The notes under the pieces are model-generated. The model had not been told where the DNA came from. It did not search any database and was given only the letters and a program-made list of their open reading frames with translations. 64,000 bases of DNA, taken from the NCBI RefSeq assembly GCF_003602235.1, contig NZ_QZVS01000084.1, positions 1 through 64,000 on the forward strand. Direction: 5' to 3'. This stretch comes from Cryobacterium melibiosiphilum. Its GTDB lineage: Bacteria; Actinomycetota; Actinomycetes; Actinomycetales; Microbacteriaceae. A program made the translations under genes and the position numbers. This document shows, in pieces, positions 1-64,000 of the stretch. Numbering within the stretch: the first letter of the stretch is position 1; each line of letters starts with the position of its first letter.

Positions 1-1525
1 GCGCGCGGGCTCCGGGCTGGCCGTCGGCCGGGGTGCGCGGCTGCCGGCTGCCCTGCGGGTCGCCGGGCTGGCTGTGCGACGACAGTTCGAGCTGTGCGGC
101 CAGGCCGGATCCGCCCGGTCCGGCACCGGCAAGGTCGCGGCGCAGGTCGGGCATGATCAGGCGCAGGGCCTCGCGGGCCGCGTCGCTCGGGCTGAACAGT
201 TCGACGCGGATGCCGTCGGCCCCGACGTGCGCCCGCACGGTGACCGGCCCGAGGTTGTCGGGCGACACGGTGAGGGTCATCACGTGTTCGCCGGGCGCGA
301 CGCCGACAAGCGAGAACAGCGGCTTGGCGAGCTGGCTCGCGAGCGGGGTCTGCGGGGTGGCCGCGGCCGGGGTCGGCGCTTCGGGTGCGGCAATCGGGGT
401 GAGAGTCGGTGTCGGGGCCGGCACGGGTGCTGCCACGACCGGGGCGACGGATGCCGGTGACGGGGTCGACGCTTCGGGTTCGGCACGGGCGGGGGCGGGT
501 GCAGCGGTTGTGGGTGCCGCGGTGGTCGTAGGGGCCGCCTCAGGCGCTTCCGAAGAGGGTACGGCCGAGGCCAAGGAGGCATCGGCCACCGGGACGTTCG
601 TGACGGAACTGGTCGGAACCGGCGCGCTGATCCGGTGCGCGGGGGCGGCGGCTGATTCAAGCGGCTCAGCGCCTGCCGGAGCGGGAACGGCCGAAATGCC
701 GGCGGGTGCTTCGAGTGGGGTCGGCGCAGCCGGGGTCGTCTCTCCCCGTAGCTCTGCAGCCGGGGTGGGGTTGGCCTCAACCATGCTCGGCTCAACCATG
801 CTCGGCTCGGCCATGCTCGCGACAACCGGGCTCACGACAACCGGGCTTGGCGCAACCGGGCCACTCGCCGTCGGGCGCGACTGCGGCGTCTTGGTCGCCA
901 CCGGGGTCGGCGCGACCGCAAGGGCAGGTGCCAGTGCCAGCGCGGGCGCGGGCACAGGAGCTGGACCGGGAGCGGGTGCAACATCGCGTCCCTGATCCGG
1001 CGTCTCGGTGCGTCCGCTGGGCTCGGTTGCGCGAGTCGACATCGGGGCGACGGCCGCCGGAACGATCACGGTCGCACCGAGGGTCAACGGCTCGGAATGG
1101 GCGAGTTCGGAGGCTGCCGGTTCGGCGTCGGTGCGTTCCGGGTCGGCGCGTTCCGGGTCTGGGCGTTCGGCGAGGGTAGGCCCTGCTGCCGGCGCCACGC
1201 TCTGCTCAGGCGCGACACTCGGCGCGACGGTCGACTCGGGCTCGCTGGTCGGCGGCGTGGAAGCCGCCTCAACCAGAACGTCAGCAACGTCAGGCGCGGC
1301 GAGTGGAGCCACACCGGGTGTGGCGAGCGGGTCGGCGAGTGCCGCGTGTTCTGCGGTGGGGTGCTCGCGACCGGCGGCAGGTACGGCTAGAACGGCGGGG
1401 GCGACGGCGAGCACCGTCAGAACGGCGGCGAAGGCCGCGGCTCCCCCGGCGACCGTCGCAGACGTTGTTCCGGCTGCGGCGGCCGGGCGGGCCGGGCCAG
1501 CGCTGGGGGTCAGCGCGAGGCTCAT
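1..1525 (-). CDS. fliK: Flagellar hook-length control protein FliK (3' end cut by window)
   Basis: The reading frame is open from the ATG at 1525 to the left edge with no stop, so about 508 codons are visible and the C-terminus is missing. The first ~390 residues are a low-complexity Ala/Pro/Thr/Val-rich ruler-like region. From about residue 416 the sequence reads MTLTVSPDNLGPVTVRAHV, then an R-x-x-LRLIMPDLRRDL stretch, which is the core of the Flg_hook (FliK C-terminal) domain. FliK measures hook length and triggers the export switch. It overlaps the upstream NlpC/P60 gene by 4 bp (ATGA). Identity rests on the C-terminal motif and on position at the end of the fliI-fliJ operon. Confidence 0.88.
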   Translation of the reverse strand, partial: MSLALTPSAGPARPAAAAGTTSATVAGGAAAFAAVLTVLAVAPAVLAVPAAGREHPTAEHAALADPLATPGVAPLAAPDVADVLVEAASTPPTSEPESTVAPSVAPEQSVAPAAGPTLAERPDPERADPERTDAEPAASELAHSEPLTLGATVIVPAAVAPMSTRATEPSGRTETPDQGRDVAPAPGPAPVPAPALALAPALAVAPTPVATKTPQSRPTASGPVAPSPVVVSPVVASMAEPSMVEPSMVEANPTPAAELRGETTPAAPTPLEAPAGISAVPAPAGAEPLESAAAPAHRISAPVPTSSVTNVPVADASLASAVPSSEAPEAAPTTTAAPTTAAPAPARAEPEASTPSPASVAPVVAAPVPAPTPTLTPIAAPEAPTPAAATPQTPLASQLAKPLFSLVGVAPGEHVMTLTVSPDNLGPVTVRAHVGADGIRVELFSPSDAAREALRLIMPDLRRDLAGAGPGGSGLAAQLELSSHSQPGDPQGSRQPRTPADGQPGARA

Positions 1526-2208
1526 GAGGCACTCCCCTTCGCGAACGAGGCAAAGGCCGCGCTGAGCATGTCGGTGCCGTTCGTCGCGGTGCTGACCGAA
1601 GCGGCGAGGCTCGCGGCAGCGGTCGACGCGGTCTGCTCGGGGATGACGCGGCGGATGGTGTCGATGTCGGCATCCGTCATGTACGCCTCGACGATGCACA
1701 CGTCGCGGCCCGGGTAGGGCGCGTGGATGACCTTGTTGTTGCCGGCGTAGATGAGAATGTGGGCGCCGCCGCCGGTCACAATCAGGTCGCCGGGCTGGGC
1801 CTCGGCGAGGGAGCCGACCTCGGTGCCGATGGTCATCTGGCCCGAAACCAGGCGCGGAACCTCGATGCCCAAATCGGCATAGACGGTCTGCACGAGTCCG
1901 GAGCAGTCCATACCGGTCGAGTCCGTGCCGCCGAAAACGTAGGGAACGCCCAGGTATTTCTGGGCGGCGGTGGCGACATCCGTTCCTGTTACCGAACCGG
2001 GGTTGGCGATCGTTCCGCCGGTGGTCGGGACGGTCACACCGAGAGCGGATGCGAGGCTCGAGGCGAAGTCGGACGCCGACCCGGAGGTGGCGGCCGACGA
2101 CAGCGCCGTGCTGGCCGCCGTCGTGGAGGCGGCCCGGGCCGTGCCGGAGAACTGCTGCAGCATGGACTGGATCTGTCCGATGCGGCCCAGGGTGTCGCTC
2201 ATGCTCAT
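1522..2208 (-). CDS. NlpC/P60 (C40) cell-wall peptidase in the flagellar operon
   Basis: 228 residues. Residues 1-25 resemble the helical start of axial or rod proteins. Residues 25-75 are an Ala/Ser/Thr-rich linker, and 78-190 are an NlpC/P60 domain with the nucleophile Cys102 in MDCSGLV, His150 in GGGAHILIY and His162 in KVIHAP. No signal peptide is evident, so export through the flagellar type III apparatus is likely (inference). It sits between fliJ and fliK with 4-bp overlaps on both sides. That is where a cell-wall hydrolase equivalent to FlgJ would be needed to open peptidoglycan for the rod. The family cleaves peptide cross-bridges rather than glycan strands. A second in-frame ATG lies at 2202. 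Confidence 0.85.
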   Translation of the reverse strand: MSMSDTLGRIGQIQSMLQQFSGTARAASTTAASTALSSAATSGSASDFASSLASALGVTVPTTGGTIANPGSVTGTDVATAAQKYLGVPYVFGGTDSTGMDCSGLVQTVYADLGIEVPRLVSGQMTIGTEVGSLAEAQPGDLIVTGGGAHILIYAGNNKVIHAPYPGRDVCIVEAYMTDADIDTIRRVIPEQTASTAAASLAASVSTATNGTDMLSAAFASFAKGSAS

Positions 2209-2639
2209 TCGGGCTCACCGCCCTGGTCGCGGTGCCATCGGGTCGACGCGATCTCGTCGAGCACGGTCTGTTCGGCGTGGAGGTCTTCGGCGGCGAGGGC
2301 TTCGGCGTGGCGCACCTCGAGCTTTTCGAGGCGGATCGAGTCGGCGCGGGCCGAATCAAACACGGTCTGGGCGGCATCCACCGCAGTCTGGTGATTGCGG
2401 CCGAGAGCGTCGAGGTCACCGAGCATGCTGCGCGAGGACGCGCGGGCCGCGGCCATCGCGCTCAGTGCGGCCATGTTCGTGGGGGTCGCCGAGAGGCCGT
2501 AGAGCGCGGCGCGGGCGTGCAGGTGGCGTTCGTCGTGAGCGCGCAGCGCCGTGTTGGCGGCGGCGAGCTCGACCGAGGCCTGATCCTGCTGCAGGTGCCG
2601 CAGGCGCAACAGGCCGGCGAGCGGAAAGAGGCGCTTCAT
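2205..2639 (-). CDS. fliJ: Flagellar export chaperone FliJ
   Basis: 144 residues, close to the usual FliJ length. It begins MKRLFPLAGLLRLRHLQQDQA, as FliJ proteins typically begin with a basic start and an L-x-x-LLxLR helix, and it is predicted to be almost entirely alpha-helical coiled coil. FliJ is the central stalk-like component of the export ATPase complex and escorts chaperones. It follows fliI with a 4-bp overlap and overlaps the NlpC/P60 gene by 4 bp. Sequence conservation of FliJ is low, so the call relies partly on position directly after fliI. Confidence 0.85.
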   Translation of the reverse strand: MKRLFPLAGLLRLRHLQQDQASVELAAANTALRAHDERHLHARAALYGLSATPTNMAALSAMAAARASSRSMLGDLDALGRNHQTAVDAAQTVFDSARADSIRLEKLEVRHAEALAAEDLHAEQTVLDEIASTRWHRDQGGEPE

Positions 2640-4084
2640 GCGGCCACCGCCAGCTGGCGGGTGAGCTGCGCGAGGCGGTCCCAGGCCGCGTTTGCGGGAG
2701 TCTGGTCGTCCATCCGCTGCTGCAGAAAGGCGTTGATGGCGGCCTCGTGGGTGACGGCGGCGTCCACGAGCGGGTTGGTGCCGGCCCGGTACGCGCCCAC
2801 GTCGAGCAGGTCCTGCGCGTTCTGGCGCGCGGCCAGAACCTTGCGCAGGGTGCTGGCGATGCGGTTGCGCTCGGGGGTGTTCACCCGCGAAGCGACCCGC
2901 GAGATGGAGGCCAGCGCGTCGACGGAGGGAAAGTGGCCCATGACGGCGAGTTTGCGGTCGAGCACGACGTGGCCGTCGAGAATCGAGCGGGCGGCGTCGG
3001 CGATGGGTTCGTTGTGGTCGTCACCGTCGACGAGCACGGTGTAGATGCCGGTGATCGAGCCGGTTTCGCCGGTTCCGGCGCGTTCGAGCAGCCGGGCGAG
3101 CAGCGAGAACGTCGACGGCGGATAGCCGCGGGTCGCCGGCGGCTCCCCCACCGACAGCCCGATTTCGCGCTGGGCCATGGCCACGCGGGTGAGCGAGTCC
3201 ATCATCAGCACGACGTGCTTTCCCTGGTCGCGGAAGGATTCGGCGATCCGCGTCGCGGTGAACGCGGCGCGCAGGCGCATCATGGCGGGTTCGTCGCTGG
3301 TCGAGACAACCACGATGGAGCGGGCGAGGCCCTCGGCGCCGAGGTCGTCTTCGAGAAACTCGCGCACCTCGCGGCCCCGCTCGCCGACGAGGGCGATGAC
3401 CGACACTTCGGCATCCGTACCCCGGGCGATCATCGACAGCAGCGAGGACTTGCCCACGCCGGAACCGGCGAACAGGCCCATGCGCTGGCCGCGGCCCATC
3501 GTGGTAAGGGTGTCGAGCACCCGCACGCCGAGCTGCAAGGGGGTGTCGATGCGGGCGCGGCCCATGGCCGAGGGGCTCTCGTTGTCGAACGAGACATAGG
3601 CGTCGACGATGAGCGGGCCCTTGCCGTCGATCGGGCGGCCGAGGCCGTCGACGACCCGGCCGAAGAGGCCCTGGCCGCTCGGAACCAGCAGGGGGGTGCT
3701 GGCGGCCCGGGCGGGGGCGCCGGCCTGCAGCCCGGTCAGGCGACCGAGCGGCATGCAGCGGATGCCGTCACGCGTAGTCGCGACGACCTCGGCGTCGATG
3801 CGCGGGTTGTCGCCGAGGGTGATGAGGTCGCCGATCGCCGCGGGCAGGCCGCGCAGCTCGACGCTCAGGCCGATGATGGAGGAGACGGTGCCCACGCGCT
3901 CGGGCAGGGCCGCGGCGAGGGCCGGGGTCAGGGTGTCGGTGCGGGGGCGCCAGGCCGAAGGTTCGGGCAGTGCCGGCACGGGGGCGGCCGACTGCGGCAG
4001 CGGCGCGGCCTGCACGGCGGCGGGCGTGAGGGACGCTGCGGACACGACCGGCGGCGTTGCGAGGGTGAAGCCTGACGCGGTCAC
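2636..4084 (-). CDS. fliI: Flagellum-specific ATPase FliI
   Basis: 482 residues. An F1-beta-like ATPase with Walker A GLFAGSGVGKS around residues 203-213, a Walker B strand HVVLMMDSLTR near 290, and the ATPase signature PPSTFSLLARLLERAG. The first ~60 residues are an Ala/Pro-rich extension longer than in most FliI proteins. FliI energises substrate entry into the flagellar type III export gate, with FliH as negative regulator and FliJ as stalk. The gene overlaps fliH and fliJ by 4 bp each. FliI is the most conserved member of this operon, so the assignment is firm. Confidence 0.97.
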   Translation of the reverse strand: MTASGFTLATPPVVSAASLTPAAVQAAPLPQSAAPVPALPEPSAWRPRTDTLTPALAAALPERVGTVSSIIGLSVELRGLPAAIGDLITLGDNPRIDAEVVATTRDGIRCMPLGRLTGLQAGAPARAASTPLLVPSGQGLFGRVVDGLGRPIDGKGPLIVDAYVSFDNESPSAMGRARIDTPLQLGVRVLDTLTTMGRGQRMGLFAGSGVGKSSLLSMIARGTDAEVSVIALVGERGREVREFLEDDLGAEGLARSIVVVSTSDEPAMMRLRAAFTATRIAESFRDQGKHVVLMMDSLTRVAMAQREIGLSVGEPPATRGYPPSTFSLLARLLERAGTGETGSITGIYTVLVDGDDHNEPIADAARSILDGHVVLDRKLAVMGHFPSVDALASISRVASRVNTPERNRIASTLRKVLAARQNAQDLLDVGAYRAGTNPLVDAAVTHEAAINAFLQQRMDDQTPANAAWDRLAQLTRQLAVAA

Positions 4085-4767
4085 AGTCGAGCCCCCGTCA
4101 GTGCGGCCTTCGCGCGGGCGAAGGCGCTCGCGAGCCGGGCATCGAGAAAGCCGTCAGAGAAATCGACGACGGCGTCGCCGCGGTTGAGCGTCGGGTCGCC
4201 GACGAGCTCGACTCCCGGCAGTGCTGCCGTGGCGGAGCCGAACATGCTTCCGCTCACGGTGCTGTTGAGGGCGAGCACGTCGGCCGGGTGCATGCGCACC
4301 GTGCGGGTCTCCCCCTCGTCGGCCTGGCTGAGCGCGCGTTCGAACGCGCGGCGCGCCGAGGTCTCGGTGTCGGCCAATTCGAAGCCGATGACGGCCTCGG
4401 TCAGTTCGAGGGCCGTCTCGATGAGGGCGGACTCGACCTCAAGAATGTTCGGGGCGGCCTTGGCGTCGAGGGCGGCCGCGGCGGCGCCGAGCAGCTGCAC
4501 GGCATAGTCGACACGTGCCTGGGCGGTCTGCGCCGCCGCGACCTGCGCGTGCTCGATGCGCAGGGTCTGGGCGGCGGCCTCCTCGGCGGCCGCGCGCAAC
4601 CCGGCGGCGTACCCGGCCGAGTGTCCCTCAGCGCGGGCCTGCTCGCGAATCTGCACCGCGGCATCCGTCTGGGCGGCCGTTTCGCTGGTCGTCGGCGCGT
4701 TCAGGCGCGGAAAGACCAGGTTGGAGAAACCGGCCGGCGCGGCACCGCCCCTAGTTGACATATTCAT
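4081..4767 (-). CDS. fliH: Flagellar export-ATPase regulator FliH
   Basis: 228 residues from ATG 4767. This start is chosen because GGAG lies 6 nt upstream; an in-frame ATG at 4761 is the alternative. Both starts lie inside the 3' end of fliG, giving a 17-bp overlap. Residues ~40-110 form an Ala/Gln/Glu-rich helix, and the C-terminal half (ESALIETALELTEAVIGFEL, then VRMHPADVLAL and VDFSDGFLDARL) matches the FliH/HrpE/V-ATPase E-type C-terminal domain. It binds FliI and tethers it to the C ring. The gene overlaps fliI by 4 bp. The frame is open further upstream, but that part only shadows fliG. Confidence 0.88.
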   Translation of the reverse strand: MNMSTRGGAAPAGFSNLVFPRLNAPTTSETAAQTDAAVQIREQARAEGHSAGYAAGLRAAAEEAAAQTLRIEHAQVAAAQTAQARVDYAVQLLGAAAAALDAKAAPNILEVESALIETALELTEAVIGFELADTETSARRAFERALSQADEGETRTVRMHPADVLALNSTVSGSMFGSATAALPGVELVGDPTLNRGDAVVDFSDGFLDARLASAFARAKAALTGARL

Positions 4768-5767
4768 CTTCAGCTCCGCGGCTGATGGTGATCGAGCCCT
4801 GGGCCTCGAGGTCGCGGATGGCGCGCACGATCTCCGCACGGGCGTCTTCCACCTGGCGCACACGCACCGGGCCGAGACTCTGTGTCTCGTCGTCGAGGAT
4901 GTCGCGGTTGCGTTCGGACAGGTTCGCTCGGATGACCTCGACGACGGCACTCGAGGTGCCCTTCATGGCGGTCGCGAGAACGCTCGCGTCGATGCCGCGC
5001 AGTACCTGCTGCACGTCGCGGCTCTCGAGGCGCACGATGTCGGTGAAGGTGAGCATGTGGGAGCGCACCTCGTCGGCGAGGGCCGGGTCGCGGGCGTCGA
5101 GGCCTTCGAGCAGGGCGCGTTCGGTGGCGGCATCCGCTCGGTTGATGATCTCGACCAGCGGCTGCACGCCGCCGACGACCTCGATCGGGTCGCGGGACAC
5201 GCTCGCGCCGACCCGCAGCTTCAGCGTGTCGGTGACGACCCGAATAGCCTCGGGCGAGGCACTGCCCATGGTGGCGATGCAGAGCACGACGTCGGTGCGC
5301 AACGGGTCGCTCATGCCGCTGAGCACGGCGGATGCCCGTTCCCGGCTGAGGTGGGCCAGCACGAGTGCGACCGTCTGGGGCAGTTCGCCCTCGAGCAGGT
5401 TGATGACGCCGGAGGCGTCGGAGGAGTCGAGAAACTCGAAGGCTTTGCCGGCCAGGGAGCTGGCGACCCGAGCCATGACGCCGGCCGCTCGATCAGAGCC
5501 GTAGGAGGATTCGAGGAGCCCCCGGGCGAAGTCGTGGCCGCCCTGGGAGTGCCGACCGCCGCGCCGCGAGATCTCCTGGAACTCGACCAGGATGCTCTCG
5601 GCGAGTTCGGCGTCGACCTTGTTGAGCTGGATGAGTTCGGCCGTGATGACCTCGGCCTCGGCGTCGGTGAACTGCTTCATCACATCGGTCGCCTGGATCG
5701 AGTTCATGTTCATGAGCACGACGGCGACCTTCTGGGGGCCGTTCAGCTGTTGCAGCGCGTCGGTCAT
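4751..5767 (-). CDS. fliG: Flagellar motor switch protein FliG
   Basis: 338 residues, the standard FliG length. Start MTDALQQLNGPQKVAVVLMN is typical. N-terminal, middle and C-terminal armadillo-like domains follow, with the C-terminal charged-ridge helix around FTDIVRLESRDVQQVLRGID. FliG couples the MS ring to the stator units and generates torque. Its ATG overlaps the fliF stop by one base (TGATG), implying translational coupling. It is followed by fliH, whose start is embedded in the last codons of fliG. Confidence 0.96.
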   Translation of the reverse strand: MTDALQQLNGPQKVAVVLMNMNSIQATDVMKQFTDAEAEVITAELIQLNKVDAELAESILVEFQEISRRGGRHSQGGHDFARGLLESSYGSDRAAGVMARVASSLAGKAFEFLDSSDASGVINLLEGELPQTVALVLAHLSRERASAVLSGMSDPLRTDVVLCIATMGSASPEAIRVVTDTLKLRVGASVSRDPIEVVGGVQPLVEIINRADAATERALLEGLDARDPALADEVRSHMLTFTDIVRLESRDVQQVLRGIDASVLATAMKGTSSAVVEVIRANLSERNRDILDDETQSLGPVRVRQVEDARAEIVRAIRDLEAQGSITISRGAEDEYVN

Positions 5768-7368
5768 CAGGACTGCCGATCACTCATCAGGCTGCGCAGG
5801 TAGTCCGCGGTGCGGTGCGGATCGCTGCGGGCCAGGTTGTCGATCTCACCGCGACGCAGGTCGCCCTCGGTCGGCGGCGTGAGCAGTTCGGTCGGGGCGT
5901 CGATCGGCCGCGGCGTGAACGGAGCGGGAAGCGCGATCGGCATGGTCATGCCGCCGAGGGCCTGCTGCTTCGTGAGCGCGTCGAGGGCGTCGAGTTCGTC
6001 CATGTCGACGGTCTCGCGGCTCTGCCGGCGCGAGCGGCGGGCGTAGACGAGCAGCGATGCGGCGACGGCGAGCACGATGCCGACCGTCATGACGATCGTG
6101 CGGATGAGCTCGGCCTGCGCGGCGGCAGCGGTGGCGTCCGCGGCGGCGGCCAGGGCGGCATCCGCGGCGGCAGCGCCAGTGGCGTCGAAGGCCATCACCT
6201 CGACGGTGACGGCGTCGCCGCGGGCCGCGTCGATGCCGGCGGCCGAAGAGACGAGCGAGGTGATGTCGGCGACGTTGATGCCGGCGGCGGCATCGGCGTT
6301 GACGGCCACGGAAACCGTCTGGCGGGTCATCTGGCCGGCCGGAATCACGGTCGACTCGGTGACCTTGTTGACCGCGTTGTTGCGTGTCGTGGATTCGGAG
6401 TCGAAGGTGCCGTCATCGCCGGTGGTTGTGGCGGCGGTGTCGGTGCCGAGCACGCCGCCGGCCGTGGCGCCGGAACCGGTGTAGGTCTCGGTCTCGCTGG
6501 TCTCGGTGAGCGCCGGAGCATCGACCGGGTTGGTGAAGGTCTCTTCGACCCGTTCGCCGGTCTGGGTGCTCATGTCGGCGGCGACGACCACGGTGGCGTT
6601 GCCGCTGCCGACGACCGTGTCGAGCATGGCCTGCACGGCGCCCTGCACGCGGCTTTCGTAGTCGGAGGCCTGCTGAGCGCTGGAGCCGGTGGTGCCCACG
6701 CCCACGGCGCTGAGCACGGTGCCGGCCGCGTCGACGACGGCGACGTCGCTGGCCTTCATGCCGTCGATCGACGCGCTGGTGAGGTGCACGATCGCCTGAA
6801 CCTGGTCGTTGGACAGAGTCACGCCGTTGCTGGTCTGCACGAAGACGGATGCCGTGGGGTCACCCTGCTCAGACACGAACACGCTCTCCTCGGGGATCGC
6901 GAGCTGTACCGAGGCGTTCTGCACGCCGTCGAGAGCCATGATCGTCGAGGCCAGTTCACCCTCGAGCGCACGCTTGTAGGTGACCGACTGCTGAAACTCG
7001 CTCGAGGTGACGCCCATGGTGTCGAGCAGCGAGTAGCCGCCCGTGCTGTCGGAGGGCAGGCCGGCCGCGGCCGACTTCAGGCGCTGGGCGTAGACATCCG
7101 CTTCGGGAACCATGATGGTGGCGCCGCCGTCGGCGAGCTCGTAGCCGATGCCGTCGGCCTGCAGCTGCTCGACGATGGTGTTGGCGTCGGAGCCACTGAG
7201 GCCGGAGAACAGGGGGGTGTATGCGGGCTTGGCGGCCCACATGGTGAGGGCGGCGATGCCGAGCACGAGCACGGCGACGCCGATGATGGCGAGGGTGCGC
7301 TGGCCCACAGTGAACGCCTTGATGGCGTTGCCGAAGCGTCGGAATGCCGACGTCATCTGAGCGGGCAT
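5767..7368 (-). CDS. fliF: Flagellar MS-ring protein FliF
   Basis: 533 residues. Transmembrane helix 1 is at about 24-46 (TLAIIGVAVLVLGIAALTMW). The periplasmic YscJ/FliF ring-building region starts AYTPLFSGLSGSDANTIVEQL. A Thr/Ala-rich linker is around 300-340, and helix 2 is near 418-440 (TIVMTVGIVLAVAASLLVY), followed by a cytoplasmic tail that ends in a FliG-binding segment. FliF forms the membrane-embedded MS ring on which the motor and export gate assemble. It overlaps fliE and fliG by one base each. Confidence 0.96.
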   Translation of the reverse strand: MPAQMTSAFRRFGNAIKAFTVGQRTLAIIGVAVLVLGIAALTMWAAKPAYTPLFSGLSGSDANTIVEQLQADGIGYELADGGATIMVPEADVYAQRLKSAAAGLPSDSTGGYSLLDTMGVTSSEFQQSVTYKRALEGELASTIMALDGVQNASVQLAIPEESVFVSEQGDPTASVFVQTSNGVTLSNDQVQAIVHLTSASIDGMKASDVAVVDAAGTVLSAVGVGTTGSSAQQASDYESRVQGAVQAMLDTVVGSGNATVVVAADMSTQTGERVEETFTNPVDAPALTETSETETYTGSGATAGGVLGTDTAATTTGDDGTFDSESTTRNNAVNKVTESTVIPAGQMTRQTVSVAVNADAAAGINVADITSLVSSAAGIDAARGDAVTVEVMAFDATGAAAADAALAAAADATAAAAQAELIRTIVMTVGIVLAVAASLLVYARRSRRQSRETVDMDELDALDALTKQQALGGMTMPIALPAPFTPRPIDAPTELLTPPTEGDLRRGEIDNLARSDPHRTADYLRSLMSDRQS

Positions 7369-7688
7369 CAGGCCTGCATCCGCATGATCTCGGTGAACGC
7401 GTCGATGCCCTTGTTACGGATCGCGGCGACGAGTTCGAGGGTGACCTGCGCCTCGGTCGAGGCGATCGTGGCGCTGGCGATGTCGCCGACACCACCCTCG
7501 ACGGCTTTGAGCGCGAGGTTGTTGGAGGTGTTCTGCAGGGTCTGCACGTTTTCGACCGCGCCGGCGAGGGCCACGCCAAAGCTGGCGCCGTCGTCCTGAT
7601 TGCCCTGGGTGCTGGCGATCGAAGTGGTGCCCGAGACACCAGCGGTGCCGGCAACGCTCGACACCAGGGAAATTGCGCTGAAAGGCAT
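7368..7688 (-). CDS. fliE: Flagellar hook-basal body adaptor FliE
   Basis: 106 residues, the normal size. The C-terminal half, VENVQTLQNTSNNLALKAVEG through TLELVAAIRNKGIDAFTEIMRMQ, carries the diagnostic FliE pattern ending in AY/FxEIMxMQ-like residues. FliE joins the MS ring to the rod and is the first exported component. It lies between flgC and fliF with one-base overlaps, the usual flgBC-fliEF order. Confidence 0.95.
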   Translation of the reverse strand: MPFSAISLVSSVAGTAGVSGTTSIASTQGNQDDGASFGVALAGAVENVQTLQNTSNNLALKAVEGGVGDIASATIASTEAQVTLELVAAIRNKGIDAFTEIMRMQA

Positions 7689-8074
7689 CAGCCACGACCA
7701 ATCTGCAAAGCGGCTTCATAGGCGGTCTTGGCCCGGTCGACGACGGCCGCGTTCGCCTGGTAACCGCGCTGCGCCATGATGAGCTGGCCCATCTGCTCGG
7801 ACAGGTCGATGTCGGGGTAGCGCACATAGCCCGCCGCGTTGGCCAGGGCGTTGGTGGGTTCGTAGACGAGCAGGCCCTCGGTGTCGCCGAGAGCGGCGTC
7901 GGCGGTGACACCGGTGAGGCCCTCACCTTCCTGGGCCACAATCAGCCGTTCCTGGAAGGCGGCGTCGTCACCGCCGCGCACGGTGTTCGCGTTGGCGATG
8001 TTATCGGCGATGGCGTCGAGCCACTTGCGGTGCAGGGCCATGCCGCTCCCGGCGATGCTGATGGCGTCTGTCAT
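7688..8074 (-). CDS. flgC: Flagellar proximal rod protein FlgC
   Basis: 128 residues. N-terminal flagellar rod motif MALHRKWLDAIADNIANANT and C-terminal axial heptad region SEQMGQLIMAQRGYQANAAV, both hallmarks of the FlgC family. It forms the proximal rod together with FlgB and FlgF. The stop and start codons overlap by one base with flgB upstream and fliE downstream, so the five basal-body genes are translationally coupled. Confidence 0.96.
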   Translation of the reverse strand: MTDAISIAGSGMALHRKWLDAIADNIANANTVRGGDDAAFQERLIVAQEGEGLTGVTADAALGDTEGLLVYEPTNALANAAGYVRYPDIDLSEQMGQLIMAQRGYQANAAVVDRAKTAYEAALQIGRG

Positions 8075-8415
8075 TAGTTGGTCCTCATTGCGGTGCGCAG
8101 GCCGGTAACCGGGCCTTCAACGGCCTTGGCGGCGAACTGGTAACGCAGCAGGGCTTCGGTGCTGGCGAGGGTCTCGACATCGAGGTTCACGTTGTTGCCG
8201 TTGAGCTTTGTCGCCTCGTCGGAGCGCGTCACGGTGGGCGTGATGATGCCGCTGCCCTCTTCGATCGACCGGGCGAGGGCTCCTTCGAAGGAGACCACCT
8301 GGGCACGGTAATCGGGGGTGTTGACGTTGGCGATGTTGGTCGCGATGACGCTCTGGCGCAGGGACAGCGCGGTCAGCGTGCTGGCGAGTGCGTTGGAGGT
8401 CACCGATCCAAGCAT
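8074..8415 (-). CDS. flgB: Flagellar proximal rod protein FlgB
   Basis: 113 residues from ATG 8415 (MLGSVTSNALASTLTALSLR). The frame is open further upstream, but that part covers the promoter and has no homology pattern. The rod signature RQSVIATNIANVNTPDYRA is at residues ~19-37. It is the first gene of the basal-body operon and is preceded by a near-consensus sigma-28 promoter whose predicted start site is about 70 nt upstream. The Shine-Dalgarno sequence is weak (GGAAC). Confidence 0.94.
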   Translation of the reverse strand: MLGSVTSNALASTLTALSLRQSVIATNIANVNTPDYRAQVVSFEGALARSIEEGSGIITPTVTRSDEATKLNGNNVNLDVETLASTEALLRYQFAAKAVEGPVTGLRTAMRTN

Positions 8416-8490
8416 GATGTTCCGTTTCGTCGTGAAAAGACAAGACGGCCGATCCGTGGCCAGTGGCGAGCACTCCGTACTCAAGTCCTG

Positions 8491-8517
8491 CTATCGGCTC
8501 TTATCCGAGTGCCGTTA
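8491..8517 (-). promoter_or_regulatory. Sigma-28 promoter of the flgB operon
   Basis: On the minus strand TAAC, 15 nt, then GCCGATAG. This matches the known FliA/SigD consensus TAAA-N15-GCCGATAA at all but two positions. The spacing is identical to that upstream of flagellin. A sigma-28 gene is encoded 4 kb away. It lies about 75 bp upstream of the flgB start. Confidence 0.8.
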
Positions 8518-8527
8518 GGAGTGGGGG

Positions 8528-8560
8528 CAAAAATCTTAGGAAATTCTTACGAAATTCTTT
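8528..8560 (-). repeat. Three phased 11-bp AT-rich repeats upstream of the flgB promoter
   Basis: Three consecutive 11-bp units (minus strand AAAGAATTTCG, TAAGAATTTCC, TAAGATTTTTG) end 10 bp upstream of the -35 element. Eleven-base phasing places the A/T tracts on one helical face, as in UP elements or activator sites. A related AAAAGAATC stretch lies about 13 bp upstream of the flagellin -35. Confidence 0.6.
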
Positions 8561-8563
8561 CGT

Positions 8564-8902
8564 CTATCCTGCGACATCGAGATAAACGGATGTTCCGGGG
8601 TTGCGTGCCGGGGGCACCGACCGCACCGCGGCCAGGTGCTGCAACGTGACCCGCTTGGCCTTCTCTAGCTCCCCCACAATCTTCCGCTGATTCACGAGCA
8701 CATCCTGAGCCCGCTCCGCCAGCTCCGCCGGCAGTGCCCCAATGCCCTCCGGCACAGCCCAAGTTGGGGAGTCCACGCCTTCCGGTTGTCGAGCCTGCCG
8801 AGACACGCGCCCGGTCGAAACCCCGCGAGCCGATCCCATGACCCGCGCGGCGTCATCCAACCGAACTTCCATATCCCCCAGCACCCGTTCCCAGGCGCTC
8901 AC
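8564..8902 (-). CDS. Small FliT-like protein after fliS (hypothetical)
   Basis: 112 residues from GTG 8902, 10 bp after the fliS stop. The longer open frame overlaps fliS and is not supported. The start (VSAWERVLGDMEVRLDDA) and the C-terminal part (LAERAQDVLVNQRKIVGELEKAKRV) look helical, and the position after fliD-fliS matches the FliT-type chaperone slot. No clear family motif was recognised. Residues around RVSRQARQPEGVDSP are encoded by an inserted copy of an intergenic repeat (8784-8829), so part of the middle may be recent and unstructured. Confidence 0.6.
   Translation of the reverse strand: MSAWERVLGDMEVRLDDAARVMGSARGVSTGRVSRQARQPEGVDSPTWAVPEGIGALPAELAERAQDVLVNQRKIVGELEKAKRVTLQHLAAVRSVPPARNPGTSVYLDVAG
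8784..8829 (-). repeat. 46-bp dispersed repeat inside the FliT-like gene
   Basis: Minus-strand sequence GGGGTTTCGACCGGGCGC, three bases, then TCTCGGCAGGCTCGACAACC. A second copy between the two flagellin genes (11911-11955) differs at only a few positions. Here it is read in frame as coding sequence. Confidence 0.75.
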
Positions 8903-8912
8903 ATTCTCAGAC

Positions 8913-9350
8913 TCAGCCAATCCCCAGATCTCCCCCGGCTCGCATCGGCGCCGTCTGCGCCGGCAGCATCTCCGCGGCCTCGTGCCAGGTCTGCCGCAGC
9001 GGCTCGAGCAGCGCAATGCACTCCCGAGTGCGGGCCGGATCGCGGTTCGTGTTGGCGCCCATCATCGCCGTCGACACGTACGTATACAGAGCGAACAGTC
9101 CCTCGCCACCGTCCCACGCGTCGATGTTGAGCGATGTACTCAGCTCCGACACGATGGCCTGGGCGTGAATCAAATTGTTCGACGCGACCTGCCAGTCCTG
9201 CCCCTCCTGCGCGACCTCCGCACGGTTCAGGTCGAGCAGCAGACGGTCGTAGAGCATCGTGAGCAGGCGAACCGGCGTCGCCGAGAGAATGGCTTCGCGG
9301 TTGTAGCGGGCACGCTGCGCTTGGGCGCCGGCATTCATCGTCATGGTCAT
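8913..9350 (-). CDS. fliS: Flagellin export chaperone FliS
   Basis: 145 residues. FliS pattern is clear: ARYNREAILSATPVRLLTML then YDRLLLDLNRAE and a four-helix bundle ending in the LLEPLRQTWHEA helix. It binds the flagellin C-terminus in the cytosol and prevents premature polymerisation. Overlaps fliD by 4 bp. ATG codons at 9350, 9344 and 9338 are all possible starts. Confidence 0.93.
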   Translation of the reverse strand: MTMTMNAGAQAQRARYNREAILSATPVRLLTMLYDRLLLDLNRAEVAQEGQDWQVASNNLIHAQAIVSELSTSLNIDAWDGGEGLFALYTYVSTAMMGANTNRDPARTRECIALLEPLRQTWHEAAEMLPAQTAPMRAGGDLGIG

Positions 9351-10678
9351 GAGCTCGATTTCGAGGCGTTGAGGGATTCCACCTGGGCAGTGAGCCAGGC
9401 CGACTGAGCGTTCATGTTGCTCAGCTGCACCTCGAGCGACGCGTAGGTGCGCTCCAGGCTGCTTCGACGGGAGGTTAGGCGCAGGTCCCAGCTGTCGATC
9501 TGGGTTCCGAGGCTCTTGACCAAGCTCTCCTGGCCGGTGATCTTGGAGGTGAGCAGGCCGTCATATTTGTCGGAGGCACTCTCCGCGGCCCCCGCAACGC
9601 GGGTGGCGATTTCGGTGAGCACACTCTTCACGTAGTCCGGGTCTTCGGCCATCGCGGCGGCAAACTTCTCCGCGTCGAATTCGAGGGTGCCGCTCTTGGT
9701 GATGCTGATGCCGATTTCCGAGGGTGATCGCCCGTCAACGGGCATCGACGCGGCCGAGATCAACAGTTGCTGGGCGGCCCGTACCGTGGTGTCTCCGCTG
9801 AAGATGCCGGCCGACACGATGGCGGCGCCGCTGCTGTCGGTGCTGTTCACGACGGCGGTCTTAGTGGAAATCTGCGCGAAGATGGCGTTCAGAGACGAGA
9901 CCAGACCTTCCGCAATCGCGCTGACGGCGTCGTCATCGCTGGTGACCGTGATCGTGACCGGCACGTCCGAGGCCGCCGTCACGGTGACGGCTACTCCGGG
10001 GAGGAGTTCGGCGAACGTGTTGCTGCTGGAGCTGATGCTTTGCGCGGCCGTGGTTCCCGACCAGAGGGTCACCTGTGCGTCCTGCGCGGTCTTGATCGTC
10101 GTCAGCGTGGCATTGTCCACGGTGAACCCGGCATCGGCGCCGGGCTCCGCCGACGTAAATTGCAGGCGATAGAGGGCGTTACCGTTGGCGTCTGCGCCCG
10201 CGGCAACCTTGACCGCGGAAACGCCGGCCTCGGATGCATTCACCGCGGTCACGACGTCGTCGAGCGACGTGGAGTCGGCCGCGATCGTGGTGACGGTGCC
10301 CGAGGCACTCGTGATCGTGAAGTCCGATACCGCCCATTCGGTCACGGTGTCGGAGACGGACACCTGGGTCTGGGCGAGGCGATCGACGACGATGTCGATG
10401 GAGCCGGCGCTGGCCGTACTGCTTGCGGTGGTGGTGACGCCGGTGGAACTGCTCGATGCGGTGTACAGATCGAGGGCGTTGGCCACGGTGGACTCGGTCG
10501 CGAGGGTGGCGAGCGAGGCAATCGACGAGTTGAGAGCCTGAAGGCCGGTGACCAGCGTATTGGCGGTCGTGACCTTGGACTTCAGCAGTGTCTGTGGGCC
10601 TGCCTCGAGAGTCATCAGGGAGTTGATGAGGGCCGTGGTGTCCAGGCCGCTAATGAGGCCGTCAACTGCCATCGACAT
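9347..10678 (-). CDS. fliD: Flagellar filament cap protein FliD
   Basis: 443 residues. The FliD_N domain starts MSMAVDGLISGLDTTALINS, and the FliD_C domain ends with long coiled-coil helices (LVKSLGTQIDSWDLRLTSRR and LERTYASLEVQLSNMNAQS). The middle is Ala/Thr/Ser-rich. It caps the growing filament and folds incoming flagellin. Start ATG at 10678 is preceded by GGAAAGG. The upstream leader consists mostly of 17-bp tandem repeats and no promoter was recognised there, so it may be read through from flagellin. Confidence 0.94.
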   Translation of the reverse strand: MSMAVDGLISGLDTTALINSLMTLEAGPQTLLKSKVTTANTLVTGLQALNSSIASLATLATESTVANALDLYTASSSSTGVTTTASSTASAGSIDIVVDRLAQTQVSVSDTVTEWAVSDFTITSASGTVTTIAADSTSLDDVVTAVNASEAGVSAVKVAAGADANGNALYRLQFTSAEPGADAGFTVDNATLTTIKTAQDAQVTLWSGTTAAQSISSSSNTFAELLPGVAVTVTAASDVPVTITVTSDDDAVSAIAEGLVSSLNAIFAQISTKTAVVNSTDSSGAAIVSAGIFSGDTTVRAAQQLLISAASMPVDGRSPSEIGISITKSGTLEFDAEKFAAAMAEDPDYVKSVLTEIATRVAGAAESASDKYDGLLTSKITGQESLVKSLGTQIDSWDLRLTSRRSSLERTYASLEVQLSNMNAQSAWLTAQVESLNASKSSS

Positions 10679-10699
10679 GGTGACGCCTTTCCGAAATTA

Positions 10700-10758
10700 G
10701 CCTGAAACCGAAGTGAGCCTGAAACCGAAGTGAGCCTGAAACCGAAGTGAGCCTGAAA
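10700..10758 (-). repeat. 17-bp tandem repeat in the fliD leader
   Basis: Three exact copies of GCCTGAAACCGAAGTGA (plus-strand reading) at 10700-10716, 10717-10733 and 10734-10750, then a partial fourth copy. They occupy most of the gap between the flagellin 3' hairpin and the fliD ribosome-binding site. Confidence 0.9.
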
Positions 10759-10778
10759 GAAGGGTGTGGGTTAACGAG

Positions 10779-10826
10779 TTGCGGCAACCGCGAGACGAGG
10801 TCCAGTTCGCCCCGCGGTTGCCGCAA
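10779..10826 (-). terminator. Stem-loop downstream of flagellin
   Basis: A perfect 14-bp inverted repeat (TTGCGGCAACCGCG at 10779-10792, complement at 10813-10826) with a 20-nt loop, 37 bp beyond the flagellin stop. No U-tract follows, so it may be an mRNA-stabilising or attenuating 3' structure rather than an intrinsic terminator. Confidence 0.6.
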
Positions 10827-10862
10827 ACCTCAGATCACGTGCGACCTGATGTGGTGCCGGTG

Positions 10863-11753
10863 TTACTGGAGAAGCTGCATCACGCCCGAGTTGGACTGGT
10901 TTGCCTGCGCGAGCATGGCGGTACCGGCCTGGGACAGGATGTTTGCGCGGGTGTACTTGACCATTTCCTCGGCCATGTCGGTGTCGCGAATACGCGATCC
11001 GGCAGCGGTGAGGTTCTCCTTCGAGACGGCCAGGGTCTTGACGACACTTTCAAACCGGTTCTGGTCCGCACCAAGGTCGGCACGTGCCGTCGAGACAGCG
11101 GTGATCTGCACGTCGAGAGCCGCAATCGTCGTCAAAGCTACGTCAGCACTGGAAAATCCTGAAACGTAGGGCGTGGCGTCCGAACCGTCGCCGGTGACGA
11201 CGCTCATGGCGCTGACGGCGGCACCAATTTCCGTTACGTCGGTGAAGCTGACGGAAATCTGATCGTCGGCTGTCGATCCTCCACCGACCTGGAAGGTCAG
11301 TTCAGCAGCGACGTGACTGTCGTCCGTGGACGTATCGCCCAGGAGCTTGATTCCGTTGAAGTTCGTCGATTCACCGATTCGGGTCAGCTCAGCACCCAAG
11401 GCGGCAACCTCAGTCGCGATTGCCTTGCGCGAATCGCCGTTGTTCGAGTCGTTACCAGCCTGAACGGCGAGATCGCGCACGCGCTGAAGAATGGAGTGGA
11501 CCTCGGTGAGAGAACCTTCAGCGGTCTGGATGACGCTGATGCCGTCTTGCGCGTTGCGGGCAGCGACCGTGAGGCCACCGACCTGGGACTTCAGGCCCTC
11601 CGAGATTGCGAGGCCGGCCGCGTCATCCGCTGCGCGGTTGATGCGAAGACCACTGGAGAGCTTTTCGAGCGACTTGCTGAGGTCGTTCTGTGTGGTGGAA
11701 AGGTTGCGGTAAGCGTTGTTTGCCGCGACGTTGGTGTTGACCTGCATGCCCAT
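10863..11753 (-). CDS. fliC: Flagellin
   Basis: 296 residues from ATG 11753. GGAGG lies 7 nt upstream, and the frame extension above it is the untranslated leader. The N-terminal D0/D1 region runs from MGMQVNTNVAANNAYRNLS to LRINRAADDAAGLAISEGLK. There is a short central variable part, then the C-terminal D1/D0 region through AGSRIRDTDMAEEMVKYTR and ILSQAGTAMLAQANQSN. Length is short, so there is no elaborate D2/D3. It has its own sigma-28 promoter and a leader hairpin that resembles a CsrA target. Confidence 0.97.
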   Translation of the reverse strand: MGMQVNTNVAANNAYRNLSTTQNDLSKSLEKLSSGLRINRAADDAAGLAISEGLKSQVGGLTVAARNAQDGISVIQTAEGSLTEVHSILQRVRDLAVQAGNDSNNGDSRKAIATEVAALGAELTRIGESTNFNGIKLLGDTSTDDSHVAAELTFQVGGGSTADDQISVSFTDVTEIGAAVSAMSVVTGDGSDATPYVSGFSSADVALTTIAALDVQITAVSTARADLGADQNRFESVVKTLAVSKENLTAAGSRIRDTDMAEEMVKYTRANILSQAGTAMLAQANQSNSGVMQLLQ

Positions 11754-11760
11754 GATGAAT

Positions 11761-11804
11761 CCTCCGTGATTGGGTCGTGTTGCGCCGGCCCATCCATGGG
11801 CCAG
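11761..11804 (-). promoter_or_regulatory. CsrA-like leader element of flagellin (hairpin plus SD site)
   Basis: Minus-strand leader contains GGCCCA-TGGA-TGGGCC (11787-11802), a hairpin presenting GGA in its loop. After about 21 nt comes CACGGAGGAT, where the Shine-Dalgarno itself contains a second GGA. Two such sites, one in a loop and one over the ribosome-binding site, are the known layout for CsrA on Bacillus flagellin mRNA. The CsrA antagonist FliW is encoded at 16442-16894. The miniature flagellin leader has the same element at the same distance from its start. Confidence 0.6.
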
Positions 11805-11813
11805 CACAAAGAG

Positions 11814-11840
11814 CTATCGGCCGGGGGTGGGGTGAGGTTA
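11814..11840 (-). promoter_or_regulatory. Sigma-28 promoter of flagellin
   Basis: Minus strand TAAC, 15 nt, GCCGATAG: same words and same spacing as the flgB promoter. The predicted start site is within a few bases of the leader hairpin, so the mRNA would begin almost directly with that stem-loop. Confidence 0.82.
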
Positions 11841-11910
11841 GGCGGGGAGGGGAGATTCTTTTAAATCGGGCGATCGGGCGATCGGGGGGCGGTTGAGTTT
11901 GAGGAGCGGC

Positions 11911-11955
11911 TTGCGGGGTTTCGACCGGGCGCAAGTCTCGACAAGCTCGACAACC
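11911..11955 (-). repeat. 45-bp dispersed repeat between the two flagellin genes
   Basis: Contains GGGGTTTCGACCGGGCGC and TCTCGACAAGCTCGACAACC. It is nearly identical to the copy embedded in the FliT-like gene (8784-8829). The last ~19 bp also recur twice at 62725-62743 and 62827-62845. Confidence 0.75.
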
Positions 11956-12015
11956 GACGCGCGCCCGGCTCAACCAGCGGTGAGTGGTCGAAGGGGGCGC
12001 GCGCTTGGGGTGTGA

Positions 12016-12348
12016 CTACTGGGGCTTGGGCTCCAGGATTTGCAAGACGTCGGCGTTGGACTGCCGGGCCTGGGCACTGACGGCGGTGGCGGGCTCGGCG
12101 AGGATCTTCTCCTGCGTCACCTCGGCCACCTGAGCGGCCATTTCACCGCTCGTGATGCGCGACGCTGCGGCGAGGCGGTTTTCGGTGGCGACGGCATCCG
12201 TCTTGGTAGCCAGGGAGACGGTGTCAACCGGCGTGCTCTGCACCCCGCCCGAGAGGGCGACGGTTGGCTGGGCTACTCCCCCCCGGGTGCCCTCCGCTCT
12301 CGCCGGCGTGGACGGTGTCGAAATATTGTTGTTCAGCTGCATACCCAT
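12016..12348 (-). CDS. Miniature flagellin-like protein
   Basis: 110 residues from ATG 12348, with GGAAG 8 nt upstream. The first residues MGMQLNNNIS copy the flagellin start. A Pro/Thr/Ser-rich middle follows, and the last ~50 residues (ENRLAAASRITSGEMAAQ, then VTQEKILAEPATAVSAQARQ, then ILEPKPQ) align without gaps to the flagellin C-terminal D0 helix. Almost all of the N-terminal D0 and all of D1 are missing. It may be a decayed duplicate or a minor axial or export-related protein. The 5' leader hairpin is conserved with flagellin, but no sigma-28 promoter was recognised. The frame is intact. Confidence 0.75.
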   Translation of the reverse strand: MGMQLNNNISTPSTPARAEGTRGGVAQPTVALSGGVQSTPVDTVSLATKTDAVATENRLAAASRITSGEMAAQVAEVTQEKILAEPATAVSAQARQSNADVLQILEPKPQ

Positions 12349-12355
12349 GATGTGT

Positions 12356-12399
12356 TCTTCCGTGTTGGGTGTAACGTCACCGGCCCATCCGTGGGCCGG
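12356..12399 (-). promoter_or_regulatory. CsrA-like leader element of the miniature flagellin gene
   Basis: Minus-strand CCGGCCCA-CGGA-TGGGCCGG (12380-12399), a perfect 8-bp stem with GGA in the loop, 31 nt from the start codon exactly as in flagellin. The downstream ribosome-binding region ACACGGAAG fits the CsrA consensus ACANGGANG. The flagellin stem differs by a G-T wobble, so pairing is preserved despite base changes. Confidence 0.55.
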
Positions 12400-12471
12400 C
12401 GGTGGTCCCGCCGCGGGGAAGCGGCGGGCTAATCGTGCCCGCGGGTCTGGGGGGCTCGACAAGCGTGGGGG

Positions 12472-13293
12472 CTAGGAAGCGGCCAATTCGTCGACGTGTA
12501 GTCGTTCGTGCACGGCTCGGGTCATGCCGACCGCGGCGACATCGGCGAGGCGGGCGAGGTAGGCGCTGCGGCGGGCCGGCGCGATGCGCGACTCCGGCTC
12601 GTAGGTGGCCTCGGCGTCGTCGGCGTAGTGAGTGCCGAGACCGTCGCGCAGCAGGCGGATCGCTTCGGCCCGCAGCTGCGAGACGGCGGAGTGCGTGGTG
12701 CCGAGCTCGGCCGCGATCTCTTTCACCGTGCGGTCGTCGAAGTAGACCTGCTCCACGATGACCCGCATGTTCTCGGGCAGCGCGGCGATCGCGGCTCGCA
12801 GGTACACGAGCCGCTCGGACGACAGCAGCGCTTCCTCGGGCAGCACGGTCTCGGCAACCAGAAACTCGGCCGTCGTGTCGTCAAGGGTCGACAGCGTCCG
12901 GGCGGCATCGGCCAGGCCGGCGGAGGCCGTCTCCCTGTCCACTCCGAGCGCTGCGGCTATCTCGCCCACGTTGGGAGTGCGCCCGAGGGCGGCGGAGAGT
13001 GTCTCCTGCACGGCGAGGGTCTCTTTGATGCGCTTGCGCGCGGAGCGGGTAGCCCAATCGCTCGAGCGCATGTCGTCGGCGAAGGCCCCGATGATGCGGC
13101 GGCGGGCGAAGGCACCGAAGGGAACCCCGAGGGCGGGATTGAAGGCATCCGCTGACGTGATCAGGGCGACCGCACCGGCCGAGGCGAGGTCGTCGCGGGA
13201 CAGGTGACGGGCCTTGGCCCAGACCTCGGAGACGAGATAACCCACCAGAGGGAGGTTTTCGACCACGAGCGCATTACGTTCGGTGCGGTTCAC
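12472..13293 (-). CDS. fliA: RNA polymerase sigma factor for flagellar operon (sigma-28, FliA/SigD/WhiG type)
   Basis: 273 residues. Sigma-70 region 2 is at ~10-80 (LPLVGYLVSEVWAKARHLSR then FGAFARRRIIGAFADDMRSSDW). Region 3 is at ~85-140 with LGRTPNVGEIAAALGV, and region 4 is at ~165-220 with LPENMRVIVEQVYFDDRTVK and EIAAELGTTHSAVSQLRAEA. The -RS-DW signature in region 2.4 is typical of the FliA group. A C-terminal ~45-residue tail is extra. It should recognise the GCCGATA-type promoters found at flgB, flagellin and flgN. It is divergent from flgN across a 320-bp gap. Confidence 0.93.
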   Translation of the reverse strand: MNRTERNALVVENLPLVGYLVSEVWAKARHLSRDDLASAGAVALITSADAFNPALGVPFGAFARRRIIGAFADDMRSSDWATRSARKRIKETLAVQETLSAALGRTPNVGEIAAALGVDRETASAGLADAARTLSTLDDTTAEFLVAETVLPEEALLSSERLVYLRAAIAALPENMRVIVEQVYFDDRTVKEIAAELGTTHSAVSQLRAEAIRLLRDGLGTHYADDAEATYEPESRIAPARRSAYLARLADVAAVGMTRAVHERLHVDELAAS

Positions 13294-13335
13294 GAGCGGG
13301 CCCCCAGTGCGAGTTGAACGGATTGTGAAGCTGGA

Positions 13336-13366
13336 CGGAATATTATTGAATTGCTACAATCACCCG
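13336..13366. promoter_or_regulatory. AT-rich segment in the sigma-28/flgN divergent gap
   Basis: The 320-bp gap between the divergent sigma-28 and flgN genes (13294-13612) has one strongly AT-rich patch. It contains TATTATTGAATTG and the inverted repeat ATTG-CTA-CAAT, about 45 bp upstream of the sigma gene start. It is the best candidate for the vegetative promoter and operator of the sigma-28 gene. The rest of the gap contains a short CCCC-ATTC-GGGG hairpin and the flgN promoter. Confidence 0.35.
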
Positions 13367-13526
13367 TATGTGTGTCCACGCGAATAGTCAATCGGAGCCT
13401 TCGCTTTAAAGGTACATACCGTGGCATTACAAAGAGTTCAGGCAATGCCCCCCATTCGGGGAGAATTCGTCCTATCTTTGAGGGACAGACGTTGAGTACA
13501 CCCCGAAAAAAGAGGCCCACCGCGTC

Positions 13527-13553
13527 TTACATTCCGCGAACCAGGGCCGACAG
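13527..13553 (+). promoter_or_regulatory. Sigma-28-like promoter of the flgN-flgK-flgL-fliW operon
   Basis: TTAC, 15 nt, GCCGACAG. Each half differs by one base from the TAAC-N15-GCCGATAG found at flgB and flagellin, with the same spacing. The predicted start site falls near 13560, about 50 bp before flgN. Confidence 0.65.
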
Positions 13554-13612
13554 TACCTACGAACGAGTTGGAAGGCCCCCGCATGCGCGGGGTGAACCGC
13601 GTGAACGAAAGG

Positions 13613-14113
13613 ATGGTTGAGGGCATGGGCGCCAATGAACTGTCTGCGCTGCTCTGGCGTGAACGCGAGTTGCTCGAACTCTTGATTTTCAAGCTCGAAG
13701 AAGAACACCTGCTGCTGCAGGGCGGCAAGGGCCGCTGGCTGCAGCACGCCACCCGCGAGGTCGAGCAGGTGCTCAACCTGGTGCGCGAAGCCGGCCTGGG
13801 CCGCGCCGTCGAGGTCGCCCACCTCGCCACCGAGTGGGGCACCAACGAAGACGCCAATCTGCGGGAGCTCGCCAGCCAGGCCCCGGCTGGCCCGTGGGGC
13901 GAGATTTTCGCCGCCCACCTCAAAGCCATGGGCGACCTCACCGTGCAGATCAAAGACCTGCGAGACACCAACGAGAAGTTCATCCGCAGCGCCGCGCGCT
14001 CGGCGCAGGAGACCCTTGCAGGACTGTGCCCCGCCGTGGCCACCTACGACGCCCGCGGCAACGACGGCGCCGCCCTCAGCGCGGCCGCCCGCCTGTTCGA
14101 CCAGAACCTGTGA
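13613..14113 (+). CDS. flgN: Flagellar hook-filament junction chaperone FlgN
   Basis: 166 residues from ATG 13613. The start is uncertain: GTG 13601 has GGGG eight bases upstream, and ATG 13625 is also in frame. The FlgN family pattern ELSALLWRERELLELLIFKLEEE sits at the N-terminus, followed by a long helical hairpin. It chaperones FlgK and FlgL, which are encoded immediately downstream. It is the first gene of a four-gene operon with a sigma-28-like promoter. Confidence 0.85.
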   Translation: MVEGMGANELSALLWRERELLELLIFKLEEEHLLLQGGKGRWLQHATREVEQVLNLVREAGLGRAVEVAHLATEWGTNEDANLRELASQAPAGPWGEIFAAHLKAMGDLTVQIKDLRDTNEKFIRSAARSAQETLAGLCPAVATYDARGNDGAALSAAARLFDQNL

Positions 14114-14123
14114 TGTTTCGCCC

Positions 14124-15539
14124 ATGAGCACCTTCGGCGGCCTCAACACCGCGTACACCGGCCTCGTCGCCGCTCGGCAGGGCCTCAACACGGTCGGCCA
14201 GAACATCGCCAACGCCAACACGGATGGCTATACCCGCCAGCGCGTGACGACCTCGTCGATCGCGGCCACTGCCCAGACCGGTGCCGTTGCCAATGCCGGA
14301 ACCGTCGGCCAGGGTGTCTCGGTCGACGGCGTGGCCCGCTTCGGCAGCGCCCAGCTCGACGCTGGCGTGCGCACGAGCGCTGGGGCCGCCGGCTACTCTG
14401 CGGTGCGCGCCAACACCCTCGCCGCCCTCGAAACCTCGCTCAACGAACCCGGCGACAGCGGACTCAGCGCGAAGCTCGGCGAGTTCTGGTCGGGCTGGCA
14501 GACCCTCGCCAACGGCGCTGACGACCCTACCAACGGCTCGCTGCTGCTCGAGACCGCCGGCCAGCTCGCCACGCAGATCTCGCAGGGTTACTCAGCGGTC
14601 GAGAACCAGTGGGCATCGGCTCGCAACGACCTGTCGTCGATGGCCGAGGAACTGAACGGCGCCGCCAGCCAGGTCGCGTCGCTCAACACCCAGATTCGCT
14701 CGGCGCTGGCGTCGGGCGGCTCCGCCAACGAACTGATCGACCAGCGCAGCCAGCTCACCACGACGATCGCCGCGCTCACCGGCGCGAGCGTGCGCGACCA
14801 GGCCGACGGCACCGTCACGGTCGTCATCGGCGGCAACGCGCTGGTCAGCGGCGACTTCGCCAACGCGCTCAGCGTCTCGGGAGCCACGTCCCTCGATGGG
14901 CTGGACGCGAACCCGGTCAGCCTGACCTGGGCCTCCGGCACGACCGTTTCGATCGAGGGCGGCGAGATGGCCGGCTCCTTGTCGCTGCTCGGCTCGGCCA
15001 ACGACTCCGGCACCGGCGGCGTGCTCGCCGAAGCAGCGGCCTCGTACAACTCGTTTGCGGGAGACTTGGCCGACAAGGTCAACGCGATCTACACGTCGGC
15101 CGGCGCTGACAACCTCTTCTCGTACACCGCGGGCAGCGCCGCCTCTACGATCACCGTCGCGGCGACCACGGTCGTGGCGGGCGATCCGGATGCCGGTGCC
15201 TACGACGGTTCCATCGCCGACGCCGTCGCGCAGCTCGGCGCCGGCGAAGCCGTGGATGCCGACGGCGCCGCAATCGTCTCCCCCAGCGACGACTGGGCGA
15301 CGTTCGTCACCCAGATCGGCGTGGTTACGCAGAGCGCGCTGCAGGGCGCGACGATCGACGACGCGGCCGCGACATCCGCTGTCGGAAGACAGCTGGCGAA
15401 TGCGTCGGTCGATATGGACGAAGAAAACGTCAACCTGCTCATGTTCCAGACCGCGTACCAGGGCGCGGCACGCATGCTCACCGCGGTCGATGAGATGCTC
15501 GACACCCTCATCAACCGCACCGGATTGGTCGGGAGGTAA
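14124..15539 (+). CDS. flgK: Flagellar hook-associated protein 1 FlgK
   Basis: 471 residues from ATG 14124 (MSTFGGLNTAYTGLVAARQG); the frame runs upstream over flgN but without homology. The N-terminal rod/hook motif GQNIANANTDGYTRQRV and the C-terminal axial motif MDEENVNLLMFQTAYQGAAR are both present. It forms the first junction zone between hook and filament. It lies 10 bp after flgN, and its 3' end carries GGAGG, which serves as the flgL ribosome-binding site. Confidence 0.95.
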   Translation: MSTFGGLNTAYTGLVAARQGLNTVGQNIANANTDGYTRQRVTTSSIAATAQTGAVANAGTVGQGVSVDGVARFGSAQLDAGVRTSAGAAGYSAVRANTLAALETSLNEPGDSGLSAKLGEFWSGWQTLANGADDPTNGSLLLETAGQLATQISQGYSAVENQWASARNDLSSMAEELNGAASQVASLNTQIRSALASGGSANELIDQRSQLTTTIAALTGASVRDQADGTVTVVIGGNALVSGDFANALSVSGATSLDGLDANPVSLTWASGTTVSIEGGEMAGSLSLLGSANDSGTGGVLAEAAASYNSFAGDLADKVNAIYTSAGADNLFSYTAGSAASTITVAATTVVAGDPDAGAYDGSIADAVAQLGAGEAVDADGAAIVSPSDDWATFVTQIGVVTQSALQGATIDDAAATSAVGRQLANASVDMDEENVNLLMFQTAYQGAARMLTAVDEMLDTLINRTGLVGR

Positions 15540-15542
15540 CCC

Positions 15543-16445
15543 ATGATCACGCGAGTGACGAGTCAGACCCAGATGCGCGACGCGCAGCGCAACCTGCAGA
15601 CCAACATGGCGAACCTGGCCAAGCTGCAGGAGCAGGCCAGCTCGTTGAAGGCCATCAGCCGAGCGTCGGACAACCCGACCGCCGCCGCCAGTGCCATGGC
15701 CGTGCGCACCGAGCAGAGCGCCGTGGCCCAGTACAGCCGCAACGCCGAAAACGGCAACAACTGGCTCACCACGATCGACGGCGCCCTCGACACCGCGTCG
15801 TCGCTGATGAACAAGGTGCGCGACCTCACCGTGCAGGGCGCCAACGACGGCGCGCTGTCAGCAACGGCGAAGGAGGCCATCGCGGTCGAGCTCGAAGGAT
15901 TGAAAGAAGAACTTCTCACCACGGCGAACACGACCTTCGTCGGGCGCACGGTGTTCGCCGGCAACTCCGACGCCGGCGCGGCCGTGACCGCCACGCAAGA
16001 CGACGCGGGCGCGTGGACCTACACGTCACACTCCGGCGGCTCGGTCGAGCGGCGAGTGGGCGGCAGCAACACCGTGCGGGTCGACGCCGACGGCTCCGCG
16101 GTGTTCGGCGACGGCGCCGATTCGGTGTTCGCGCTGATCGACACCATCGCGAGCGAGCTGCGCGGCGGCACCAACATCGGCGGCAACCTCGACGCCCTCG
16201 ACTCGCGCATGTCGGCCATGATCGAGCAACGCTCGGTGGGCGGCGCGCGGCAGGCAAACCTGGAACGAGCTCAGGAGGCTCTGATGACCAAGGCCGGAAC
16301 CCTCGAATCCACCCGCTCGGGCCTGGAAGACCTCGACCTGGGCCAGGCCATCCTCGACCTCACGCTGCAGGAGACCACGTATCAGGCCGCACTCGCCGTG
16401 ACCGCGCGCGTGCTGCAGCCGACCCTGATGGACTTCCTGCGATGA
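15543..16445 (+). CDS. flgL: Flagellar hook-associated protein 3 FlgL
   Basis: 300 residues. Flagellin-like N-terminal helix MITRVTSQTQMRDAQRNLQ, the segment LKAISRASDNPTAA, and a flagellin-like C-terminus ILDLTLQETTYQAALAVTAR. It is the second junction protein, between FlgK and flagellin. It starts 3 bp after the flgK stop and overlaps fliW by 4 bp. Confidence 0.94.
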   Translation: MITRVTSQTQMRDAQRNLQTNMANLAKLQEQASSLKAISRASDNPTAAASAMAVRTEQSAVAQYSRNAENGNNWLTTIDGALDTASSLMNKVRDLTVQGANDGALSATAKEAIAVELEGLKEELLTTANTTFVGRTVFAGNSDAGAAVTATQDDAGAWTYTSHSGGSVERRVGGSNTVRVDADGSAVFGDGADSVFALIDTIASELRGGTNIGGNLDALDSRMSAMIEQRSVGGARQANLERAQEALMTKAGTLESTRSGLEDLDLGQAILDLTLQETTYQAALAVTARVLQPTLMDFLR

Positions 16446-16894
16446 ACACTGCTGTTGCTTCTGCTGTACCTACGATTGTGAGCCCCATGAACGCGACCCT
16501 CAGCTTCGTCACTCCCCCACCCGGGCTCGCGCCGCTCACCGCGTTCTCGCTCACCGAGATCGAGGGTGCCACGGGGTTGTTCGCGCTGCAGGCCCTCGAC
16601 GCGGTCTCGACCCGGCTCTTCGTGCTCGACGCCGCCGCGTTTCTGCCCCACTACACGCCGTACATCTCGGCCGAACAGCAGGCCTCACTGGCCCTGACCG
16701 CTCCGAAGGATGCCCTCGTGCTCGTCGTCGTGAATCCCGGGGATGCCGCGGCGTCCGCTGGGGCAGCCGCTGCCACGACCGTGAACCTGATGGCGCCGAT
16801 CGTCGTGAACTCCGCCACGGGTGCCGCCGCGCAGCTCATCCTGGAGGGTCAGGACTGGCCGTTGCAGGCCGCGCTCACGCCGCACGGCGCTTAG
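16442..16894 (+). CDS. fliW: Flagellar assembly factor FliW
   Basis: 150 residues from ATG 16442, overlapping flgL by 4 bp. FliW hallmarks are FVTPPPGLAPLTAFSLTEIE, then GLFALQALDAVSTRLFVLDA and a C-terminal TVNLMAPIVVNSATGAAAQ. In Bacillus, FliW binds flagellin or CsrA in a partner switch, so secreted flagellin relieves CsrA repression of flagellin translation. Here csrA, often the neighbour, is not in the window and is expected elsewhere. The first ~15 residues are an extension relative to the family. Confidence 0.9.
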   Translation: MNTAVASAVPTIVSPMNATLSFVTPPPGLAPLTAFSLTEIEGATGLFALQALDAVSTRLFVLDAAAFLPHYTPYISAEQQASLALTAPKDALVLVVVNPGDAAASAGAAAATTVNLMAPIVVNSATGAAAQLILEGQDWPLQAALTPHGA

Positions 16895-16956
16895 CCCCCA
16901 GCCTGCTGGTGTGGCGCGCTGCCGTGCCGGTCGTGCTCGGGGTCGTGCTCGGGGTC

Positions 16957-17034
16957 GTGTCGATACGTGACAGCTGAGAGCGCGCGACCCGCTCTCTGCG
17001 GTGTGGCTCGCTCACAGTTGTCACGTATCGACAC
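16957..17034. repeat. Long inverted repeat after fliW
   Basis: Arms GTGTCGATACGTGAC (16957-16971) and its exact complement (17020-17034). Pairing continues inward for about 11 more bases with two mismatches. It lies in the 293-bp gap after fliW and is preceded by direct repeats of GTCGTGCTCGGG. A tandem AGCGGGC heptamer (about 17048-17076) follows. It could terminate the fliW operon, although there is no T-tract. Confidence 0.65.
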
Positions 17035-17187
17035 GCGGGCGGCAAGCAGCGGGCAGCGGGCAGCGGGCAGCGGATGCTCCCCGCGCGGGCGCAGCCAAGG
17101 TGTCAATGTTGTACCGCGCGCCGGGTGCGGTGCCACACTGGGGCCAGAGCCTGTGCGGCCCGGCGGCTGCGCGCGAAAGGACCTGCC

Positions 17188-18066
17188 ATGAGCTACGTAC
17201 TCGTCACCGGCGGCACCGGAACCCTCGGCCGCGCCGTCGTGCCCCTGCTGCGCGCCGCCAACCTGCGCGTGCGCATCCTGAGCCGAGCGGCCGCTCCCAC
17301 CGACTGCGAGCCCGGCAGCTGGGTGCGCGGAAACCTCGCGACCGGGGAGAACCTCGATGACGCCGTGCGCAACGTGAACACGATCGTGCACCTCGCCACG
17401 AACCCGCGCGGCACAGACGCACGACTCACCGGCGCGCTCATCGACGCGGCCCGCCGCGGACCCCGCATGACCGCGCCGCTCCCCCACCTGATTTACCCGT
17501 CGATCGTCGGCGTCGATCAGATTCCCCTCGGCTACTACCGGCAGAAACTCGCCGCCGAAGAGGCCGTCGCAACGTCGGTGCTGCCGTTCACCATTTTGCG
17601 CGCCACGCAGTTTCACGACCTCGTCTTCACGATGTTCGCCGCCCAGCGACGGATGCCCGCGGTCCTGGCCCCGAACATCCGCCTGCAGCCCATCGACGTG
17701 CGTGACGTCGCCGCGCAGTTGCTCGCGCTCGTGCGTGCAGGGGCGGCCGGGCGGGTCGCCGACATCGGCGGGCCCGATGTTGAGCTGGCCACCGACCTGG
17801 CCCGCGCGACGCTGTCGAGCTTTGCGCGGGCCGGGGGTTCCGGCGGCGCGCACGGTGCAGGCTCGCACGGGTCGGTGGGCTCGCGTCGGCCGATCGTGCC
17901 GCTGCGGCTGCCGGGTCGCACCTTCGCGGCGTTCGAATCGGGCCACAATCTGGTGCCGAGCCACCGCGTCGGCACTTTGAGCTACGCGGACTACCTCGTC
18001 GCCCGCGCCGCCGCTGCCCGCCTGGTCGCCGAGGCCACTGCCCCTGACGAGTCCGGCGCGGGCTAG
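17188..18066 (+). CDS. NAD(P)-binding SDR/NmrA-like protein
   Basis: 292 residues from ATG 17188, with GAAAGGA upstream. N-terminal Rossmann motif VLVTGGTGTLGRAV (GxxGxxG), a middle segment IVHLATNPRG, and YYRQKLAAEE with the Tyr-x3-Lys pair. This is an atypical extended SDR related to NmrA/YbjT epimerase-like proteins that often act on NAD(P)-linked redox sensing or ubiquinone-type substrates. The substrate cannot be told. The 3' end overlaps the convergent sufU by 4 bp. Confidence 0.8.
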   Translation: MSYVLVTGGTGTLGRAVVPLLRAANLRVRILSRAAAPTDCEPGSWVRGNLATGENLDDAVRNVNTIVHLATNPRGTDARLTGALIDAARRGPRMTAPLPHLIYPSIVGVDQIPLGYYRQKLAAEEAVATSVLPFTILRATQFHDLVFTMFAAQRRMPAVLAPNIRLQPIDVRDVAAQLLALVRAGAAGRVADIGGPDVELATDLARATLSSFARAGGSGGAHGAGSHGSVGSRRPIVPLRLPGRTFAAFESGHNLVPSHRVGTLSYADYLVARAAAARLVAEATAPDESGAG

Positions 18067-18626
18067 CTGCGCTCGGCCTCGTTCAGGGCGGCCTCGAACG
18101 CGACCCAGGGCAGCATCGCGCACTTGACCCGCGCCGGGTACCGGGAGACTCCGCCGAACGCGGCGGCGTCGCCGAGCACCTCCTCGTCGGGCTCGATCTT
18201 GCCGCGGGAGCGCAGCACCTCGCGGAACGTGCCCAGCAGCTCCAGGGCATCCTCCACCGGCAATTTGGTGAGCAGATCGTGCAGTACGGATGCCGATGCC
18301 ATCGAGATCGAGCAGCCGTCGCCGCTCCACTGCACCTGGTCGACATACGCGATGAGCTTCGGAAGCCGCGGGTCGTCACCGGAGATCTCGAACGGCAGGG
18401 AGTTGGAGATCGCCAGCTGTTCCGGAGTCGGCGGATCGACTTTCACGACAACCCGCAGGGTTACGTCGTCGCCGCAGGTCGTGTTGACCTGGTGCGATTG
18501 GCCGAGGTGGGTTCCGTTGGGAATCGGGATGTCGTCGATGCTCCCGAGGGGCTGGGGCGCGGCGCCGTGCCGGGCCTTGGAATGGTCGAGGATGATCTGC
18601 TGGTAGAGGTTCTGCAGGTCGCTCAT
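18063..18626 (-). CDS. sufU: Fe-S cluster assembly scaffold/sulfurtransferase SufU
   Basis: 187 residues from ATG 18626, with GGAGG 6 nt upstream; a GTG one codon earlier is less likely. SufU motifs are YQQIILDHSKAR, Cys in TTCGDD, GCSISMASASVL, and KCAMLPW, giving the zinc- and sulfur-relay cysteines of the SufU (not IscU) type, with the Gram-positive insertion between the last two motifs. It accepts sulfur from SufS. The start overlaps the sufS stop by one base. Confidence 0.95.
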   Translation of the reverse strand: MSDLQNLYQQIILDHSKARHGAAPQPLGSIDDIPIPNGTHLGQSHQVNTTCGDDVTLRVVVKVDPPTPEQLAISNSLPFEISGDDPRLPKLIAYVDQVQWSGDGCSISMASASVLHDLLTKLPVEDALELLGTFREVLRSRGKIEPDEEVLGDAAAFGGVSRYPARVKCAMLPWVAFEAALNEAERS

Positions 18627-19966
18627 CACTTACCTCCCACAGACAGTTCAGAGACGCCGAAGAACGGCCGCACCTCGGCGAGGGTCGCCAGGAACAGGTC
18701 GACCTCGTCGGTGGTCGTGTACAGGTACGCGCTCGCCCGCGTCGACGCGGTCACACCGAGGCGTTTGTGCAGCGGCTGCGCGCAGTGGTGCCCGACGCGC
18801 ACGGCGATTCCGGCGTCGTCGAGGTACTGGCCCACGTCGTGCGCGTGCACGCCGGCCACGTCGACCGCGGCCAGGCCGAGCCGCTCCACACCCGCCCCGG
18901 GACCGAGCAGCCGCACCCCGGGAATTTCGGCGAGGCCCGCGACGAGGCGCTGCCCGAGCTCGGCCTCCCACGCGGCAATGCGGCCCATGCCGGTTTCGGT
19001 CAGGTAGTCCACGGCCGCGGCGAGGGCGATCGCCTGCGAGATGCGTTGCGTTCCGGCCTCGAAGCGCTGCGGCGGCGCCAAAAACTCGGCGGCCTCCATC
19101 GACACGGTCGTGATCATCGACCCGCCGGTCAGGAACGGCGGCATTGCGGCGAGCAACTCGGCGCGGCCGAACAGGGCTCCCACGCCGGTCGGACCGAGCA
19201 TCTTGTGCCCGCTGAACACGGCGAAGTCCACGCCGAGCGCGGTGACGTTCACGGGCAGGTGCGGCACGGTCTGGCAGGCATCGAGCACGGTCAGCGCGCC
19301 CACGGCCTTGGCGAGCGCCACGATCTCCTCGACCGGGTTGATCACGCCGGTCACGTTGGAGGCGTGGGTGAAGGCCAGCACCCGGGTCTTCGCATTCACG
19401 ATGACGGATGCCGCGGCCAGGTCGAGCGAGCCGTCATCCAGAATCGGAATGAACCGCAGGGTCGCCCCCGTGCGCAGGGCGAGCTGCTGCCACGGAATGA
19501 GGTTCGCGTGGTGCTCCCCCTCGGTGACGACGATCTCGTCGCCGGCGCCGAGCCGGAACCGGCGGGCGGCCGGGCCGCCGAGCCAGAGCGACGCGTTGCT
19601 GAACGAGTACGCGATCAGGTTGATCGCCTCGGTGGCATTGGAGGTCCAGACGATCTCATCGGTCAGGGCCCCGACGAAGGCGGCGACCTTCTCCCGCGCC
19701 AGTTCGAAGCTCTCCGTGGCGATCACCGCGAGGGTGTGGGCACCGCGGTGCACGGCGGCGTTGCGCTGCTCGTAATACTCCTGCTCGGCTTCCATCACGC
19801 TGATCGGGTTCTGCGAGGTCGCGCCCGAATCCAGATAGGTGAGCGGATGCCCGTTCACCCGTTGCGCGAGCACCGGAAAGTCGTTCCGGATGCGTTCCAC
19901 CTCGACATCCGTCAGCGCGAGGGCAGACCGGGTCGGCGGGGAGGTCGGGGCGGGGAAAGGGCTCAT
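18626..19966 (-). CDS. sufS: Cysteine desulfurase SufS
   Basis: 446 residues from ATG 19966. A group II PLP-dependent desulfurase: PLP lysine in FSGHKMLGPTGVGAL, the ATEAINLIAYSF segment, and the catalytic Cys in VGHHCAQPLHKRLG near residue 390. It supplies sulfur to SufU for Fe-S clusters. A -10-like TACCCT lies exactly six bases before the ATG, so the transcript may be leaderless. The start region carries a strong inverted repeat (19986-20014). No sufBCD genes are adjacent. Confidence 0.95.
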   Translation of the reverse strand: MSPFPAPTSPPTRSALALTDVEVERIRNDFPVLAQRVNGHPLTYLDSGATSQNPISVMEAEQEYYEQRNAAVHRGAHTLAVIATESFELAREKVAAFVGALTDEIVWTSNATEAINLIAYSFSNASLWLGGPAARRFRLGAGDEIVVTEGEHHANLIPWQQLALRTGATLRFIPILDDGSLDLAAASVIVNAKTRVLAFTHASNVTGVINPVEEIVALAKAVGALTVLDACQTVPHLPVNVTALGVDFAVFSGHKMLGPTGVGALFGRAELLAAMPPFLTGGSMITTVSMEAAEFLAPPQRFEAGTQRISQAIALAAAVDYLTETGMGRIAAWEAELGQRLVAGLAEIPGVRLLGPGAGVERLGLAAVDVAGVHAHDVGQYLDDAGIAVRVGHHCAQPLHKRLGVTASTRASAYLYTTTDEVDLFLATLAEVRPFFGVSELSVGGK

Positions 19967-19972
19967 GCTTCT

Positions 19973-20014
19973 AGGGTATTCCTTCCTCCGACACTCGGAA
20001 CCAGTGTGTCGGAG
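19973..20014 (-). promoter_or_regulatory. sufS promoter with overlapping inverted repeat
   Basis: Minus strand: CTCCGACAC, 11 nt, GTGTCGGAG (19986-20014), a perfect 9-bp inverted repeat, ending 7 bp before the -10-like TACCCT (19973-19978), which in turn is six bases from the ATG. The core ACACT-N7-AGTGT resembles half-sites reported for actinobacterial SufR; that link is an inference. It would cover the -35 region and so act as a repressor site. Confidence 0.5.
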
Positions 20015-20146
20015 CTGCGTGTGCCGTGCCGCGTTCTCACCACGTGAGAGCGCGGCTACCCCGGCGAGCGCCGACCGTCGATTATGGGGGTTCACCTGCG
20101 TGTTCGAGCGAGTCACACCCCGCAACTCAACGACGAGGAGCCCACC

Positions 20147-21187
20147 GTGAAGGCAGTCCGGTTACATTCCTACGGCGAACACCCCACCCTCGACGACGTG
20201 CCCGAGCCCAAACTGCTCGGCCCGTGGGACGTACTGGTCGACGTCGGCGCGGCCGGGCTCTGCCGCACCGACCTGCACATCATCGAGGGCCAGTGGGACC
20301 CCATCCAACACCCCCATCTGCCGTACACCCTCGGGCATGAGAACGCTGGCTGGGTGCGGGAGGTCGGCTCCGCCGTGCACAACGTGGCTCCGGGCGATAC
20401 CGTGATCATGCATCCGCTCACCAGCTGCGGACTCTGCCCGGCCTGCCGGATCGGCCAGGACTCACACTGCGAGAACGCCACGTTCCCCGGCATCAACGCC
20501 AACGGCGGCATGGCCGAGATCATGCTCACCAACGCGCGCGCCGTCGTGAAGCTCGACCCCGCCCTGCAGCCGCGGGACATCGCCGCCCTCGCCGACGCGG
20601 GACTGACCGCCTACCACGCGGTGCGCAAGGCCGCCGCCGACCTGTTCCCGGGTACCCACGCGGTGGTCATCGGCGCCGGTGGGCTCGGGCACATCGGCAT
20701 CCAGAGCCTGTCCGCCATCACGAGCGCCGACATCACCGTCGTCGACCGGTCCGAGGCCGCCCTCGAGCTGGCCCGCGAGCTCGGCGCCACCCACACCGTG
20801 CTGGCCACGACGGATGATGAGGTGGCCCGCGCCGTGACGGAGTTCACCTCGGGCGGCGCGCAGGTCGTGTTCGACTTCGTGGGCGAGCGCGGTGCGGAGC
20901 TGCTGGCCCCCCGCCTGCTGCGCAACCGCGGCTCGCACTACGTGATCGGCTACGGCGGCGCCGTCAACCTGCCGACGATCGAGATCATCAGCCGCGAGAT
21001 CAACGTGATCGGCAATCTCGTGGGCACCTACAACGACCTCGTCGAACTGATGACCCTCACGGCGCAGGGCAAGGTCACCCTACACACCGCGCTCTACCCG
21101 CTCGAAGCGGCCAATGACGCCATCGCCGACCTCGACAGCGGCCGGTTGGTGGGGCGCGGCATTCTCGTGCCGACCCCGGTCGGCTGA
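20147..21187 (+). CDS. Zinc-dependent alcohol dehydrogenase (MDR family)
   Basis: 346 residues from GTG 20147 (VKAVRLHSYGEHPTL); GAGGAG lies 6 nt upstream. Catalytic zinc ligands are in GLCRTDLHIIEGQ and GHENAGWV. Structural zinc cysteines are in SCGLCPACRIGQDSHC, and the NAD-binding motif is VIGAGGLGHIGIQSL. It oxidises an alcohol with NAD; the substrate is unknown. It is followed at 47 bp by the GMC oxidoreductase pair, which suggests a shared alcohol-oxidation role. Confidence 0.9.
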   Translation: MKAVRLHSYGEHPTLDDVPEPKLLGPWDVLVDVGAAGLCRTDLHIIEGQWDPIQHPHLPYTLGHENAGWVREVGSAVHNVAPGDTVIMHPLTSCGLCPACRIGQDSHCENATFPGINANGGMAEIMLTNARAVVKLDPALQPRDIAALADAGLTAYHAVRKAAADLFPGTHAVVIGAGGLGHIGIQSLSAITSADITVVDRSEAALELARELGATHTVLATTDDEVARAVTEFTSGGAQVVFDFVGERGAELLAPRLLRNRGSHYVIGYGGAVNLPTIEIISREINVIGNLVGTYNDLVELMTLTAQGKVTLHTALYPLEAANDAIADLDSGRLVGRGILVPTPVG

Positions 21188-21234
21188 CCCCGAACCCAGA
21201 CCGCAACAGACACGCACCAACGAAGGAGTGAACA

Positions 21235-21774
21235 GTGACGTCTCTTTCCACCGAGGAAGCCCCCCGTCGGTTTCTCGAATCTGATCGCGCCCACGTGCTG
21301 CTGGTTCGAGTGATCCGCATCGCATTTCCGCACGACACCCTGCCGGTTTCGGCGTATGAACGCACGGCGGACAGCCTGCTGAACCTCGCCGTGCAGACGA
21401 ACCGCATGACCCTCGCCGTGGCGAACGGCCTCGACAGCCTCGGCTCGCTGCCGCAGGGCGATTTTCTCGGCCTCCCCGACGACGAGGCCTTCGCGCACCT
21501 GAAGTCCATCGAACGCACCGAATTCTTCACGTTCGTGCGCGGCAATACCGTGCTCACGCTGTACAACCTGCCGGAGGTGTGGGCCGCACTCGGCTACGAG
21601 GGGGCATCCGTCGAGAAGGGCGGCTACCTCACCCGCGGGTTCGACGACCTGAACTGGCTGCCCGACCCCCGCGTCGAGGAGTACAGCGGCGAACTCACCC
21701 GGGTCGAACAGGGCCCGCTGCCCTACCCCGTCAAGGCATCTCGTCGCACCGAGGCTGACGAGGTGACCCTGTGA
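21235..21774 (+). CDS. Small subunit-like protein of a GMC oxidoreductase
   Basis: 179 residues from GTG 21235, with AAGGAGTG upstream. Weak similarity to the gluconate 2-dehydrogenase subunit 3 type: VIRIAFPHDTLPVSAYERTA, then LKSIERTEFFTFVRGNTV and PEVWAALGYEGAS. Such small subunits partner a flavin GMC subunit. No twin-arginine signal is present here, unlike many members. The GTG start of the GMC gene overlaps its stop by 4 bp, so the two should be made together. Confidence 0.65.
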   Translation: MTSLSTEEAPRRFLESDRAHVLLVRVIRIAFPHDTLPVSAYERTADSLLNLAVQTNRMTLAVANGLDSLGSLPQGDFLGLPDDEAFAHLKSIERTEFFTFVRGNTVLTLYNLPEVWAALGYEGASVEKGGYLTRGFDDLNWLPDPRVEEYSGELTRVEQGPLPYPVKASRRTEADEVTL

Positions 21775-23336
21775 CCGCGTTCGACCACGATGACGAGGTT
21801 GTCGTCATCGTGGGGTCGGGCGCCGGCGGCGGAACCCTCGCCCACGAGTTGACCACCCGCGGAATCCGCGTCGTGCTGATCGAGGCGGGGGCGCACATCC
21901 GTCTTGAAGAGCACGTCAACGATGAGTGGGAGGCCTTCGGGCAGATGGCCTGGACCGACCCGCGCACCACGAGCGGGTCGTGGCGCATCGCCCGGGACTT
22001 TCCCAACCTGCCGGCCTGGCTCGTGAAAGCGGTCGGCGGCACCACCACTCACTGGGCCGGGGCGACCCCCCGGTTTCTCGAGCACGAGCTGCGTGCCCGG
22101 TCGACCTACGGCTCCATCGAGGGCGCGACCCTGCTGGACTGGCCGCTGACCCTGGCCGAGCTGGCACCGTACTACGACCGCGCCGAGATCGCCCTGGGCT
22201 CGAGCCACCGGCACGGGCGCCCGGCGATGGCGGCCAACAACAACTACAAGGTGCTCGCGAACGGCGCCGCCCGGGTCGGCTACAACTTCTACGCCACCGG
22301 CCCCTACGGCACCAACTCCGAACCCTACGACGGCCGCCCGGGCACCATCCAGGACGGGTTCAACTTTCAGGGCGACCGGTCGGGCGCGAAGTGGAGCACG
22401 CTGGTGCGGGAGATTCCGCGCGCGGAAGCCACAGGCAACCTCGATCTGCGGCCCGACTGCCAGGTCGTGCAGATCACCCACGACGCCCGCGGGCGCGCCG
22501 ACGCGGTCATCTACCTCGACGCCGACGACAACCTGCACCGGCAGCGCGCCCGGGTGGTGGCGGTCGCCGGAAACTCGATCGAGACGCCGCGGCTGCTGCT
22601 GCTGAGCGCGAGTTCGCGGTTTCCCGACGGGCTGGCGAACTCGTCCGGGCACGTCGGTCGCCACTACATGCGGCACACGACCGGGTCGGTGTACGCGCAG
22701 TTCGAGCATCCGGTGCACCAGTACCGGGGTGAGACGATGGCGGGCATCATCGCCGACGAGGCCCGGCACGACCCCGATCGCGGCTTCGCCGGCGGCTACT
22801 ACCTCGAGACGCTCGCGCTCGGGCCGGCGTTCCTGGCGGCGTTCGCCGAGCCGGGCTCGTGGGGCCCGGACTTCACCTCGATCCTCGACGGCTACGTCAA
22901 CACGGCCGGCCTCTGGATCGTCGGCGAAGACATGCCGCAGGAAACCAACCGGGTGACATTGAACGGCACGGTGACGGATGCCCACGGGCTGCCCGTCGCG
23001 AACGTGCACTTCGATGACCATCCGAACGACGTGGCCATGCGCGAGCACGGCTACGGTCAGGCCGAACTGCTCTACGATGCGGTCGGATCGACGTCGGCCC
23101 ACCGCACGCCGCCGTATCCGTCGACGCACAACCTCGGCACCAGCCGCATGAGCGCGAAGCCCGAAGACGGCGTGACCAACGCGTTCGGGCGGGCCCATGA
23201 CGTGCCGAACCTGTTCGTGAGTGACGGCTCGGTCTTCACGACCGGCGGCGCAGCGAACCCGACGCTCACGATCGTGGCCCTCGCCATGCGGCAGGCGGAC
23301 CACATCGTGGACCTGTTCTCCCGGCACGAACTGTAG
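21771..23336 (+). CDS. GMC family FAD-dependent oxidoreductase
   Basis: 521 residues from GTG 21771. FAD-binding Rossmann motif VVIVGSGAGGGTLAHEL at residues ~10-26, the GMC segment VGGTTTHWAGATPRFL, the mid-protein VVAVAGNSIETPRLLLLSAS, and the C-terminal GMC_oxred_C part with HNLGTSRMSAKPEDG and TTGGAANPTLTIVAL. It oxidises an alcohol or sugar substrate with FAD. No signal peptide is seen. Coupled to the small subunit upstream; both follow a zinc alcohol dehydrogenase. Confidence 0.9.
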   Translation: MTAFDHDDEVVVIVGSGAGGGTLAHELTTRGIRVVLIEAGAHIRLEEHVNDEWEAFGQMAWTDPRTTSGSWRIARDFPNLPAWLVKAVGGTTTHWAGATPRFLEHELRARSTYGSIEGATLLDWPLTLAELAPYYDRAEIALGSSHRHGRPAMAANNNYKVLANGAARVGYNFYATGPYGTNSEPYDGRPGTIQDGFNFQGDRSGAKWSTLVREIPRAEATGNLDLRPDCQVVQITHDARGRADAVIYLDADDNLHRQRARVVAVAGNSIETPRLLLLSASSRFPDGLANSSGHVGRHYMRHTTGSVYAQFEHPVHQYRGETMAGIIADEARHDPDRGFAGGYYLETLALGPAFLAAFAEPGSWGPDFTSILDGYVNTAGLWIVGEDMPQETNRVTLNGTVTDAHGLPVANVHFDDHPNDVAMREHGYGQAELLYDAVGSTSAHRTPPYPSTHNLGTSRMSAKPEDGVTNAFGRAHDVPNLFVSDGSVFTTGGAANPTLTIVALAMRQADHIVDLFSRHEL

Positions 23337-23374
23337 CTGCAACCTCCGTTCCGATAACCAGAAAGGGAGCCCCC

Positions 23375-23968
23375 ATGGCCAACCAACAGACGACCCAACA
23401 GACGACTCAGCAGACGACTCAGCAGAGCCCTTACGACCTGATCGGCACCGTGCCGAGTTTCGCCGTAACCTCGACCGACGTGCGTGACGGAGAAGAGCTG
23501 CCGACCCCGCAGGTGAGCGGGATCTTCGGGGCCGGCGGTACTGACACCAGCCCCCAGCTGAGCTGGAGCGGTTTCCCGGAAGGGACCAAGAGCTTCGCGG
23601 TGACGATGTACGACCCGACCGCTCCCACCGCGAGCGGCTTCTGGCACTGGGCGATCGCCGACATCCCGGCGTCGACGACATCCTTGCCGACCGGTGCCGG
23701 CGACGAGAACAGCACGGTGCTGCCCTCCGGAGCGTGGCACCTCACCAACGATGCCGGGCTCAAGCGGTTTCTCGGGGCGGCCCCACCCGCCGGCAGCGGC
23801 AAGCACAACTACTTCATCGCCGTGCACGCCCTCGACGTGGCAAGCATCGGGATCAGCCGCGACGCCAGCCCCGCGTTCCTGGCCTTCAACATGTCTTTCC
23901 ACACGCTCGCCCGCGGCGTGATCGTGCCGTGGTGGGAGGCCGTGCACACCTCCGAGGTCGAGCAGTAG
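23375..23968 (+). CDS. YbhB/YbcL-type phosphatidylethanolamine-binding protein
   Basis: 197 residues from ATG 23375, with AAAGGGAG upstream. The PEBP fold shows in TDTSPQLSWSGFPEGTKSFA, VTMYDPTAPTASGFWHWAI, and the C-terminal KHNYFIAVHALDV. An N-terminal tail of (QQTT)-type repeats, encoded by near-identical 15-bp DNA repeats, precedes the domain and is absent from typical members. Function in bacteria is poorly defined. Confidence 0.88.
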   Translation: MANQQTTQQTTQQTTQQSPYDLIGTVPSFAVTSTDVRDGEELPTPQVSGIFGAGGTDTSPQLSWSGFPEGTKSFAVTMYDPTAPTASGFWHWAIADIPASTTSLPTGAGDENSTVLPSGAWHLTNDAGLKRFLGAAPPAGSGKHNYFIAVHALDVASIGISRDASPAFLAFNMSFHTLARGVIVPWWEAVHTSEVEQ

Positions 23969-23992
23969 CCATCCGCCCGGTCCGGCATCCGC

Positions 23993-24919
23993 TCAGTCCG
24001 GGTGCCGGGCCGGCAGCGTTCCCGAGCGGAAATAGCGACTGAGGCGGGCACCCGACTCCCGCAGCAGCAGTTCGACCTCGCGTTCGCGGCCGTCGAGGTC
24101 GCGGGCGCGGGCGCTGACGGCGACCGACCCGACAACGAGGCCGGCGCCATCACGCACGCCAACGGCGGCGCAACTCATACCGGGCATGAACTCTTCGTGT
24201 TCCCAGGCCACGCCGGTCGCGCTGATCGCCGCGAGCTCGTGGTCGAGGGTGGCCCGGTTGGTGACCGTGGTCTGCGTCAGGCGGGCCTGGCCGTGGGCGC
24301 CGAGGTACTGGTCGCGCTGCTCGGCCGTCATCCCGCTGAGCATGATCTTGCCGAACGCCGTGGCGTGCGCGGCCTCGTGAAACCCGAAGGTCAGCGGCTG
24401 CAGGCGCGGGTTCTCGGGGCTGTCCACAATGTAGATCACGACGACGTCGGATCCGCGGTAAACCGCGAAATAGGCGGCGGCCCGAGCGGATGCGTGCAGC
24501 CCGTCGACCTCCGCCCTCACCTGCTGCGGCACCCCGATCTGGCGATGCAGCGATACCCCGAGCCGGTGCAGCTTGTACCCGAGTTCGAAGCGATGCTCGC
24601 TGCGGAGGTGCACGAGATAGTCGCTCTGCACGAGGGTCTGCATCAGCCGGTACACCGTCGGCAGCGGCAGGGCGAGCGACGCAGACACCTCACGGGCGCT
24701 CGCCCCGCCACGTTCGGCAACGATCTCGAGGATCGCGAGGGACTTGTTGATCGAGGCGACACCGGTGCTGTCGGGCACACCACCCGTCGACCCAGCGATC
24801 GCCAGCGGCGCCGGATGCAGTGGCGTCACCGGAGCGTTTCGGTCGCCGCGCCGGGCGTGCTGGCCCGGCGAAGCATCCGGAGCCGGGTCGAGGTAGGGAA
24901 TGGGATCCGAGGTCGTCAT
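23993..24919 (-). CDS. IclR-family transcriptional regulator
   Basis: 308 residues from ATG 24919. An N-terminal Pro-rich extension of ~50 residues is unusual. The winged helix is at ~56-110 (INKSLAILEIVAERGGASAR, TVYRLMQTLVQSDYLV) and the IclR effector domain at ~125-300 (AYFAVYRGSDVVVIYIVDS, HATAFGKIML, GMSCAAVGVRD). It is divergent from gldA and likely regulates it. CACAAT lies six bases before the ATG with TTGTGC 17 bp further up, suggesting a leaderless transcript. A tighter start inside the extension is possible. Confidence 0.9.
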   Translation of the reverse strand: MTTSDPIPYLDPAPDASPGQHARRGDRNAPVTPLHPAPLAIAGSTGGVPDSTGVASINKSLAILEIVAERGGASAREVSASLALPLPTVYRLMQTLVQSDYLVHLRSEHRFELGYKLHRLGVSLHRQIGVPQQVRAEVDGLHASARAAAYFAVYRGSDVVVIYIVDSPENPRLQPLTFGFHEAAHATAFGKIMLSGMTAEQRDQYLGAHGQARLTQTTVTNRATLDHELAAISATGVAWEHEEFMPGMSCAAVGVRDGAGLVVGSVAVSARARDLDGREREVELLLRESGARLSRYFRSGTLPARHPD

Positions 24920-24925
24920 GCGCAC

Positions 24926-24954
24926 ATTGTGTGCCGGGTCCGGCCGGGGCACAA
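24926..24954 (-). promoter_or_regulatory. Leaderless-type promoter of the IclR gene
   Basis: Minus strand TTGTGC, 17 nt, CACAAT, six nt, ATG. The spacing fits a promoter whose transcript begins at or next to the start codon. Confidence 0.45.
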
Positions 24955-25021
24955 TCGTTCCCGCCGCCGAATCCGCTGGCAATTTCTCACATCGTGACAG
25001 GGCGACTGACCGGCGGCGGGG

Positions 25022-25047
25022 TACGAAAAATAGGCTGGACATTCGTA
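25022..25047. promoter_or_regulatory. Inverted repeat in the iclR-gldA divergent region
   Basis: TACGAA, 14 nt, TTCGTA: a perfect inverted repeat about 45 bp upstream of gldA, in the 172-bp gap shared with the IclR regulator. It is a candidate operator for that regulator. Confidence 0.45.
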
Positions 25048-25091
25048 TTCGATCCATTCGCAGGCACCAGATTCATTCAAAGGAGAGTGAC

Positions 25092-26264
25092 ATGGCCACC
25101 CCCGGTTTAATCCGCACAATCATCAGTCCCGGTCGCTACGTGCAGGGTCAGGGGGCGATATCCCGGCTCGGCGAGTTTTTGAAGCCGCTCGGCTCGCGGC
25201 CCCTGATCGTCAGCGATGACATCGTCTGGGGGCTCGTGGGGCACGAAGTGCAGACTGCGCTGCAGAGTGCAGGGCTGCCGCTGACCCGCGAGAAGTTCGG
25301 CGGCATCCCGACCGCCAAGGAGATCGACCGGCTCGTGCAGGTGATCGCGGCGAACGACTCCGACGTCGTAGTCGCGGTCGGCGGCGGCAGCACCATGGAC
25401 GCCGTGAAGTCCGCCGGGTTCCTGTGCGGCATTCGCTGGGTGACGGTGCCGTCGGTGGCGTCGACGGATGCCCCCACCTCCGCCCTCGCGGTCATCTACA
25501 CCGAAGAGGGCGCGTTCGAGGAGTACCGGTTCTTTCCGAAGAACCCCGACCTCGTACTCGTCGACACCCAGCTCGTCGCCCGCGCACCCGCCGCCTTTCT
25601 CGCCGCCGGTGTCGGCGATGCCCTCGCGACCTGGCTCGAAGCTCGGGCGACCGCGCAGGCGCACGCCGCAACCATGGCTGGCGGCCTGCCGACCCTCGCC
25701 GGCACCGCGCTGGCCGAACTGTCGTGGGGCGTGCTCTGGGACAACGCCCTGCCGGCCCTCGACGCCGTCCGGGAACACGTCGTGACGCCGGCGGTCGAGA
25801 AGGTCGTCGAGGCGAACACCCTGCTGTCGGGGATCGGTTTCGAGTCGGGCGGCCTCGCGGCGGCACACGCGATCCACAACGGGCTCACAGCGGCGCACCA
25901 GACGCACGGCCTCGCGCACGGGCAGAAGGTGAACATCGGCTCGGTCACGCAGCTCGTGCTTGAGGGCGCGCCGACGCAGGAGATTCGGGACTTCGTCGAG
26001 TTCACGACCCGGGTCGGGTTGCCGAACACGCTGACCGAGGTCGGCCTGAAGGTGACCGATGAAGACGACCTGATCACGGTCGCGACGGCGGCGACGGCTG
26101 CGGGCGAGACGATCCACAACATGCCGTTCGAGATCTCGGTCGGTGAGCTGGTCAGCGCGCTGAAGTCGATCGAACGGTTCTCACGCCGAGTGCGCAGTGA
26201 TGCGCGACTGCCGGAGCCGGTGGCCTACGCGCACGCCCAACGCGTGTCGAGCGTGGCGCTCTGA
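25092..26264 (+). CDS. gldA: Glycerol dehydrogenase
   Basis: 390 residues from ATG 25092, with AGGAG upstream. Close to the GldA family throughout: IISPGRYVQGQGAISRLGEF, VVAVGGGSTMDAVKS for NAD, and TVPSVASTDAPTSALAVIY. Metal ligands are Asp in AAGVGDALATW and the histidines in AAAHAIHNGL and GLAHGQKV. It oxidises glycerol to dihydroxyacetone with NAD. Divergent from an IclR regulator, with an inverted repeat between. About 20 residues longer than the enterobacterial enzyme. Confidence 0.94.
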   Translation: MATPGLIRTIISPGRYVQGQGAISRLGEFLKPLGSRPLIVSDDIVWGLVGHEVQTALQSAGLPLTREKFGGIPTAKEIDRLVQVIAANDSDVVVAVGGGSTMDAVKSAGFLCGIRWVTVPSVASTDAPTSALAVIYTEEGAFEEYRFFPKNPDLVLVDTQLVARAPAAFLAAGVGDALATWLEARATAQAHAATMAGGLPTLAGTALAELSWGVLWDNALPALDAVREHVVTPAVEKVVEANTLLSGIGFESGGLAAAHAIHNGLTAAHQTHGLAHGQKVNIGSVTQLVLEGAPTQEIRDFVEFTTRVGLPNTLTEVGLKVTDEDDLITVATAATAAGETIHNMPFEISVGELVSALKSIERFSRRVRSDARLPEPVAYAHAQRVSSVAL

Positions 26265-26289
26265 GCCCTGGGCCCTGGCGCGTTCCGCT

Positions 26290-26347
26290 GAGGTACGGAC
26301 TTCGTGCCCTCGTTGTCGGGGCGAGGGCACGATCTCCGCACCTCAGT
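26290..26347. repeat. Imperfect inverted repeat after gldA (family A)
   Basis: TGAGGTACGGACTTCGTGCC pairs, with mismatches, with GGCACGATCTCCGCACCTCA; a third half-copy TCTCCGCACCTCA follows. The same words form the perfect palindrome at 50531-50589. It lies between two plus-strand genes and may terminate gldA. Confidence 0.6.
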
Positions 26348-26407
26348 CTCCGCACCTCAACTCGGCCGCATCCTGTGCACTCGGTAGGCGTGCGTGAAGG
26401 TGCGGCT

Positions 26408-26413
26408 TAGGCT
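26408..26413 (+). promoter_or_regulatory. -10 element of a leaderless clpS transcript
   Basis: TAGGCT followed after six bases by the GTG start of clpS. The GGGAGG between them abuts the start codon and is too close to act as a Shine-Dalgarno. Confidence 0.45.
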
Positions 26414-26419
26414 GGGAGG

Positions 26420-26710
26420 GTGGCTTTAACCGTTGAACTTCCCGATCTGGACCTGCGCGACTCGGTCTCCCTCGAGCGCCCGTGGATCACCCTCGTCTGG
26501 GACGACCCCGTCAACCTCATGTCCTATGTCTCCTATGTCTTCCGCAGCTATTTCGGGGTACCCGCCGCCGAAGCCGAGCGCCTGATGCTGCAGGTGCACA
26601 ACAACGGCCGCGCGGTCGTCGCGACCGGCAACCGCGAGGCCATGGAGCGCCACGTGCAGGCCATGCACGGCTTCGGCCTCTGGGCGACCCTCGCCAAGGA
26701 CGACGCATGA
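26420..26710 (+). CDS. clpS: ATP-dependent Clp protease adaptor ClpS
   Basis: 96 residues from GTG 26420. ClpS core: [40 protein letters not shown], ending with the LWATLAKD strand. It delivers N-degron substrates to ClpAP or ClpCP. Followed by a DUF2017 gene with a one-codon overlap, a pairing widespread in actinobacteria. Confidence 0.95.
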
Positions 26711-27345
26711 TGCCGTTCCAGCCCGGCGGTGACGCTCCGGAAAGTGGCGAGCCCGGACCGATCGTCGTCTCCGCCCGCTTCGAGGCGATCGAAATCGACC
26801 TGCTGCGCCTGGCCGCCACCCAGCTCGTCGACATGCTCGATGCCGCGACCACCGATCCCCAGTCGGCCCTGACCGATCCGGCCTTCCAGCGCTTGCTGCC
26901 CGACGCCTACCGCGACGACCCCGAGGCGGCGGCCGAGTTTCGCCGGTTCACGAGCGACGACCTGCTCGCCGCCAAGGCGCGCAACGCCCGCTCGGTGCTC
27001 GACACCCTCAATGAGGCCCCCGGGTTCGACTCCCCCGGATTCGATTCCGCGGGCGAGGAACTCACCGACCTGGACCGGACCGACCTCGACCTGGTGCACG
27101 AAACGGAGCCGGAAGCATCCGTCGAATTGGACGCGACCGAAACCGTCGCGATCACCCTGGACGCCGCCGCGGTGCAAGCGTGGCTGCGCACCCTGACCGA
27201 CCTGCGCCTGACCCTCGCCGAGCGGCTGCTGATCGGGCCCGACGGCGAGATCCGCCTCGAGGGCGAGGAGGCCAGCTTTCTCGGCGGCCTCTACGATTGG
27301 CTCGGCATGGTGCAGGAGTCGCTCGTGTACGCCATCGACGTGTAG
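26707..27345 (+). CDS. DUF2017 family protein
   Basis: 212 residues from ATG 26707, overlapping the clpS stop by 4 bp. Family pattern: [34 protein letters not shown], then a variable acidic middle (~105-145) and the conserved C-terminus [40 protein letters not shown]. Function unknown; the invariable clpS neighbourhood suggests a role in regulated proteolysis (inference). Confidence 0.88.
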
Positions 27346-27367
27346 CCCGCTTTAGCGCTCAGAACGG

Positions 27368-27733
27368 ATGCCCCACATGCCCATCGCACACCTGCTGGCC
27401 GTCGTTCCCGTGGCCGACTTCGACGCCGCCCATGCCTGGTACGAGCAGTTGTTCGGCCGGCCCGCCGACAACCTGCCAATGAAGGGACTGCTCGTGGAGT
27501 GGCAGGTGACCGACTCGGGCTGGGTGCAGGTCACCCACGATGCCGAGCGCGCCGGCACCGGCCTGCTGAACGTCGCGGTGGATGACCTGCCGCAGCACCT
27601 CGCCGAGCTCACCGCCCGCGGACTGACTCCGGGCGGGACCGTGCTCGCCAACAAGGGCGTGCAGCTGTCAACGCTGACCGATCCCGACGGCAATACGATC
27701 ACCTTCATCGGCGGCTTTCGGGTCGAGTACTAG
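27368..27733 (+). CDS. VOC-superfamily (glyoxalase-like) protein
   Basis: 121 residues. One VOC fold with two beta-alpha-beta3 halves: LLAVVPVADFDAAHAWYEQL at the start and TLTDPDGNTITFIGGF at the end. Small single-domain members often act in resistance or isomerisation, and the substrate cannot be inferred. No clear Shine-Dalgarno was seen; ATG 27377 is an alternative start. Confidence 0.82.
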   Translation: MPHMPIAHLLAVVPVADFDAAHAWYEQLFGRPADNLPMKGLLVEWQVTDSGWVQVTHDAERAGTGLLNVAVDDLPQHLAELTARGLTPGGTVLANKGVQLSTLTDPDGNTITFIGGFRVEY

Positions 27734-27745
27734 CCACTTTCCGCA

Positions 27746-27844
27746 GTGCGCGGTAACTGCGCCGCTGCGCGGGTACTGCGCCACCCGACGTGAGCGCGTC
27801 GCACCAGGTGCGCGGGTACTGCGCCGCTGCGCGGGGAGTGCGCC
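27746..27844. repeat. Short GC-rich repeat cluster before the xdh operon (family E)
   Basis: Four copies of a ~19-bp unit TGCGCGGGTACTGCGCC (variants GGTAAC and GGGGAG), arranged as two adjacent pairs separated by a 25-bp spacer. They fill part of the 276-bp gap between the VOC gene and the xanthine dehydrogenase genes. The remainder of the gap holds nothing recognised apart from a GGAGG at 28000-28004. Confidence 0.7.
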
Positions 27845-28009
27845 AGGGAAACAGCGAAGTGACGCCGGGGCGGCCCCCGCGTCCCAGTAGTCTGGAACGG
27901 AACCGGGACATCCGCGGGGGAATGCCCCCGCGCAACGACCGGTTCAGCCCGCACCGCCCCACGCCCGACAATGCCGTCAGCCCGTCGCCCCACCCCGTCG
28001 GAGGACAGC

Positions 28010-28846
28010 TTGGACCTGAACACCGTTACCCGCATCACCCCCGCCCGGCACCGCGATGACCTGCGGCTGCTCGGCCCGGGAGTCGTGCCTCTGGCCGGGG
28101 GTAGCGAGCTGTTCGCCGATCCGCGGGTGGAGCTCACCGGGCTCGTCGACCTGCTCGCTTTTCGCTGGCCGGCGCTCGCCCTGACCGACGACGGCGGGCT
28201 GGAGATCGCCGCGACCTGCACCCTCGCCGAGCTCGCCGACCTGCCGAATCTGGCCGGGGACGCGGCCTGGGCGGCGCATCCGTTGTTTTATCAGTGCTGC
28301 ACGGCCCTGTTCGGCTCCTTCAAGGTCTGGAACGTCGCGACGGTCGGCGGCAACCTCGCCACAGCCCTGCCCGCCGGCCCCATGATCACCCTCGCGGTCG
28401 CGCTCGACGCCGAACTGCTGATCTGGCGCGGCGACGGCACCGACCTGCGGGTGCCCGCCGCGACGTTCGTCACCGGCAACATGACCACGATCCTCGAGTC
28501 GACGGATGTGCTGCGCTCGATTCACGTGTCGGCCGACGCCCTCGCCTCCCGCACGGCATTCCGCAAGATCGCCCTCTCGCCGATCGGTCGCTCGGGCGCG
28601 GTGCTCGCCGGACGCCTCGCACGCGACGGCCGCTTCACGCTCACGGTCACCGGCGGCACCCTGCGGCCGCTGCTGCTGGACTACCCGAGCATCCCCTCCG
28701 CGACCACGCTCGCCGCCCATATCGCGGCAATCGAGTGCTGGTTCACGGATGCCCACGGCGCCGCCGACTGGCGGCGCGCGGTGAGCGAGGTTCTCGGCGA
28801 AGAGATCCGTGTCGAGCTCAGCGCCACCACGGAGGAACCCGAATGA
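28010..28846 (+). CDS. Xanthine dehydrogenase-type FAD-binding subunit
   Basis: 278 residues from TTG 28010, chosen because GGAGG lies 5 nt upstream; an ATG at 27971 lacks one. FAD_binding_5 signature GVVPLAGGSELFADPRVEL and LFGSFKVWNVATVGGNLATA (N-x-A-T-x-GGN), then the CO dehydrogenase flavoprotein C-terminal domain. It passes electrons from the 2Fe-2S clusters to NAD. A 4-bp overlap couples it to the next gene. Confidence 0.9.
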   Translation: MDLNTVTRITPARHRDDLRLLGPGVVPLAGGSELFADPRVELTGLVDLLAFRWPALALTDDGGLEIAATCTLAELADLPNLAGDAAWAAHPLFYQCCTALFGSFKVWNVATVGGNLATALPAGPMITLAVALDAELLIWRGDGTDLRVPAATFVTGNMTTILESTDVLRSIHVSADALASRTAFRKIALSPIGRSGAVLAGRLARDGRFTLTVTGGTLRPLLLDYPSIPSATTLAAHIAAIECWFTDAHGAADWRRAVSEVLGEEIRVELSATTEEPE

Positions 28847-31800
28847 AACTCCAGATCAACGGCGAATCGGTCGAGGCTCCGGCCTCGGCCGGGCAGTGCC
28901 TGCGCACCTTCCTGCGCGACCAGCAGCACTTCGAGGTCAAAAAGGGCTGTGACACCGGCGACTGCGGCGCGTGCTCGGTGCTGCTCGACGGGGTGGCCGT
29001 GCACTCCTGCATCTACCCCGCCTTCCGGGCGGACGGGGCAGCGGTCACGACCGCTGCAGGCCTCGGCGGTGCCCGCGAGTCCGCGCCTTCCGACACCGAA
29101 GCCGTGCTGCATCCGGTGCAGCAACGTTTTGTCGACGCGGCCGGCTTCCAGTGCGGATTCTGCACTCCCGGCATGGTCGTGACGGCCTCCACCCTGAGTG
29201 ACGACGACCTCGAAGACCTGCCGCGGCTGCTCAAGGGCAACCTCTGCCGCTGCACCGGCTACCGGGCGATCGACGACGCGATCCGCGGGCAGCACACCCC
29301 GGCCGAGGGGCCGAGCCACGAACCGCACCCCGCGGCGGGCTGCGGTGCCGGCCCTCTCGCAGCCGCCGGCTGCGGCATCGCCGAGCCCGGGACATCCGTC
29401 GCCGAGCCCGCATCCGTCGCCGGGGAGAGCGGAATCGCGGCGCACGCAGGTGCCTCCGGAACCGCGACGCTCGGGCCATTGGTTCGCACCGGCCGGGTGC
29501 CGCGCGCCGAGGGAGGACTGGTGGGCACCTCGCTCGGCGCCCTCGCCGGCCGCCGCGTGGTCACCGGGCAGGAACCCTTCACCCTCGACGTGGCCGTGAC
29601 CGGGCTGCTGCACCTCAGCGTGTTGGCCAGCCCGCACGCGCACGCCCGCATCCGGCACGTCGACGCGGCCGCCGCCCGCGCGCTGCCCGGCGTGCACGCC
29701 GTGCTCACCTGGGAGGACTCCCCCGCAACCCGGTTCAGCACCGCGCGGCACGAAAGCCGCTTCGACGACCCCGACGACACCCTCGTCTTCGACCGGGTGT
29801 TGCGCTTTCGCGGGCAGCGCGTCGCGGCGGTCGTCGCCGACACCGTCGGCATCGCCGAGGCCGCCTCCCGCCTGATCGAGGTCGACTACGAACTGCTGCC
29901 GGCCGTCTTCGACCCGGAGCTCGCGCGCGCGCCCGGCGCCCCCCTCGTGCACGGGCAGGCGGATGCCGCGGCGAGCCGCATCCACGATCCGTCGCGCAAC
30001 CTCGTGGCCGCCCTGCACGGCGAGTTCGGCGACGTGGCGGCCGCCCTCGCCGAGGCCCATACGACTGTCAGTGGCACCTGGCAGACTCAGCGCATCGCAC
30101 ACACCCAACTCGAGACCCACGGAACGATCGGTTGGCTGGAGGACGACCGGCTGGTGCTGCGCACGAGCACCCAGGTGCCGTTTCTCGTGCAGCGGGAGAT
30201 CTGCCGCATCTTCGACCTGCCGGTCGAGGGCGTGCGGGTGTTCACCGCGCGGGTCGGCGGCGGTTTCGGCGGCAAGCAGGAGCTTCTGACCGAAGACCTC
30301 GTGACCCTCGCCGTGCTCACGACCAAGCGCCCGGTGCAGTACGAATTCACCCGCACCGACGAGCTGACCCGAGCGACCGTGCGGCATCCGATTCGGGTGC
30401 GGGTCACCCTCGGAGCGACGGGCGCGGGGCGGTTGACCGCGCTGCAGCTCGACGTGTTGAGCGACACCGGCGCGTACGGCAACCACGGACCGGGCGTCAT
30501 GTTCCACGGCACCTCAGAGTCGGTCGCGCTCTACAACGTGCCCAACAAACGCATCGATGCGGAGTGCGTGTACACGAACAACCCGCCATCGGGAGCGTTT
30601 CGCGGGTACGGGCTCGGCCAGATGATCTACGCCATCGAGTCCGCGCTCGACGAGCTCGCCGTGCGGCTCGGCCTGAACCCGTTCGAACTGCGGCGCATGA
30701 ACTCGGTCAAGCCCGGGGACGCGCTGGTCGTCACCACCGCGGAGGGCGACGACATCGGCTTCTCGGGAAGCTACGGCCTCGACCAGTGCCTCGACCTCGC
30801 CGAGGCGGCGCTCGCCCGCGGCAACGGGCACGCCGCGCCGACCGGCCCGGAGTGGCGGATCGGCAGCGGAATGGCCTCCTCGATGATCGCGACGACTCCC
30901 CCGCGCGGACACCACTCGCAGGCCAGCGTGACCCTCGAAGCTGACGGCCGCTACACCGTGCGGGTCGGCACCACCGAGTTCGGCAACGGTACCACCACAG
31001 TGCACGCGCAGATCGTGGCGACCGCGTTGCTGACCACCGCCGACCGGGTGCTGATTCGGCACTCCGACACCGACGACGCCGGCTACGACACCGGGGCGTT
31101 CGGCTCAGCCGGAGTGGTTGTCGCCGGCAAGGCCGTGCTCGGCGCGGCGACCCGGCTCGCCGGCCTGCTGCGCCAGGCGGCGGCCGCTCAGACCGGGCTG
31201 CGCGCCGAAGACTTCACCCTCGAAGCCCACGGCCTGCGCTGCGGCCCGGTCGTCGTTCCGCTGACGGCACTCGCGGCCGCCGCGGCCCAGGCCACGACAC
31301 CCGCGGCACCCACCACACCCGTGGCGCCAGACCGCGGGGCAGACGCCCGGTGGGCAGTGCCGACCGGGGCATCCGTCACCGGCGTGCTGCGCGGCGTCGC
31401 CGACGAGCACGGCGCCCAGCGCTCGCTCGCCTTCAACGTGCACGCCTTCCGCGTCGCCGTGAACACCCTCACCGGCGAGGTGCGCATTCTTCAGTCCGTC
31501 CAGGCAGCGGATGCCGGCACGCTCATGAACCCGGAACAGGTACGCGGCCAAGTCGAGGGCGGCGTAGCCCAGGCCATCGGCACGGCACTGTTCGAAGAGG
31601 TCACGCTCGACGGCGCCGGCACGGTGCTGACCCGGGTGCTGCGCAACTACCACGTGCCCCAGCTCGCGGACCTGCCGGTCACCGAGGTCTACTTCGCCGA
31701 GACCCGCGACGAGCTCGGCCCGTTCGGCGCGAAGTCGATGAGCGAGTCGACCTACAACCCGGTCGCGCCCGCGCTGGCCAATGCGGTGCGTGATGCGCTG

Positions 31801-31863
31801 GGCATCCGCTTATGTGAGCTGCCGATGTCCCGCGACCGCATCTGGCGGGCGCTGCAGCCCTGA
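28843..31863 (+). CDS. Xanthine dehydrogenase, fused 2Fe-2S and molybdenum subunits
   Basis: 1006 residues from ATG 28843. Residues 1-150 are the two-cluster 2Fe-2S unit, with Cys36, 41, 44 and 56 (plant ferredoxin type) and Cys104, 107, 135 and 137 (GFQCGFCTPG, NLCRCTGY). Residues ~155-215 are a low-complexity Ala/Gly/Ser linker. Residues ~225-1006 are the molybdopterin subunit, with VGGGFGGKQELLTEDLV and GAFRGYGLGQMIYAIES motifs and a C-terminal GPFGAKSMSEST with the likely catalytic Glu in that segment. Small and large subunits are normally separate polypeptides. Purine-operon context makes xanthine the likely substrate. Confidence 0.88.
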   Translation: MKLQINGESVEAPASAGQCLRTFLRDQQHFEVKKGCDTGDCGACSVLLDGVAVHSCIYPAFRADGAAVTTAAGLGGARESAPSDTEAVLHPVQQRFVDAAGFQCGFCTPGMVVTASTLSDDDLEDLPRLLKGNLCRCTGYRAIDDAIRGQHTPAEGPSHEPHPAAGCGAGPLAAAGCGIAEPGTSVAEPASVAGESGIAAHAGASGTATLGPLVRTGRVPRAEGGLVGTSLGALAGRRVVTGQEPFTLDVAVTGLLHLSVLASPHAHARIRHVDAAAARALPGVHAVLTWEDSPATRFSTARHESRFDDPDDTLVFDRVLRFRGQRVAAVVADTVGIAEAASRLIEVDYELLPAVFDPELARAPGAPLVHGQADAAASRIHDPSRNLVAALHGEFGDVAAALAEAHTTVSGTWQTQRIAHTQLETHGTIGWLEDDRLVLRTSTQVPFLVQREICRIFDLPVEGVRVFTARVGGGFGGKQELLTEDLVTLAVLTTKRPVQYEFTRTDELTRATVRHPIRVRVTLGATGAGRLTALQLDVLSDTGAYGNHGPGVMFHGTSESVALYNVPNKRIDAECVYTNNPPSGAFRGYGLGQMIYAIESALDELAVRLGLNPFELRRMNSVKPGDALVVTTAEGDDIGFSGSYGLDQCLDLAEAALARGNGHAAPTGPEWRIGSGMASSMIATTPPRGHHSQASVTLEADGRYTVRVGTTEFGNGTTTVHAQIVATALLTTADRVLIRHSDTDDAGYDTGAFGSAGVVVAGKAVLGAATRLAGLLRQAAAAQTGLRAEDFTLEAHGLRCGPVVVPLTALAAAAAQATTPAAPTTPVAPDRGADARWAVPTGASVTGVLRGVADEHGAQRSLAFNVHAFRVAVNTLTGEVRILQSVQAADAGTLMNPEQVRGQVEGGVAQAIGTALFEEVTLDGAGTVLTRVLRNYHVPQLADLPVTEVYFAETRDELGPFGAKSMSESTYNPVAPALANAVRDALGIRLCELPMSRDRIWRALQP

Positions 31864-31889
31864 AGCCAGGGCGTCTCGGGGAAGAGCCG

Positions 31890-32008
31890 CGATCCATGGG
31901 GCCGTGAAATCGATTCAAGGCGCCATTTTCGGCAACTCGCGATGGGTGGAGACTGGTCAAGGGGCGTTCTGTGGCAACTCGCGCGCGAGACGCCAAGAAT
32001 GGCCCCAT
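31890..32008. repeat. Modular palindromic repeat cluster between xdh and the importer
   Basis: Half-units such as AAGGGGCGTTCTGTGGCAAC and AAGGCGCCATTTTCGGCAAC are followed by ACTCGCG. The 14-mer CGATCCATGGGGCC recurs exactly at 45821-45834. It lies between convergent genes. Confidence 0.65.
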
Positions 32009-32076
32009 GACCGCGCGGCGTGCACGTGGCTCGGGAATGGTCGAAACCCACCACCGCGTCGCACGCGATCCGTGCC

Positions 32077-32955
32077 CTAGTTCGTGGACTGCTCCATGCC
32101 CATGCGGCGCAGCACCAGGGTCTCCACGAGCTGGGCGAGACCGTAGAGCACGAGCGACACGACCGTGATCGCGACGACGGATGCCCAGACCTCGAAGTTC
32201 TTCACCTGCGCGACCGCCGTCACGATGCCGTTGCCGAGTCCGGTGCCGGTCGAGAGCCACTCCGCGAGCAGGGCCCCGGTGATCGCCCCCGGAATCGAGA
32301 TCTTCACCGCCGCGAAGAAGGACGGCAGCGAACTCGGCAGTGCCACCTTGCGCAGCGCCGTGAACGCGTTTCCGCCGTAGACGGCGATCACATCGCTGAT
32401 CTGCGGCGACGCCGACCGCAGCCCGAACGCGATGTTCACCAGCGCGGGAAACAGCACCACGATGCTGCCCATCACGACCACGGTTGTGAGTCCCCGCCCG
32501 GTGATGAGGCTGATCACGGGGGCGAGGGCCACGAGCGGCACCGACCGCAACAGCAGGGCGATCGGCATCAGTGCGCTCTCCACCCCACGGGACAGCGTGA
32601 ACAGGGTCGCAAGCAGTGTCGCGGCGACGAGGCCGGCGGTGAATCCGAGGAACGCATCGCCCAGGGTGACCACCAGGTTCTCAGCGATGAGCGCACGGTT
32701 TTCGGCCGCGGCCGGCACCGTAAACAGCCACGTCCACACGTCGAGCGGCCCCTTGGCGAGGAACGGCGACACCCCGAGCACGAGCAGCAGCCCCTGCCCG
32801 GCGAGCACCACGACCACGAGCGTGATCAGGCCGGTGAGAACCGCTCTGCCTACACTCGCTCCCACTCCGCGGGCAGCGGATGCTCCGCTCCCCACCCCGC
32901 TCGCCTCGCCCGCCACGGCGCCCCGCGCCGCGCGCCGAGCCGTGACCGCGGTCAT
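32077..32955 (-). CDS. ABC transporter permease (SsuC/TauC type)
   Basis: 292 residues from ATG 32955, overlapping the next permease gene by 4 bp; the frame upstream of this ATG is a shadow. An Ala/Arg/Gly-rich N-terminal tail precedes about six transmembrane helices. The BPD permease loop reads VIAVYGGNAFTALRKVALPSSLP, the EAA-type contact with the ATPase. It forms a heterodimeric channel with the permease encoded upstream. Substrate unproven; context suggests a purine-derived or nitrogenous compound. Confidence 0.9.
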   Translation of the reverse strand: MTAVTARRAARGAVAGEASGVGSGASAARGVGASVGRAVLTGLITLVVVVLAGQGLLLVLGVSPFLAKGPLDVWTWLFTVPAAAENRALIAENLVVTLGDAFLGFTAGLVAATLLATLFTLSRGVESALMPIALLLRSVPLVALAPVISLITGRGLTTVVVMGSIVVLFPALVNIAFGLRSASPQISDVIAVYGGNAFTALRKVALPSSLPSFFAAVKISIPGAITGALLAEWLSTGTGLGNGIVTAVAQVKNFEVWASVVAITVVSLVLYGLAQLVETLVLRRMGMEQSTN

Positions 32956-33785
32956 CGCCTCACCGCCCGTCCGCTGGACCACGGCGTCGCAAACCGGGAG
33001 ACGACGGCGAACAGGGCATAGCCGATTCCGGCGACCACACCGGCCACGACGGCCAGGGCCCAGACGCGGTCGACGTTGGCAGAGGACCCGGCAACCAGCA
33101 TCGCGATGCCGAGCCCCCGCTCGACGCCGCCAAGGTACTCGCCGAGGATCGCTCCGAGAAACGCCGCCGGCGCGGCGACCTGCAGTGCGGTCAGAACGCT
33201 CGGCAGTGCCGAGATCAGCCGCACCTTGCGCAGTTGGGTGAAGCGGCTGCCGCCGTAGGCCGTCACGAGGTCGAGGCTGGCGGCATCCGCTGCCTTGAGT
33301 CCGACGAGCGAACCGACGACCGTCGTGAAGAAAACCGAGAGGGCGGCGAGGAACACGGCCGTACCCGCGGGTTGGCCACCGGGTGGGGCGCCGATGACGA
33401 TGTACGCGATCGGGCCGATCGCCACGATCGGCACGCAGTAGGTGATGACGGCGATCTGCAGGGCGACCTTCTCGACCCGCGGAACGACGAGTACAAGGCC
33501 GGCGAGCAGCAGAGCCAGGCCGGTGCCCCAGAGAAAGCCGGTGACGGCCTCTGTCGCCGTGACCGCGATGTGCGGCCAGTAGAACAACCAGCCGTCGGTG
33601 ACGAACTGCACCGCGACATCGCCGGGCGTCGGGATCGCGCCGCCCGGCATCGAGCCGACATCGCGAAAGACGGTCGCGGCGCCGAACCACCAGAGGGCGA
33701 TCACGATCACGGCGCCGAACAGACCGGTCGCCCAACCGGGCAGGCGCAACGGGAGCCGTGCGGCCACGGGTGTCGTGCCGCTCAT
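32952..33785 (-). CDS. ABC transporter permease (SsuC/TauC type)
   Basis: 277 residues. About six transmembrane helices, starting with [20 protein letters not shown], and the coupling loop [20 protein letters not shown]. Paired with the second permease (4-bp overlap) and with the ATPase gene upstream (4-bp overlap). Two different permeases, an ATPase and a lipoprotein make a complete importer. Confidence 0.9.
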
Positions 33786-34648
33786 GCCCGTTTTCCGGCG
33801 TGTTGAACGGGCCGTGCCGAATCGTCAGGCGCATCGGCAGCCGAGTCAGCGGCCGAATCCGCGGCCGCCCCGCCGAACAAAAGCTCCGACGCCTGGTCGT
33901 GGAGGGCGTGAAACTCGGGGGTGCGCATCATCTCCGGATGCCGCGGACGCGGCAGGTCGATCTCGATCACCTGCTTCACCCGCCCGGGCCGCGCGCTCAT
34001 CACGGCGACCTGGTCGGAGAGAAAGATCGCCTCGGCGATGCCGTGCGTGACCATGAGGGTCGTCGCGGGCTTCTCGGTCCAGATGCGCAGCAACTCCGTG
34101 TTGAGCCGTTGCCGAGTCATGTCGTCGAGTGCTCCGAAGGGTTCGTCGAGCAGCAGCACCGAGGGCTTCAGCACGAGCGAGCGAGCAATCGAGACCCGCT
34201 GGCGCATGCCGCCGGACAGCTGCGCCGGTTTCGCCGTCTCAAACCCGTCGAGGCCGACGAGGTGGATGAGCTCGGTGATGTAGGCCTCGTCGACCGGGAT
34301 GCGGGCGACCTCGAACGGCAGCCTGATGTTGCCGCGCACGCTGCGCCACGGCAGCAGCGCCGAATCCTGGAACGCGATGCCGAGCTGATGGTCGTTTTTC
34401 AGCTCGGCCGGCGTCTTGCCGTCGACGAAGGTCGTGCCGCTGGTCGCCGTCTCGAGCCCCGCGAGAATGCGCAGGATCGTCGACTTTCCGCACCCCGACG
34501 GACCGAGCAGCGACAGGAAGGTGCCCTTGTCGGTGTGCAGGGTCGCGTTCTCGAGCGCCACGACCTCCGTGCGCCCGACCGCGAAGACCTTGTGCAGGCC
34601 GGAGATGTGCAGGCCGGTGCTCGGCACGGTACCCAACGGGATGCTCAC
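33782..34648 (-). CDS. ABC transporter ATP-binding protein (nitrate/sulfonate type)
   Basis: 288 residues. Walker [10 protein letters not shown], signature [15 protein letters not shown], Walker [14 protein letters not shown] and the H-loop [11 protein letters not shown], all typical of the SsuB/TauB group. The last ~35 residues are an Ala/Asp-rich tail. It lies between the substrate-binding lipoprotein gene (9-bp gap) and the permeases. Confidence 0.94.
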
Positions 34649-34657
34649 TCAGGCGCC

Positions 34658-35755
34658 CTAGTTCGTGTAGTCGAGCAGCTCGGGGTTCTCGTCGTAGACC
34701 TCGGCGAGCAGGCTCAGGTCGAAGAGCTGGTCGGCCGTGACCGTGATGCCGGCGGCCGCGAGGGTGGAGATGCTCTCGTCCTGCAGGTCGGAGCTGATCG
34801 TGAACAACCCGTTCTCGGCGGTCTCCTCGCTCACCACGAGGTCGGCGGCCTGGATCTCGGCCTGCAGGGTCTCTTTCTCGATCGTCAGGCCGAACTCGCT
34901 GCCAAAGCCCTCGACGACGAGAGTCGCGGCCATGTCGGTGTCTTTCAGCGCGTCGGTCCAGCCGCGAATCTCGGCCACCAGCAGGGCTTTGAGCTTCTCC
35001 CGGTCGTTTTCCAGGGCGTCGTCGGTGACGGTGAAGGTCTCCGCCACGAACGGCAGGCCGTTGTCGGCGAGCGGTAGGTTGACCGGTTTCAGGCCCTTCA
35101 GGTCGGCGTCGATGGACTCGTTCGTCAGGTAGGCGAACCAGCCGTCGACCTCGCCGTTGAAGAGCGGGGTCGGGTCGTATTCCACGGGCAGCGTCGTCAC
35201 GTCGGCCTCGTCGATGTCGTTGACCTTGAGGAAGGCCTCCCACAGGTTCAGGTTGCTGGCCTGCACGCCGATCGTCTTGCCCTTCAGATCGTCGATCGTG
35301 GCGATGTTGCCGTTGTCCTCGAGGGACAGGATCGAGAACGGGTTCTTCTGGTAGGTGGCACCAATGATCTTCAAGGGAGCACCCTCGTTGGCGACCACCG
35401 TGCCGGTCGACACTGCGTTGCCGATTCCCATGTCGACTGTTCCGGCGAGCACGCTGGCTTCGATGGCCGACGGCCCGGCGACGAGGTCGACCGAGTCAAA
35501 CCCGGCGTCGGTGAAGTAGCCCTCGTTCTCGGCGACGATCTCCCCCATGAATTCGGCGTTCTTGATCCAGGACAGCTGGATGCTCGCGGCGCCGAAACCG
35601 TCGGCCGCGGCATCCGCTGCCCCGGCATCGGAATCGTCCGCGCTGCCGGCGCACGCGCTCAGGGCGACCGAGACGAGCAGCGCGGCGGCGATTGCCTGCA
35701 CGGTGCGGCGGGCCCGGCGAAGGCTGGCAAAGTGGGAGCGAAGGGGCTGGGTCAT
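34658..35755 (-). CDS. ABC transporter substrate-binding lipoprotein (NMT1/SsuA type)
   Basis: 365 residues from ATG 35755, with GAGAGG upstream. The signal peptide ends at the lipobox LSAC (Cys at ~36). The NMT1/THI5-like domain reads IQLSWIKNAEFMGEIVAENE, DLVAGPSAIEASVLAGTVDM, then FSILSLEDNGNIATIDDLKG. Members bind pyrimidine precursors, nitrate, sulfonates or riboflavin. Divergent from allantoinase across a gap with a palindrome, so uptake of a purine breakdown product is plausible but unproven. Confidence 0.9.
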   Translation of the reverse strand: MTQPLRSHFASLRRARRTVQAIAAALLVSVALSACAGSADDSDAGAADAAADGFGAASIQLSWIKNAEFMGEIVAENEGYFTDAGFDSVDLVAGPSAIEASVLAGTVDMGIGNAVSTGTVVANEGAPLKIIGATYQKNPFSILSLEDNGNIATIDDLKGKTIGVQASNLNLWEAFLKVNDIDEADVTTLPVEYDPTPLFNGEVDGWFAYLTNESIDADLKGLKPVNLPLADNGLPFVAETFTVTDDALENDREKLKALLVAEIRGWTDALKDTDMAATLVVEGFGSEFGLTIEKETLQAEIQAADLVVSEETAENGLFTISSDLQDESISTLAAAGITVTADQLFDLSLLAEVYDENPELLDYTN

Positions 35756-35917
35756 GGGGCCTCTCGGTGTGGGCGGGGGCCGACTGCTGCGCCGGCGGGC
35801 GAGAAACCGGGCGCGGGACGCGTTCGGCTGACCCGAACCTAAGCCGAACGTGTGTCGCTTCCGCATCGGCTATGCGTCAGGCAGGTTACCGATCCGGGCC
35901 GGGTGCAACGATCAGGT

Positions 35918-35939
35918 TTCGTGTGTCACACACGTTTCA
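35918..35939. promoter_or_regulatory. Palindrome in the importer-allantoinase divergent gap
   Basis: CGTGTGTCACACACG (35920-35934) is a perfect palindrome around one base, flanked by TTTCG and TTTCA. The overlapping octamer ACGTTTCA (35932-35939, TGAAACGT on the other strand) also occurs upstream of the pucG operon at 44765-44772. The 290-bp gap otherwise holds nothing recognised except the allB Shine-Dalgarno AAGGAG. Confidence 0.5.
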
Positions 35940-36046
35940 CAAGTGCCCGATACCGACCCAAAGATTTCAGTACAGTCGAATTCACGGCCCGATTCGGGGC
36001 CGGTCAAACCGGCGTTTGCGCCCGACACACCCCACCAAGGAGCACG

Positions 36047-37402
36047 ATGTCCTCTGCCTGCGACCTCGTGATTCGCGGCCAGCGCGTGCTGACCGGCGGC
36101 GGTTTCGTGCCGGCCGCCGTCGCCGTGCGCGGCGGCCGGATCGCCGCCATCGAGCCCATCGACGCCACCCTGGCCGCCCGCGACGACGTCGTGTTGCCGC
36201 CCGACCAGGTGCTCATCCCCGGCCTCGTCGACACCCACGTGCACGTCAACGAACCCGGCCGCACCGACTGGGAGGGCTTCGCGAGTGCGACCCTCGCGGC
36301 GGCCGCCGGTGGCGTCACGACCATCATCGACATGCCGCTGAACAGCCTGCCGCCCACCTGCACGGTGAGCGCGCTGGAACAGAAGCGGCGCGCGGCCGGT
36401 CCGAAGGCATCCGTCGACGTGGGCTTCTGGGGCGGAGCGATCCCGGCCAACCGCGGCAACCTGCGCGAGCTGCACGACGCCGGCGTGTTCGGCTTCAAAG
36501 CGTTCCTGTCGCCGTCGGGGGTGCCCGAGTTTCCGCACCTGTCGCTGTCCCAGCTCGAAGCGGCGGCCGACGAGATCGCCGCCTTCGACGGGCTCCTGCT
36601 GGTGCACGCCGAGGATCCGGCCGTGTTGGAGAGCGCGGCGAACGGCGGCGGCGATGCCTACCGCGATTTTGTCGCCAGCCGCCCCGACCGCAGCGAGACG
36701 GATGCCGTGGGCCACGTCATCGAAACCGTGCGCCGCACCGGGGTGCGCGCCCACATCCTGCACCTGTCGTCGGCGGCGGCGCTGCCCCAGCTCGCCGCAG
36801 CACGCGCCGAGGGCCTGCCGATCACGGTCGAAACCTGCCCGCACTACCTCTTCTTCAGCGCCGAGCAGATCGGTGACGGCGAGACCGCGTTCAAGTGCTG
36901 CCCGCCGATTCGCAGCGCCGCCAACCGGGACCTGCTGTGGCAGGGCCTCGAGAGCGGCGTGATCGACCTGATCGCCAGCGACCACTCACCGTCGACCCGG
37001 GCGCTGAAACTCGGCCACGGCGGCGACTTCGGCCTGGCCTGGGGCGGAATCTCGGGCCTGCAGCTGAGCCTCGCCGCCGTCTGGACTGCCGCCGCCGAGC
37101 GCGGCATCCCCCTGGAGCGGGTGCTCGGCTGGATGAGCGTCGCCCCTGCGGGGCTCGCCGGGCTGCCGACCAAGGGCCGCATCACTGTCGGAGCGGATGC
37201 CGACCTGGTCGCCTTCGCCCCCGCCGAGAGCTTCACGGTGGATGTGAGCCGGCTGCGGCACAAGAACCCGATCAGCGCCTTCGACGGCGCCACCCTGACC
37301 GGTCGGGTGCAGCGCACCTGGCTGGCGGGGGCATCCGTCTACGCGGTCGACGACGGAATCGCCGGAGTGCCGCTCGGGGTGCTGCGCCGCCCCTGCCCCT
37401 GA
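36047..37402 (+). CDS. allB: Allantoinase
   Basis: 451 residues from ATG 36047, with AAGGAG 6 nt upstream. Cyclic amidohydrolase with metal ligands in GLVDTHVHVNEPGRTDWEGF, a carboxylated Lys in GVFGFKAFLSPSG, LLLVHAEDPAV, HILHLSSAAAL and DLIASDHSPS. It opens allantoin to allantoate. Heads the plus-strand run allB-uricase-guanine deaminase. Confidence 0.95.
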   Translation: MSSACDLVIRGQRVLTGGGFVPAAVAVRGGRIAAIEPIDATLAARDDVVLPPDQVLIPGLVDTHVHVNEPGRTDWEGFASATLAAAAGGVTTIIDMPLNSLPPTCTVSALEQKRRAAGPKASVDVGFWGGAIPANRGNLRELHDAGVFGFKAFLSPSGVPEFPHLSLSQLEAAADEIAAFDGLLLVHAEDPAVLESAANGGGDAYRDFVASRPDRSETDAVGHVIETVRRTGVRAHILHLSSAAALPQLAAARAEGLPITVETCPHYLFFSAEQIGDGETAFKCCPPIRSAANRDLLWQGLESGVIDLIASDHSPSTRALKLGHGGDFGLAWGGISGLQLSLAAVWTAAAERGIPLERVLGWMSVAPAGLAGLPTKGRITVGADADLVAFAPAESFTVDVSRLRHKNPISAFDGATLTGRVQRTWLAGASVYAVDDGIAGVPLGVLRRPCP

Positions 37403-37460
37403 GCCCACACGGATTTGTCCCCTGTCCGCACCAGCAGTCACCGCAACTGAAGGAGTCCCC

Positions 37461-38366
37461 ATGGCGATCGTTCTCGGCCCGAACCGGTACGGCAAGGCGG
37501 AAAACCGCATCGTGCGCATCTACCGCGACACGCCCCGGCACGAGATTCACGACATCAGCGTCTCGACGGCGCTGCGCGGGGATTTCGCCGCCGCCCACCT
37601 CGCCGGGGACCAGTCCCTGGTGCTGCCGACCGACACCCAGAAACAGACCGCCTATTCGTTCGCCAAAGAAAAGGGGCTGCTCTCGATCGAGACTTACGGC
37701 CTCGACCTTGCCGGGCACTTCGTCGATCACGTCGAACCCGTGCAGACCGCCCGCATCGAGATCGAGGAGTTCGCCTGGGAACGCGTGGTGATCGACGGCA
37801 GCGAGCACGACCACACCTGGGTGCGGCGCGGGCAGGAGGTACGCACCGCCGCGATCACCGTCGACGGCAGCGGGCAAGACCAGCGCACCTGGGTGGTCGG
37901 CGGACTGAAAGATCTGGTCATCCTGAAATCAACCGGGTCGGAGTTCACCGGGTTCATGCACGACGAGTACACGCTGCTGGAGCCGACCGGGGACCGGGTG
38001 ATGGCCACCTCTCTGGATGCGGGCTGGCGCTTCAGCAGCACTGACGTGGACTGGGAGGCCGCGTACCTGCAGATCAAGCAGATCCTGCTGCGCCAGTTCG
38101 CCCTCGTGCACTCGCTCGCCCTGCAGCAGACGCTCTACGAGATGGGCAAGGCCGTACTCGAGGCCTGCCCGTTCATCGCCGAGATCCGCCTGTCGGCACC
38201 GAACAAGCACCATTTTCTCTACGACCTGTCGCCGTTCGGGGTCGAGAACACCAACGAGGTGTTCCACGCCGCGGACCGGCCCTACGGGCTGATCCAGGCG
38301 ACGGTGCTGCACGATGACGCCGAGGATGCCGGGCCCGCGTGGGACTCCTACACCGGGCTCGTGTAG
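37461..38366 (+). CDS. pucL: Urate oxidase (cofactor-free uricase)
   Basis: 301 residues, the normal length, from ATG 37461 with GGAG upstream. Two T-fold repeats; motifs LGPNRYGKAENRIVRIYRD with the active-site Lys, VLPTDTQKQTAYSFAKEKG with the catalytic Thr, and SLALQQTLYEMGKAVLEACP plus NKHHFLYDLSPFG with the catalytic His. It converts urate to 5-hydroxyisourate and H2O2. The HIU hydrolase and OHCU decarboxylase are encoded 2 kb downstream on the other strand, not fused as in Bacillus PucL. Confidence 0.96.
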   Translation: MAIVLGPNRYGKAENRIVRIYRDTPRHEIHDISVSTALRGDFAAAHLAGDQSLVLPTDTQKQTAYSFAKEKGLLSIETYGLDLAGHFVDHVEPVQTARIEIEEFAWERVVIDGSEHDHTWVRRGQEVRTAAITVDGSGQDQRTWVVGGLKDLVILKSTGSEFTGFMHDEYTLLEPTGDRVMATSLDAGWRFSSTDVDWEAAYLQIKQILLRQFALVHSLALQQTLYEMGKAVLEACPFIAEIRLSAPNKHHFLYDLSPFGVENTNEVFHAADRPYGLIQATVLHDDAEDAGPAWDSYTGLV

Positions 38367-38388
38367 TCCCCGCGACCGGAGGCTGCCC

Positions 38389-39903
38389 GTGAGCATGGCA
38401 AGCTGGGGGGTGACCTTTTCTGCAGAGGGCGGGCCCGGGGCATCCGTCGCCGACCCCGACTCGACCGCCAGCCGCGCCCACGTGTACCGCGGCCATATCT
38501 TTCACGTCGCCGGGGCACCGACCGTGCAGCAGGCCCACGACCACCTCGTGTCGCTGCCGGCTGGCGCCCTCGTCACGAGCACGACGGGCACCATCGCCTG
38601 GGTCGGGGAGTTCGAGGCGCTGCCCGCCGAGTTCGCCGCCCTGCCGGTGAGCCGCGCCGGGTTCATCGTGCCGGGCTTCGTCGACACGCACGTGCATTTT
38701 CCGCAGACCTACACGACGGATGCCTACGGCGGCGGCCAGCTGTTGGAATGGCTCGAGACCTGCATTTTTCCGGCCGAGGCCGAGCTCGCCGACGCGGCCT
38801 TCGCCGCCCAGGTCGCGCGGGACTTCACCCGCGCCCGCATCAACGCCGGCACCACGAGCGCCCTGGTCTTCGGGTCGGCGTTTGCGCACGCGCAGGACTC
38901 GCTCTTCGAGGAGACCCGCCGGGCCGGACTGCGGGTGGTGAGCGGCCGCGGCATCCAGACGGTCGGGTCGCCGGCCGCCCAGGCCCTGCTCACGAGCGAA
39001 GCGGATGCCCTGCGGCTGGCCGAGGAGGAGATCGCCCGCTGGCACGCCGTCGACACCGGCGACCCGACGACCGCACTGCTGCAGGTCGCGCTCGTGCCCC
39101 GGTTCAGCCTCTCGGTCACACCCGAAACCCTCGCCGGTCTCGGCGCCCTGTACGAACGCGTCCGGGACGACGGCGTATATTTCCACAGCCACCTCAACGA
39201 GAACAATCGGCCGATCACCGGCGAAATCGATGCCGTGAAGGCGGTGTACGGGGTCGACACCTACCTCGACACCTATGACGGACTGTTCCTGCCCGGATCG
39301 ACGCGCGGCGGGTCGAGCCTGCTGGGGCGGCGCAGCATCCTCGCGCACGCGGTGCACTGCACCGATGCCGAGCTGGCCCGGCTCGCCGCGACCGGGTCGT
39401 CGATCGCGCACTGCCCGACCTCGCAACAGTTTCTCGGATCGGGCACGATGCCGTGGCTGCGCACGATCGCCGCGGGCGTGACCGTGGCGATCGGCACGGA
39501 TGTCGGCGCCGGCGACGAATGGCTCGTCTCCCGGGTGCTCAACGACGCCTACAAGACACACCTGTCCGAGCCCGGCGACGACGGCGTCGCCATCGACCCG
39601 GCCGCGCTGCTGTTCACGGGTACCCTCGCCGGCGCGCGGGCCCTCGATATGGAGGCCCGCTACGGCAACTTCGACCTCGGCAAAGACGCAGACTTTCTGT
39701 TGATCGACCCCGAGGAGTGGCCGCCGCTTTCCCGGGTGCTCGAGCACGGCATCCGTTCGCCTGCTGCTGATTCGGCCGGGCAAGCGGATGCCCCCACGCC
39801 GGCCGAGCAGACCCTGTTCGCGCTGCTGATGGGGTTGCGCGAACCGGCTATCACCGGCGTCTACGTGCAGGGTCGCCGCGTGCAGGCGCCCGCCGCCGAC
39901 TAG
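38389..39903 (+). CDS. guaD: Guanine deaminase
   Basis: 504 residues from GTG 38389 (VSMASWGVTF), supported by GGAGG six nt upstream. Metal-dependent deaminase: GFVDTHVHFPQTYTTDAYG, FHSHLNENNRPITGE, LAHAVHCTDAEL, SIAHCPTSQQFLGSG and VAIGTDVGAGDEWL. It converts guanine to xanthine, feeding the xanthine dehydrogenase encoded upstream. About 50 residues longer than typical, mostly at the N-terminus and a Pro/Ala insert near 460. Confidence 0.92.
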   Translation: MSMASWGVTFSAEGGPGASVADPDSTASRAHVYRGHIFHVAGAPTVQQAHDHLVSLPAGALVTSTTGTIAWVGEFEALPAEFAALPVSRAGFIVPGFVDTHVHFPQTYTTDAYGGGQLLEWLETCIFPAEAELADAAFAAQVARDFTRARINAGTTSALVFGSAFAHAQDSLFEETRRAGLRVVSGRGIQTVGSPAAQALLTSEADALRLAEEEIARWHAVDTGDPTTALLQVALVPRFSLSVTPETLAGLGALYERVRDDGVYFHSHLNENNRPITGEIDAVKAVYGVDTYLDTYDGLFLPGSTRGGSSLLGRRSILAHAVHCTDAELARLAATGSSIAHCPTSQQFLGSGTMPWLRTIAAGVTVAIGTDVGAGDEWLVSRVLNDAYKTHLSEPGDDGVAIDPAALLFTGTLAGARALDMEARYGNFDLGKDADFLLIDPEEWPPLSRVLEHGIRSPAADSAGQADAPTPAEQTLFALLMGLREPAITGVYVQGRRVQAPAAD

Positions 39904-39943
39904 CCCCCCGCTGCGGGCAGTTCTGCACCCCGGACCGCACCCC

Positions 39944-40245
39944 AGGGGGCGTTCTGTGACACTTCGCCCACGAGGTGTCACAGAACGCCCCCTGAGGAGA
40001 AATTCCCCCCGCGAAGTGTCAGAGATTGCCCCTTCGCGGGCCTCCAAGGGGCGTTCTCTGACACCTCACGAAGGCCAAGGGGCCATCTGTGACACTTCAC
40101 CCACGAGGTGTCACAGATGGCCCCATGGTGGGCCGACACGCTGCCAGGGCACGCGCGGCATGGGGCGTTCTCTGACACTTCGCCCGCGAGGTGTCACAGA
40201 ACGCCCCTCGAGGCACGAGGTGTCACAGAACGCCCCCTGAGGAGG
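39944..40245. repeat. Cluster of modular palindromic repeats (family B)
   Basis: About eight half-units follow the pattern AAGGGGC, 2-3 variable bases, TCTGTGACAC, TTCGC. They are mostly arranged head to head as palindromes, for example 39944-39993 (nearly perfect, ~22-bp arms) and 40076-40124. They fill the whole 342-bp gap between two convergent genes. The same family recurs at 56413-56679. Confidence 0.85.
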
Positions 40246-40608
40246 TCAGCTGCCGCGGTAGGTCGAGTAGGCGAACGGGCTGAGCAGCAGGGGAACATGC
40301 ACGTGCGCGAGCGCCGGGTCGGCGGGCAGCTCGATCGACACGATCACTTCGGGGTACAGGGTGGGCGTGGCGGTGCGGGCGAAGAAGCTGCCGGTGTCGA
40401 AGACCACGCGGTAGCGGCCGGGGGCCAGCGCGGCCGGGCCGAGGTCGGCGAGGCGACCGTCGGCATCCGTCACCCCCGATGCGAGCCAGACCCAGGTGGT
40501 GGTGCCGTCGGTGGCGCCGAGCTGCTCGAGCGACACCGGCACACCGACGGCCGGCCGGCCGGTGACCGCGTCGAGAACGTGGGTGGTGATGGCGCTGCGG
40601 GCGCTCAT
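40246..40608 (-). CDS. hiuH: 5-hydroxyisourate hydrolase (transthyretin-like)
   Basis: 120 residues, the usual size. Signature residues ITTHVLDAVTGRPA with the catalytic His, VTDADGRLADL, and the diagnostic C-terminal tetrapeptide YRGS. It hydrolyses HIU to OHCU. Overlaps the OHCU decarboxylase gene by 4 bp. Confidence 0.95.
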   Translation of the reverse strand: MSARSAITTHVLDAVTGRPAVGVPVSLEQLGATDGTTTWVWLASGVTDADGRLADLGPAALAPGRYRVVFDTGSFFARTATPTLYPEVIVSIELPADPALAHVHVPLLLSPFAYSTYRGS

Positions 40609-41108
40609 TCGGCCCGCCCGGCGAGGGCTTCGAGGCGCAGCAGGGCGATGTCGCGCAGCTCGTGGGCCACGATCACGGCCTCCTCCTCGTCGGACAGCCC
40701 CAGGCGGCGGTGCAGTTCTTCGAGGATCTGGGCGCGGGTGCGGCCGGCGGCGCGGATCAGGAAGACCCGGCCGAATCGTTCTTCGTACGCCCGATTACCC
40801 TCGAGCATGGCCACCGCAAGGGTTTCGTCGCCGGCGTCGGCCGAGTTTTGTTCGGCGCGGGAGAAGCGCTGCGCCTGCTCGGGTGCCGCCACCGGGACTT
40901 CGCCGATGCGCGGATGCTCCTGCATGGCTTCGTCCACCTCGCTGCGGGTCAGCGAGAGGGCCGCGTCGCGGGCGACGTCGAGCAGGTCGGCGGTCGAGGC
41001 GTAGGGGGCGTGTGCGGCGACGGCATCGATCCAGCGGGGCACGGCGAGGCAGGCGTGCAGCGGCTCGCGCAGTTGTTCCGGCGAGAGGGTCAGGAGGGAC
41101 GGGGACAT
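40605..41108 (-). CDS. OHCU decarboxylase
   Basis: 167 residues. Family pattern: AVPRWIDAVAAHAPYAS, the active-site segment EHPRIGE (usually GHPRIG), FSRAEQNSA, and AYEERFGRVFLIRAAGRT. It decarboxylates OHCU to S-allantoin. Transcribed with hiuH; both are 35 bp from the stop of the RpiR gene and probably belong to the same minus-strand operon. Confidence 0.93.
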   Translation of the reverse strand: MSPSLLTLSPEQLREPLHACLAVPRWIDAVAAHAPYASTADLLDVARDAALSLTRSEVDEAMQEHPRIGEVPVAAPEQAQRFSRAEQNSADAGDETLAVAMLEGNRAYEERFGRVFLIRAAGRTRAQILEELHRRLGLSDEEEAVIVAHELRDIALLRLEALAGRAE

Positions 41109-41143
41109 ACCGTCAGCTTAGGGCTGGCGCGGGAGGGCGGCGG

Positions 41144-41992
41144 TTACCAGGGAACTTCGAGCTCGTCGAGGTCCTCGTAGGCGCTCGTGATTGCGGCGAT
41201 GCGGGTGCGGCTCTCGCGCACGTGCGCGCCCATCGCGCCGGTCGCGAGCAGGTTGACCAGGCTCATCGCGGCGGCGTAGCTGTCGAAGGCCGAGACGCTG
41301 TCGATCGGGCACTCCAGCCAGTGGGTGGCCTTGTCGCTGTGCCGGCGCGCGGAGGAGTCCGCGATCAGCACGAGCGGCACCCCGCGGCGCTGGATCGCCT
41401 GGGCGAGCTGCGCGAATCCGGCGGCGCGGCGGCGAAAGCCGAACAAGACGACGGCATCGCGCGGCCCGAGCTCGGCGAGGTCCTCCCCGATCGACTGGCC
41501 CGGCACCGGGCCGAGCGTGACCCGGTCGCGGGACTGCATCAGCTGCTCCCGCAGGTGCAGCGCGAGCGGATAGCTGTTGCGCATGCCGATCACGAGCACG
41601 TGGCGGGCCGAGGCGATGAGCCGGGACGCCTCGTCGAGCCGGCCGTCTTCGACGCCAACCAGCATGCGGCGCAGGTTCTCCTGCTCGGCCTCGACGTGAG
41701 CGGCGAGCCGCGAGGGGGTGCCGGCCGACGCGCCGGGGCCGCCGACCGGCGAGCCGTAGCTGCGCAGCGCCCGGGCGTGCTCCCGCACCTCGGCGGAATC
41801 CTGGAAGCCCAGTCGCCGGAATAGTCGTGACACCGTCGCTTTCGAGACCCCGCTCAGCCGGGCGAGCTCGGAGGCGTTGTACACCGCGAGGTCGCTCAGA
41901 TGGTCGAGGATGAAGTCGGCCGCCCGCTGTTCCTGCGGGGACAGCTCCCCGTATTGGCCGTCGATGCGCTGGCCGATATTCACGACCGTCAT
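41144..41992 (-). CDS. MurR/RpiR-family transcriptional regulator
   Basis: 282 residues from ATG 41992, overlapping the allC stop by 4 bp. N-terminal RpiR helix-turn-helix at ~15-80 (LSPQEQRAADFILDHLSDLA, ELARLSGVSKATVSRLFRRL), then a SIS domain at ~125-265 with VIGMRNSYPLALHLREQL and ECPIDSVSAFDSYAAAMSLV. Embedded in the purine operon, it is the likely local regulator. A TGAAACA palindrome upstream of pucG is the best operator candidate. Confidence 0.9.
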   Translation of the reverse strand: MTVVNIGQRIDGQYGELSPQEQRAADFILDHLSDLAVYNASELARLSGVSKATVSRLFRRLGFQDSAEVREHARALRSYGSPVGGPGASAGTPSRLAAHVEAEQENLRRMLVGVEDGRLDEASRLIASARHVLVIGMRNSYPLALHLREQLMQSRDRVTLGPVPGQSIGEDLAELGPRDAVVLFGFRRRAAGFAQLAQAIQRRGVPLVLIADSSARRHSDKATHWLECPIDSVSAFDSYAAAMSLVNLLATGAMGAHVRESRTRIAAITSAYEDLDELEVPW

Positions 41993-43353
41993 GGCGAGTC
42001 CGATCCTTCGGCACCGACCGGCACGGCCTCGGCGCGGTACTGCTCGAACAGGTCGAGAACGGCGGCCTCGAGCGCGTCTATGGCGCGGGCGACATCCGCT
42101 TCGGTGACGGATTCGTCGGGGTGGTGGCTCACTCCCCCGGCGCAGCGCACGAACAGCATGCCGATCTCGGTGACGGCGGCGAGGGCCATCGCGTCGTGGC
42201 CCGCCATCGAGAAAAGTTCCGGGGGTGCGGCGGCGTCCGGCTCGGCGCTTTCGGTCGAGCGGATGCCCGCAGCGACGACCCCGCGCATCCGCTCGCTGCA
42301 GTGCGCGGCCGAGGCGGAATGCGTCTGCTCCCAGGTGACCTGCAACCCGCGACGCTCGCTCATCGCGGTCATCGCCGCCTTGATGCCGAGCCACGCGGTG
42401 TCGCGGGCGTCGTCGAACTCGCCGCGCAGGTCGAGGCTGAATTCGACGCGACCGGCGATGACGTTGACGGCGTCGGGGAACACCACGAGGTGGCCGACGG
42501 TGGCGATGAGCCCGGTCGGGTGTCCGGCGTCGCCGCGGGCGATGCGCTCGATCGCGAGCACGGCCTCGCTCGCGCCGGCGAGGGCGTCGCGGCGGCGGGC
42601 CCAAGGGGTTCCGGAGTGGCCGGCGGCGCCCTCGACCACGATCTGGAAGCGGCGGGCGCCGGCGATCGAGGTGACGACCCCGAGCGGAAGCTCGGCCTCG
42701 TCGAGCACCGGGCCCTGCTCGATGTGGGCCTCGAGGTAGCCGACGAGCTCGGCCGGGGTGCGGGCGGCCGCGCCGACGGCGGCCGGGTCGAGGCCGAACG
42801 CGAGGTAGGCGTCGTGGAGGGTGACGCCGTCGGCGTCTTCGAGGGTCCACCAGTTTGGGTCCCAGGTTCCGGCGACGGCGCGGCTGCCGAGCAGGGTAGT
42901 GCCGAAGCGGGTGCCCTCTTCATCGCCGAAGGCGAGCACCTCGAGGGCGACCGGACGGTCGGCGGCGGGAACGCTCGCGGCGATGCGTTCGGCGACGGCG
43001 AGGGCGATCAGCACCCCGAGGATTCCGTCGTAGCGCCCGGCGCTCGGCACGGTGTCGAGGTGGGAGGCGAGCAGCAGCGCGGGCAGTCCTTGCCGGTGGC
43101 CGTCGAGTCGGGCACACTGGTTGCCCGCGGGGTCTTGCCAGGTCGTGAGGCCGGCGGCGCGCATCCACTGCCCGGTGCGGGCATTGACGGCGGCGTGCTG
43201 CGGCGAGAGGTAGACCCGCTCGATGAGTCCGTCGGGCAGGGCCGAGTGGGTGGCGAGTTCATCGCAGCGGTTCATGACGACGGATGCCGCGGTGCTCGCG
43301 GGCGGGCCGCCCGCGATGGCCGAGCTGCGGGGCGTGATCGGCTCCGGGCTCAT
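41989..43353 (-). CDS. allC: Allantoate amidohydrolase
   Basis: 454 residues from ATG 43353, overlapping pucG by 4 bp. M20 family: HLDTVPSAGRYDGILGVL, FGDEEGTRFGTTLLGSRAV, YLEAHIEQGPVLDEA, and GHSGTPWARRRDALAGASEA of the dimerisation lid. Binuclear-metal enzyme converting allantoate to ureidoglycine, CO2 and ammonia. The first ~27 residues are an extension; ATG at MNRCDEL (43275) could also serve. Confidence 0.9.
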   Translation of the reverse strand: MSPEPITPRSSAIAGGPPASTAASVVMNRCDELATHSALPDGLIERVYLSPQHAAVNARTGQWMRAAGLTTWQDPAGNQCARLDGHRQGLPALLLASHLDTVPSAGRYDGILGVLIALAVAERIAASVPAADRPVALEVLAFGDEEGTRFGTTLLGSRAVAGTWDPNWWTLEDADGVTLHDAYLAFGLDPAAVGAAARTPAELVGYLEAHIEQGPVLDEAELPLGVVTSIAGARRFQIVVEGAAGHSGTPWARRRDALAGASEAVLAIERIARGDAGHPTGLIATVGHLVVFPDAVNVIAGRVEFSLDLRGEFDDARDTAWLGIKAAMTAMSERRGLQVTWEQTHSASAAHCSERMRGVVAAGIRSTESAEPDAAAPPELFSMAGHDAMALAAVTEIGMLFVRCAGGVSHHPDESVTEADVARAIDALEAAVLDLFEQYRAEAVPVGAEGSDSP

Positions 43354-44705
43354 ACCGTGTCCCGGGTGGTGGCCGCGGCGCCGAGATCGGGGGTCGCCGC
43401 GACGACCGAGCGGGCAGCATCCGCGGCGTCGGCCTGAGCAGCGTCGGCGTAGACGTCCCAGGCGGCGCCGACCCCGCCGCCGCCGGTGACCGCGGCGCCC
43501 TGGCGGCGCAGAACCTGTTCGAGCGCGGCGAGCGTCGTCATGACGGTGTCGGTGCGGGCGTTGAAGCCCATGGTGCCGATGCGCCAGACCTTGCCGTGCA
43601 GCGGCCCGAAGGAGGTTCCGATCTCGATACCGAAGTCCGCGAGCAGCGAGCCGCGCACGGCGTCGCCGTTCACGCTGTCGGGGATCTCGACGGCGACGAC
43701 GTTGTTCATCTTGTGGGAGACATCGCCGAAGACTCCGAGGCCGAGGCCCCGCACCCCGGCAAGCATCGCCGCGCCGTGCAGGCGGTGGCGTTCGATCGCT
43801 TCGGGCATGCCCTCCTCGACCAGCAGCCGGGCGCACTCGCGGGCGCCGTAGAGCGCGGTCGTCGCTTCGGTGTGGTGGTTCAGGCGGCGCGGGCCCCAGT
43901 AGTCGAACAGCATCGCCAGGTCGAAATAGTTCGAGCGGATGACGCTGTGCCCGCTGGCCAGGCCGGCATCACCGCTCTCGCGCAGCCCCGCCTCGACGCT
44001 GCGGCGGGCGGTGATGACCTCCACGGCCTGCGGCGAGAAGGTCGACGGCGCCGACCCGGAGGGCCCGGCCAAGCATTTCTGCAGGCCGGCGGTGACGGCG
44101 TCGAGGCCCCAGGCATCCGCTTCGAAGGTGTTGCCGCCGAGCGAGGCGGTGACGTCGGTGTAGAACAGCACGCCGTGGCGGGCGCAGATGGCGCCGAGCT
44201 CGTCGAGGGGCTGCATCACGGTCGTGGAGGTGTCGCCGTGCACGATCGCGAGCAGTTTCGGGCGGGTCTCGCGAATAGCCTGCTCGATCGCTTCGGGGGT
44301 GAAGACCTGGCCCCACTCGATCTCGCGCACGTGCACTTCGGCGCCGGCACGTTCGGCGATCTCCCGCAGCAGGTGGCCGAAGCGGCCGAAGATGGGCACG
44401 AGCACCCGGTCGCCGGGTTCGATGAGGGAGACCAGGGCGGCTTCGATGCCGGCGCGGGAGGTGCCGTCCACGAGCAGGGTCTGCTCGTTCTCGGTGCGGA
44501 AGACGCCGCGGTAGAGCTCCTGGGTTTCATTCATATAGGCCGTCATCGACGGGTCGTACTGGCCGACGAGCTGCGCCGACATGGCCCGCAACACGCGGGG
44601 GTCGGCGTTGATCGGGCCGGGGCCCATGAGCAGGCGCGGCGGCGGGTTGATCGGCAGGCGTGACGGCCGCGGCGTGCCCGCGGTGGTGATCGGTCGCTCG
44701 TTCAT
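43350..44705 (-). CDS. pucG: (S)-ureidoglycine-glyoxylate aminotransferase (PucG type)
   Basis: 451 residues from ATG 44705, with GAGGGG nine nt upstream; ATG codons at 44714 and 44744 lie closer to or inside the operator. Class V aminotransferase: LMGPGPINADPRVLRAMS, LLVDGTSRAGIEAAL, the PLP Lys in AGLQKCLAGPSG, and LNHHTEATTALYGARE. It is like alanine-glyoxylate transaminase but the purine-operon context favours ureidoglycine as donor, giving oxalurate and glycine. The C-terminal ~45 residues are an Ala/Asp-rich tail. First gene of the minus-strand operon. Confidence 0.85.
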   Translation of the reverse strand: MNERPITTAGTPRPSRLPINPPPRLLMGPGPINADPRVLRAMSAQLVGQYDPSMTAYMNETQELYRGVFRTENEQTLLVDGTSRAGIEAALVSLIEPGDRVLVPIFGRFGHLLREIAERAGAEVHVREIEWGQVFTPEAIEQAIRETRPKLLAIVHGDTSTTVMQPLDELGAICARHGVLFYTDVTASLGGNTFEADAWGLDAVTAGLQKCLAGPSGSAPSTFSPQAVEVITARRSVEAGLRESGDAGLASGHSVIRSNYFDLAMLFDYWGPRRLNHHTEATTALYGARECARLLVEEGMPEAIERHRLHGAAMLAGVRGLGLGVFGDVSHKMNNVVAVEIPDSVNGDAVRGSLLADFGIEIGTSFGPLHGKVWRIGTMGFNARTDTVMTTLAALEQVLRRQGAAVTGGGGVGAAWDVYADAAQADAADAARSVVAATPDLGAAATTRDTV

Positions 44706-44727
44706 CTGTTTCATCCCCTCAGGCTGC

Positions 44728-44787
44728 TGAAACAGTTGTTTCATCTAGCTAGTTTACGCAACGAACGTTTCAGGCAGGTTTCAGGGG
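44728..44787 (-). promoter_or_regulatory. TGAAAC operator cluster upstream of pucG
   Basis: Palindrome TGAAACA-AC-TGTTTCA at 44728-44743, plus TGAAACGT (44765-44772) and a further TGAAAC half-site just upstream. RpiR proteins bind palindromes of this kind, and the operon encodes one. TGAAACGT also lies in the allB-importer gap. Confidence 0.6.
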
Positions 44788-44821
44788 ACTACGGATGCGC
44801 TCCGGATGCCGCCCGGCCCAA

Positions 44822-45670
44822 TCAGCGCCGGGCGCGGTCGAGGTTGAGGGTTTCGCCGGCGTAGACGACCGGATCCCGCGGGTTCGGGCTCCGGCCGGGA
44901 TTCAGGTAGAAGATGTCGTCCACGGTCACGCCGAAGCGCTCGGCGATCACCTCGAGCGCGTCGTCGGGCGCCACGCCATAACTCGTCGGCACCCCGTCGG
45001 TCAGGGCGACGGTGCCGGCGGCATGGGTGCGGGAGCCGGCATCCGTCGGGTCGAGGCCCGAGCGCAGGTCGGGGAGCGTCCAGACCAGGGGCGCGACCGC
45101 GGCGACGGATGCGAGGCACTCGGTGTCGCCGGGAACGTTCGGGCGGGTGAGCACCGCGTTGCCGAAGTGGCTGGGATCCCCCGTCTCGTCGCCCAACACG
45201 AAATCCTGCGTGGGCTCGGTCGACACCTCGCCGGCGGAGAACCGACGGCCGCTGTCGAAGCACTCCGTGTCGGCGGTGACCGACGGCGGGCCGAGCAGCA
45301 GCGTCAGAGGGCCGGGCTCGTCAGAGGTGAAGTCCGTGAGCCGCATGGTGAAGTAGCCCTCGTCGGTCGCGAACCCCTCGGTGCCCCCGAACCCCTCGGT
45401 GCCGGTGGCGGCCGAAATGGTCAGCACGCCGGTGGTGTCGCCATCGGCGGAGGCGAAGGCTCCGGTGCCGATGACCTGGCCCGGGGCTAGGGTGGCGGGC
45501 TGTGCGGTGGTGTCCGTTGCGGCATCCGTCGTCGACGTAGCCTCGGGCGCCGAGACGGATATCGCGGCGCACCCGGTGAGCACGAGCGCGGCCCCCAGCG
45601 CCACGGCGAGTGACAGTTTCGGGCGCGCACGCTGGGACAGATCGTGTGGTGTGGTCGTGAGTGTGGTCAT
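44822..45670 (-). CDS. LysM-like domain lipoprotein
   Basis: 282 residues. Lipoprotein signal LSLAVALGAALVLTGC. A Thr/Ala linker and a region with no recognised fold precede a C-terminal LysM-like module at ~235-280 (ALEVIAERFGVTVDDIFYLN, then GETLNLDRARR). Two Cys pairs are seen in TECFDSG and TECLAS. LysM modules bind peptidoglycan, so a cell-surface anchor role is likely. No operon partner is evident. Confidence 0.75.
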   Translation of the reverse strand: MTTLTTTPHDLSQRARPKLSLAVALGAALVLTGCAAISVSAPEATSTTDAATDTTAQPATLAPGQVIGTGAFASADGDTTGVLTISAATGTEGFGGTEGFATDEGYFTMRLTDFTSDEPGPLTLLLGPPSVTADTECFDSGRRFSAGEVSTEPTQDFVLGDETGDPSHFGNAVLTRPNVPGDTECLASVAAVAPLVWTLPDLRSGLDPTDAGSRTHAAGTVALTDGVPTSYGVAPDDALEVIAERFGVTVDDIFYLNPGRSPNPRDPVVYAGETLNLDRARR

Positions 45671-45721
45671 GTTTCCCCCTTGGCCGGAGGCTAACAGCCA
45701 CGAGCGCCGGGGTCGAGTTCG

Positions 45722-45921
45722 CGAGGCGTCGCAGGTGGCCCCTCAGCGCGTGGGGCGGGCGTGAGTGGGCGCAAATGGCCCCTTGGCCCTCGCGAGTGGG
45801 CGCGAATCGCCCCGTCAGCTCGATCCATGGGGCCATATGCGCCCACTCACGAGACATGCCGCCCGCCCAAGGGGCCATTTGTGACCACTCGCGGGCGAAG
45901 TGTCACAGCTGGCCCCTTGGG
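45722..45921. repeat. Modular palindromic repeat cluster with mixed half-units (family C plus B)
   Basis: Half-units GAGTGGGCGCAAATGGCCCC and variants (GCGAATCGCCCC, CCATATGCGCCCACTC) alternate with a GTGTCACAG unit like family B. Each carries the shared end GGCCCCTTGG. It lies in a 360-bp gap between two minus-strand genes. Nothing else was recognised in the gap. Confidence 0.75.
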
Positions 45922-46030
45922 CGACGGTGGCGCACGCCGTGAAGCGGTGAGACCCCAAAAAAGCACCGGCACGGGCCGCTGCAGCCATGCTTTTCGGGGT
46001 CTCAGGCGACGGATGCCCCGGGTCCGCGGG

Positions 46031-47227
46031 TCAGGCCGCGAGCGTGGCCGCGAAGCGGGCGGCGACGTCGACCAGGGCGAGGTCGCTGTGGCGCGGGCCG
46101 ACCAGCCCAAGGCCGAGTGGCGCGCCGGCCACCTCGAGCAGCGGCGCCGACACGGCCGGGTATCCCCCGATCGCGGCGAGGCAGGTCATCGACAGGGTCG
46201 CGGCGCGGGCGGCGTCGACCTCGGCGGCAGACGCACCGCGATCGGGCGCGGTCGACGAGGTCGAGGGCAACAACAGGATGCGCCCCTCCAGCGCCGCGTC
46301 GAGGGCGGCACGGTGCGCGGCCAGGGAGGCGCGGGCATCCGTCATCTGGAACGGAGTGACCCGGGAAGCCGCGTCGAACCGGGCGGCGACGTCGGCGCCG
46401 AGGGCTCCCGGATGCGCGCGCACCCAGGCCCCGTGGGCGCTCCAGGCCTCGCCGGCCTGCACCGTGCGAAAAGCGGCGAACAGCGCGGTCAGGTCGCCGA
46501 CCTCGATGATCTCGGGGGCGGGCAGCACCCCGGCCCGCTCGAGCAGCGAGAGGCCGTCGACGAACGCCGCCTGGGCGCCCTCATCGGCGGCGAAGATCAG
46601 CGGCACGGCCACGGCGAACCGCGCGGGCGCCTCAACCTGCAGCGACGCCGTCGCGCGCAGGCCGACCTCGGCGACCCGCTGCAGCAGCTCGGGCGTGCCG
46701 GTCAGCCAGCCGACCGTGTCGAAGCTCGGTGCGAGCGGCAGCAGGCCGGCCCGGCTGACGGCGCCGTGGGTCGAGCGCAGGCCCCAGAGTCCCTGGTACG
46801 AGGCGGGCACCCGAATGGATCCGGCGGTGTCGGTGCCGAGGCCGATGCTCGCATGACCGAGCGCGAGCGCCGCGGCCGGTCCGCTCGTCGAGCCGCCCGG
46901 CAGTCCGCCCGGCACCCGCGGGTTCGGGGCGGTGCCGTAGTGGGCGTTGACGCCGGCGACGCTGTAGGCGAATTCGTCGGTCTGGGCGATTCCGACGACG
47001 GATGCCCCCGCCCCCACCAGGGCGGCCAGCGCCGCCGCGTGGCTCGGCTCGGGAGCAGCCTCCCGCAGGTATTGCGGGTTTCCGGCGCCAATTGCGAACC
47101 CGGCGACGGCGTAGAGGTCTTTCACGGCGATGGTCTCGCCGGCGAGCCGACCGTGCGGCTCGGTCGTGCCGGAAACCAGTGGGTTTCCGAGCACCCGCCA
47201 GACGCTGGTATCGAAAGGGCCGGTCAT
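46031..47227 (-). CDS. Amidase-signature family hydrolase
   Basis: 398 residues from ATG 47227. Ser-cisSer-Lys triad: Lys in GETIAVKDLYAVAG, GGSTSGPAAALALGH, and GLGTDTAGSIRVPASYQG. Shorter than most amidases (about 460) and lacking much of the C-terminal part, as in AtzF-like hydrolases. It is coupled by 4 bp to a formamidase-family gene. Substrate unknown; it follows the purine island, so a urea-derived or oxamate-type amide is possible. Confidence 0.85.
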   Translation of the reverse strand: MTGPFDTSVWRVLGNPLVSGTTEPHGRLAGETIAVKDLYAVAGFAIGAGNPQYLREAAPEPSHAAALAALVGAGASVVGIAQTDEFAYSVAGVNAHYGTAPNPRVPGGLPGGSTSGPAAALALGHASIGLGTDTAGSIRVPASYQGLWGLRSTHGAVSRAGLLPLAPSFDTVGWLTGTPELLQRVAEVGLRATASLQVEAPARFAVAVPLIFAADEGAQAAFVDGLSLLERAGVLPAPEIIEVGDLTALFAAFRTVQAGEAWSAHGAWVRAHPGALGADVAARFDAASRVTPFQMTDARASLAAHRAALDAALEGRILLLPSTSSTAPDRGASAAEVDAARAATLSMTCLAAIGGYPAVSAPLLEVAGAPLGLGLVGPRHSDLALVDVAARFAATLAA

Positions 47228-48348
47228 GAGGAGGCCTCGGCCCGATCCCGTACCAGCCCCGCGCCCACGAAGTCCGCGACCCGAATGCGCGCGTGCACCC
47301 CGGTGACCAGGTCGACGACCTGGGAAATATTGAAGTCCGTCGCGGCACTGAGGTACGCGTAGGCGAGGGCCGGTTCCATGCCGTAGCGGGCGCCGAGCAG
47401 CGCGATCGCGGCCCGCACGCACTCGCGCATGGCCTCGTCGAGGTGCTCGTTGAGCCCGGTCGGCACGAGGAATTCGGCCGTTTCGGCGAGGGGGCCGGCC
47501 AGCGCGCCGAAGCTCGCGAGGGCATCCGCTGCCGGAATGACGTCGAAGCGCACGGTGACGCGCAGGCTCGCTTCCATCGCGGTGAGGGCGACCTCGCCGT
47601 CGCCCTGGGCGAAGTGCGGGTCACCGACGTAGGCGAGCGCGCCGGGGACCTGCACGGGCAGGTAGAGCGACGACCCGACCGTCAGCAGGTTGATGTCGAT
47701 GTTGCCGCCGTGCGCGCCCGGCGGCACCGAGTGTGCGCGCTGCTCGCCGGCCACGGCGACGCCCATGATGCCGAGGAACGGATGCAGCGGAAACCGCACC
47801 ACGCGCTCGCCGCCGGGAACGAGCGGCAGGGTGCCGACGAGGGTGCCGGCGGGTTCGTGTTCGCTGCCGTCGGCGGCGTCGACCTCGGCGAAGATGCTCA
47901 CATTGTCGGAGCCGAGCGGAAACTCGCCGGCCAGGGCGCCCTTGCCGTGCCGGTTGGAGATGATGCCGTACGGCACCCGCGGAATCGCCTCGATCAGGGT
48001 CATCTTCAGCAGGTCGCCCGGGCGCACCCCGCGCACGTGGATCGGGCCGGTCACGACGTGCGGGCCGTCCACGCGCGGATTGCGCGAGAAGTCACTCGCC
48101 GCGAGTTCGACGGCGTCGTCGAGCACGTTCTCGCGGTCGACGCCGTGGGCGCCGAAGAAGGCGGCCGGGTTGCGGCCCTGGTCCTCGAGCACGCCCTCGT
48201 GGCTGATCGTGTCGATCGTCACCTCGGTGCCGGCGTCGATCGTGAGCACGCCGACATCGCTCGCGCAGGGCAGCCGCCCCCAGAACACGGTCTCGAGCGT
48301 GGCGGGCAGATAGTGCTCCGAGCGGATGGTGCCGGTGCCGGGCTGCAA
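47224..48348 (-). CDS. Acetamidase/formamidase family protein
   Basis: 374 residues if started at TTG 48348. Family motifs: VGVLTIDAGTEVTIDTISHE, NPRVDGPHVVTGPIHVRGVR, PGDLLKMTLIEAIPR, GAHGGNIDINLLTVGSSLYL and YVGDPHFAQGDGEVALTAME. It hydrolyses short amides to ammonia and an acid. The TTG has no Shine-Dalgarno, whereas GGGAGG sits six bases before an in-frame ATC at 48366 and no ATG, GTG or TTG lies between there and the upstream stop. A non-AUG start is therefore possible. Confidence 0.85.
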   Translation of the reverse strand: MQPGTGTIRSEHYLPATLETVFWGRLPCASDVGVLTIDAGTEVTIDTISHEGVLEDQGRNPAAFFGAHGVDRENVLDDAVELAASDFSRNPRVDGPHVVTGPIHVRGVRPGDLLKMTLIEAIPRVPYGIISNRHGKGALAGEFPLGSDNVSIFAEVDAADGSEHEPAGTLVGTLPLVPGGERVVRFPLHPFLGIMGVAVAGEQRAHSVPPGAHGGNIDINLLTVGSSLYLPVQVPGALAYVGDPHFAQGDGEVALTAMEASLRVTVRFDVIPAADALASFGALAGPLAETAEFLVPTGLNEHLDEAMRECVRAAIALLGARYGMEPALAYAYLSAATDFNISQVVDLVTGVHARIRVADFVGAGLVRDRAEASS

Positions 48349-48509
48349 AACGTCGCGGAATGAGATGGCGGGCCTCCCGGGCGGCCGTCAGGGAAAGTGT
48401 GGGTGCGGGTTGTGCTGCGGGTGTCGCGGGCCTGCCCTGCTCGTAGGTTATCGCCCGGCGGAGTCGCGTCGGGACCACACGGGTTCGCTCAGCAGCCTAC
48501 GCGGACCGG

Positions 48510-49307
48510 TCAGCAGGTTTCGAGCACCGTGGTCATCGCGACGCGGTCCTGCTCGGTCAGGCCCAGCTCGTAGGCCACAAAAACCGGCACCAGCTGCTGC
48601 ACGTACCAGCATTGCAGGCTGGTGTCGGCGGGCAGATCGTCCCAGACCACGCGCTGGCCGAGGTCGTGCCGGTCGGAGACGTCGGGGTACACACCCGGCA
48701 GCCAGTCGCTCGGCAGCGAGTCAGACTTCGACCCGTTTTCGGAGCCCTTCACCGCGAGCAGGTTAATCGGATCGTTCGCCACGGCCTCGCGCTTCTCCTG
48801 GCTCCAGGCCTGTCCGCCGGTCGCGTAGACCGCCTTGAGCGGCAGCAGGTGGTCGATCTGCACCTCGCTCGAGGTGTCGACGCCACGGGTGAAGCTGATC
48901 GTCTCGCCGGTGTACGGGTCGAGCAGGGTGCCGGTCGTCACGGTGCACTCGCTCAGGTTCGAACCGGCGTTGAGTCTGATCGCGGTCAGGTCGCGGGCCA
49001 GAACGTCGTTGCGGGCGTCGCATCCGTTGTTATCGAAGTCGTACGACCAGGCATCGCCGAAGAGTTGGTCGCGCGCCCCGGCGTAACTGCCGTCGTCGAC
49101 CCACTCGGTCTCGGGCAGGGCCGCGACGGTCGCGAGGGTGGCCGCCGCATCTGGGTCCGGGTCAGCGTTCGGGGCAGCGGATGCCGCGGGCTGGCTCGTC
49201 GGCTCGGGCTCGGCGAGCAGATTGCCCACCAGCGCGAGGGCGACGACCAGCCCCGCGAGCAGGATGACGGGAGCGCGCAACTTCTTGGGGACCTGTCGAC
49301 GCGCCAT
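48510..49307 (-). CDS. Secreted HNH endonuclease family protein (DUF1524-like)
   Basis: 265 residues. N-terminal basic stretch and one hydrophobic segment (APVILLAGLVVALALVGNLL) serve as signal anchor; an Ala/Pro-rich linker follows. The nuclease core has VQIDHLLPLKAVYATGGQAW and NDPINLLAVKGSENGSKSD, the HNH/GmrSD-type His-Asn pattern, and cysteines in NNGCDARN, SECTVT and the C-terminal LETC suited to disulfides. It probably degrades extracellular DNA. It is the upstream neighbour of the formamidase gene. Confidence 0.85.
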   Translation of the reverse strand: MARRQVPKKLRAPVILLAGLVVALALVGNLLAEPEPTSQPAASAAPNADPDPDAAATLATVAALPETEWVDDGSYAGARDQLFGDAWSYDFDNNGCDARNDVLARDLTAIRLNAGSNLSECTVTTGTLLDPYTGETISFTRGVDTSSEVQIDHLLPLKAVYATGGQAWSQEKREAVANDPINLLAVKGSENGSKSDSLPSDWLPGVYPDVSDRHDLGQRVVWDDLPADTSLQCWYVQQLVPVFVAYELGLTEQDRVAMTTVLETC

Positions 49308-49354
49308 GCCCCCAGTCTTTCATGGCGTCAGTCTTTCACTGCGCCGCGGCCGGG

Positions 49355-49816
49355 TTAGGCCAGGTAGTCCCCCAGGGAATCGAGGGCGCTGTCCCAGCCG
49401 TCGTAGAAGAACCCGTCGCCGGCCGATCCCTCGACTCCGCGCAGGTCGAAGGTCAGGCGGGTGCCCGCGGATACCGACTTTGATTCTGACGACGGCTCCA
49501 GGGTGATCGTGACGACAGGAGTGGCCTCGGGGTCGCCGTCGGGCTCGCCCCAGGTGAAGACGAGTCGTTCGTTCGCCGTGAGTTCGCGGTAGATGCCCGC
49601 GGTGACGACACGGTCGCCGGTGTCCTCGTTCACCATCGTGTAGGTGTAGCGACCACCCACCTGCGGATCGACGGCGACGGCGTCGCGCGGAGTGGTGGCC
49701 CCCCGCGGATGCCACCACTGCGAGATCGCGTCGGCGTCGGTCCAGGCCGTGAAGATCTGCTCGGGGGTCGCCGGATAGGTGCGAACGAGAGTGAAACCCT
49801 TGGTGGTGTCGATCAT
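49355..49816 (-). CDS. SRPBCC (AHSA1-like) domain protein
   Basis: 153 residues from ATG 49816, with AAGGAG upstream. AHSA1/START-like pattern: FTLVRTYPATPEQIFTAWTD, QWWHPRGATTPRDAV, GGRYTYTMVNEDTGD, ending DGWDSALDSLGDYLA. Hydrophobic-ligand binding fold with unknown ligand. Divergent from the MobA-like gene over 67 bp. Confidence 0.88.
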   Translation of the reverse strand: MIDTTKGFTLVRTYPATPEQIFTAWTDADAISQWWHPRGATTPRDAVAVDPQVGGRYTYTMVNEDTGDRVVTAGIYRELTANERLVFTWGEPDGDPEATPVVTITLEPSSESKSVSAGTRLTFDLRGVEGSAGDGFFYDGWDSALDSLGDYLA

Positions 49817-49870
49817 GGTGGCTCCTTCTGCGAGTCGGATTCGCGCGGCGTCGTCGATGCCGCTGCGTCC

Positions 49871-49876
49871 TACGAT
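49871..49876 (+). promoter_or_regulatory. -10 element of a leaderless transcript
   Basis: TACGAT seven bases before the ATG at 49884, with no Shine-Dalgarno between. Confidence 0.4.
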
Positions 49877-49883
49877 AGGCACC

Positions 49884-50534
49884 ATGACTGACAGCACAAG
49901 TGACGCCCCGGCAAGCGCCGTCGCCGGGCTGGTGCTCGCGGCCGGCGGCGGCACCCGCTACGGCTCGCCGAAGGCCGTGGTGCGGGGCGCCGACGGGATT
50001 TCCTGGCTGCTGCACGCGGTGCAGACACTAGCGGCAAGCGGATGCTCCCCCGTGCTCGTGGTGCTCGGCGCCGCCGCCGACGAGGCCGAGGCGCTGGTGG
50101 CCGGGGCGCTGGTGGCCGGGGCGCTCACAACGCCCGTGATCCTGGTGCGGGCGCCTGACTGGGCCGAGGGCCTGTCGGCATCGCTGCGTGCGGGACTCAA
50201 CGCGGCGGGCCGGCTGGCGGATTCCACCCGGGCGATCGCGGTCATTCCCGTGGATGTTCCCGACCTCGATCTGGCAACCGTTGCCCGAGTGCTCAACGAA
50301 CGGGAAACTGCCCTCACGCCGGACACGCTCAGGCAGGCCGTTTTTGGCGGGCGGCCGGGGCATCCGGTGCTGATCGGGCGTGCACACTGGGCGCCACTGG
50401 CCGCGGGGCTGACCGGCGACCGGGGTGCGCGGCCGTACCTGGTGGCACACGACGCGCAGCCCGTGGAGTGCGCGGACCTGTCAAGTGGCGTGGACGTGGA
50501 CACCCCCGCGCCACCCGTCCCCCGCGCCCGCTGA
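49884..50534 (+). CDS. MobA/MocA-like nucleotidyltransferase
   Basis: 216 residues from ATG 49884. The NTP-transferase motif GLVLAAGGGTRYGSPKA at the N-terminus, then VLVVLGAAADEAEALVAGA, IAVIPVDVPDLDL with the metal-binding Asp, and GGRPGHPVLIGRAHW. Members transfer CMP or GMP to molybdopterin, and MocA-type CTP users serve xanthine dehydrogenase-class enzymes. This fits the molybdo-flavin enzyme at 28-32 kb. The stop codon lies within a 24-bp palindrome. Confidence 0.85.
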   Translation: MTDSTSDAPASAVAGLVLAAGGGTRYGSPKAVVRGADGISWLLHAVQTLAASGCSPVLVVLGAAADEAEALVAGALVAGALTTPVILVRAPDWAEGLSASLRAGLNAAGRLADSTRAIAVIPVDVPDLDLATVARVLNERETALTPDTLRQAVFGGRPGHPVLIGRAHWAPLAAGLTGDRGARPYLVAHDAQPVECADLSSGVDVDTPAPPVPRAR

Positions 50535-50589
50535 GGTGCGGACTTCGTGCCTTCACAAGCTCAACGAAGGCACGAAGTCCGCACCTCAG
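50531..50589. terminator. Perfect 24-bp inverted repeat between convergent genes (family A)
   Basis: Arms at 50531-50554 and 50566-50589 pair without mismatch (core GAGGTGCGGACTTCGTGCC) around an 11-nt loop. It begins at the stop of the MobA-like gene and ends 27 bp before the glycosyltransferase stop, so it can act as a bidirectional terminator. The same words occur after gldA. Confidence 0.7.
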
Positions 50590-50615
50590 GGGCAGGGCAT
50601 TCAGGGGCAGGGCAC

Positions 50616-51959
50616 TCAGCGCGCGACGGGCAGGGCCTCGAGCGCCTCGAAGGCGCGCCTCGGGCCGGCACCGCCGAGCAGCGTGCTGCCGCGCAGCGAC
50701 GTGCCCAATGCGTCGAGCCGAGCCCGCGGATCGGGGGCGAGGCTGAGCATCCGCTCAATGGCGACTCGAATGTCGGCAGCGGATGCCGCATTCGGGTCGA
50801 GCGCCACGCCCACCCCCGCGTCTTCAAGCGCTGCCGCTCCCGCGAACTGGTCGGTCGAGAAGGGAAGCAGCACGAGCGGAACGCCCGCGGTCATGGCCTC
50901 GGTGACGCTGTTATTGCCGGCGTGGGAGACCGCGACCGCAGCGCTTCGCAGCAGGGTCACCTGCGGCAGGAAACCGCGCACGAGCCAGGAGTCGGGGATC
51001 GGACCGAGTTCGCTCGGGTCGGTCGGGCCCGTCGCCATCGCGACGCGCACTCCCCGCCCGTCGAGGCCGATGAGACGCAGCGCCTCGGCGACCCGGGCGA
51101 GCACGTCACCGCGCACCGCGAGAAAGCTGCCGAAGCTCACGTAGACGACGGGCAGATCAGAGCCAGCGATCCACGCCTCGACCTCAGGGTCGGAGGCCTC
51201 GTCACGCACGGCAGAACCGAGGAACCGGTGCGGCGGCAACAAGGCGGTGCGCGCCGGGTCGTGCAGCTCTTCCGGGTAGTTCAGCAGCAGCACGTCGCCG
51301 GTCTCCTGAAAGACATCGGTGCTCGGCGGTGCGCCGGGGTCCAGAATGGCTAGAGCGGCATTCCACTGACTGGTGAAGGACTCTCGAACCGCCTCGCACA
51401 GGGTGCGCAGCTCGGCCAAGTCCCTTGCCGTGGGCTCGAAGACGCCGGGCCAGGCGGGCGGGTAGCCATAGACCTCACCGGCCACGGGCAGGGCCGAAGG
51501 ATGCCCGAGCACAACATCCGCGTGCGGCACCCCGGCCGTGATCAGCCCGAGCCGGGCGCTGAAGGCGAGGTGGTCGACGATCACCCGGTCGGGTCGCACC
51601 TGCTCGACGAGCAGCTGTACCGTGCGGGCGATCTCGACGGGGTTGTAGAGCAGGTCGCTGCTGCGCGCCTCGGCCTGGAAGGTGAGGGTTTCGACCATGC
51701 CGCGGCGGGTCGCGTCGAAGAACCCGCGCAGGGCATCGTCTTCGCCCTTGGGCTGGTCTTCGGCACGGATGGTGCCGGGGTTCGAGCCTCGACCGAGCTG
51801 TAGGTTGACCCGTTCGAAGCCGAAGGCGGCGACGATGTCGGCGGTCGCCGGACCGGAGGCGACGACCACGCGTTCGCCGGCGCGCTGCCACTCGGTGCCG
51901 AGGGTCGCGAGCGGGAACAGGTGCGAGGCGTAGTCGGGGCTGATGATGAGCAGGGTCAT
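50616..51959 (-). CDS. MGT/GT1-family glycosyltransferase
   Basis: 447 residues from ATG 51959, with GAGGA upstream. GT-B fold: N-terminal IISPDYASHLFPLATLGTEW for acceptor binding. The C-terminal nucleotide-sugar site reads VSHAGNNSVTEAMTAGVPLV and LLPFSTDQFAGAAALEDAG, as in macrolide or sterol glycosyltransferases. It transfers a sugar to a small acceptor, likely in resistance or a surface glycolipid. It is downstream of the HEAT-GT4 gene with only repeat DNA between. Confidence 0.88.
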   Translation of the reverse strand: MTLLIISPDYASHLFPLATLGTEWQRAGERVVVASGPATADIVAAFGFERVNLQLGRGSNPGTIRAEDQPKGEDDALRGFFDATRRGMVETLTFQAEARSSDLLYNPVEIARTVQLLVEQVRPDRVIVDHLAFSARLGLITAGVPHADVVLGHPSALPVAGEVYGYPPAWPGVFEPTARDLAELRTLCEAVRESFTSQWNAALAILDPGAPPSTDVFQETGDVLLLNYPEELHDPARTALLPPHRFLGSAVRDEASDPEVEAWIAGSDLPVVYVSFGSFLAVRGDVLARVAEALRLIGLDGRGVRVAMATGPTDPSELGPIPDSWLVRGFLPQVTLLRSAAVAVSHAGNNSVTEAMTAGVPLVLLPFSTDQFAGAAALEDAGVGVALDPNAASAADIRVAIERMLSLAPDPRARLDALGTSLRGSTLLGGAGPRRAFEALEALPVAR

Positions 51960-51969
51960 AGGGTCCTCA

Positions 51970-52024
51970 GGAAGCACGTATCGGGAGCACGTATCAGGAA
52001 GCAGGTATCAGGAAGCAGGTATCA
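51970..52024. repeat. 14-bp tandem repeat between two glycosyltransferase genes
   Basis: Four near-identical units GGAAGCAGGTATCA (the first two are variants, one 13 bp long). The last four bases of the final unit supply the stop codon of the upstream minus-strand gene. Confidence 0.85.
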
Positions 52025-54265
52025 AGATGCGCTGAGCGCCCAGGCGAGCGGCTCGTTGGCGGCGGCGACATCACGGTAGATGCCGGTCAAGGCCCGCGCC
52101 ATCGCCTGGATGGTGAAGTTGTCGGCGACCATGCGGCGTGCCCGCTCGGCATAGTCGGCACCGAACGGCCCCTCCGCCAGATCGAGGGCGGCGGCCATGG
52201 CAGCGGCCAGCGCGGCTTGGTCTCCGGTATCGACGAGCAGCCCGGTCACCCCGTCCTCGACGTAGGTCGCCGGGCCGCCGCCGGCGGGGGCGACGACGGT
52301 GAGTCCGCTCGCCATGGCTTCGAGCACGGCGAGGCCGAATTCTTCTTTGACGCTCGCGCAGACGTAGACGCCGTGCGAGGCCGCGAAGCCCGGCCGGCCG
52401 ACCCGAACCGCGGCGAGCCACCGGGCGACGGTGTCGTTGCCGCGGTGCCCGGCCAGCAGCAGGCCGTGGGCCGCCGCGGCGTCAACAGGAACCGCGCCCG
52501 CCATCAGCTGCAGCTGCTGCTGCTCATCGGACGACGGATGCTGCAGGTCGCCCCCCACAATCAGCACATTGACTCGCGCGCGCAGTGTCGGGGTGGTGGC
52601 CCAGGCGGTGACGAGCGCCGCCATGCCCTTCACCCGGTGCAGCCGGCCGACGCTGATGATGAGCGGCAGGCCGCGGCGCTCGGGCGGCAGCGTGGCGAGC
52701 AGGGCGTCGAGATCGCCGAAGTCCGCCGCCGAATCCGCCGCCGCGTCGGCCGTGGCTTCGCCTCCTGCACGAACAGCGTCGGCAGTGGCTGTGGCGGTCG
52801 AAGCGGCAGCCGAGGCCAGGGCATCCGCTCGTGACTGCTCGATGACGGCGAGGTCGATGCCCTCGGCGATCACCGAGTGTCGTTCCGGGTGTGCGGTCAC
52901 GTCGATGCCGACGAGGTCGCGCATGTCGCGCTCGAGTTCGGGCCGGGGAAACAAGACGGTGTGTTCGGCGTCGGCGGCGAGGCGCTGCACGAGGCGGGCG
53001 CGAAACCAGAAGTGCTCGACGGCGTCGACGGTGCCGAAGTTGGCGTGGCTCAGAGCCCCGGAGTGCTCGAGCGAGTTGATGACGGCGTGCGGGTCGGGTG
53101 CGACGGTGAACACCACGGGAATGTCGAGCTCCCGGGCGACGGTCGCGGCGGCGAGGCTGCCGACATCCGCCATGCGCAGGTGGATAGCGTCGACGGTACC
53201 GGCGGCACGCAGAATGCGACGGATGCCGCGCTGCGCGGCGATCCGACGGGGCCAGGCATCCGCGGCAGGCATCGGGCCGCCCGGGAACGGAACGGCGGCG
53301 AAGGAATGCCCGGCGAGGGTCGATCCGACCGTGGCCAGGCCGGTCAGCGCGGCGTCATAGCCGCCGCGGGAGATGGTGATGACCCGCTCGACCTGGTCGT
53401 TCGGTGCGGCGTAGGCCTGATTCGCACCGCGGGCGACGAGCGCGTCGCCGAGGCGCACAAGCAGGGTGGCGATGCCGCCGTTGTCGCCGGCGCCGACCTG
53501 GGACAGTTCGCCGTCGATGTCGGCGTGGAGAAACAGTTGGGCCACGGTCAACCCCTGGCTCCACGGCGGCCGCGGATAGGACGGCACGGTCAGGTCGAAG
53601 AGGGCGAGCCGGGCGACAGCGGCGAGCTCGTCACTGCCGAACGAGAGGTTCGTGACGATGCTGAGGCCGGCCTCGGTGCTCGGCCGGTCGCCGAGGGCGG
53701 CGACGGCGGCGGCACGCACCACGGGGGGTTCCGCCTCGGCGGCGGCGACCCGGCGCAACAGGCGGTCGGGGATGCGGCCGGCCACGAGGCCGATGGTTTC
53801 GACCAGGCGCGCGCGGGCATCCGCTTCATTGATACCGATCAGGGCGCCTTCGAGGGCGAGGGCCACGGAGTCGGGCGCCGAGGCGCCCCACTGCTCGAGG
53901 GTGCGCTGGGCGAGCATGCCCGAGAATCCGCCAGCCGCGACCAGGCGGATGAGGCCGGCGATGGCGTCAAGCCGGGGCAGCCGCGAGCCGAAGGCCCAGG
54001 CGGCGTGCTCGCGCAGGTAGTCGGCGTCATGGCCGAGCAGGGCGACGAGCGCGTCGTCGGCGGTGTCGTCGAAGACCTGGCCGAGGGCGTGCACGGCCGC
54101 GATCGCGGTGAGCTGGTCGCTGGAGTCGACGGCGGCCCGCGCGAGCAGGCGCACGGCCCGGGTGCCGCCGTCACGGCTCGCCGCGATCGTCAGCGCGTCG
54201 GCGGCACGCATTCCGTCGAGGATGGTGGCGGTGCGGAGTTCGTCCAGGGCGGTGAGGGGTCCCAC
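52022..54265 (-). CDS. HEAT-repeat protein fused to a GT4-type glycosyltransferase
   Basis: 747 residues from GTG 54265, with GGAGGAG seven nt upstream. Residues ~1-225 are helical HEAT-type repeats, with recurrent patterns such as QLTAIAAVHALGQVFDDTAD, YLREHAAWAFGSRLPRLDA and PPVVRAAAVAALGDRPSTEA. Residues ~235-747 are a sucrose-synthase-like glycosyltransferase, with HADIDGELSQVGAGDNGGIA, LIISVGRLHRVKGMAAL, and CASVKEEFGLAVLEAMASG with the E-x7-E pair. An Ala/Asp-rich insert sits near 480-520. The combination is unusual, and donor and acceptor are unknown. It pairs with a second glycosyltransferase downstream. Confidence 0.85.
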   Translation of the reverse strand: MGPLTALDELRTATILDGMRAADALTIAASRDGGTRAVRLLARAAVDSSDQLTAIAAVHALGQVFDDTADDALVALLGHDADYLREHAAWAFGSRLPRLDAIAGLIRLVAAGGFSGMLAQRTLEQWGASAPDSVALALEGALIGINEADARARLVETIGLVAGRIPDRLLRRVAAAEAEPPVVRAAAVAALGDRPSTEAGLSIVTNLSFGSDELAAVARLALFDLTVPSYPRPPWSQGLTVAQLFLHADIDGELSQVGAGDNGGIATLLVRLGDALVARGANQAYAAPNDQVERVITISRGGYDAALTGLATVGSTLAGHSFAAVPFPGGPMPAADAWPRRIAAQRGIRRILRAAGTVDAIHLRMADVGSLAAATVARELDIPVVFTVAPDPHAVINSLEHSGALSHANFGTVDAVEHFWFRARLVQRLAADAEHTVLFPRPELERDMRDLVGIDVTAHPERHSVIAEGIDLAVIEQSRADALASAAASTATATADAVRAGGEATADAAADSAADFGDLDALLATLPPERRGLPLIISVGRLHRVKGMAALVTAWATTPTLRARVNVLIVGGDLQHPSSDEQQQLQLMAGAVPVDAAAAHGLLLAGHRGNDTVARWLAAVRVGRPGFAASHGVYVCASVKEEFGLAVLEAMASGLTVVAPAGGGPATYVEDGVTGLLVDTGDQAALAAAMAAALDLAEGPFGADYAERARRMVADNFTIQAMARALTGIYRDVAAANEPLAWALSAS

Positions 54266-54279
54266 GCGTGTGCTCCTCC

Positions 54280-54297
54280 CTGCGGATCGCTCCGCAG
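54280..54297 (-). promoter_or_regulatory. Leader hairpin directly upstream of the HEAT-GT4 ribosome-binding site
   Basis: CTGCGGA-GCGA-TCCGCAG on the minus strand, a 7-bp stem ending against the GGAGGAG. The 224-bp gap upstream also has AT-rich DNA with the inverted repeat AGAAGTA/TACTTCT (about 54332-54371), a probable promoter and operator region. Confidence 0.4.
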
Positions 54298-54489
54298 CGT
54301 CAATTCGTGCTGCACAAAGAGGTACCTCGAGAGAAGTACTTCGGTAAGTAGGTTACTAGGAATACTACTTCTTGGCATTCTGTGTCACATCATGATTCGG
54401 AGTGGATCTCAAATCGGTTTGGCGCGAGTTCCGGGTCATCATTGCATGACCCCCTGACATTTCGTTGCACCCGATCGAAAGCGGCCGCC

Positions 54490-56346
54490 GTGAGTTTCAC
54501 CGCCCCACCCACCTTCACCACCCGCCCCACCCTGCAGGGAACCTTCGGCATGACCGCGTCCACGCACTGGCTGGCGACGGCGACCGCCCAGGCCGTGCTG
54601 GAGCGCGGCGGCAACGCCTTCGACGCGGCCGTCGCCGGGGCGTTCGTGCTGCACGTGGTCGAACCGCACCTGAACGGGCCCGGCGGCGACATGACCGGAA
54701 TCTTCGCCACGGCCGCGCACCCCGCCAACCCGATCGTGCTGATGGGCCAGGGACCGGCGCCGGCCGCCGCGACGCCCGAGCACTACCGCTCTGAGGGCCT
54801 CGAGCTCGTACCCGGCTCGGGCGCCCTCGCCGCGGCCGTGCCCGGCGCGGTCGACGCCTGGCTGGTGCTGCTGCGCGACCACGGCACCTGGGAACTCGAG
54901 CCGGTGCTCGCGTTCGCGATCGGGTATGCGCGCCGCGGGCATCCGGTGCTCGGCGCGGTGTGCCGCACGATCGGAACCGTCAGCGCGCTGTTCGCGGAGC
55001 ACTGGCCGACCTCGGCGGCGCACTGGATGCCGGGCGGCCGCGCGCCGGTCGCCGGCGAACTCGTGGTCAACGAGGCCTGGGCGGCGAGCCTGATCCGGCT
55101 GCTGCTGGCGGGCACCGGCACCACCCGGGAGGCCCGCATCGACGCCGTGCGCCGCGAGTGGCGGGACGGATTCGTGGCCCGCGCGATCGTCGAATTCCAG
55201 CAGACGCCGCACCGGCATTCCTCCGGCACCGATCACGCGGGCGTGATGACGGATGCCGACCTGTCCGCTTTCGAGGCCGGCTATGAGCCCGCGACCACGA
55301 TCGAATTTCGAGGCCACACCATCGCCAAGACCGGGCCCTGGGGGCAGGGCCCGGTGCTGCTGCAGATGCTCACGATTCTCGACGGCTTTCCCGACGAGTG
55401 CCTCGACCCGTCGACGGCACTCGGAGCGCACACGATCCTCGAGGCCGAGAAGCTCGCCCTCGCCGACCGGGATACCTATTATGGGGACCCGACCGACGTC
55501 GACCCGGCCGAGCGCCCCGTGCCGATCGCGCACCTGCTCTCCGCCGAGTACGCCGCCGAGCGCCGCGCCCTGATCACCGACCGCGCCTCGCGGGCGTTTA
55601 GGCCGGGAACAGTGCCGGGTCACACACCATTCCTGCCGCCGATGCGCACCGAGTATCGGCCGCCCGCGCGGGCCGGAGTGGGGCATCCGTCGACCGGTGA
55701 TCTGGCGGCGCAGCAGGCCGGTGTGGGCGAGCCCACGGTCAGCGACAACGGGGTCACCCGAGGCGACACCTGCCACATCGACGTCGTGGACCGCTGGGGC
55801 AACATGGTCTCGGCGACGCCGTCGGGCGGCTGGCTGCAGTCCTCGCCGTACATGCCTGAGCTCGGATTCTGCCTCGGCACCCGCCTGCAGATGACCTGGC
55901 TCGAACCCGGATCACCGTCGACCCTCACGCCCGGCCGGCGCCCGCGCACGACCCTCACCCCGACCCTGGTGCTGAAAGACGGGGTGCCGGTGACGGCGCT
56001 CGGCTCCCCCGGCGGCGACCAGCAAGACCAATGGCAACTCCTGTACCTGCTGCGCACCCTGGTCGGCGGGTACACGCCGCAGCAGGCGATCGATGCCCCG
56101 GCGTTCCACACGACCTCGTTCCCCGGGTCGTTCTGGCCGCGCACCTGGACCCCCGGCGGCGCCGAGGTCGAAGACCGCCTCGGTGAGACGGTGATCGCCG
56201 AGCTCGAGGAGCGCGGACACGTCGTGACCCGCACCGGCGACTGGACCCTCGGCCGCCTGTCCAGCGTCGGACTCGACCCGGAGACGGGCGTGATGACCGC
56301 GGCCGCCAACCCGCGCGGCGCTCAGGGCTACGCCGCCGGCCGCTGA
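54490..56346 (+). CDS. Gamma-glutamyltransferase family protein
   Basis: 618 residues from GTG 54490; the frame extends upstream without support. GGT family: AVLERGGNAFDAAVAGAFVL, EPHLNGPGGDMTGIF, EAEKLALADRDTYYGDP, the nucleophile Thr in TRGDTCHIDVVDRWGNMVSA where autocleavage would occur, and LGSPGGDQQDQWQ. No signal peptide is visible. It could process gamma-glutamyl amides or act as an Ntn-hydrolase of other substrates. Convergent with the MFS transporter across a repeat cluster. Confidence 0.88.
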   Translation: MSFTAPPTFTTRPTLQGTFGMTASTHWLATATAQAVLERGGNAFDAAVAGAFVLHVVEPHLNGPGGDMTGIFATAAHPANPIVLMGQGPAPAAATPEHYRSEGLELVPGSGALAAAVPGAVDAWLVLLRDHGTWELEPVLAFAIGYARRGHPVLGAVCRTIGTVSALFAEHWPTSAAHWMPGGRAPVAGELVVNEAWAASLIRLLLAGTGTTREARIDAVRREWRDGFVARAIVEFQQTPHRHSSGTDHAGVMTDADLSAFEAGYEPATTIEFRGHTIAKTGPWGQGPVLLQMLTILDGFPDECLDPSTALGAHTILEAEKLALADRDTYYGDPTDVDPAERPVPIAHLLSAEYAAERRALITDRASRAFRPGTVPGHTPFLPPMRTEYRPPARAGVGHPSTGDLAAQQAGVGEPTVSDNGVTRGDTCHIDVVDRWGNMVSATPSGGWLQSSPYMPELGFCLGTRLQMTWLEPGSPSTLTPGRRPRTTLTPTLVLKDGVPVTALGSPGGDQQDQWQLLYLLRTLVGGYTPQQAIDAPAFHTTSFPGSFWPRTWTPGGAEVEDRLGETVIAELEERGHVVTRTGDWTLGRLSSVGLDPETGVMTAAANPRGAQGYAAGR

Positions 56347-56412
56347 CCTCGTGGCGAGCTCGCCACGAGCTCGCCACGAATGTCGGCCGGTCGCCATCGA
56401 ACCAGGCGAGCG

Positions 56413-56679
56413 AAGGGGCCATCTGTGACACTTCATGCACGAGGTGTCAGAGATGGCCCCTTGAGGCGAAAAATGTCCCGCGAGGTGTCACAAATCGCCC
56501 CTTCGGATGCGATCAAGGGGCATTCTGTGACACTTCGCGAAGGCCAAGGGGCGTTCTGTGACACTTGACGCACGAGGTGTCACAGATTGCCCCTTGGGGC
56601 CCAACACCTACCGACGAGGTGTCAGAGACGGCCCCTTGGCGAGAGGCAGCATCCGCGAAGTGTCAGAAATGGCCCCTCG
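56413..56679. repeat. Cluster of modular palindromic repeats (family B)
   Basis: About seven half-units of AAGGGGC, 2-3 variable bases, TCTGTGACAC, TTCGC, forming head-to-head palindromes such as 56413-56462 and one centred near 56570. They occupy most of the 373-bp gap between two convergent genes, like the cluster at 39944-40245. Confidence 0.85.
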
Positions 56680-56719
56680 CCGCCTCGAACGGGCGGCGAC
56701 GGGGGCCATTCCCGAGCGC

Positions 56720-56821
56720 TCAGCCGAACAGGGCGGTCACGCGAGTGAGGGTCTGCACAATCCCGTAGACCAGGGGAATGCCCACGAGCGCCCAGGCGAT
56801 GGTGATCTTCAGGGTTGTCAC
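56720..56821 (-). CDS. Small subunit of the OFA-type MFS transporter (33 residues)
   Basis: 33 residues from GTG 56821, whose first bases overlap the stop of the large transporter gene. It reads VTTLKITIAWALVGIPLVYG and then ends GIVQTLTRVTALFG: one transmembrane helix and a short amphipathic end. Known OFA transporters have a single-helix small partner with this WxxVGIPLxYGxxQTLxxxxxLFG pattern encoded just downstream. It is translationally coupled. Confidence 0.75.
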   Translation of the reverse strand: MTTLKITIAWALVGIPLVYGIVQTLTRVTALFG

Positions 56822-58221
56822 GTGCGGTCTCCAGTCATCGCAGGCTGAGCGGATGCGCCGGGTGCGGCATCCGCTTCGTGATAATCACTGTGCACCGGTT
56901 TCACGAACAGGTTGGCGACGAAGCCGATCACGAGCAGACCGACCATCGTCAGCAGCGCCGGCTGGTAGGCCGCCGCGGTCAGCTCGCCCGGGGTGCCCTG
57001 CGCGTCGAGGAACGCGTTGACGATCAGCGGGCCGGCGATTCCGGCCGCCGACCAGGCGGTGAGCAGGCGGCCGTGGATGGCGCCGACCTGGAACGTGCCG
57101 AACAGGTCACGCAGGTAGGCCGGCACGGTCGCGAATCCGCCGCCGTAAAACGAGATGATCACGAAGGCGAGCACGACGTAGAGGCCGGTGCTGCTGCCGC
57201 CGAAGAGCGCGAGCAGCAGGTACAGCACGGTTCCGGCGCCGAGGTACATCATGTAGATGTTCTTGCGGCCGGTCTTGTCCGAGGTGGCCGACCAGGCGAA
57301 ACGGCCGCCCATGTTGGCGATCGACAGCAGCCCGACGAAGCCGCTCGCGACGGCGGCGGTGACCAGCGAGGTGCCGTCCCCCTGGCGGAAGAAGTCCTGG
57401 ATCATCGGGGCGGCCTGCTCGAGGATGCCGATGCCGGCGGTCACGTTGCAGAACAGTACGATCCAGACCAGCCAGAACTGGCGGGTGCGAATCGCGTTGC
57501 GTGCGGAGACGTGGTTGCTCGTGACGAGGGCCTTGACCTTGATGGTGCTCGGGTCGAAGCCCTTCGGGGTCCAGCCTGCGGCGGGCACCTTGATCGTGAA
57601 CGCGCCGAACATCATGTAGGCGAGGTAGAGCACACCGAGGGTGAGGAAGAGTTTGCCCACGGCGTCGCCGCTGGCGACCCAGTCGGCCGCGCCGGAATTG
57701 GGGTCGTAGAAGGCGAGCAGCGCGGTGGACACCGGGCTGGCGATGAGGGCGCCGCCACCGAAGCCCATGATGGCCATGCCGGTCGCGAGTCCCGGGCGGT
57801 CGGGGAACCATTTGATCAGCGTCGACACCGGCGAGATGTAGCCGATGCCGAGGCCGATACCGCCGATGAAGCCGTAGCCGAGGTAGACGAGCCAGAGCTG
57901 GTTGCTGAAGATGCCGAGCGAGCCGACGAGAAAGCCGCCCGACCAGAACAGGGCCGCGACGAACATCGCCTTGCGGGGGCCGTTGGTGTCGACCCAGGTG
58001 CCCATGATCGCGGCGGACAGCCCGAGCATGACGATGGCGATCGAGAAGATCACGCCGATCTGGGTCAGGCTCGCGTCGAAGTGTTCCACGAGGGCGGTCT
58101 TGTAGACACTCGTCGCGTAGGCCTGGCCGATGCACAGGTGCACGGCGAGGGCGGCCGGCGGAATAAGCCAGCGGTTGAATCCGGGTGGGGCGATGGTGCG
58201 GTCACGGGCAAGCCAACTCAT
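56818..58221 (-). CDS. OFA-family MFS transporter (oxalate/formate antiporter type)
   Basis: 467 residues from ATG 58221, with GAGGA upstream. Twelve predicted helices with OFA signatures: RWLIPPAALAVHLCIGQAYA, WVDTNGPRKAMFVAALFW, YGFIGGIGLGIGYISPVSTL, KWFPDRPGLATGMAIMGFG. Members exchange oxalate, formate, or related monocarboxylates. It is divergent from an FdhF-like oxidoreductase, suggesting formate or oxalate as the substrate. The small subunit follows. Confidence 0.9.
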   Translation of the reverse strand: MSWLARDRTIAPPGFNRWLIPPAALAVHLCIGQAYATSVYKTALVEHFDASLTQIGVIFSIAIVMLGLSAAIMGTWVDTNGPRKAMFVAALFWSGGFLVGSLGIFSNQLWLVYLGYGFIGGIGLGIGYISPVSTLIKWFPDRPGLATGMAIMGFGGGALIASPVSTALLAFYDPNSGAADWVASGDAVGKLFLTLGVLYLAYMMFGAFTIKVPAAGWTPKGFDPSTIKVKALVTSNHVSARNAIRTRQFWLVWIVLFCNVTAGIGILEQAAPMIQDFFRQGDGTSLVTAAVASGFVGLLSIANMGGRFAWSATSDKTGRKNIYMMYLGAGTVLYLLLALFGGSSTGLYVVLAFVIISFYGGGFATVPAYLRDLFGTFQVGAIHGRLLTAWSAAGIAGPLIVNAFLDAQGTPGELTAAAYQPALLTMVGLLVIGFVANLFVKPVHSDYHEADAAPGASAQPAMTGDRT

Positions 58222-58385
58222 GGGGTCCTCGTGCCTGCTTCGTTACAGGCTTCGTTCAGGAGCGGCACTGGTGGCGCCGCACGGGTAGGGGCAACCTTAC
58301 GTGCAATCAGCTCTTTCCTTCGGCAGGGCGGCGCGGCGGACGGGCACGGTTCGTGATTCCCAGCCTTTGCAGGCAGGATGAAGTC

Positions 58386-60701
58386 ATGAAACGCCCAGCA
58401 CCGGTTGAAGATATCAATGAAGACAATCTCGTCGTCACCACACCCAAGACGCACGCCGCCGGCCTCGAGGCCGTCGTCGTGGCACTGGACCGGGGCATCG
58501 CCCAGGCCGGCCTCAGTCGCACGGCCCGCTCCCTGCTGCGGCTGAACCAGCGCGACGGCACCGACTGCCCCGGATGCGCGTGGCCGGAGTCCCAGGGACA
58601 CCGCAAGACCGCAGAGTTCTGCGAAAACGGCGCGAAGGCCGTCGCCGAAGAGAGCACCCTGCGCACCGTGGGCCCCGAGTTCTGGGCGGAGCACTCCATT
58701 GAAGAACTCGCCACGAAGACCGAGTACTGGCTCGGCAACCAGGGGCGCATCTCGCATCCGGTGGTGATTCGCCCCGGTGACACCCACTACTCCCAGATCA
58801 GCTGGAACGACGCCTTCGAACTCGTCGGCGAAGCGATCCGCGCCACCACGCCCGACCGCACCGTGTTCTACACCTCGGGCCGCACCGCCAATGAGTCGGC
58901 GTTCATGTACCAGCTGTTCGCCCGGTCGATCGGCACGAACAACCTGCCCGACTGCTCGAACATGTGCCACGAGTCCTCCGGCTCGGCCCTCAACCCCACG
59001 ATCGGTATCGGCAAGGGCACCGTCTCGCTCGAAGACATCCACAACGCCGAGCTGATCTTCGTCGTCGGCCAGAACCCCGGCACCAACCACCCCCGCATGC
59101 TCTCGGCCCTCGCCGACTGCAAGGCCAACGGCGGCAAGATCGTCGCCGTGAACCCGCTGCCCGAGGCCGGACTGTTCAACTTTCGCGACCCGCAGACCCC
59201 GACCGGCGTTGTCGGCAAGGGTGTCGACCTCGCCGACGAATTTTTGCAGATCAAGGTCGGCGCCGACCTCGCCCTGTTCCAGGCGCTCGGCCACCTGCTG
59301 CTCGAAGAAGAGGAGCGCGTTCCCGGCTCTGTCGTCGACCACGAGTTCGTCGCCGCGAACACCGACGGGATCGACGCCTACCGCGCCGCCCGCAAGACCA
59401 TCGACTGGGAGGAGACCGAGGCCGCCACCGGGCTCTCCCGCCTGGAGATCGCCACGGTCGCCCAGATGATGGTCGCCTCGAAGGCAACCATCATCTGCTG
59501 GGCCCTCGGCCTCACCCAGCAGCCGCACTCGGTCAACACCCTGAAAGAAATCATCAACCTGCTCTTGCTGCAGGGCAACTTCGGCAAGCCGGGCGCCGGC
59601 GCCTGCCCGGTGCGTGGGCACTCCAACGTGCAGGGCGACCGCACGATGGGCGTCTGGGAAAAACCACACGAGTGGATGCTGGCCGCCCTCGACGCCGAGT
59701 TCGGCATCGAGTCGCCGCGGGGGCACGGCCTCGATTCCGTTGACACGGTCGACGCCTTCGAGAACGACAATGTCGACGTGTTTGTCTCGATGGGCGGAAA
59801 CTTCGCGCTCGCCTGCTCCGACACCGTGCTGCTCGAAGCGGCGATGCAGCGGGTCGGCCTCACCGTGAGCGTGTCGACGAAGCCCAACCGCTCCCACGTC
59901 ATGCACGGCCTCACGTCGTTGATCCTGCCGACGCTCGGCCGCACGGACACCGACGACAAGCATCCGTCTGGCCGACAGGTTCTGTCGGTGGAGGACTCGA
60001 TGTCGGTCGTTCGCACCACGCAGGGGCGTCTCGAGCCGGTGTCGGACCATCTGCTCGCCGAACCGGTGATCATCGCCCGCATGGCCGCCGCGACCCTCGG
60101 TGACGATCACCCGGTCGACTGGAAGGCCATGTCCGAGGACTACGACGTGGTGCGTGACCACATCAGCCGGGTGCTGCCCGGTTTCGACGACTTCAATGCC
60201 CGACTCAAGACCAAGAACGGATTCGTGCTGCCGAACCCGCCGCGGGACAGCCGCAGTTTCGCGACGGACATCGGCCTGGCCCGGTTCACGGTCAGCCCGC
60301 TCGAGTATCTCACTCCCCCGCCCGGCCACCTGATCTTGCAGACCATGCGCAGCCACGACCAGTACAACACCACCTTCTACGGGCTCGATGACCGCTACCG
60401 GGGCATCAAGGACGGCCGCCGCGTGATCTTGATCCACGAGGACGACCTCACCGAGATGGGCTTCGCCGATCGCGACCTGGTCGACGTGATCAGCACCTTC
60501 CAGGGCTCCGAGCGCCGGGCTGACAAGTTCCGGCTCGTCGCGTATCCCACGCCCCGCGGGTGCGCCGCGGCGTACTTCCCCGAGGCGAACGCACTCATGC
60601 ACCGCGAGCTGGTGGCGCGGGAGTCGAACACGCCCGGCTATAAGGCGATGTCGGTGCGGTTCGTCGCGCACGAGAGCCACAGCGCGCCTCAGCTGAGCTG
60701 A
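58386..60701 (+). CDS. FdhF/YdeP-family molybdopterin oxidoreductase
   Basis: 771 residues from ATG 58386, with AGGATG upstream. Residues 61-64 carry a CxxC (GTDCPGCAW) near the N-terminus. The Mo-ligand region SNMCHESSGSALNPT has Cys194 followed by His, the position of selenocysteine or cysteine in formate dehydrogenases. The rest is the Molybdopterin oxidoreductase domain (IFVVGQNPGTNHPRMLSALA) and the C-terminal dinucleotide-binding domain (HLILQTMRSHDQYNTTFYGL). It lacks the N-terminal four-Cys 4Fe-4S motif of respiratory FDH. Likely a formate or related dehydrogenase; fdhD is adjacent. Confidence 0.85.
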   Translation: MKRPAPVEDINEDNLVVTTPKTHAAGLEAVVVALDRGIAQAGLSRTARSLLRLNQRDGTDCPGCAWPESQGHRKTAEFCENGAKAVAEESTLRTVGPEFWAEHSIEELATKTEYWLGNQGRISHPVVIRPGDTHYSQISWNDAFELVGEAIRATTPDRTVFYTSGRTANESAFMYQLFARSIGTNNLPDCSNMCHESSGSALNPTIGIGKGTVSLEDIHNAELIFVVGQNPGTNHPRMLSALADCKANGGKIVAVNPLPEAGLFNFRDPQTPTGVVGKGVDLADEFLQIKVGADLALFQALGHLLLEEEERVPGSVVDHEFVAANTDGIDAYRAARKTIDWEETEAATGLSRLEIATVAQMMVASKATIICWALGLTQQPHSVNTLKEIINLLLLQGNFGKPGAGACPVRGHSNVQGDRTMGVWEKPHEWMLAALDAEFGIESPRGHGLDSVDTVDAFENDNVDVFVSMGGNFALACSDTVLLEAAMQRVGLTVSVSTKPNRSHVMHGLTSLILPTLGRTDTDDKHPSGRQVLSVEDSMSVVRTTQGRLEPVSDHLLAEPVIIARMAAATLGDDHPVDWKAMSEDYDVVRDHISRVLPGFDDFNARLKTKNGFVLPNPPRDSRSFATDIGLARFTVSPLEYLTPPPGHLILQTMRSHDQYNTTFYGLDDRYRGIKDGRRVILIHEDDLTEMGFADRDLVDVISTFQGSERRADKFRLVAYPTPRGCAAAYFPEANALMHRELVARESNTPGYKAMSVRFVAHESHSAPQLS

Positions 60702-60709
60702 TCGGGCAG

Positions 60710-60739
60710 CCGGGGCCGCAGCAGGAGCTGCGGCCCCGG
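60710..60739. terminator. Bidirectional terminator between the FdhF-like gene and fdhD
   Basis: A perfect 13-bp stem (CCGGGGCCGCAGC) around AGGA, in a 44-bp gap between convergent stop codons. It is followed by CCTTTA on the plus side. Confidence 0.8.
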
Positions 60740-60745
60740 AGTCCT

Positions 60746-61597
60746 TTACTCCGTGAGAGCCGGCGCGAGTTCGGTGATGCGCTCGCCGCCGGAGTAGATC
60801 ACCATCGAGTCGCCGCGCAGAAACCCGACCAGGGTCATGCCGACCTCGGTGGCGAATTCGGCGGCGAGTGACGACGGTGCCGACACCGCGGCGAGCACCG
60901 GGATGCCCGCCATCAGGGCTTTCTGCGTCAGTTCGAAGCTCGCGCGGCTCGAGACCATGAGCACCGTGCCGGTCAGCGGCAGCAGGCCTTCGGTGAGGGC
61001 CCAGCCGATGACCTTGTCGACGGCGTTGTGCCGGCCGACGTCTTCGCGCAGCACGAGCAGCTCGCCGGTCGCGCCGTCGAACAGGCCTGCCGCGTGGATG
61101 CCGCCGGTCTTCTCGAACACCGACTGTCCGGCCCGCAGGCGGTCGGGAAAGGTCGTGAGCCGCTCGGCGTCGAGTTGCAGTTGATCGTCGCGCACCTCGA
61201 ACGAGGACTTCGTGCGCACCATGTCGATGCTGGATTTGCCGCACAGGCCGCACGAGCTGGTCGTGAGCAGGTTGCGTTCGAGGCTCGGCGCCGGCGGTGT
61301 GACGCCGTGGCCCAGCGTCACGTCGAGCACATTGTAGGTGTTGACGCCGTCTTCAGTCGCGCCGGCGCAGTACCGCGCGGTGTTGAAGTCGTCGCTGTGC
61401 GCGATGACGCCCTCGGAGACGAGGAACCCGGCGGCCAGTTCGAAGTCATGGCCGGGAGTGCGCATCGTGACTGCGAGCGAACGGCCCTGCACGCGAATCT
61501 CCAGCGGCTCCTCGACGGCCAGCACGTCTTCGTTGGGGATTCGGCGTTGGCCAACGGTCAGCCGGGTGATTTTGCGTCGCACCGTGATTCTGCTCAT
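60746..61597 (-). CDS. fdhD: Sulfurtransferase FdhD for formate dehydrogenase maturation
   Basis: 283 residues. FdhD motifs: VEEPLEIRVQGRSLAVTMRT, DFELAAGFLVSEGVI, the catalytic CxxC in TSSCGLCGKSSID, GGIHAAGLFDGATGELLVLR and EDVGRHNAVDKVIGWA. It transfers sulfur to the Mo cofactor of FdhF-type enzymes, matching the convergent gene. CACAAT sits six bases before the ATG, so the mRNA may be leaderless. Confidence 0.95.
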   Translation of the reverse strand: MSRITVRRKITRLTVGQRRIPNEDVLAVEEPLEIRVQGRSLAVTMRTPGHDFELAAGFLVSEGVIAHSDDFNTARYCAGATEDGVNTYNVLDVTLGHGVTPPAPSLERNLLTTSSCGLCGKSSIDMVRTKSSFEVRDDQLQLDAERLTTFPDRLRAGQSVFEKTGGIHAAGLFDGATGELLVLREDVGRHNAVDKVIGWALTEGLLPLTGTVLMVSSRASFELTQKALMAGIPVLAAVSAPSSLAAEFATEVGMTLVGFLRGDSMVIYSGGERITELAPALTE

Positions 61598-61603
61598 CCC
61601 AAA

Positions 61604-61609
61604 ATTGTG
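61604..61609 (-). promoter_or_regulatory. -10 element of a leaderless fdhD transcript
   Basis: Minus-strand CACAAT followed by six bases and the fdhD ATG. This is the same arrangement as at the IclR gene. A CCACACCGTGG inverted repeat overlaps its upstream side. Confidence 0.4.
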
Positions 61610-61655
61610 CCACGGTGTGGCCGAACGTGTCGTGTGAGCCCTGCCGCAGCATCCG

Positions 61656-62270
61656 TCATGCGGTGAGGTCGGGGCGAGACGCGCCGACCTCAGACCGCAC
61701 CCGGTCGATCACGTCGGTGACGACGCTGCTGTCACCTGCGACGGATGCGCGGCGGGCGAAGCCGGGCCAGTCCCCCGCTCCGGCTCGCAGGGCGCGCAGC
61801 GGCGAGAGCAGGGCGGCGCGGGCCAGCCAGGGGTCGTCCCGCGCCCACCGGTCGAGGGCGAGGTCGGCGCGCACCTGGTCTCGCCGGTCAAGGCCCTCGC
61901 GCAGCGGGCCGATCACGTCGATCGCGAGCGGGTCGACGAGGGCGGCCAGGCGCGCGTCGCGCACGAAGCCCTCGATGCGGGTGAGGTCGGTGCCGATCAG
62001 CCTCGACACGTTTGCCTGCAACAAGACGACGGATGCGAGGCGCCGCTCGAATACGGGCTCCCGCCACAGCTCAGAGCTCAGTGCCGTGATGTCGTCGTGC
62101 GACATTCCCGGGTATTTCCGGGCCAGGTCACGCACGGTGCCGCGCACCGCCCCGACCGAGGCGCCGTAGAAGCGCAGGTCGCTGTGCAGGCGCTCCTGGT
62201 CGTCGGCCGCGCGGTACTCGGAGCCCTCGTCCCGCAGCGTGGAATCCACGAAGTCGCCGGCGTCAGTCAT
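61656..62270 (-). CDS. AlkD-like DNA alkylation repair protein
   Basis: 204 residues from ATG 62270; the much longer frame upstream reads through repeats and is not supported. HEAT-like helical repeats characteristic of AlkD: FYGASVGAVRGTVRDLARKY, LSSELWREPVFERRLASVVL, LDRWARDDPWLARAALLSPL. Such enzymes excise alkylated bases. A -10-like GAGAAT lies six bases before the ATG. The call is by fold and length. Confidence 0.75.
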   Translation of the reverse strand: MTDAGDFVDSTLRDEGSEYRAADDQERLHSDLRFYGASVGAVRGTVRDLARKYPGMSHDDITALSSELWREPVFERRLASVVLLQANVSRLIGTDLTRIEGFVRDARLAALVDPLAIDVIGPLREGLDRRDQVRADLALDRWARDDPWLARAALLSPLRALRAGAGDWPGFARRASVAGDSSVVTDVIDRVRSEVGASRPDLTA

Positions 62271-62276
62271 CCGTCT

Positions 62277-62282
62277 ATTCTC
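62277..62282 (-). promoter_or_regulatory. -10 element of a leaderless AlkD-like transcript
   Basis: Minus-strand GAGAAT, six bases, ATG; no Shine-Dalgarno. Confidence 0.35.
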
Positions 62283-62410
62283 TCCGAGCCCGCTGAGTCG
62301 CGATACCGGCGTGTAGCGCCGCACCTTTCCCGTGCCGTTCGACGGTGTTGGGCACCGGTTTCTCGGTATCGACCCCGCGGCCCCTGTCGCCCCCTGTCGC
62401 CCCCGACCAT

Positions 62411-62845
62411 AGGCACAACCACAACCACAACCACAACCAGTGTCCCTGCCGCCCGCACAACCGGCTCGTGCGCTCGAAAGCTGCGCGCGCGCCGCGCCTA
62501 GAACGTACACCTCGTTATGCGCCGCAAAACTGCTTGTGCGCCTCAAACCTGCACCGCGCCTCACCCATGCGCCCGAAAACTGCTCGTGCGCTTGGCCTGC
62601 CAGGCGCACGAGCAGTTTTCGGGCGCACGAACGATCAGGAGTGCCGGTTGCGGGCGCACGTGCAGCTAATGGGCGCACCAGGGAGTGCACTGTTCGAGCG
62701 CACAAGCAGCTTTCCCACGCCCGTGTCGACAAGCTCGACAACCGGGCTTCCCGCCGCACAACGCGGTGCACCGTACGGGCGCACCAGCAGCTTTTCCGCG
62801 CACCAGCGTGCCGAGTCGGCGCACGTGTCGACAAGCTCGACAACC
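62411..62845. repeat. Repeat-rich gap before moaA (family D, ACAACC repeat, dispersed element ends)
   Basis: The 623-bp gap has an ACAACC hexamer repeated about four times (62416-62440). It also holds about six 24-bp half-units with the words TGCGCCCGAAAACTGCTCG and GTGCGC. Two half-units form a perfect 24-bp inverted repeat (62568-62591 with 62604-62627, 12-nt loop). Two copies of GTCGACAAGCTCGACAACC (62725-62743, 62827-62845) match the end of the repeat near flagellin. Open frames through here are not credible genes. Confidence 0.75.
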
Positions 62846-62893
62846 GGGCGTTCCGCCGCACACAGGCCGCCGCACACAGGCCGAAGCAGCGGG

Positions 62894-64000
62894 TCAACCG
62901 CCGATGTAGGACATTTCGATTTTCTTGGCACCGGATGCCCGCAGCTCGCGGGTCTTGGAGCTGCGCAGCTCCGAATAGCGGTCGGAGCGGTCGCGCCAGA
63001 TGTGCGCCATGACGGTGGAGAGCTGCTCGTCGGTGCAGCCGCCGCGCATCAGAGCGCGCAGGTCGTGGCCCTCGGTCGCGAACAGGCAGGTGAAGAGCTT
63101 GCCGTCGGTGGAGACCCGGGCCCGCGAGCAGGAGTGGCAGAACGACTGGGTGACGCTCGAGATCACGCCGATCTCGCCGCCGCCGTCGCGGTAGCGCCAG
63201 CGCCTCGAGGTTTCGCCACTGTAGTTCGGAGCGACCTCTTCGAGCGGCAGTTCCTCGTTGATGCGGCGCACGACCTCGGCCGAGGGGATGACCGCGGCCA
63301 TGTCCCAGCCGTTGCTCGTACCGACGTCCATGAACTCGATGAACCGCAGAATATAGGGGGTGTCCTTGAAATGGCGGGCCATCGCCACGATGTCCTGGTC
63401 GTTCTTGCCGCGCTGCATGACCATGTTGATCTTGATCGGGCCGAGGCCCACCTCGTGGGCGACATCGATGCCGTGCAGCACCTTGGCGACGGGAAACTTC
63501 ACGTCGTTCATGGCCTGGAAGGTCGCGTCGTCGAGGGAATCGAGCGAGACGGTGACCCGTTTGAGGCCGGCATCCTTGAGCGCCTGCGCCTTGGTCGCGA
63601 GGGCCGACCCATTCGTGGTGAGCGCGATGTCGATCTCGCGGCCGTCGGGGGTGCGCAGCTCGGCGAGCATACCCACGAGCTCCTCGAGCCCACGGCGGAG
63701 CAGCGGTTCGCCCCCGGTCAGGCGGATCTTCTCCACGCCGTGCGCGATCGAGATGCGGGCGAGTCGGGTCATCTCTTCGAAGGTCATCAGTTCGTCGCGT
63801 TCCATGAACGCGAAGTCACGGCCGAAGATCTCCTTGGGCATGCAGTACACGCAGCGAAAGTTGCAGCGGTCCGTGACCGAGAGGCGCAGGTCCTGCAGGG
63901 GGCGGTTGCCGCGGTCACGAATCAGGCCGGTCGGGGTTTCCAGGTGCTCGGGAATGTCCGCGAGGGTGTGGAAAAACCGCCCAGCGGGTTCAGGAAGTTC
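62894..64000 (-). CDS. moaA: GTP 3',8-cyclase MoaA (5' end cut by window)
   Basis: The frame is open from the stop at 62894 to the right edge, about 368 codons, with the start outside. Radical SAM motif CNFRCVYC in [33 protein letters not shown], the second-cluster cysteines in [20 protein letters not shown] and the following CLFA, and a C-terminal SYIGG. MoaA makes the first molybdopterin precursor from GTP. It supports the molybdoenzymes encoded in this window. Confidence 0.94.

What the first reader, a model, noticed from the sequence alone, without database searches (positions are those of the whole stretch)
1..64000. The octamer GGCATCCG is strongly over-represented and forces rare codons
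By eye I count roughly 100 copies of GCATCCG or its complement, close to evenly split between orientations (about 47 and 53). Most have the longer form GGCATCCG/CGGATGCC (for example 1669, 5129, 44792 and 44803). At 70% GC a random 7-mer of this composition would give about 15 on both strands. Inside genes the motif reads as GCA-TCC (Ala-Ser) or GAT-GCC (Asp-Ala), while neighbours prefer GCC/GCG, TCG/AGC and GAC. The pressure therefore appears to act on DNA rather than protein. Lack of strand bias argues against a Chi- or KOPS-like polar site. An uptake sequence, a methylation target or another genome-wide signal is possible.
Basis: partly seen in the sequence, partly recalled or inferred. Interest (0 to 1): 0.72.

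Follow-up and report, generated by a model that had tools for sequence, protein, structure and literature searches.

The report
Genome-wide DNA word with changing dialects
The genome repeats one eight-letter DNA word thousands of times, and many related soil bacteria do the same with slightly different spellings that are rewritten in place between species, which looks like a self-recognition tag such as those some bacteria use when taking up DNA.

Summary
GGCATCCG occurs 65 times here (GCATCCG 101) and 3,177 times in the 4.71-Mb genome, against 248 for the reversed string. Synonymous-codon shuffling leaves 7 of 52 coding copies. The host is near Cryobacterium, family Microbacteriaceae. Many genera of that family, not all, carry such a word, in dialects: GCATCCGYY, GGCATCC, CGGCATCC, CAGCATCC, probably CGGATCCG and GATCCGGA. 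Five species of one genus range from 1,864/575 to 537/2,789 copies of GGCATCCG/CAGCATCC. Between two of them 10 of 41 CGGCATCC sites are CAGCATCC at the same place, against 1.2% for other CG words. Copies are strand-neutral and their rare codons are retained. Three low-GC contigs and 6 of 11 phages show little or no enrichment, but 5 related small phages do. RecC is absent in 27 of 27 and Vsr in 40 of 45 family genomes tested. A widespread orphan methylase looks alike across dialects. Best reading: a self-recognition word kept by a sequence-specific DNA-processing machine, most likely a DNA-uptake sequence in a Gram-positive family. Uptake is untested; no receptor is known.

The parts
1..64000 (.). 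Stretch carrying 101 GCATCCG heptamers (48 +, 53 -), 65 of them GGCATCCG octamers; all positions are given in the Full report section
1669..1676 (+). GGCATCCG site, followed by TC
5129..5136 (+). GGCATCCG site, followed by CT
12193..12200 (+). GGCATCCG site, followed by TC
21603..21610 (+). GGCATCCG site, followed by TC
19844..19851 (-). CGGATGCC (GGCATCCG on - strand); second heptamer 43 bp on at 19887
39749..39791 (.). Pair of heptamers in + then - orientation, 36 bp apart, coding
42260..42291 (.). Inverted pair (- then +, 25 bp apart) outside called genes; the arms and adjoining bases can form a hairpin (GAGCGGATGC / GCATCCGCTC)
   Evidence: complementarity read from the printed sequence
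44792..44798 (-).
44803..44810 (-). CGGATGCC octamer site
53220..53262 (.). Inverted pair (- then +, 36 bp apart), coding
56850..56873 (.). Inverted pair (- then +, 17 bp apart), coding by the simple caller

Best explanation
GGCATCCG is this species' dialect of a self-recognition sequence used across much of the Microbacteriaceae. A sequence-specific DNA-processing step favours DNA that carries the species' current word. Copies arise by ordinary point mutation at many places, are retained through homologous recombination or selection, and are rewritten when the recogniser's preference drifts. The most likely step is DNA uptake in natural transformation (ComEA/ComEC with a Tad/Flp-type pilus), which would make this a DNA uptake sequence (DUS) of a Gram-positive family. 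Shown here: genome-wide excess beyond codon usage, strand neutrality, dialects within and between genera, in-place rewriting between two species, retention of rare codons inside sites, and presence of com and pilus-ATPase-family genes. Inferred: that one recogniser exists, that it acts at uptake, and that recombination spreads the sites. The receptor is unknown.
For: Excess beyond codon usage. Dialects by second-order Markov, observed/expected: this genome GGCATCCG 291/38; G116 GGCATCC 220/28; G164 (Microbacterium) CGGCATCC 172/16; G205 CAGCATCC 87/4; G433 CAGCATCC 41/4; G221 (M. suaedae) CGGATCCG 72/19 (a palindrome, so each copy is counted on both strands; 27 coding copies against 7.3 in the shuffle); G154 GATCCGGA 29/1. 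Mixed proportions of two dialects in 5 of 5 sampled species of genus g23. In-place rewriting 10 of 41 (control 1.2%) and 10 of 37 (control 3.5%) over 39.6 kb. Rare codons kept inside sites, e.g. Microbacterium-like GAT 45% vs 31%, GCA 34% vs 17%, CAT 80% vs 35%, GGA 76% vs 25% (pairs of species are not independent). One-mismatch counterparts spread over 19 of 24 possible substitutions. Strand-neutral. ComEC in 52 of 52 genomes searched, secretion/pilus ATPase family PF00437 in 48 of 48, comEA-comEC locus in this genome. Little or no enrichment in three low-GC contigs (4/4.1) and in 6 of 11 phages. Inverted pairs 20 against 7.8 expected in this genome. Frye et al. PMC3630211 (abstract and section 'DUS dialects' read) describe the same pattern in Neisseriaceae, including one genome with two dialects at once.
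Against: No uptake or transformation datum; com and pilus-type genes are equally present in genomes where no word dominates, so their presence does not discriminate. 5 of 5 small Orlajensenviridae phages, which are related to one another, carry CGGCATCC at 5.1 to 7.8 times expectation (synonymous shuffle of three of them 13 vs 4.2, 12 vs 4.3, 6 vs 4.0), which an uptake tag does not predict. A C. arcticum plasmid shows GGCATCCG 12/4.3. The excess of inverted pairs is seen in this genome only; G116 has 6 vs 6.8, G164 8 vs 6.8, G205 2 vs 1.1, G060 and G433 none. In 6 of 8 genomes sites are within two-fold as dense in called genes as outside them, unlike Neisseria, where many DUS lie in terminators (recalled); G433 and G154 are about three-fold denser outside. 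No receptor was identified.
Confidence: 0.45

Rival explanations
1. HIP-like epigenetic or repair-driven sequence: the motif is the target of an orphan methylase or a methyl-directed repair process that creates and protects copies, as Elhai proposed for HIP1 in cyanobacteria.
For: A PF01555 methylase match with E below 1e-40 occurs in 22 of 22 motif genomes and in 28 of 33 further family genomes; it is missing in g73 (G110, G179), G089, G146 and G208 and, at that strength, in 14 of 16 genomes of other families. Elhai (PMC4390886: abstract, section 12 and the first part of section 18 read) links HIP variants to matching methylases. In this genome the one-off words GGCATACG, GGCATGCG and GGCATTCG are below expectation (3/11, 11/40, 11/32), though that expectation is inflated by the motif itself.
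Against: In the 20 orthologs fetched, the half that should hold the recognition region is very similar whatever the dialect, and the ortholog of G041 (another family) is alike although GGCATCCG there is 5/7.1 in 54 kb (its whole-genome count is 560 against 238 reversed). It is present in G072 and G118, where no word dominates. C5 methylases are missing in 11 of 22; Vsr is present in only 5 of 45 family genomes. One-mismatch counterparts are diverse rather than one lesion type. Actinobacteria are held to lack MutS/MutL (recalled).
Confidence: 0.2
2. Chi-like recombination/protection octamer for the helicase-nuclease of this family (for example AdnAB), kept because DNA ends with the word are repaired rather than degraded; small phages would carry it for protection.
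For: Octamer size, non-palindromic, genome-wide, poor in most mobile DNA tested, and the enrichment in 5 of 5 Orlajensenviridae.
Against: No strand polarity in seven genomes, whereas Chi sites characterised so far are skewed along replichores (recalled). RecC absent in 27 of 27 family genomes. Fast dialect change within a genus. AdnAB was not searched.
Confidence: 0.17
3. Binding site of an abundant chromosome-organising or xenogeneic-discrimination protein that tolerates word changes.
For: Genome-wide, near-random spacing (CV of gaps 0.87 to 1.17 in six genomes), not enriched in three low-GC contigs.
Against: No candidate protein was sought or found; rapid in-place dialect change would require a global binding protein to change specificity repeatedly.
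Confidence: 0.13
4. By-product of codon or codon-pair usage or composition.
For: Many GC-rich words are frequent at 69% GC.
Against: Synonymous shuffles, copies also outside called genes, reversed-string control, same-composition ranking. Codon pairs as such were not modelled.
Confidence: 0.02

Closest known systems
DNA uptake sequence (DUS) dialects of Neisseriaceae
   Same: Thousands of short non-palindromic copies on both strands, dialects differing by one or two bases around a conserved core, two dialects in one genome, family-wide spread
   Different: Here a Gram-positive actinobacterial family, mostly coding copies, no terminator-like pairing outside this genome, no ComP known, uptake effect untested
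Uptake signal sequence (USS) of Pasteurellaceae
   Same: Genome-wide iterated self-word in competent bacteria
   Different: USS is 9-10 bp with AT-tract flanks in Gram-negative bacteria (recalled); no such flanks here
Highly iterated palindromes (HIP1 and variants) of cyanobacteria
   Same: Density near 1 per kb, alternate words replacing each other between relatives
   Different: Most words here are not palindromes (CGGATCCG is); no methylase matched to the dialect was found, several classes unsearched
Chi octamers
   Same: Non-palindromic octamer, self-DNA mark
   Different: No strand polarity; RecC absent; several dialects within one genus

Membership tests
DNA uptake sequence (DUS/USS) | Very large excess of a short word genome-wide beyond codon usage | tested here: met
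DNA uptake sequence (DUS/USS) | Both orientations equally, no replication polarity | tested here: met
   sampled stretches of seven genomes
DNA uptake sequence (DUS/USS) | Dialects with a shared core in related species | tested here: met
DNA uptake sequence (DUS/USS) | Natural-transformation genes present | tested here: met
   ComEC 52/52, PF00437 ATPase 48/48, comEA-comEC locus; not discriminating
DNA uptake sequence (DUS/USS) | Depleted or not enriched in mobile DNA | tested here: inconclusive
   Three low-GC contigs and 6 of 11 phages little or not enriched; 5 Orlajensenviridae and one of two plasmids enriched
DNA uptake sequence (DUS/USS) | Inverted pairs in terminator-like hairpins | tested here: inconclusive
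   20 vs 7.8 in this genome; no clear excess in the five other genomes tested
DNA uptake sequence (DUS/USS) | Raises DNA uptake or transformation; cognate receptor | not testable with these tools
   needs an experiment
HIP (highly iterated palindrome) | Palindromic word | tested here: not met
   GGCATCCG and most dialects are not palindromes
HIP (highly iterated palindrome) | Methylase matching the word present when the word is abundant | tested here: inconclusive
   PF01555 methylase widespread but not dialect-matched; PF00145 absent in 11/22; other classes not searched
Chi site | Strand polarity along replichores | tested here: not met
Chi site | RecBCD/AddAB-type recogniser | tested here: inconclusive
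   RecC absent in 27/27 family genomes; AdnAB/AddAB not searched
KOPS | Strong polarity towards dif | tested here: not met
Restriction-modification target | Avoided in the genome | tested here: not met
   strong excess
Very-short-patch repair product (Vsr) | Vsr present in genomes with the motif | tested here: not met
   absent in 40 of 45 family genomes, this one included

The most novel reading that the evidence does not exclude
A DNA-uptake-sequence system in a Gram-positive (actinobacterial) family, with several dialects, graded dialect replacement within a genus and site-by-site rewriting between species, so that the evolution of self-recognition can be watched in progress; some small phages may copy the host word.
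Probability: 0.42. Interest if true: 0.92.

Novelty: new variant of a known kind. Interest (0 to 1): 0.8.

Why it matters
Uptake-sequence systems are described for two Gram-negative families (PMC7811141, start of abstract seen); I found no report of one in a Gram-positive lineage (search listings; open-access library only, listings capped). If this is one, barriers to gene exchange in a very common soil, plant and freshwater family become predictable from sequence, transformation of these bacteria could be improved by adding the right word to donor DNA, and the graded dialect series offers a natural experiment on how a recogniser and thousands of sites co-evolve. If it is instead a Chi-like or epigenetic word, it would be a new class member with unusually fast turnover.

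Tried and rejected
Polarity suspected from runs of '+' in the listings: a listing artefact, since the fetched stretch L021 holds 1 + and 4 -. Maximal-order Markov ranking: misleading, because the sub-words are themselves enriched; replaced by order 2 and codon shuffling. ComEC as the discriminating gene: present in all 52 searched. PilB-type ATPases: best matches stronger than 1e-130 in many genomes but not in G116, G137, G164 or G271, which are motif-rich, so not required. Vsr and RecC. C5 methylase. The PF01555 methylase looked like a driver after but does not change with the dialect and occurs in G041, G072 and G118; G039's hit is an unrelated methylase. Contig starts of four g85 genomes turned out not to be syntenic: 21.8 kb aligned for one pair, 0 to 1.1 kb for the others. 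Spacing is near-geometric, no periodicity sought beyond that. Conservation of the whole word against composition permutations was ambiguous: 52-53 of about 345 permutations do as well in Microbacterium-like loci, 55 of 293 and 48 of 129 in Agromyces, 2 of 169 in Cryobacterium; the codon-matched test was used instead. In that test ATC codons inside motifs are kept slightly less often than outside (0.93 vs 0.98 Microbacterium-like, 0.91 vs 0.99 Agromyces). The words at G359 (GGAGGCC), G145 (CAGGATC) and G179 (GCGGATC) are weaker and may not be dialects. PMC2843746 was searched for the motif and found without it. An earlier count said 10 noncoding inverted pairs; recounting one search gives 9 of 20.
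Full report
OBSERVATION. In the 64-kb window GCATCCG occurs at + strand starts 1670, 3411, 4661, 5130, 6158, 7376, 12194, 13145, 20410, 21604, 22706, 23985, 24873, 27115, 28276, 29109, 29410, 29648, 30384, 31369, 31802, 33283, 35610, 36407, 37331, 38440, 39749, 40463, 42285, 43417, 44113, 45039, 45522, 46335, 47522, 49020, 50360, 50747, 52821, 53256, 53817, 54939, 55683, 56649, 56867, 58754, 59960, 61649, and as CGGATGC at 207, 448, 2046, 3759, 5329, 6846, 10231, 15187, 17071, 17650, 18287, 19405, 19844, 19887, 22975, 24487, 24812, 25465, 27365, 28746, 29960, 31508, 32178, 32877, 33935, 36699, 37194, 38717, 39002, 39785, 40911, 42260, 43281, 44792, 44803, 45106, 46010, 46409, 46999, 47779, 49178, 49706, 50039, 50780, 52535, 53220, 55250, 56504, 56850, 58571, 61742, 62030, 62932: 48 and 53. 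Of the 101, 65 are the octamer. The aligned sites show G favoured before (65 of 101) and pyrimidines after (positions +1 and +2: C or T in 83 and 80 of 101), often TC or CT. Of the four coordinates cited, 44792 is a heptamer only.

CHANCE AND CODONS. The reversed string is a same-composition control: 248 in the whole genome against 3,177 for the motif. Among 592 permutation classes of the octamer it ranks first in the window and in 497 kb of this genome. Synonymous codons were shuffled within each of 46 called genes: 52 observed, 7.3 +/- 2.3 expected, maximum 13 of 60 shuffles; over 283 genes in 405.7 kb, 244 against 42.3 +/- 4.8 (a simple ORF-based gene caller, not a curated annotation). So neither composition nor codon usage explains it; codon pairs were not modelled. 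In coding sequence the commonest readings are NCG-GAT-GCC and GCA-TCC-GYN, which use rare GAT and GCA.

WHERE IT OCCURS. UvrA of this genome is 90-92% identical to four Cryobacterium species and 85-86% to Agreia, Plantibacter and Subtercola, so the host belongs to Microbacteriaceae, at or near Cryobacterium. All 37 genomes of its genus, this one included, carry 6.6 to 22.8 times more GGCATCCG than the reversed control, whereas 23 genomes of 19 other families of the order carry 1.0 to 2.4 times. Over 398 family genomes in 85 genera the density runs from about 6 per Mb (G304, 8 copies in 1.4 Mb) to about 1,036 per Mb (G116, 4,041 in 3.9 Mb); G110 has 43 in 2.9 Mb, below its control of 115; within Microbacterium (g106) it differs more than eight-fold (G164 2,791 in 3.4 Mb, G221 313 in 3.3 Mb). 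Three streamlined genomes sampled at 80 kb each (G072, G118, G089) have GGCATCCG 4/2.7, 1/2.5 and 0/3.0, CGGCATCC 9/2.7, 7/2.5 and 5/3.0, and no dominating word.

DIALECTS. Sampled stretches show that several low-count genomes use another spelling. Named 20-kb loci agree: Microbacterium CGGCATCC 284/57 over 21 loci; CGGATCCG 38/3 in M. sorbitolivorans and 24/4 in M. sp. G2-8; CCGGATCC 12/0.7 in Leucobacter salsicius; but Leucobacter as a whole (9 loci) has GGCATCCG only 28/19, and Amnibacterium and Arthrobacter loci show no excess. Caution: CGGATCCG is a palindrome, so its Markov counts and expectations run over two strands; ranking many words by z on short or orthologous stretches turns up other words as well. 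Synonymous shuffling supports CAGCATCC in G205 (72 vs 8.2), CGGATCCG in G221 (27 vs 7.3) and GATCCGGA in G154 (16 vs 5.2). Read on the other strand the words share GGAT followed by GC or CC.

REPLACEMENT IN PROGRESS. In genus g23 all five sampled genomes hold both words in different proportions (GGCATCCG / CAGCATCC, both strands): G060 1,864/575, G255 1,286/1,680, G299 1,141/1,835, G143 835/3,355, G205 537/2,789; reversed controls are 82-102 and 98-117. In 39.6 kb aligned between G060 and G205, 10 of 41 CGGCATCC sites of G060 are CAGCATCC in G205 (7 are unchanged), against 139 of 11,449 (1.2%) for other CG-starting words; in the other direction 10 of 37 CAGCATCC sites are CGGCATCC (4 unchanged), against 139 of 3,949 (3.5%). 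The minority words behave differently: of 14 CGGCATCC in G205 and 7 CAGCATCC in G060 none is the other dialect in the partner. The sites are thus rewritten where they stand, not copied in. Other orthologous words are varied (CGGCGTCC, CGGCGTCG and others), so new sites also arise by separate point changes.

SELECTION OR DRIVE. Among orthologous codons coding the same amino acid, the same codon is kept more often inside a motif than outside: Microbacterium-like GAT 440/984 vs 2,892/9,469, GCA 145/425 vs 1,221/7,222, CAT 55/69 vs 978/2,763, GGA 44/58 vs 2,191/8,781; Agromyces GAT 47/66 vs 566/1,941, GCA 62/133 vs 332/1,542; Cryobacterium plus this genome CCG 22/22 vs 1,289/2,037 and CGG 15/18 vs 735/1,660, with GCA and TCC not significant; ATC is kept slightly less inside motifs in the first two sets. 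Species pairs overlap, so the p-values are optimistic. Single-base differences at CGGCATCC sites of Microbacterium-like loci fall in 19 of 24 classes, the largest 26 of 135, which is unlike a single lesion-repair product. In this genome three one-off words at the sixth base are below expectation (3/11, 11/40, 11/32), but that expectation is inflated by the motif itself.

GEOMETRY. Strands are balanced within stretches in seven genomes (p 0.57, 0.93, 0.06, 0.99, 0.98, 0.92, 0.78). Gaps are near-geometric (CV 0.87 to 1.17 in six genomes). In this genome inverted pairs (- then +) within 60 bp are in excess, 20 against 7.8, 9 of them outside called genes, two of those identical copies, some printed as perfect hairpins; G116 (6 vs 6.8), G164 (8 vs 6.8), G205 (2 vs 1.1), G060 and G433 (none) show no clear excess.

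MOBILE DNA. Three low-GC contigs of this genome have GGCATCCG 4/4.1 while twelve other stretches have 178/23.3; two smaller low-GC contigs not in that count, L008 and L010, have 2 copies each in 4.0 and 5.7 kb. One of the three (L013) encodes a MmeI-type modification enzyme and a protein whose nearest plasmid relative is on a C. arcticum plasmid. Six phages show CGGCATCC 0 to 1.9 times expectation (Min1 nearly whole; SanaSana, Quenya, Lynlen and Shayna about 22 of 41-42 kb; Magritte 40 of 133 kb); five related Orlajensenviridae (Efeko, PoRanda, BonaeVitae, Noelani, Leafy) show 5.1 to 7.8 times. Synonymous shuffles in three of those five give 13 vs 4.2 (maximum 9 of 300), 12 vs 4.3 (maximum 11) and 6 vs 4.0 (maximum 10): beyond every shuffle in two, not in the third. 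A C. arcticum plasmid has GGCATCCG 12/4.3, no lower than four Cryobacterium chromosomal loci (19/9.0); a Curtobacterium plasmid has 5/5.8.

MACHINERY. ComEC in 52 of 52 genomes, 48 of them of the family; the secretion/pilus ATPase family in 48 of 48; this genome has leuS-comEA-comEC-holA in a row. RecC: 0 of 27 family genomes. Vsr: 5 of 45 family genomes, not this one. C5 methylase: 11 of 22 motif genomes, not this one. A PF01555 methylase, nearest solved relatives RsrI and CcrM, is matched at E below 1e-40 in 22 of 22 motif genomes and in 28 of 33 other family genomes, G072 and G118 among them. In the 20 fetched, its C-terminal half is very similar whatever the dialect; the ortholog in G041, another family, looks the same, although GGCATCCG there is 5/7.1 in 54 kb, with 560 against 238 reversed in the whole genome. 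It therefore probably does not set the dialect. Type I, IIG and D12 methylases and AdnAB were not searched.

READING. The pattern (thousands of copies, strand neutrality, dialects around a core, mixed genomes, in-place rewriting, little enrichment in part of the foreign DNA) matches what Frye et al. report for Neisseriaceae DUS (PMC3630211, abstract and one section read), and natural transformation by a Flp/Tad pilus is reported for Micrococcus luteus, another actinobacterium (PMC4322843, title and start of abstract in the listing; PMC6370729, passages). Competence and tad gene homologues are reported in freshwater Microbacteriaceae (PMC8591293, passages). I therefore hold an uptake sequence most likely (0.45), with HIP-like epigenetic, Chi-like and chromosome-organising readings behind it. 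The Orlajensenviridae result is the main fact that the uptake reading does not predict.

Noticed in passing
L201 (this genome C93, methylase ORF near 5385-6281 +) and L202-L220: A widespread orphan N6_N4-type DNA methylase (RsrI/CcrM-like) with a very similar C-terminal half runs through Microbacteriaceae; its target is unknown.
   Followed up: partly
L224-L228 (Orlajensenviridae phages): These 17-kb phages are strikingly rich in palindromes; GACATGTC is counted 12 to 18 times (both strands of a palindrome) against 0.2-0.3 expected in four of the five.
   Followed up: no
G000:C90:51314-80098: Three PilB-type ATPases, each followed by a second T2SSE-family ATPase match, lie within 29 kb, suggesting three tandem type IV pilus clusters in a Gram-positive genome.
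   Followed up: no
L192-L195 (G037, another family): CGGCGTCC/GGACGCCG 127 against 29 expected, possibly another iterated word outside Microbacteriaceae.
   Followed up: no
L005 (this genome C66, 13.8 kb): Octamer density 2.24 per kb, about three times the genome mean, with two identical hairpin pairs at 4010 and 4174.
   Followed up: no
window 1-64000: TGTCACA/TGTGACA 15 copies (both strands) against 3.6 expected from the maximal-order Markov model.
   Followed up: no
L059: A record titled Planococcus sp. APC 4015 encodes a UvrA 81% identical to the query, like the Microbacterium loci, and carries the Microbacterium motif: probably a mislabelled assembly.
   Followed up: no
G164 C1:2139470-2140725: A Vsr match lies beside a C5 methylase match, the usual very-short-patch arrangement.
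   Followed up: no
window 5767-10678 and 28294-31863: Flagellar genes (FliF, FliD) and a molybdopterin-binding oxidoreductase.
   Followed up: no
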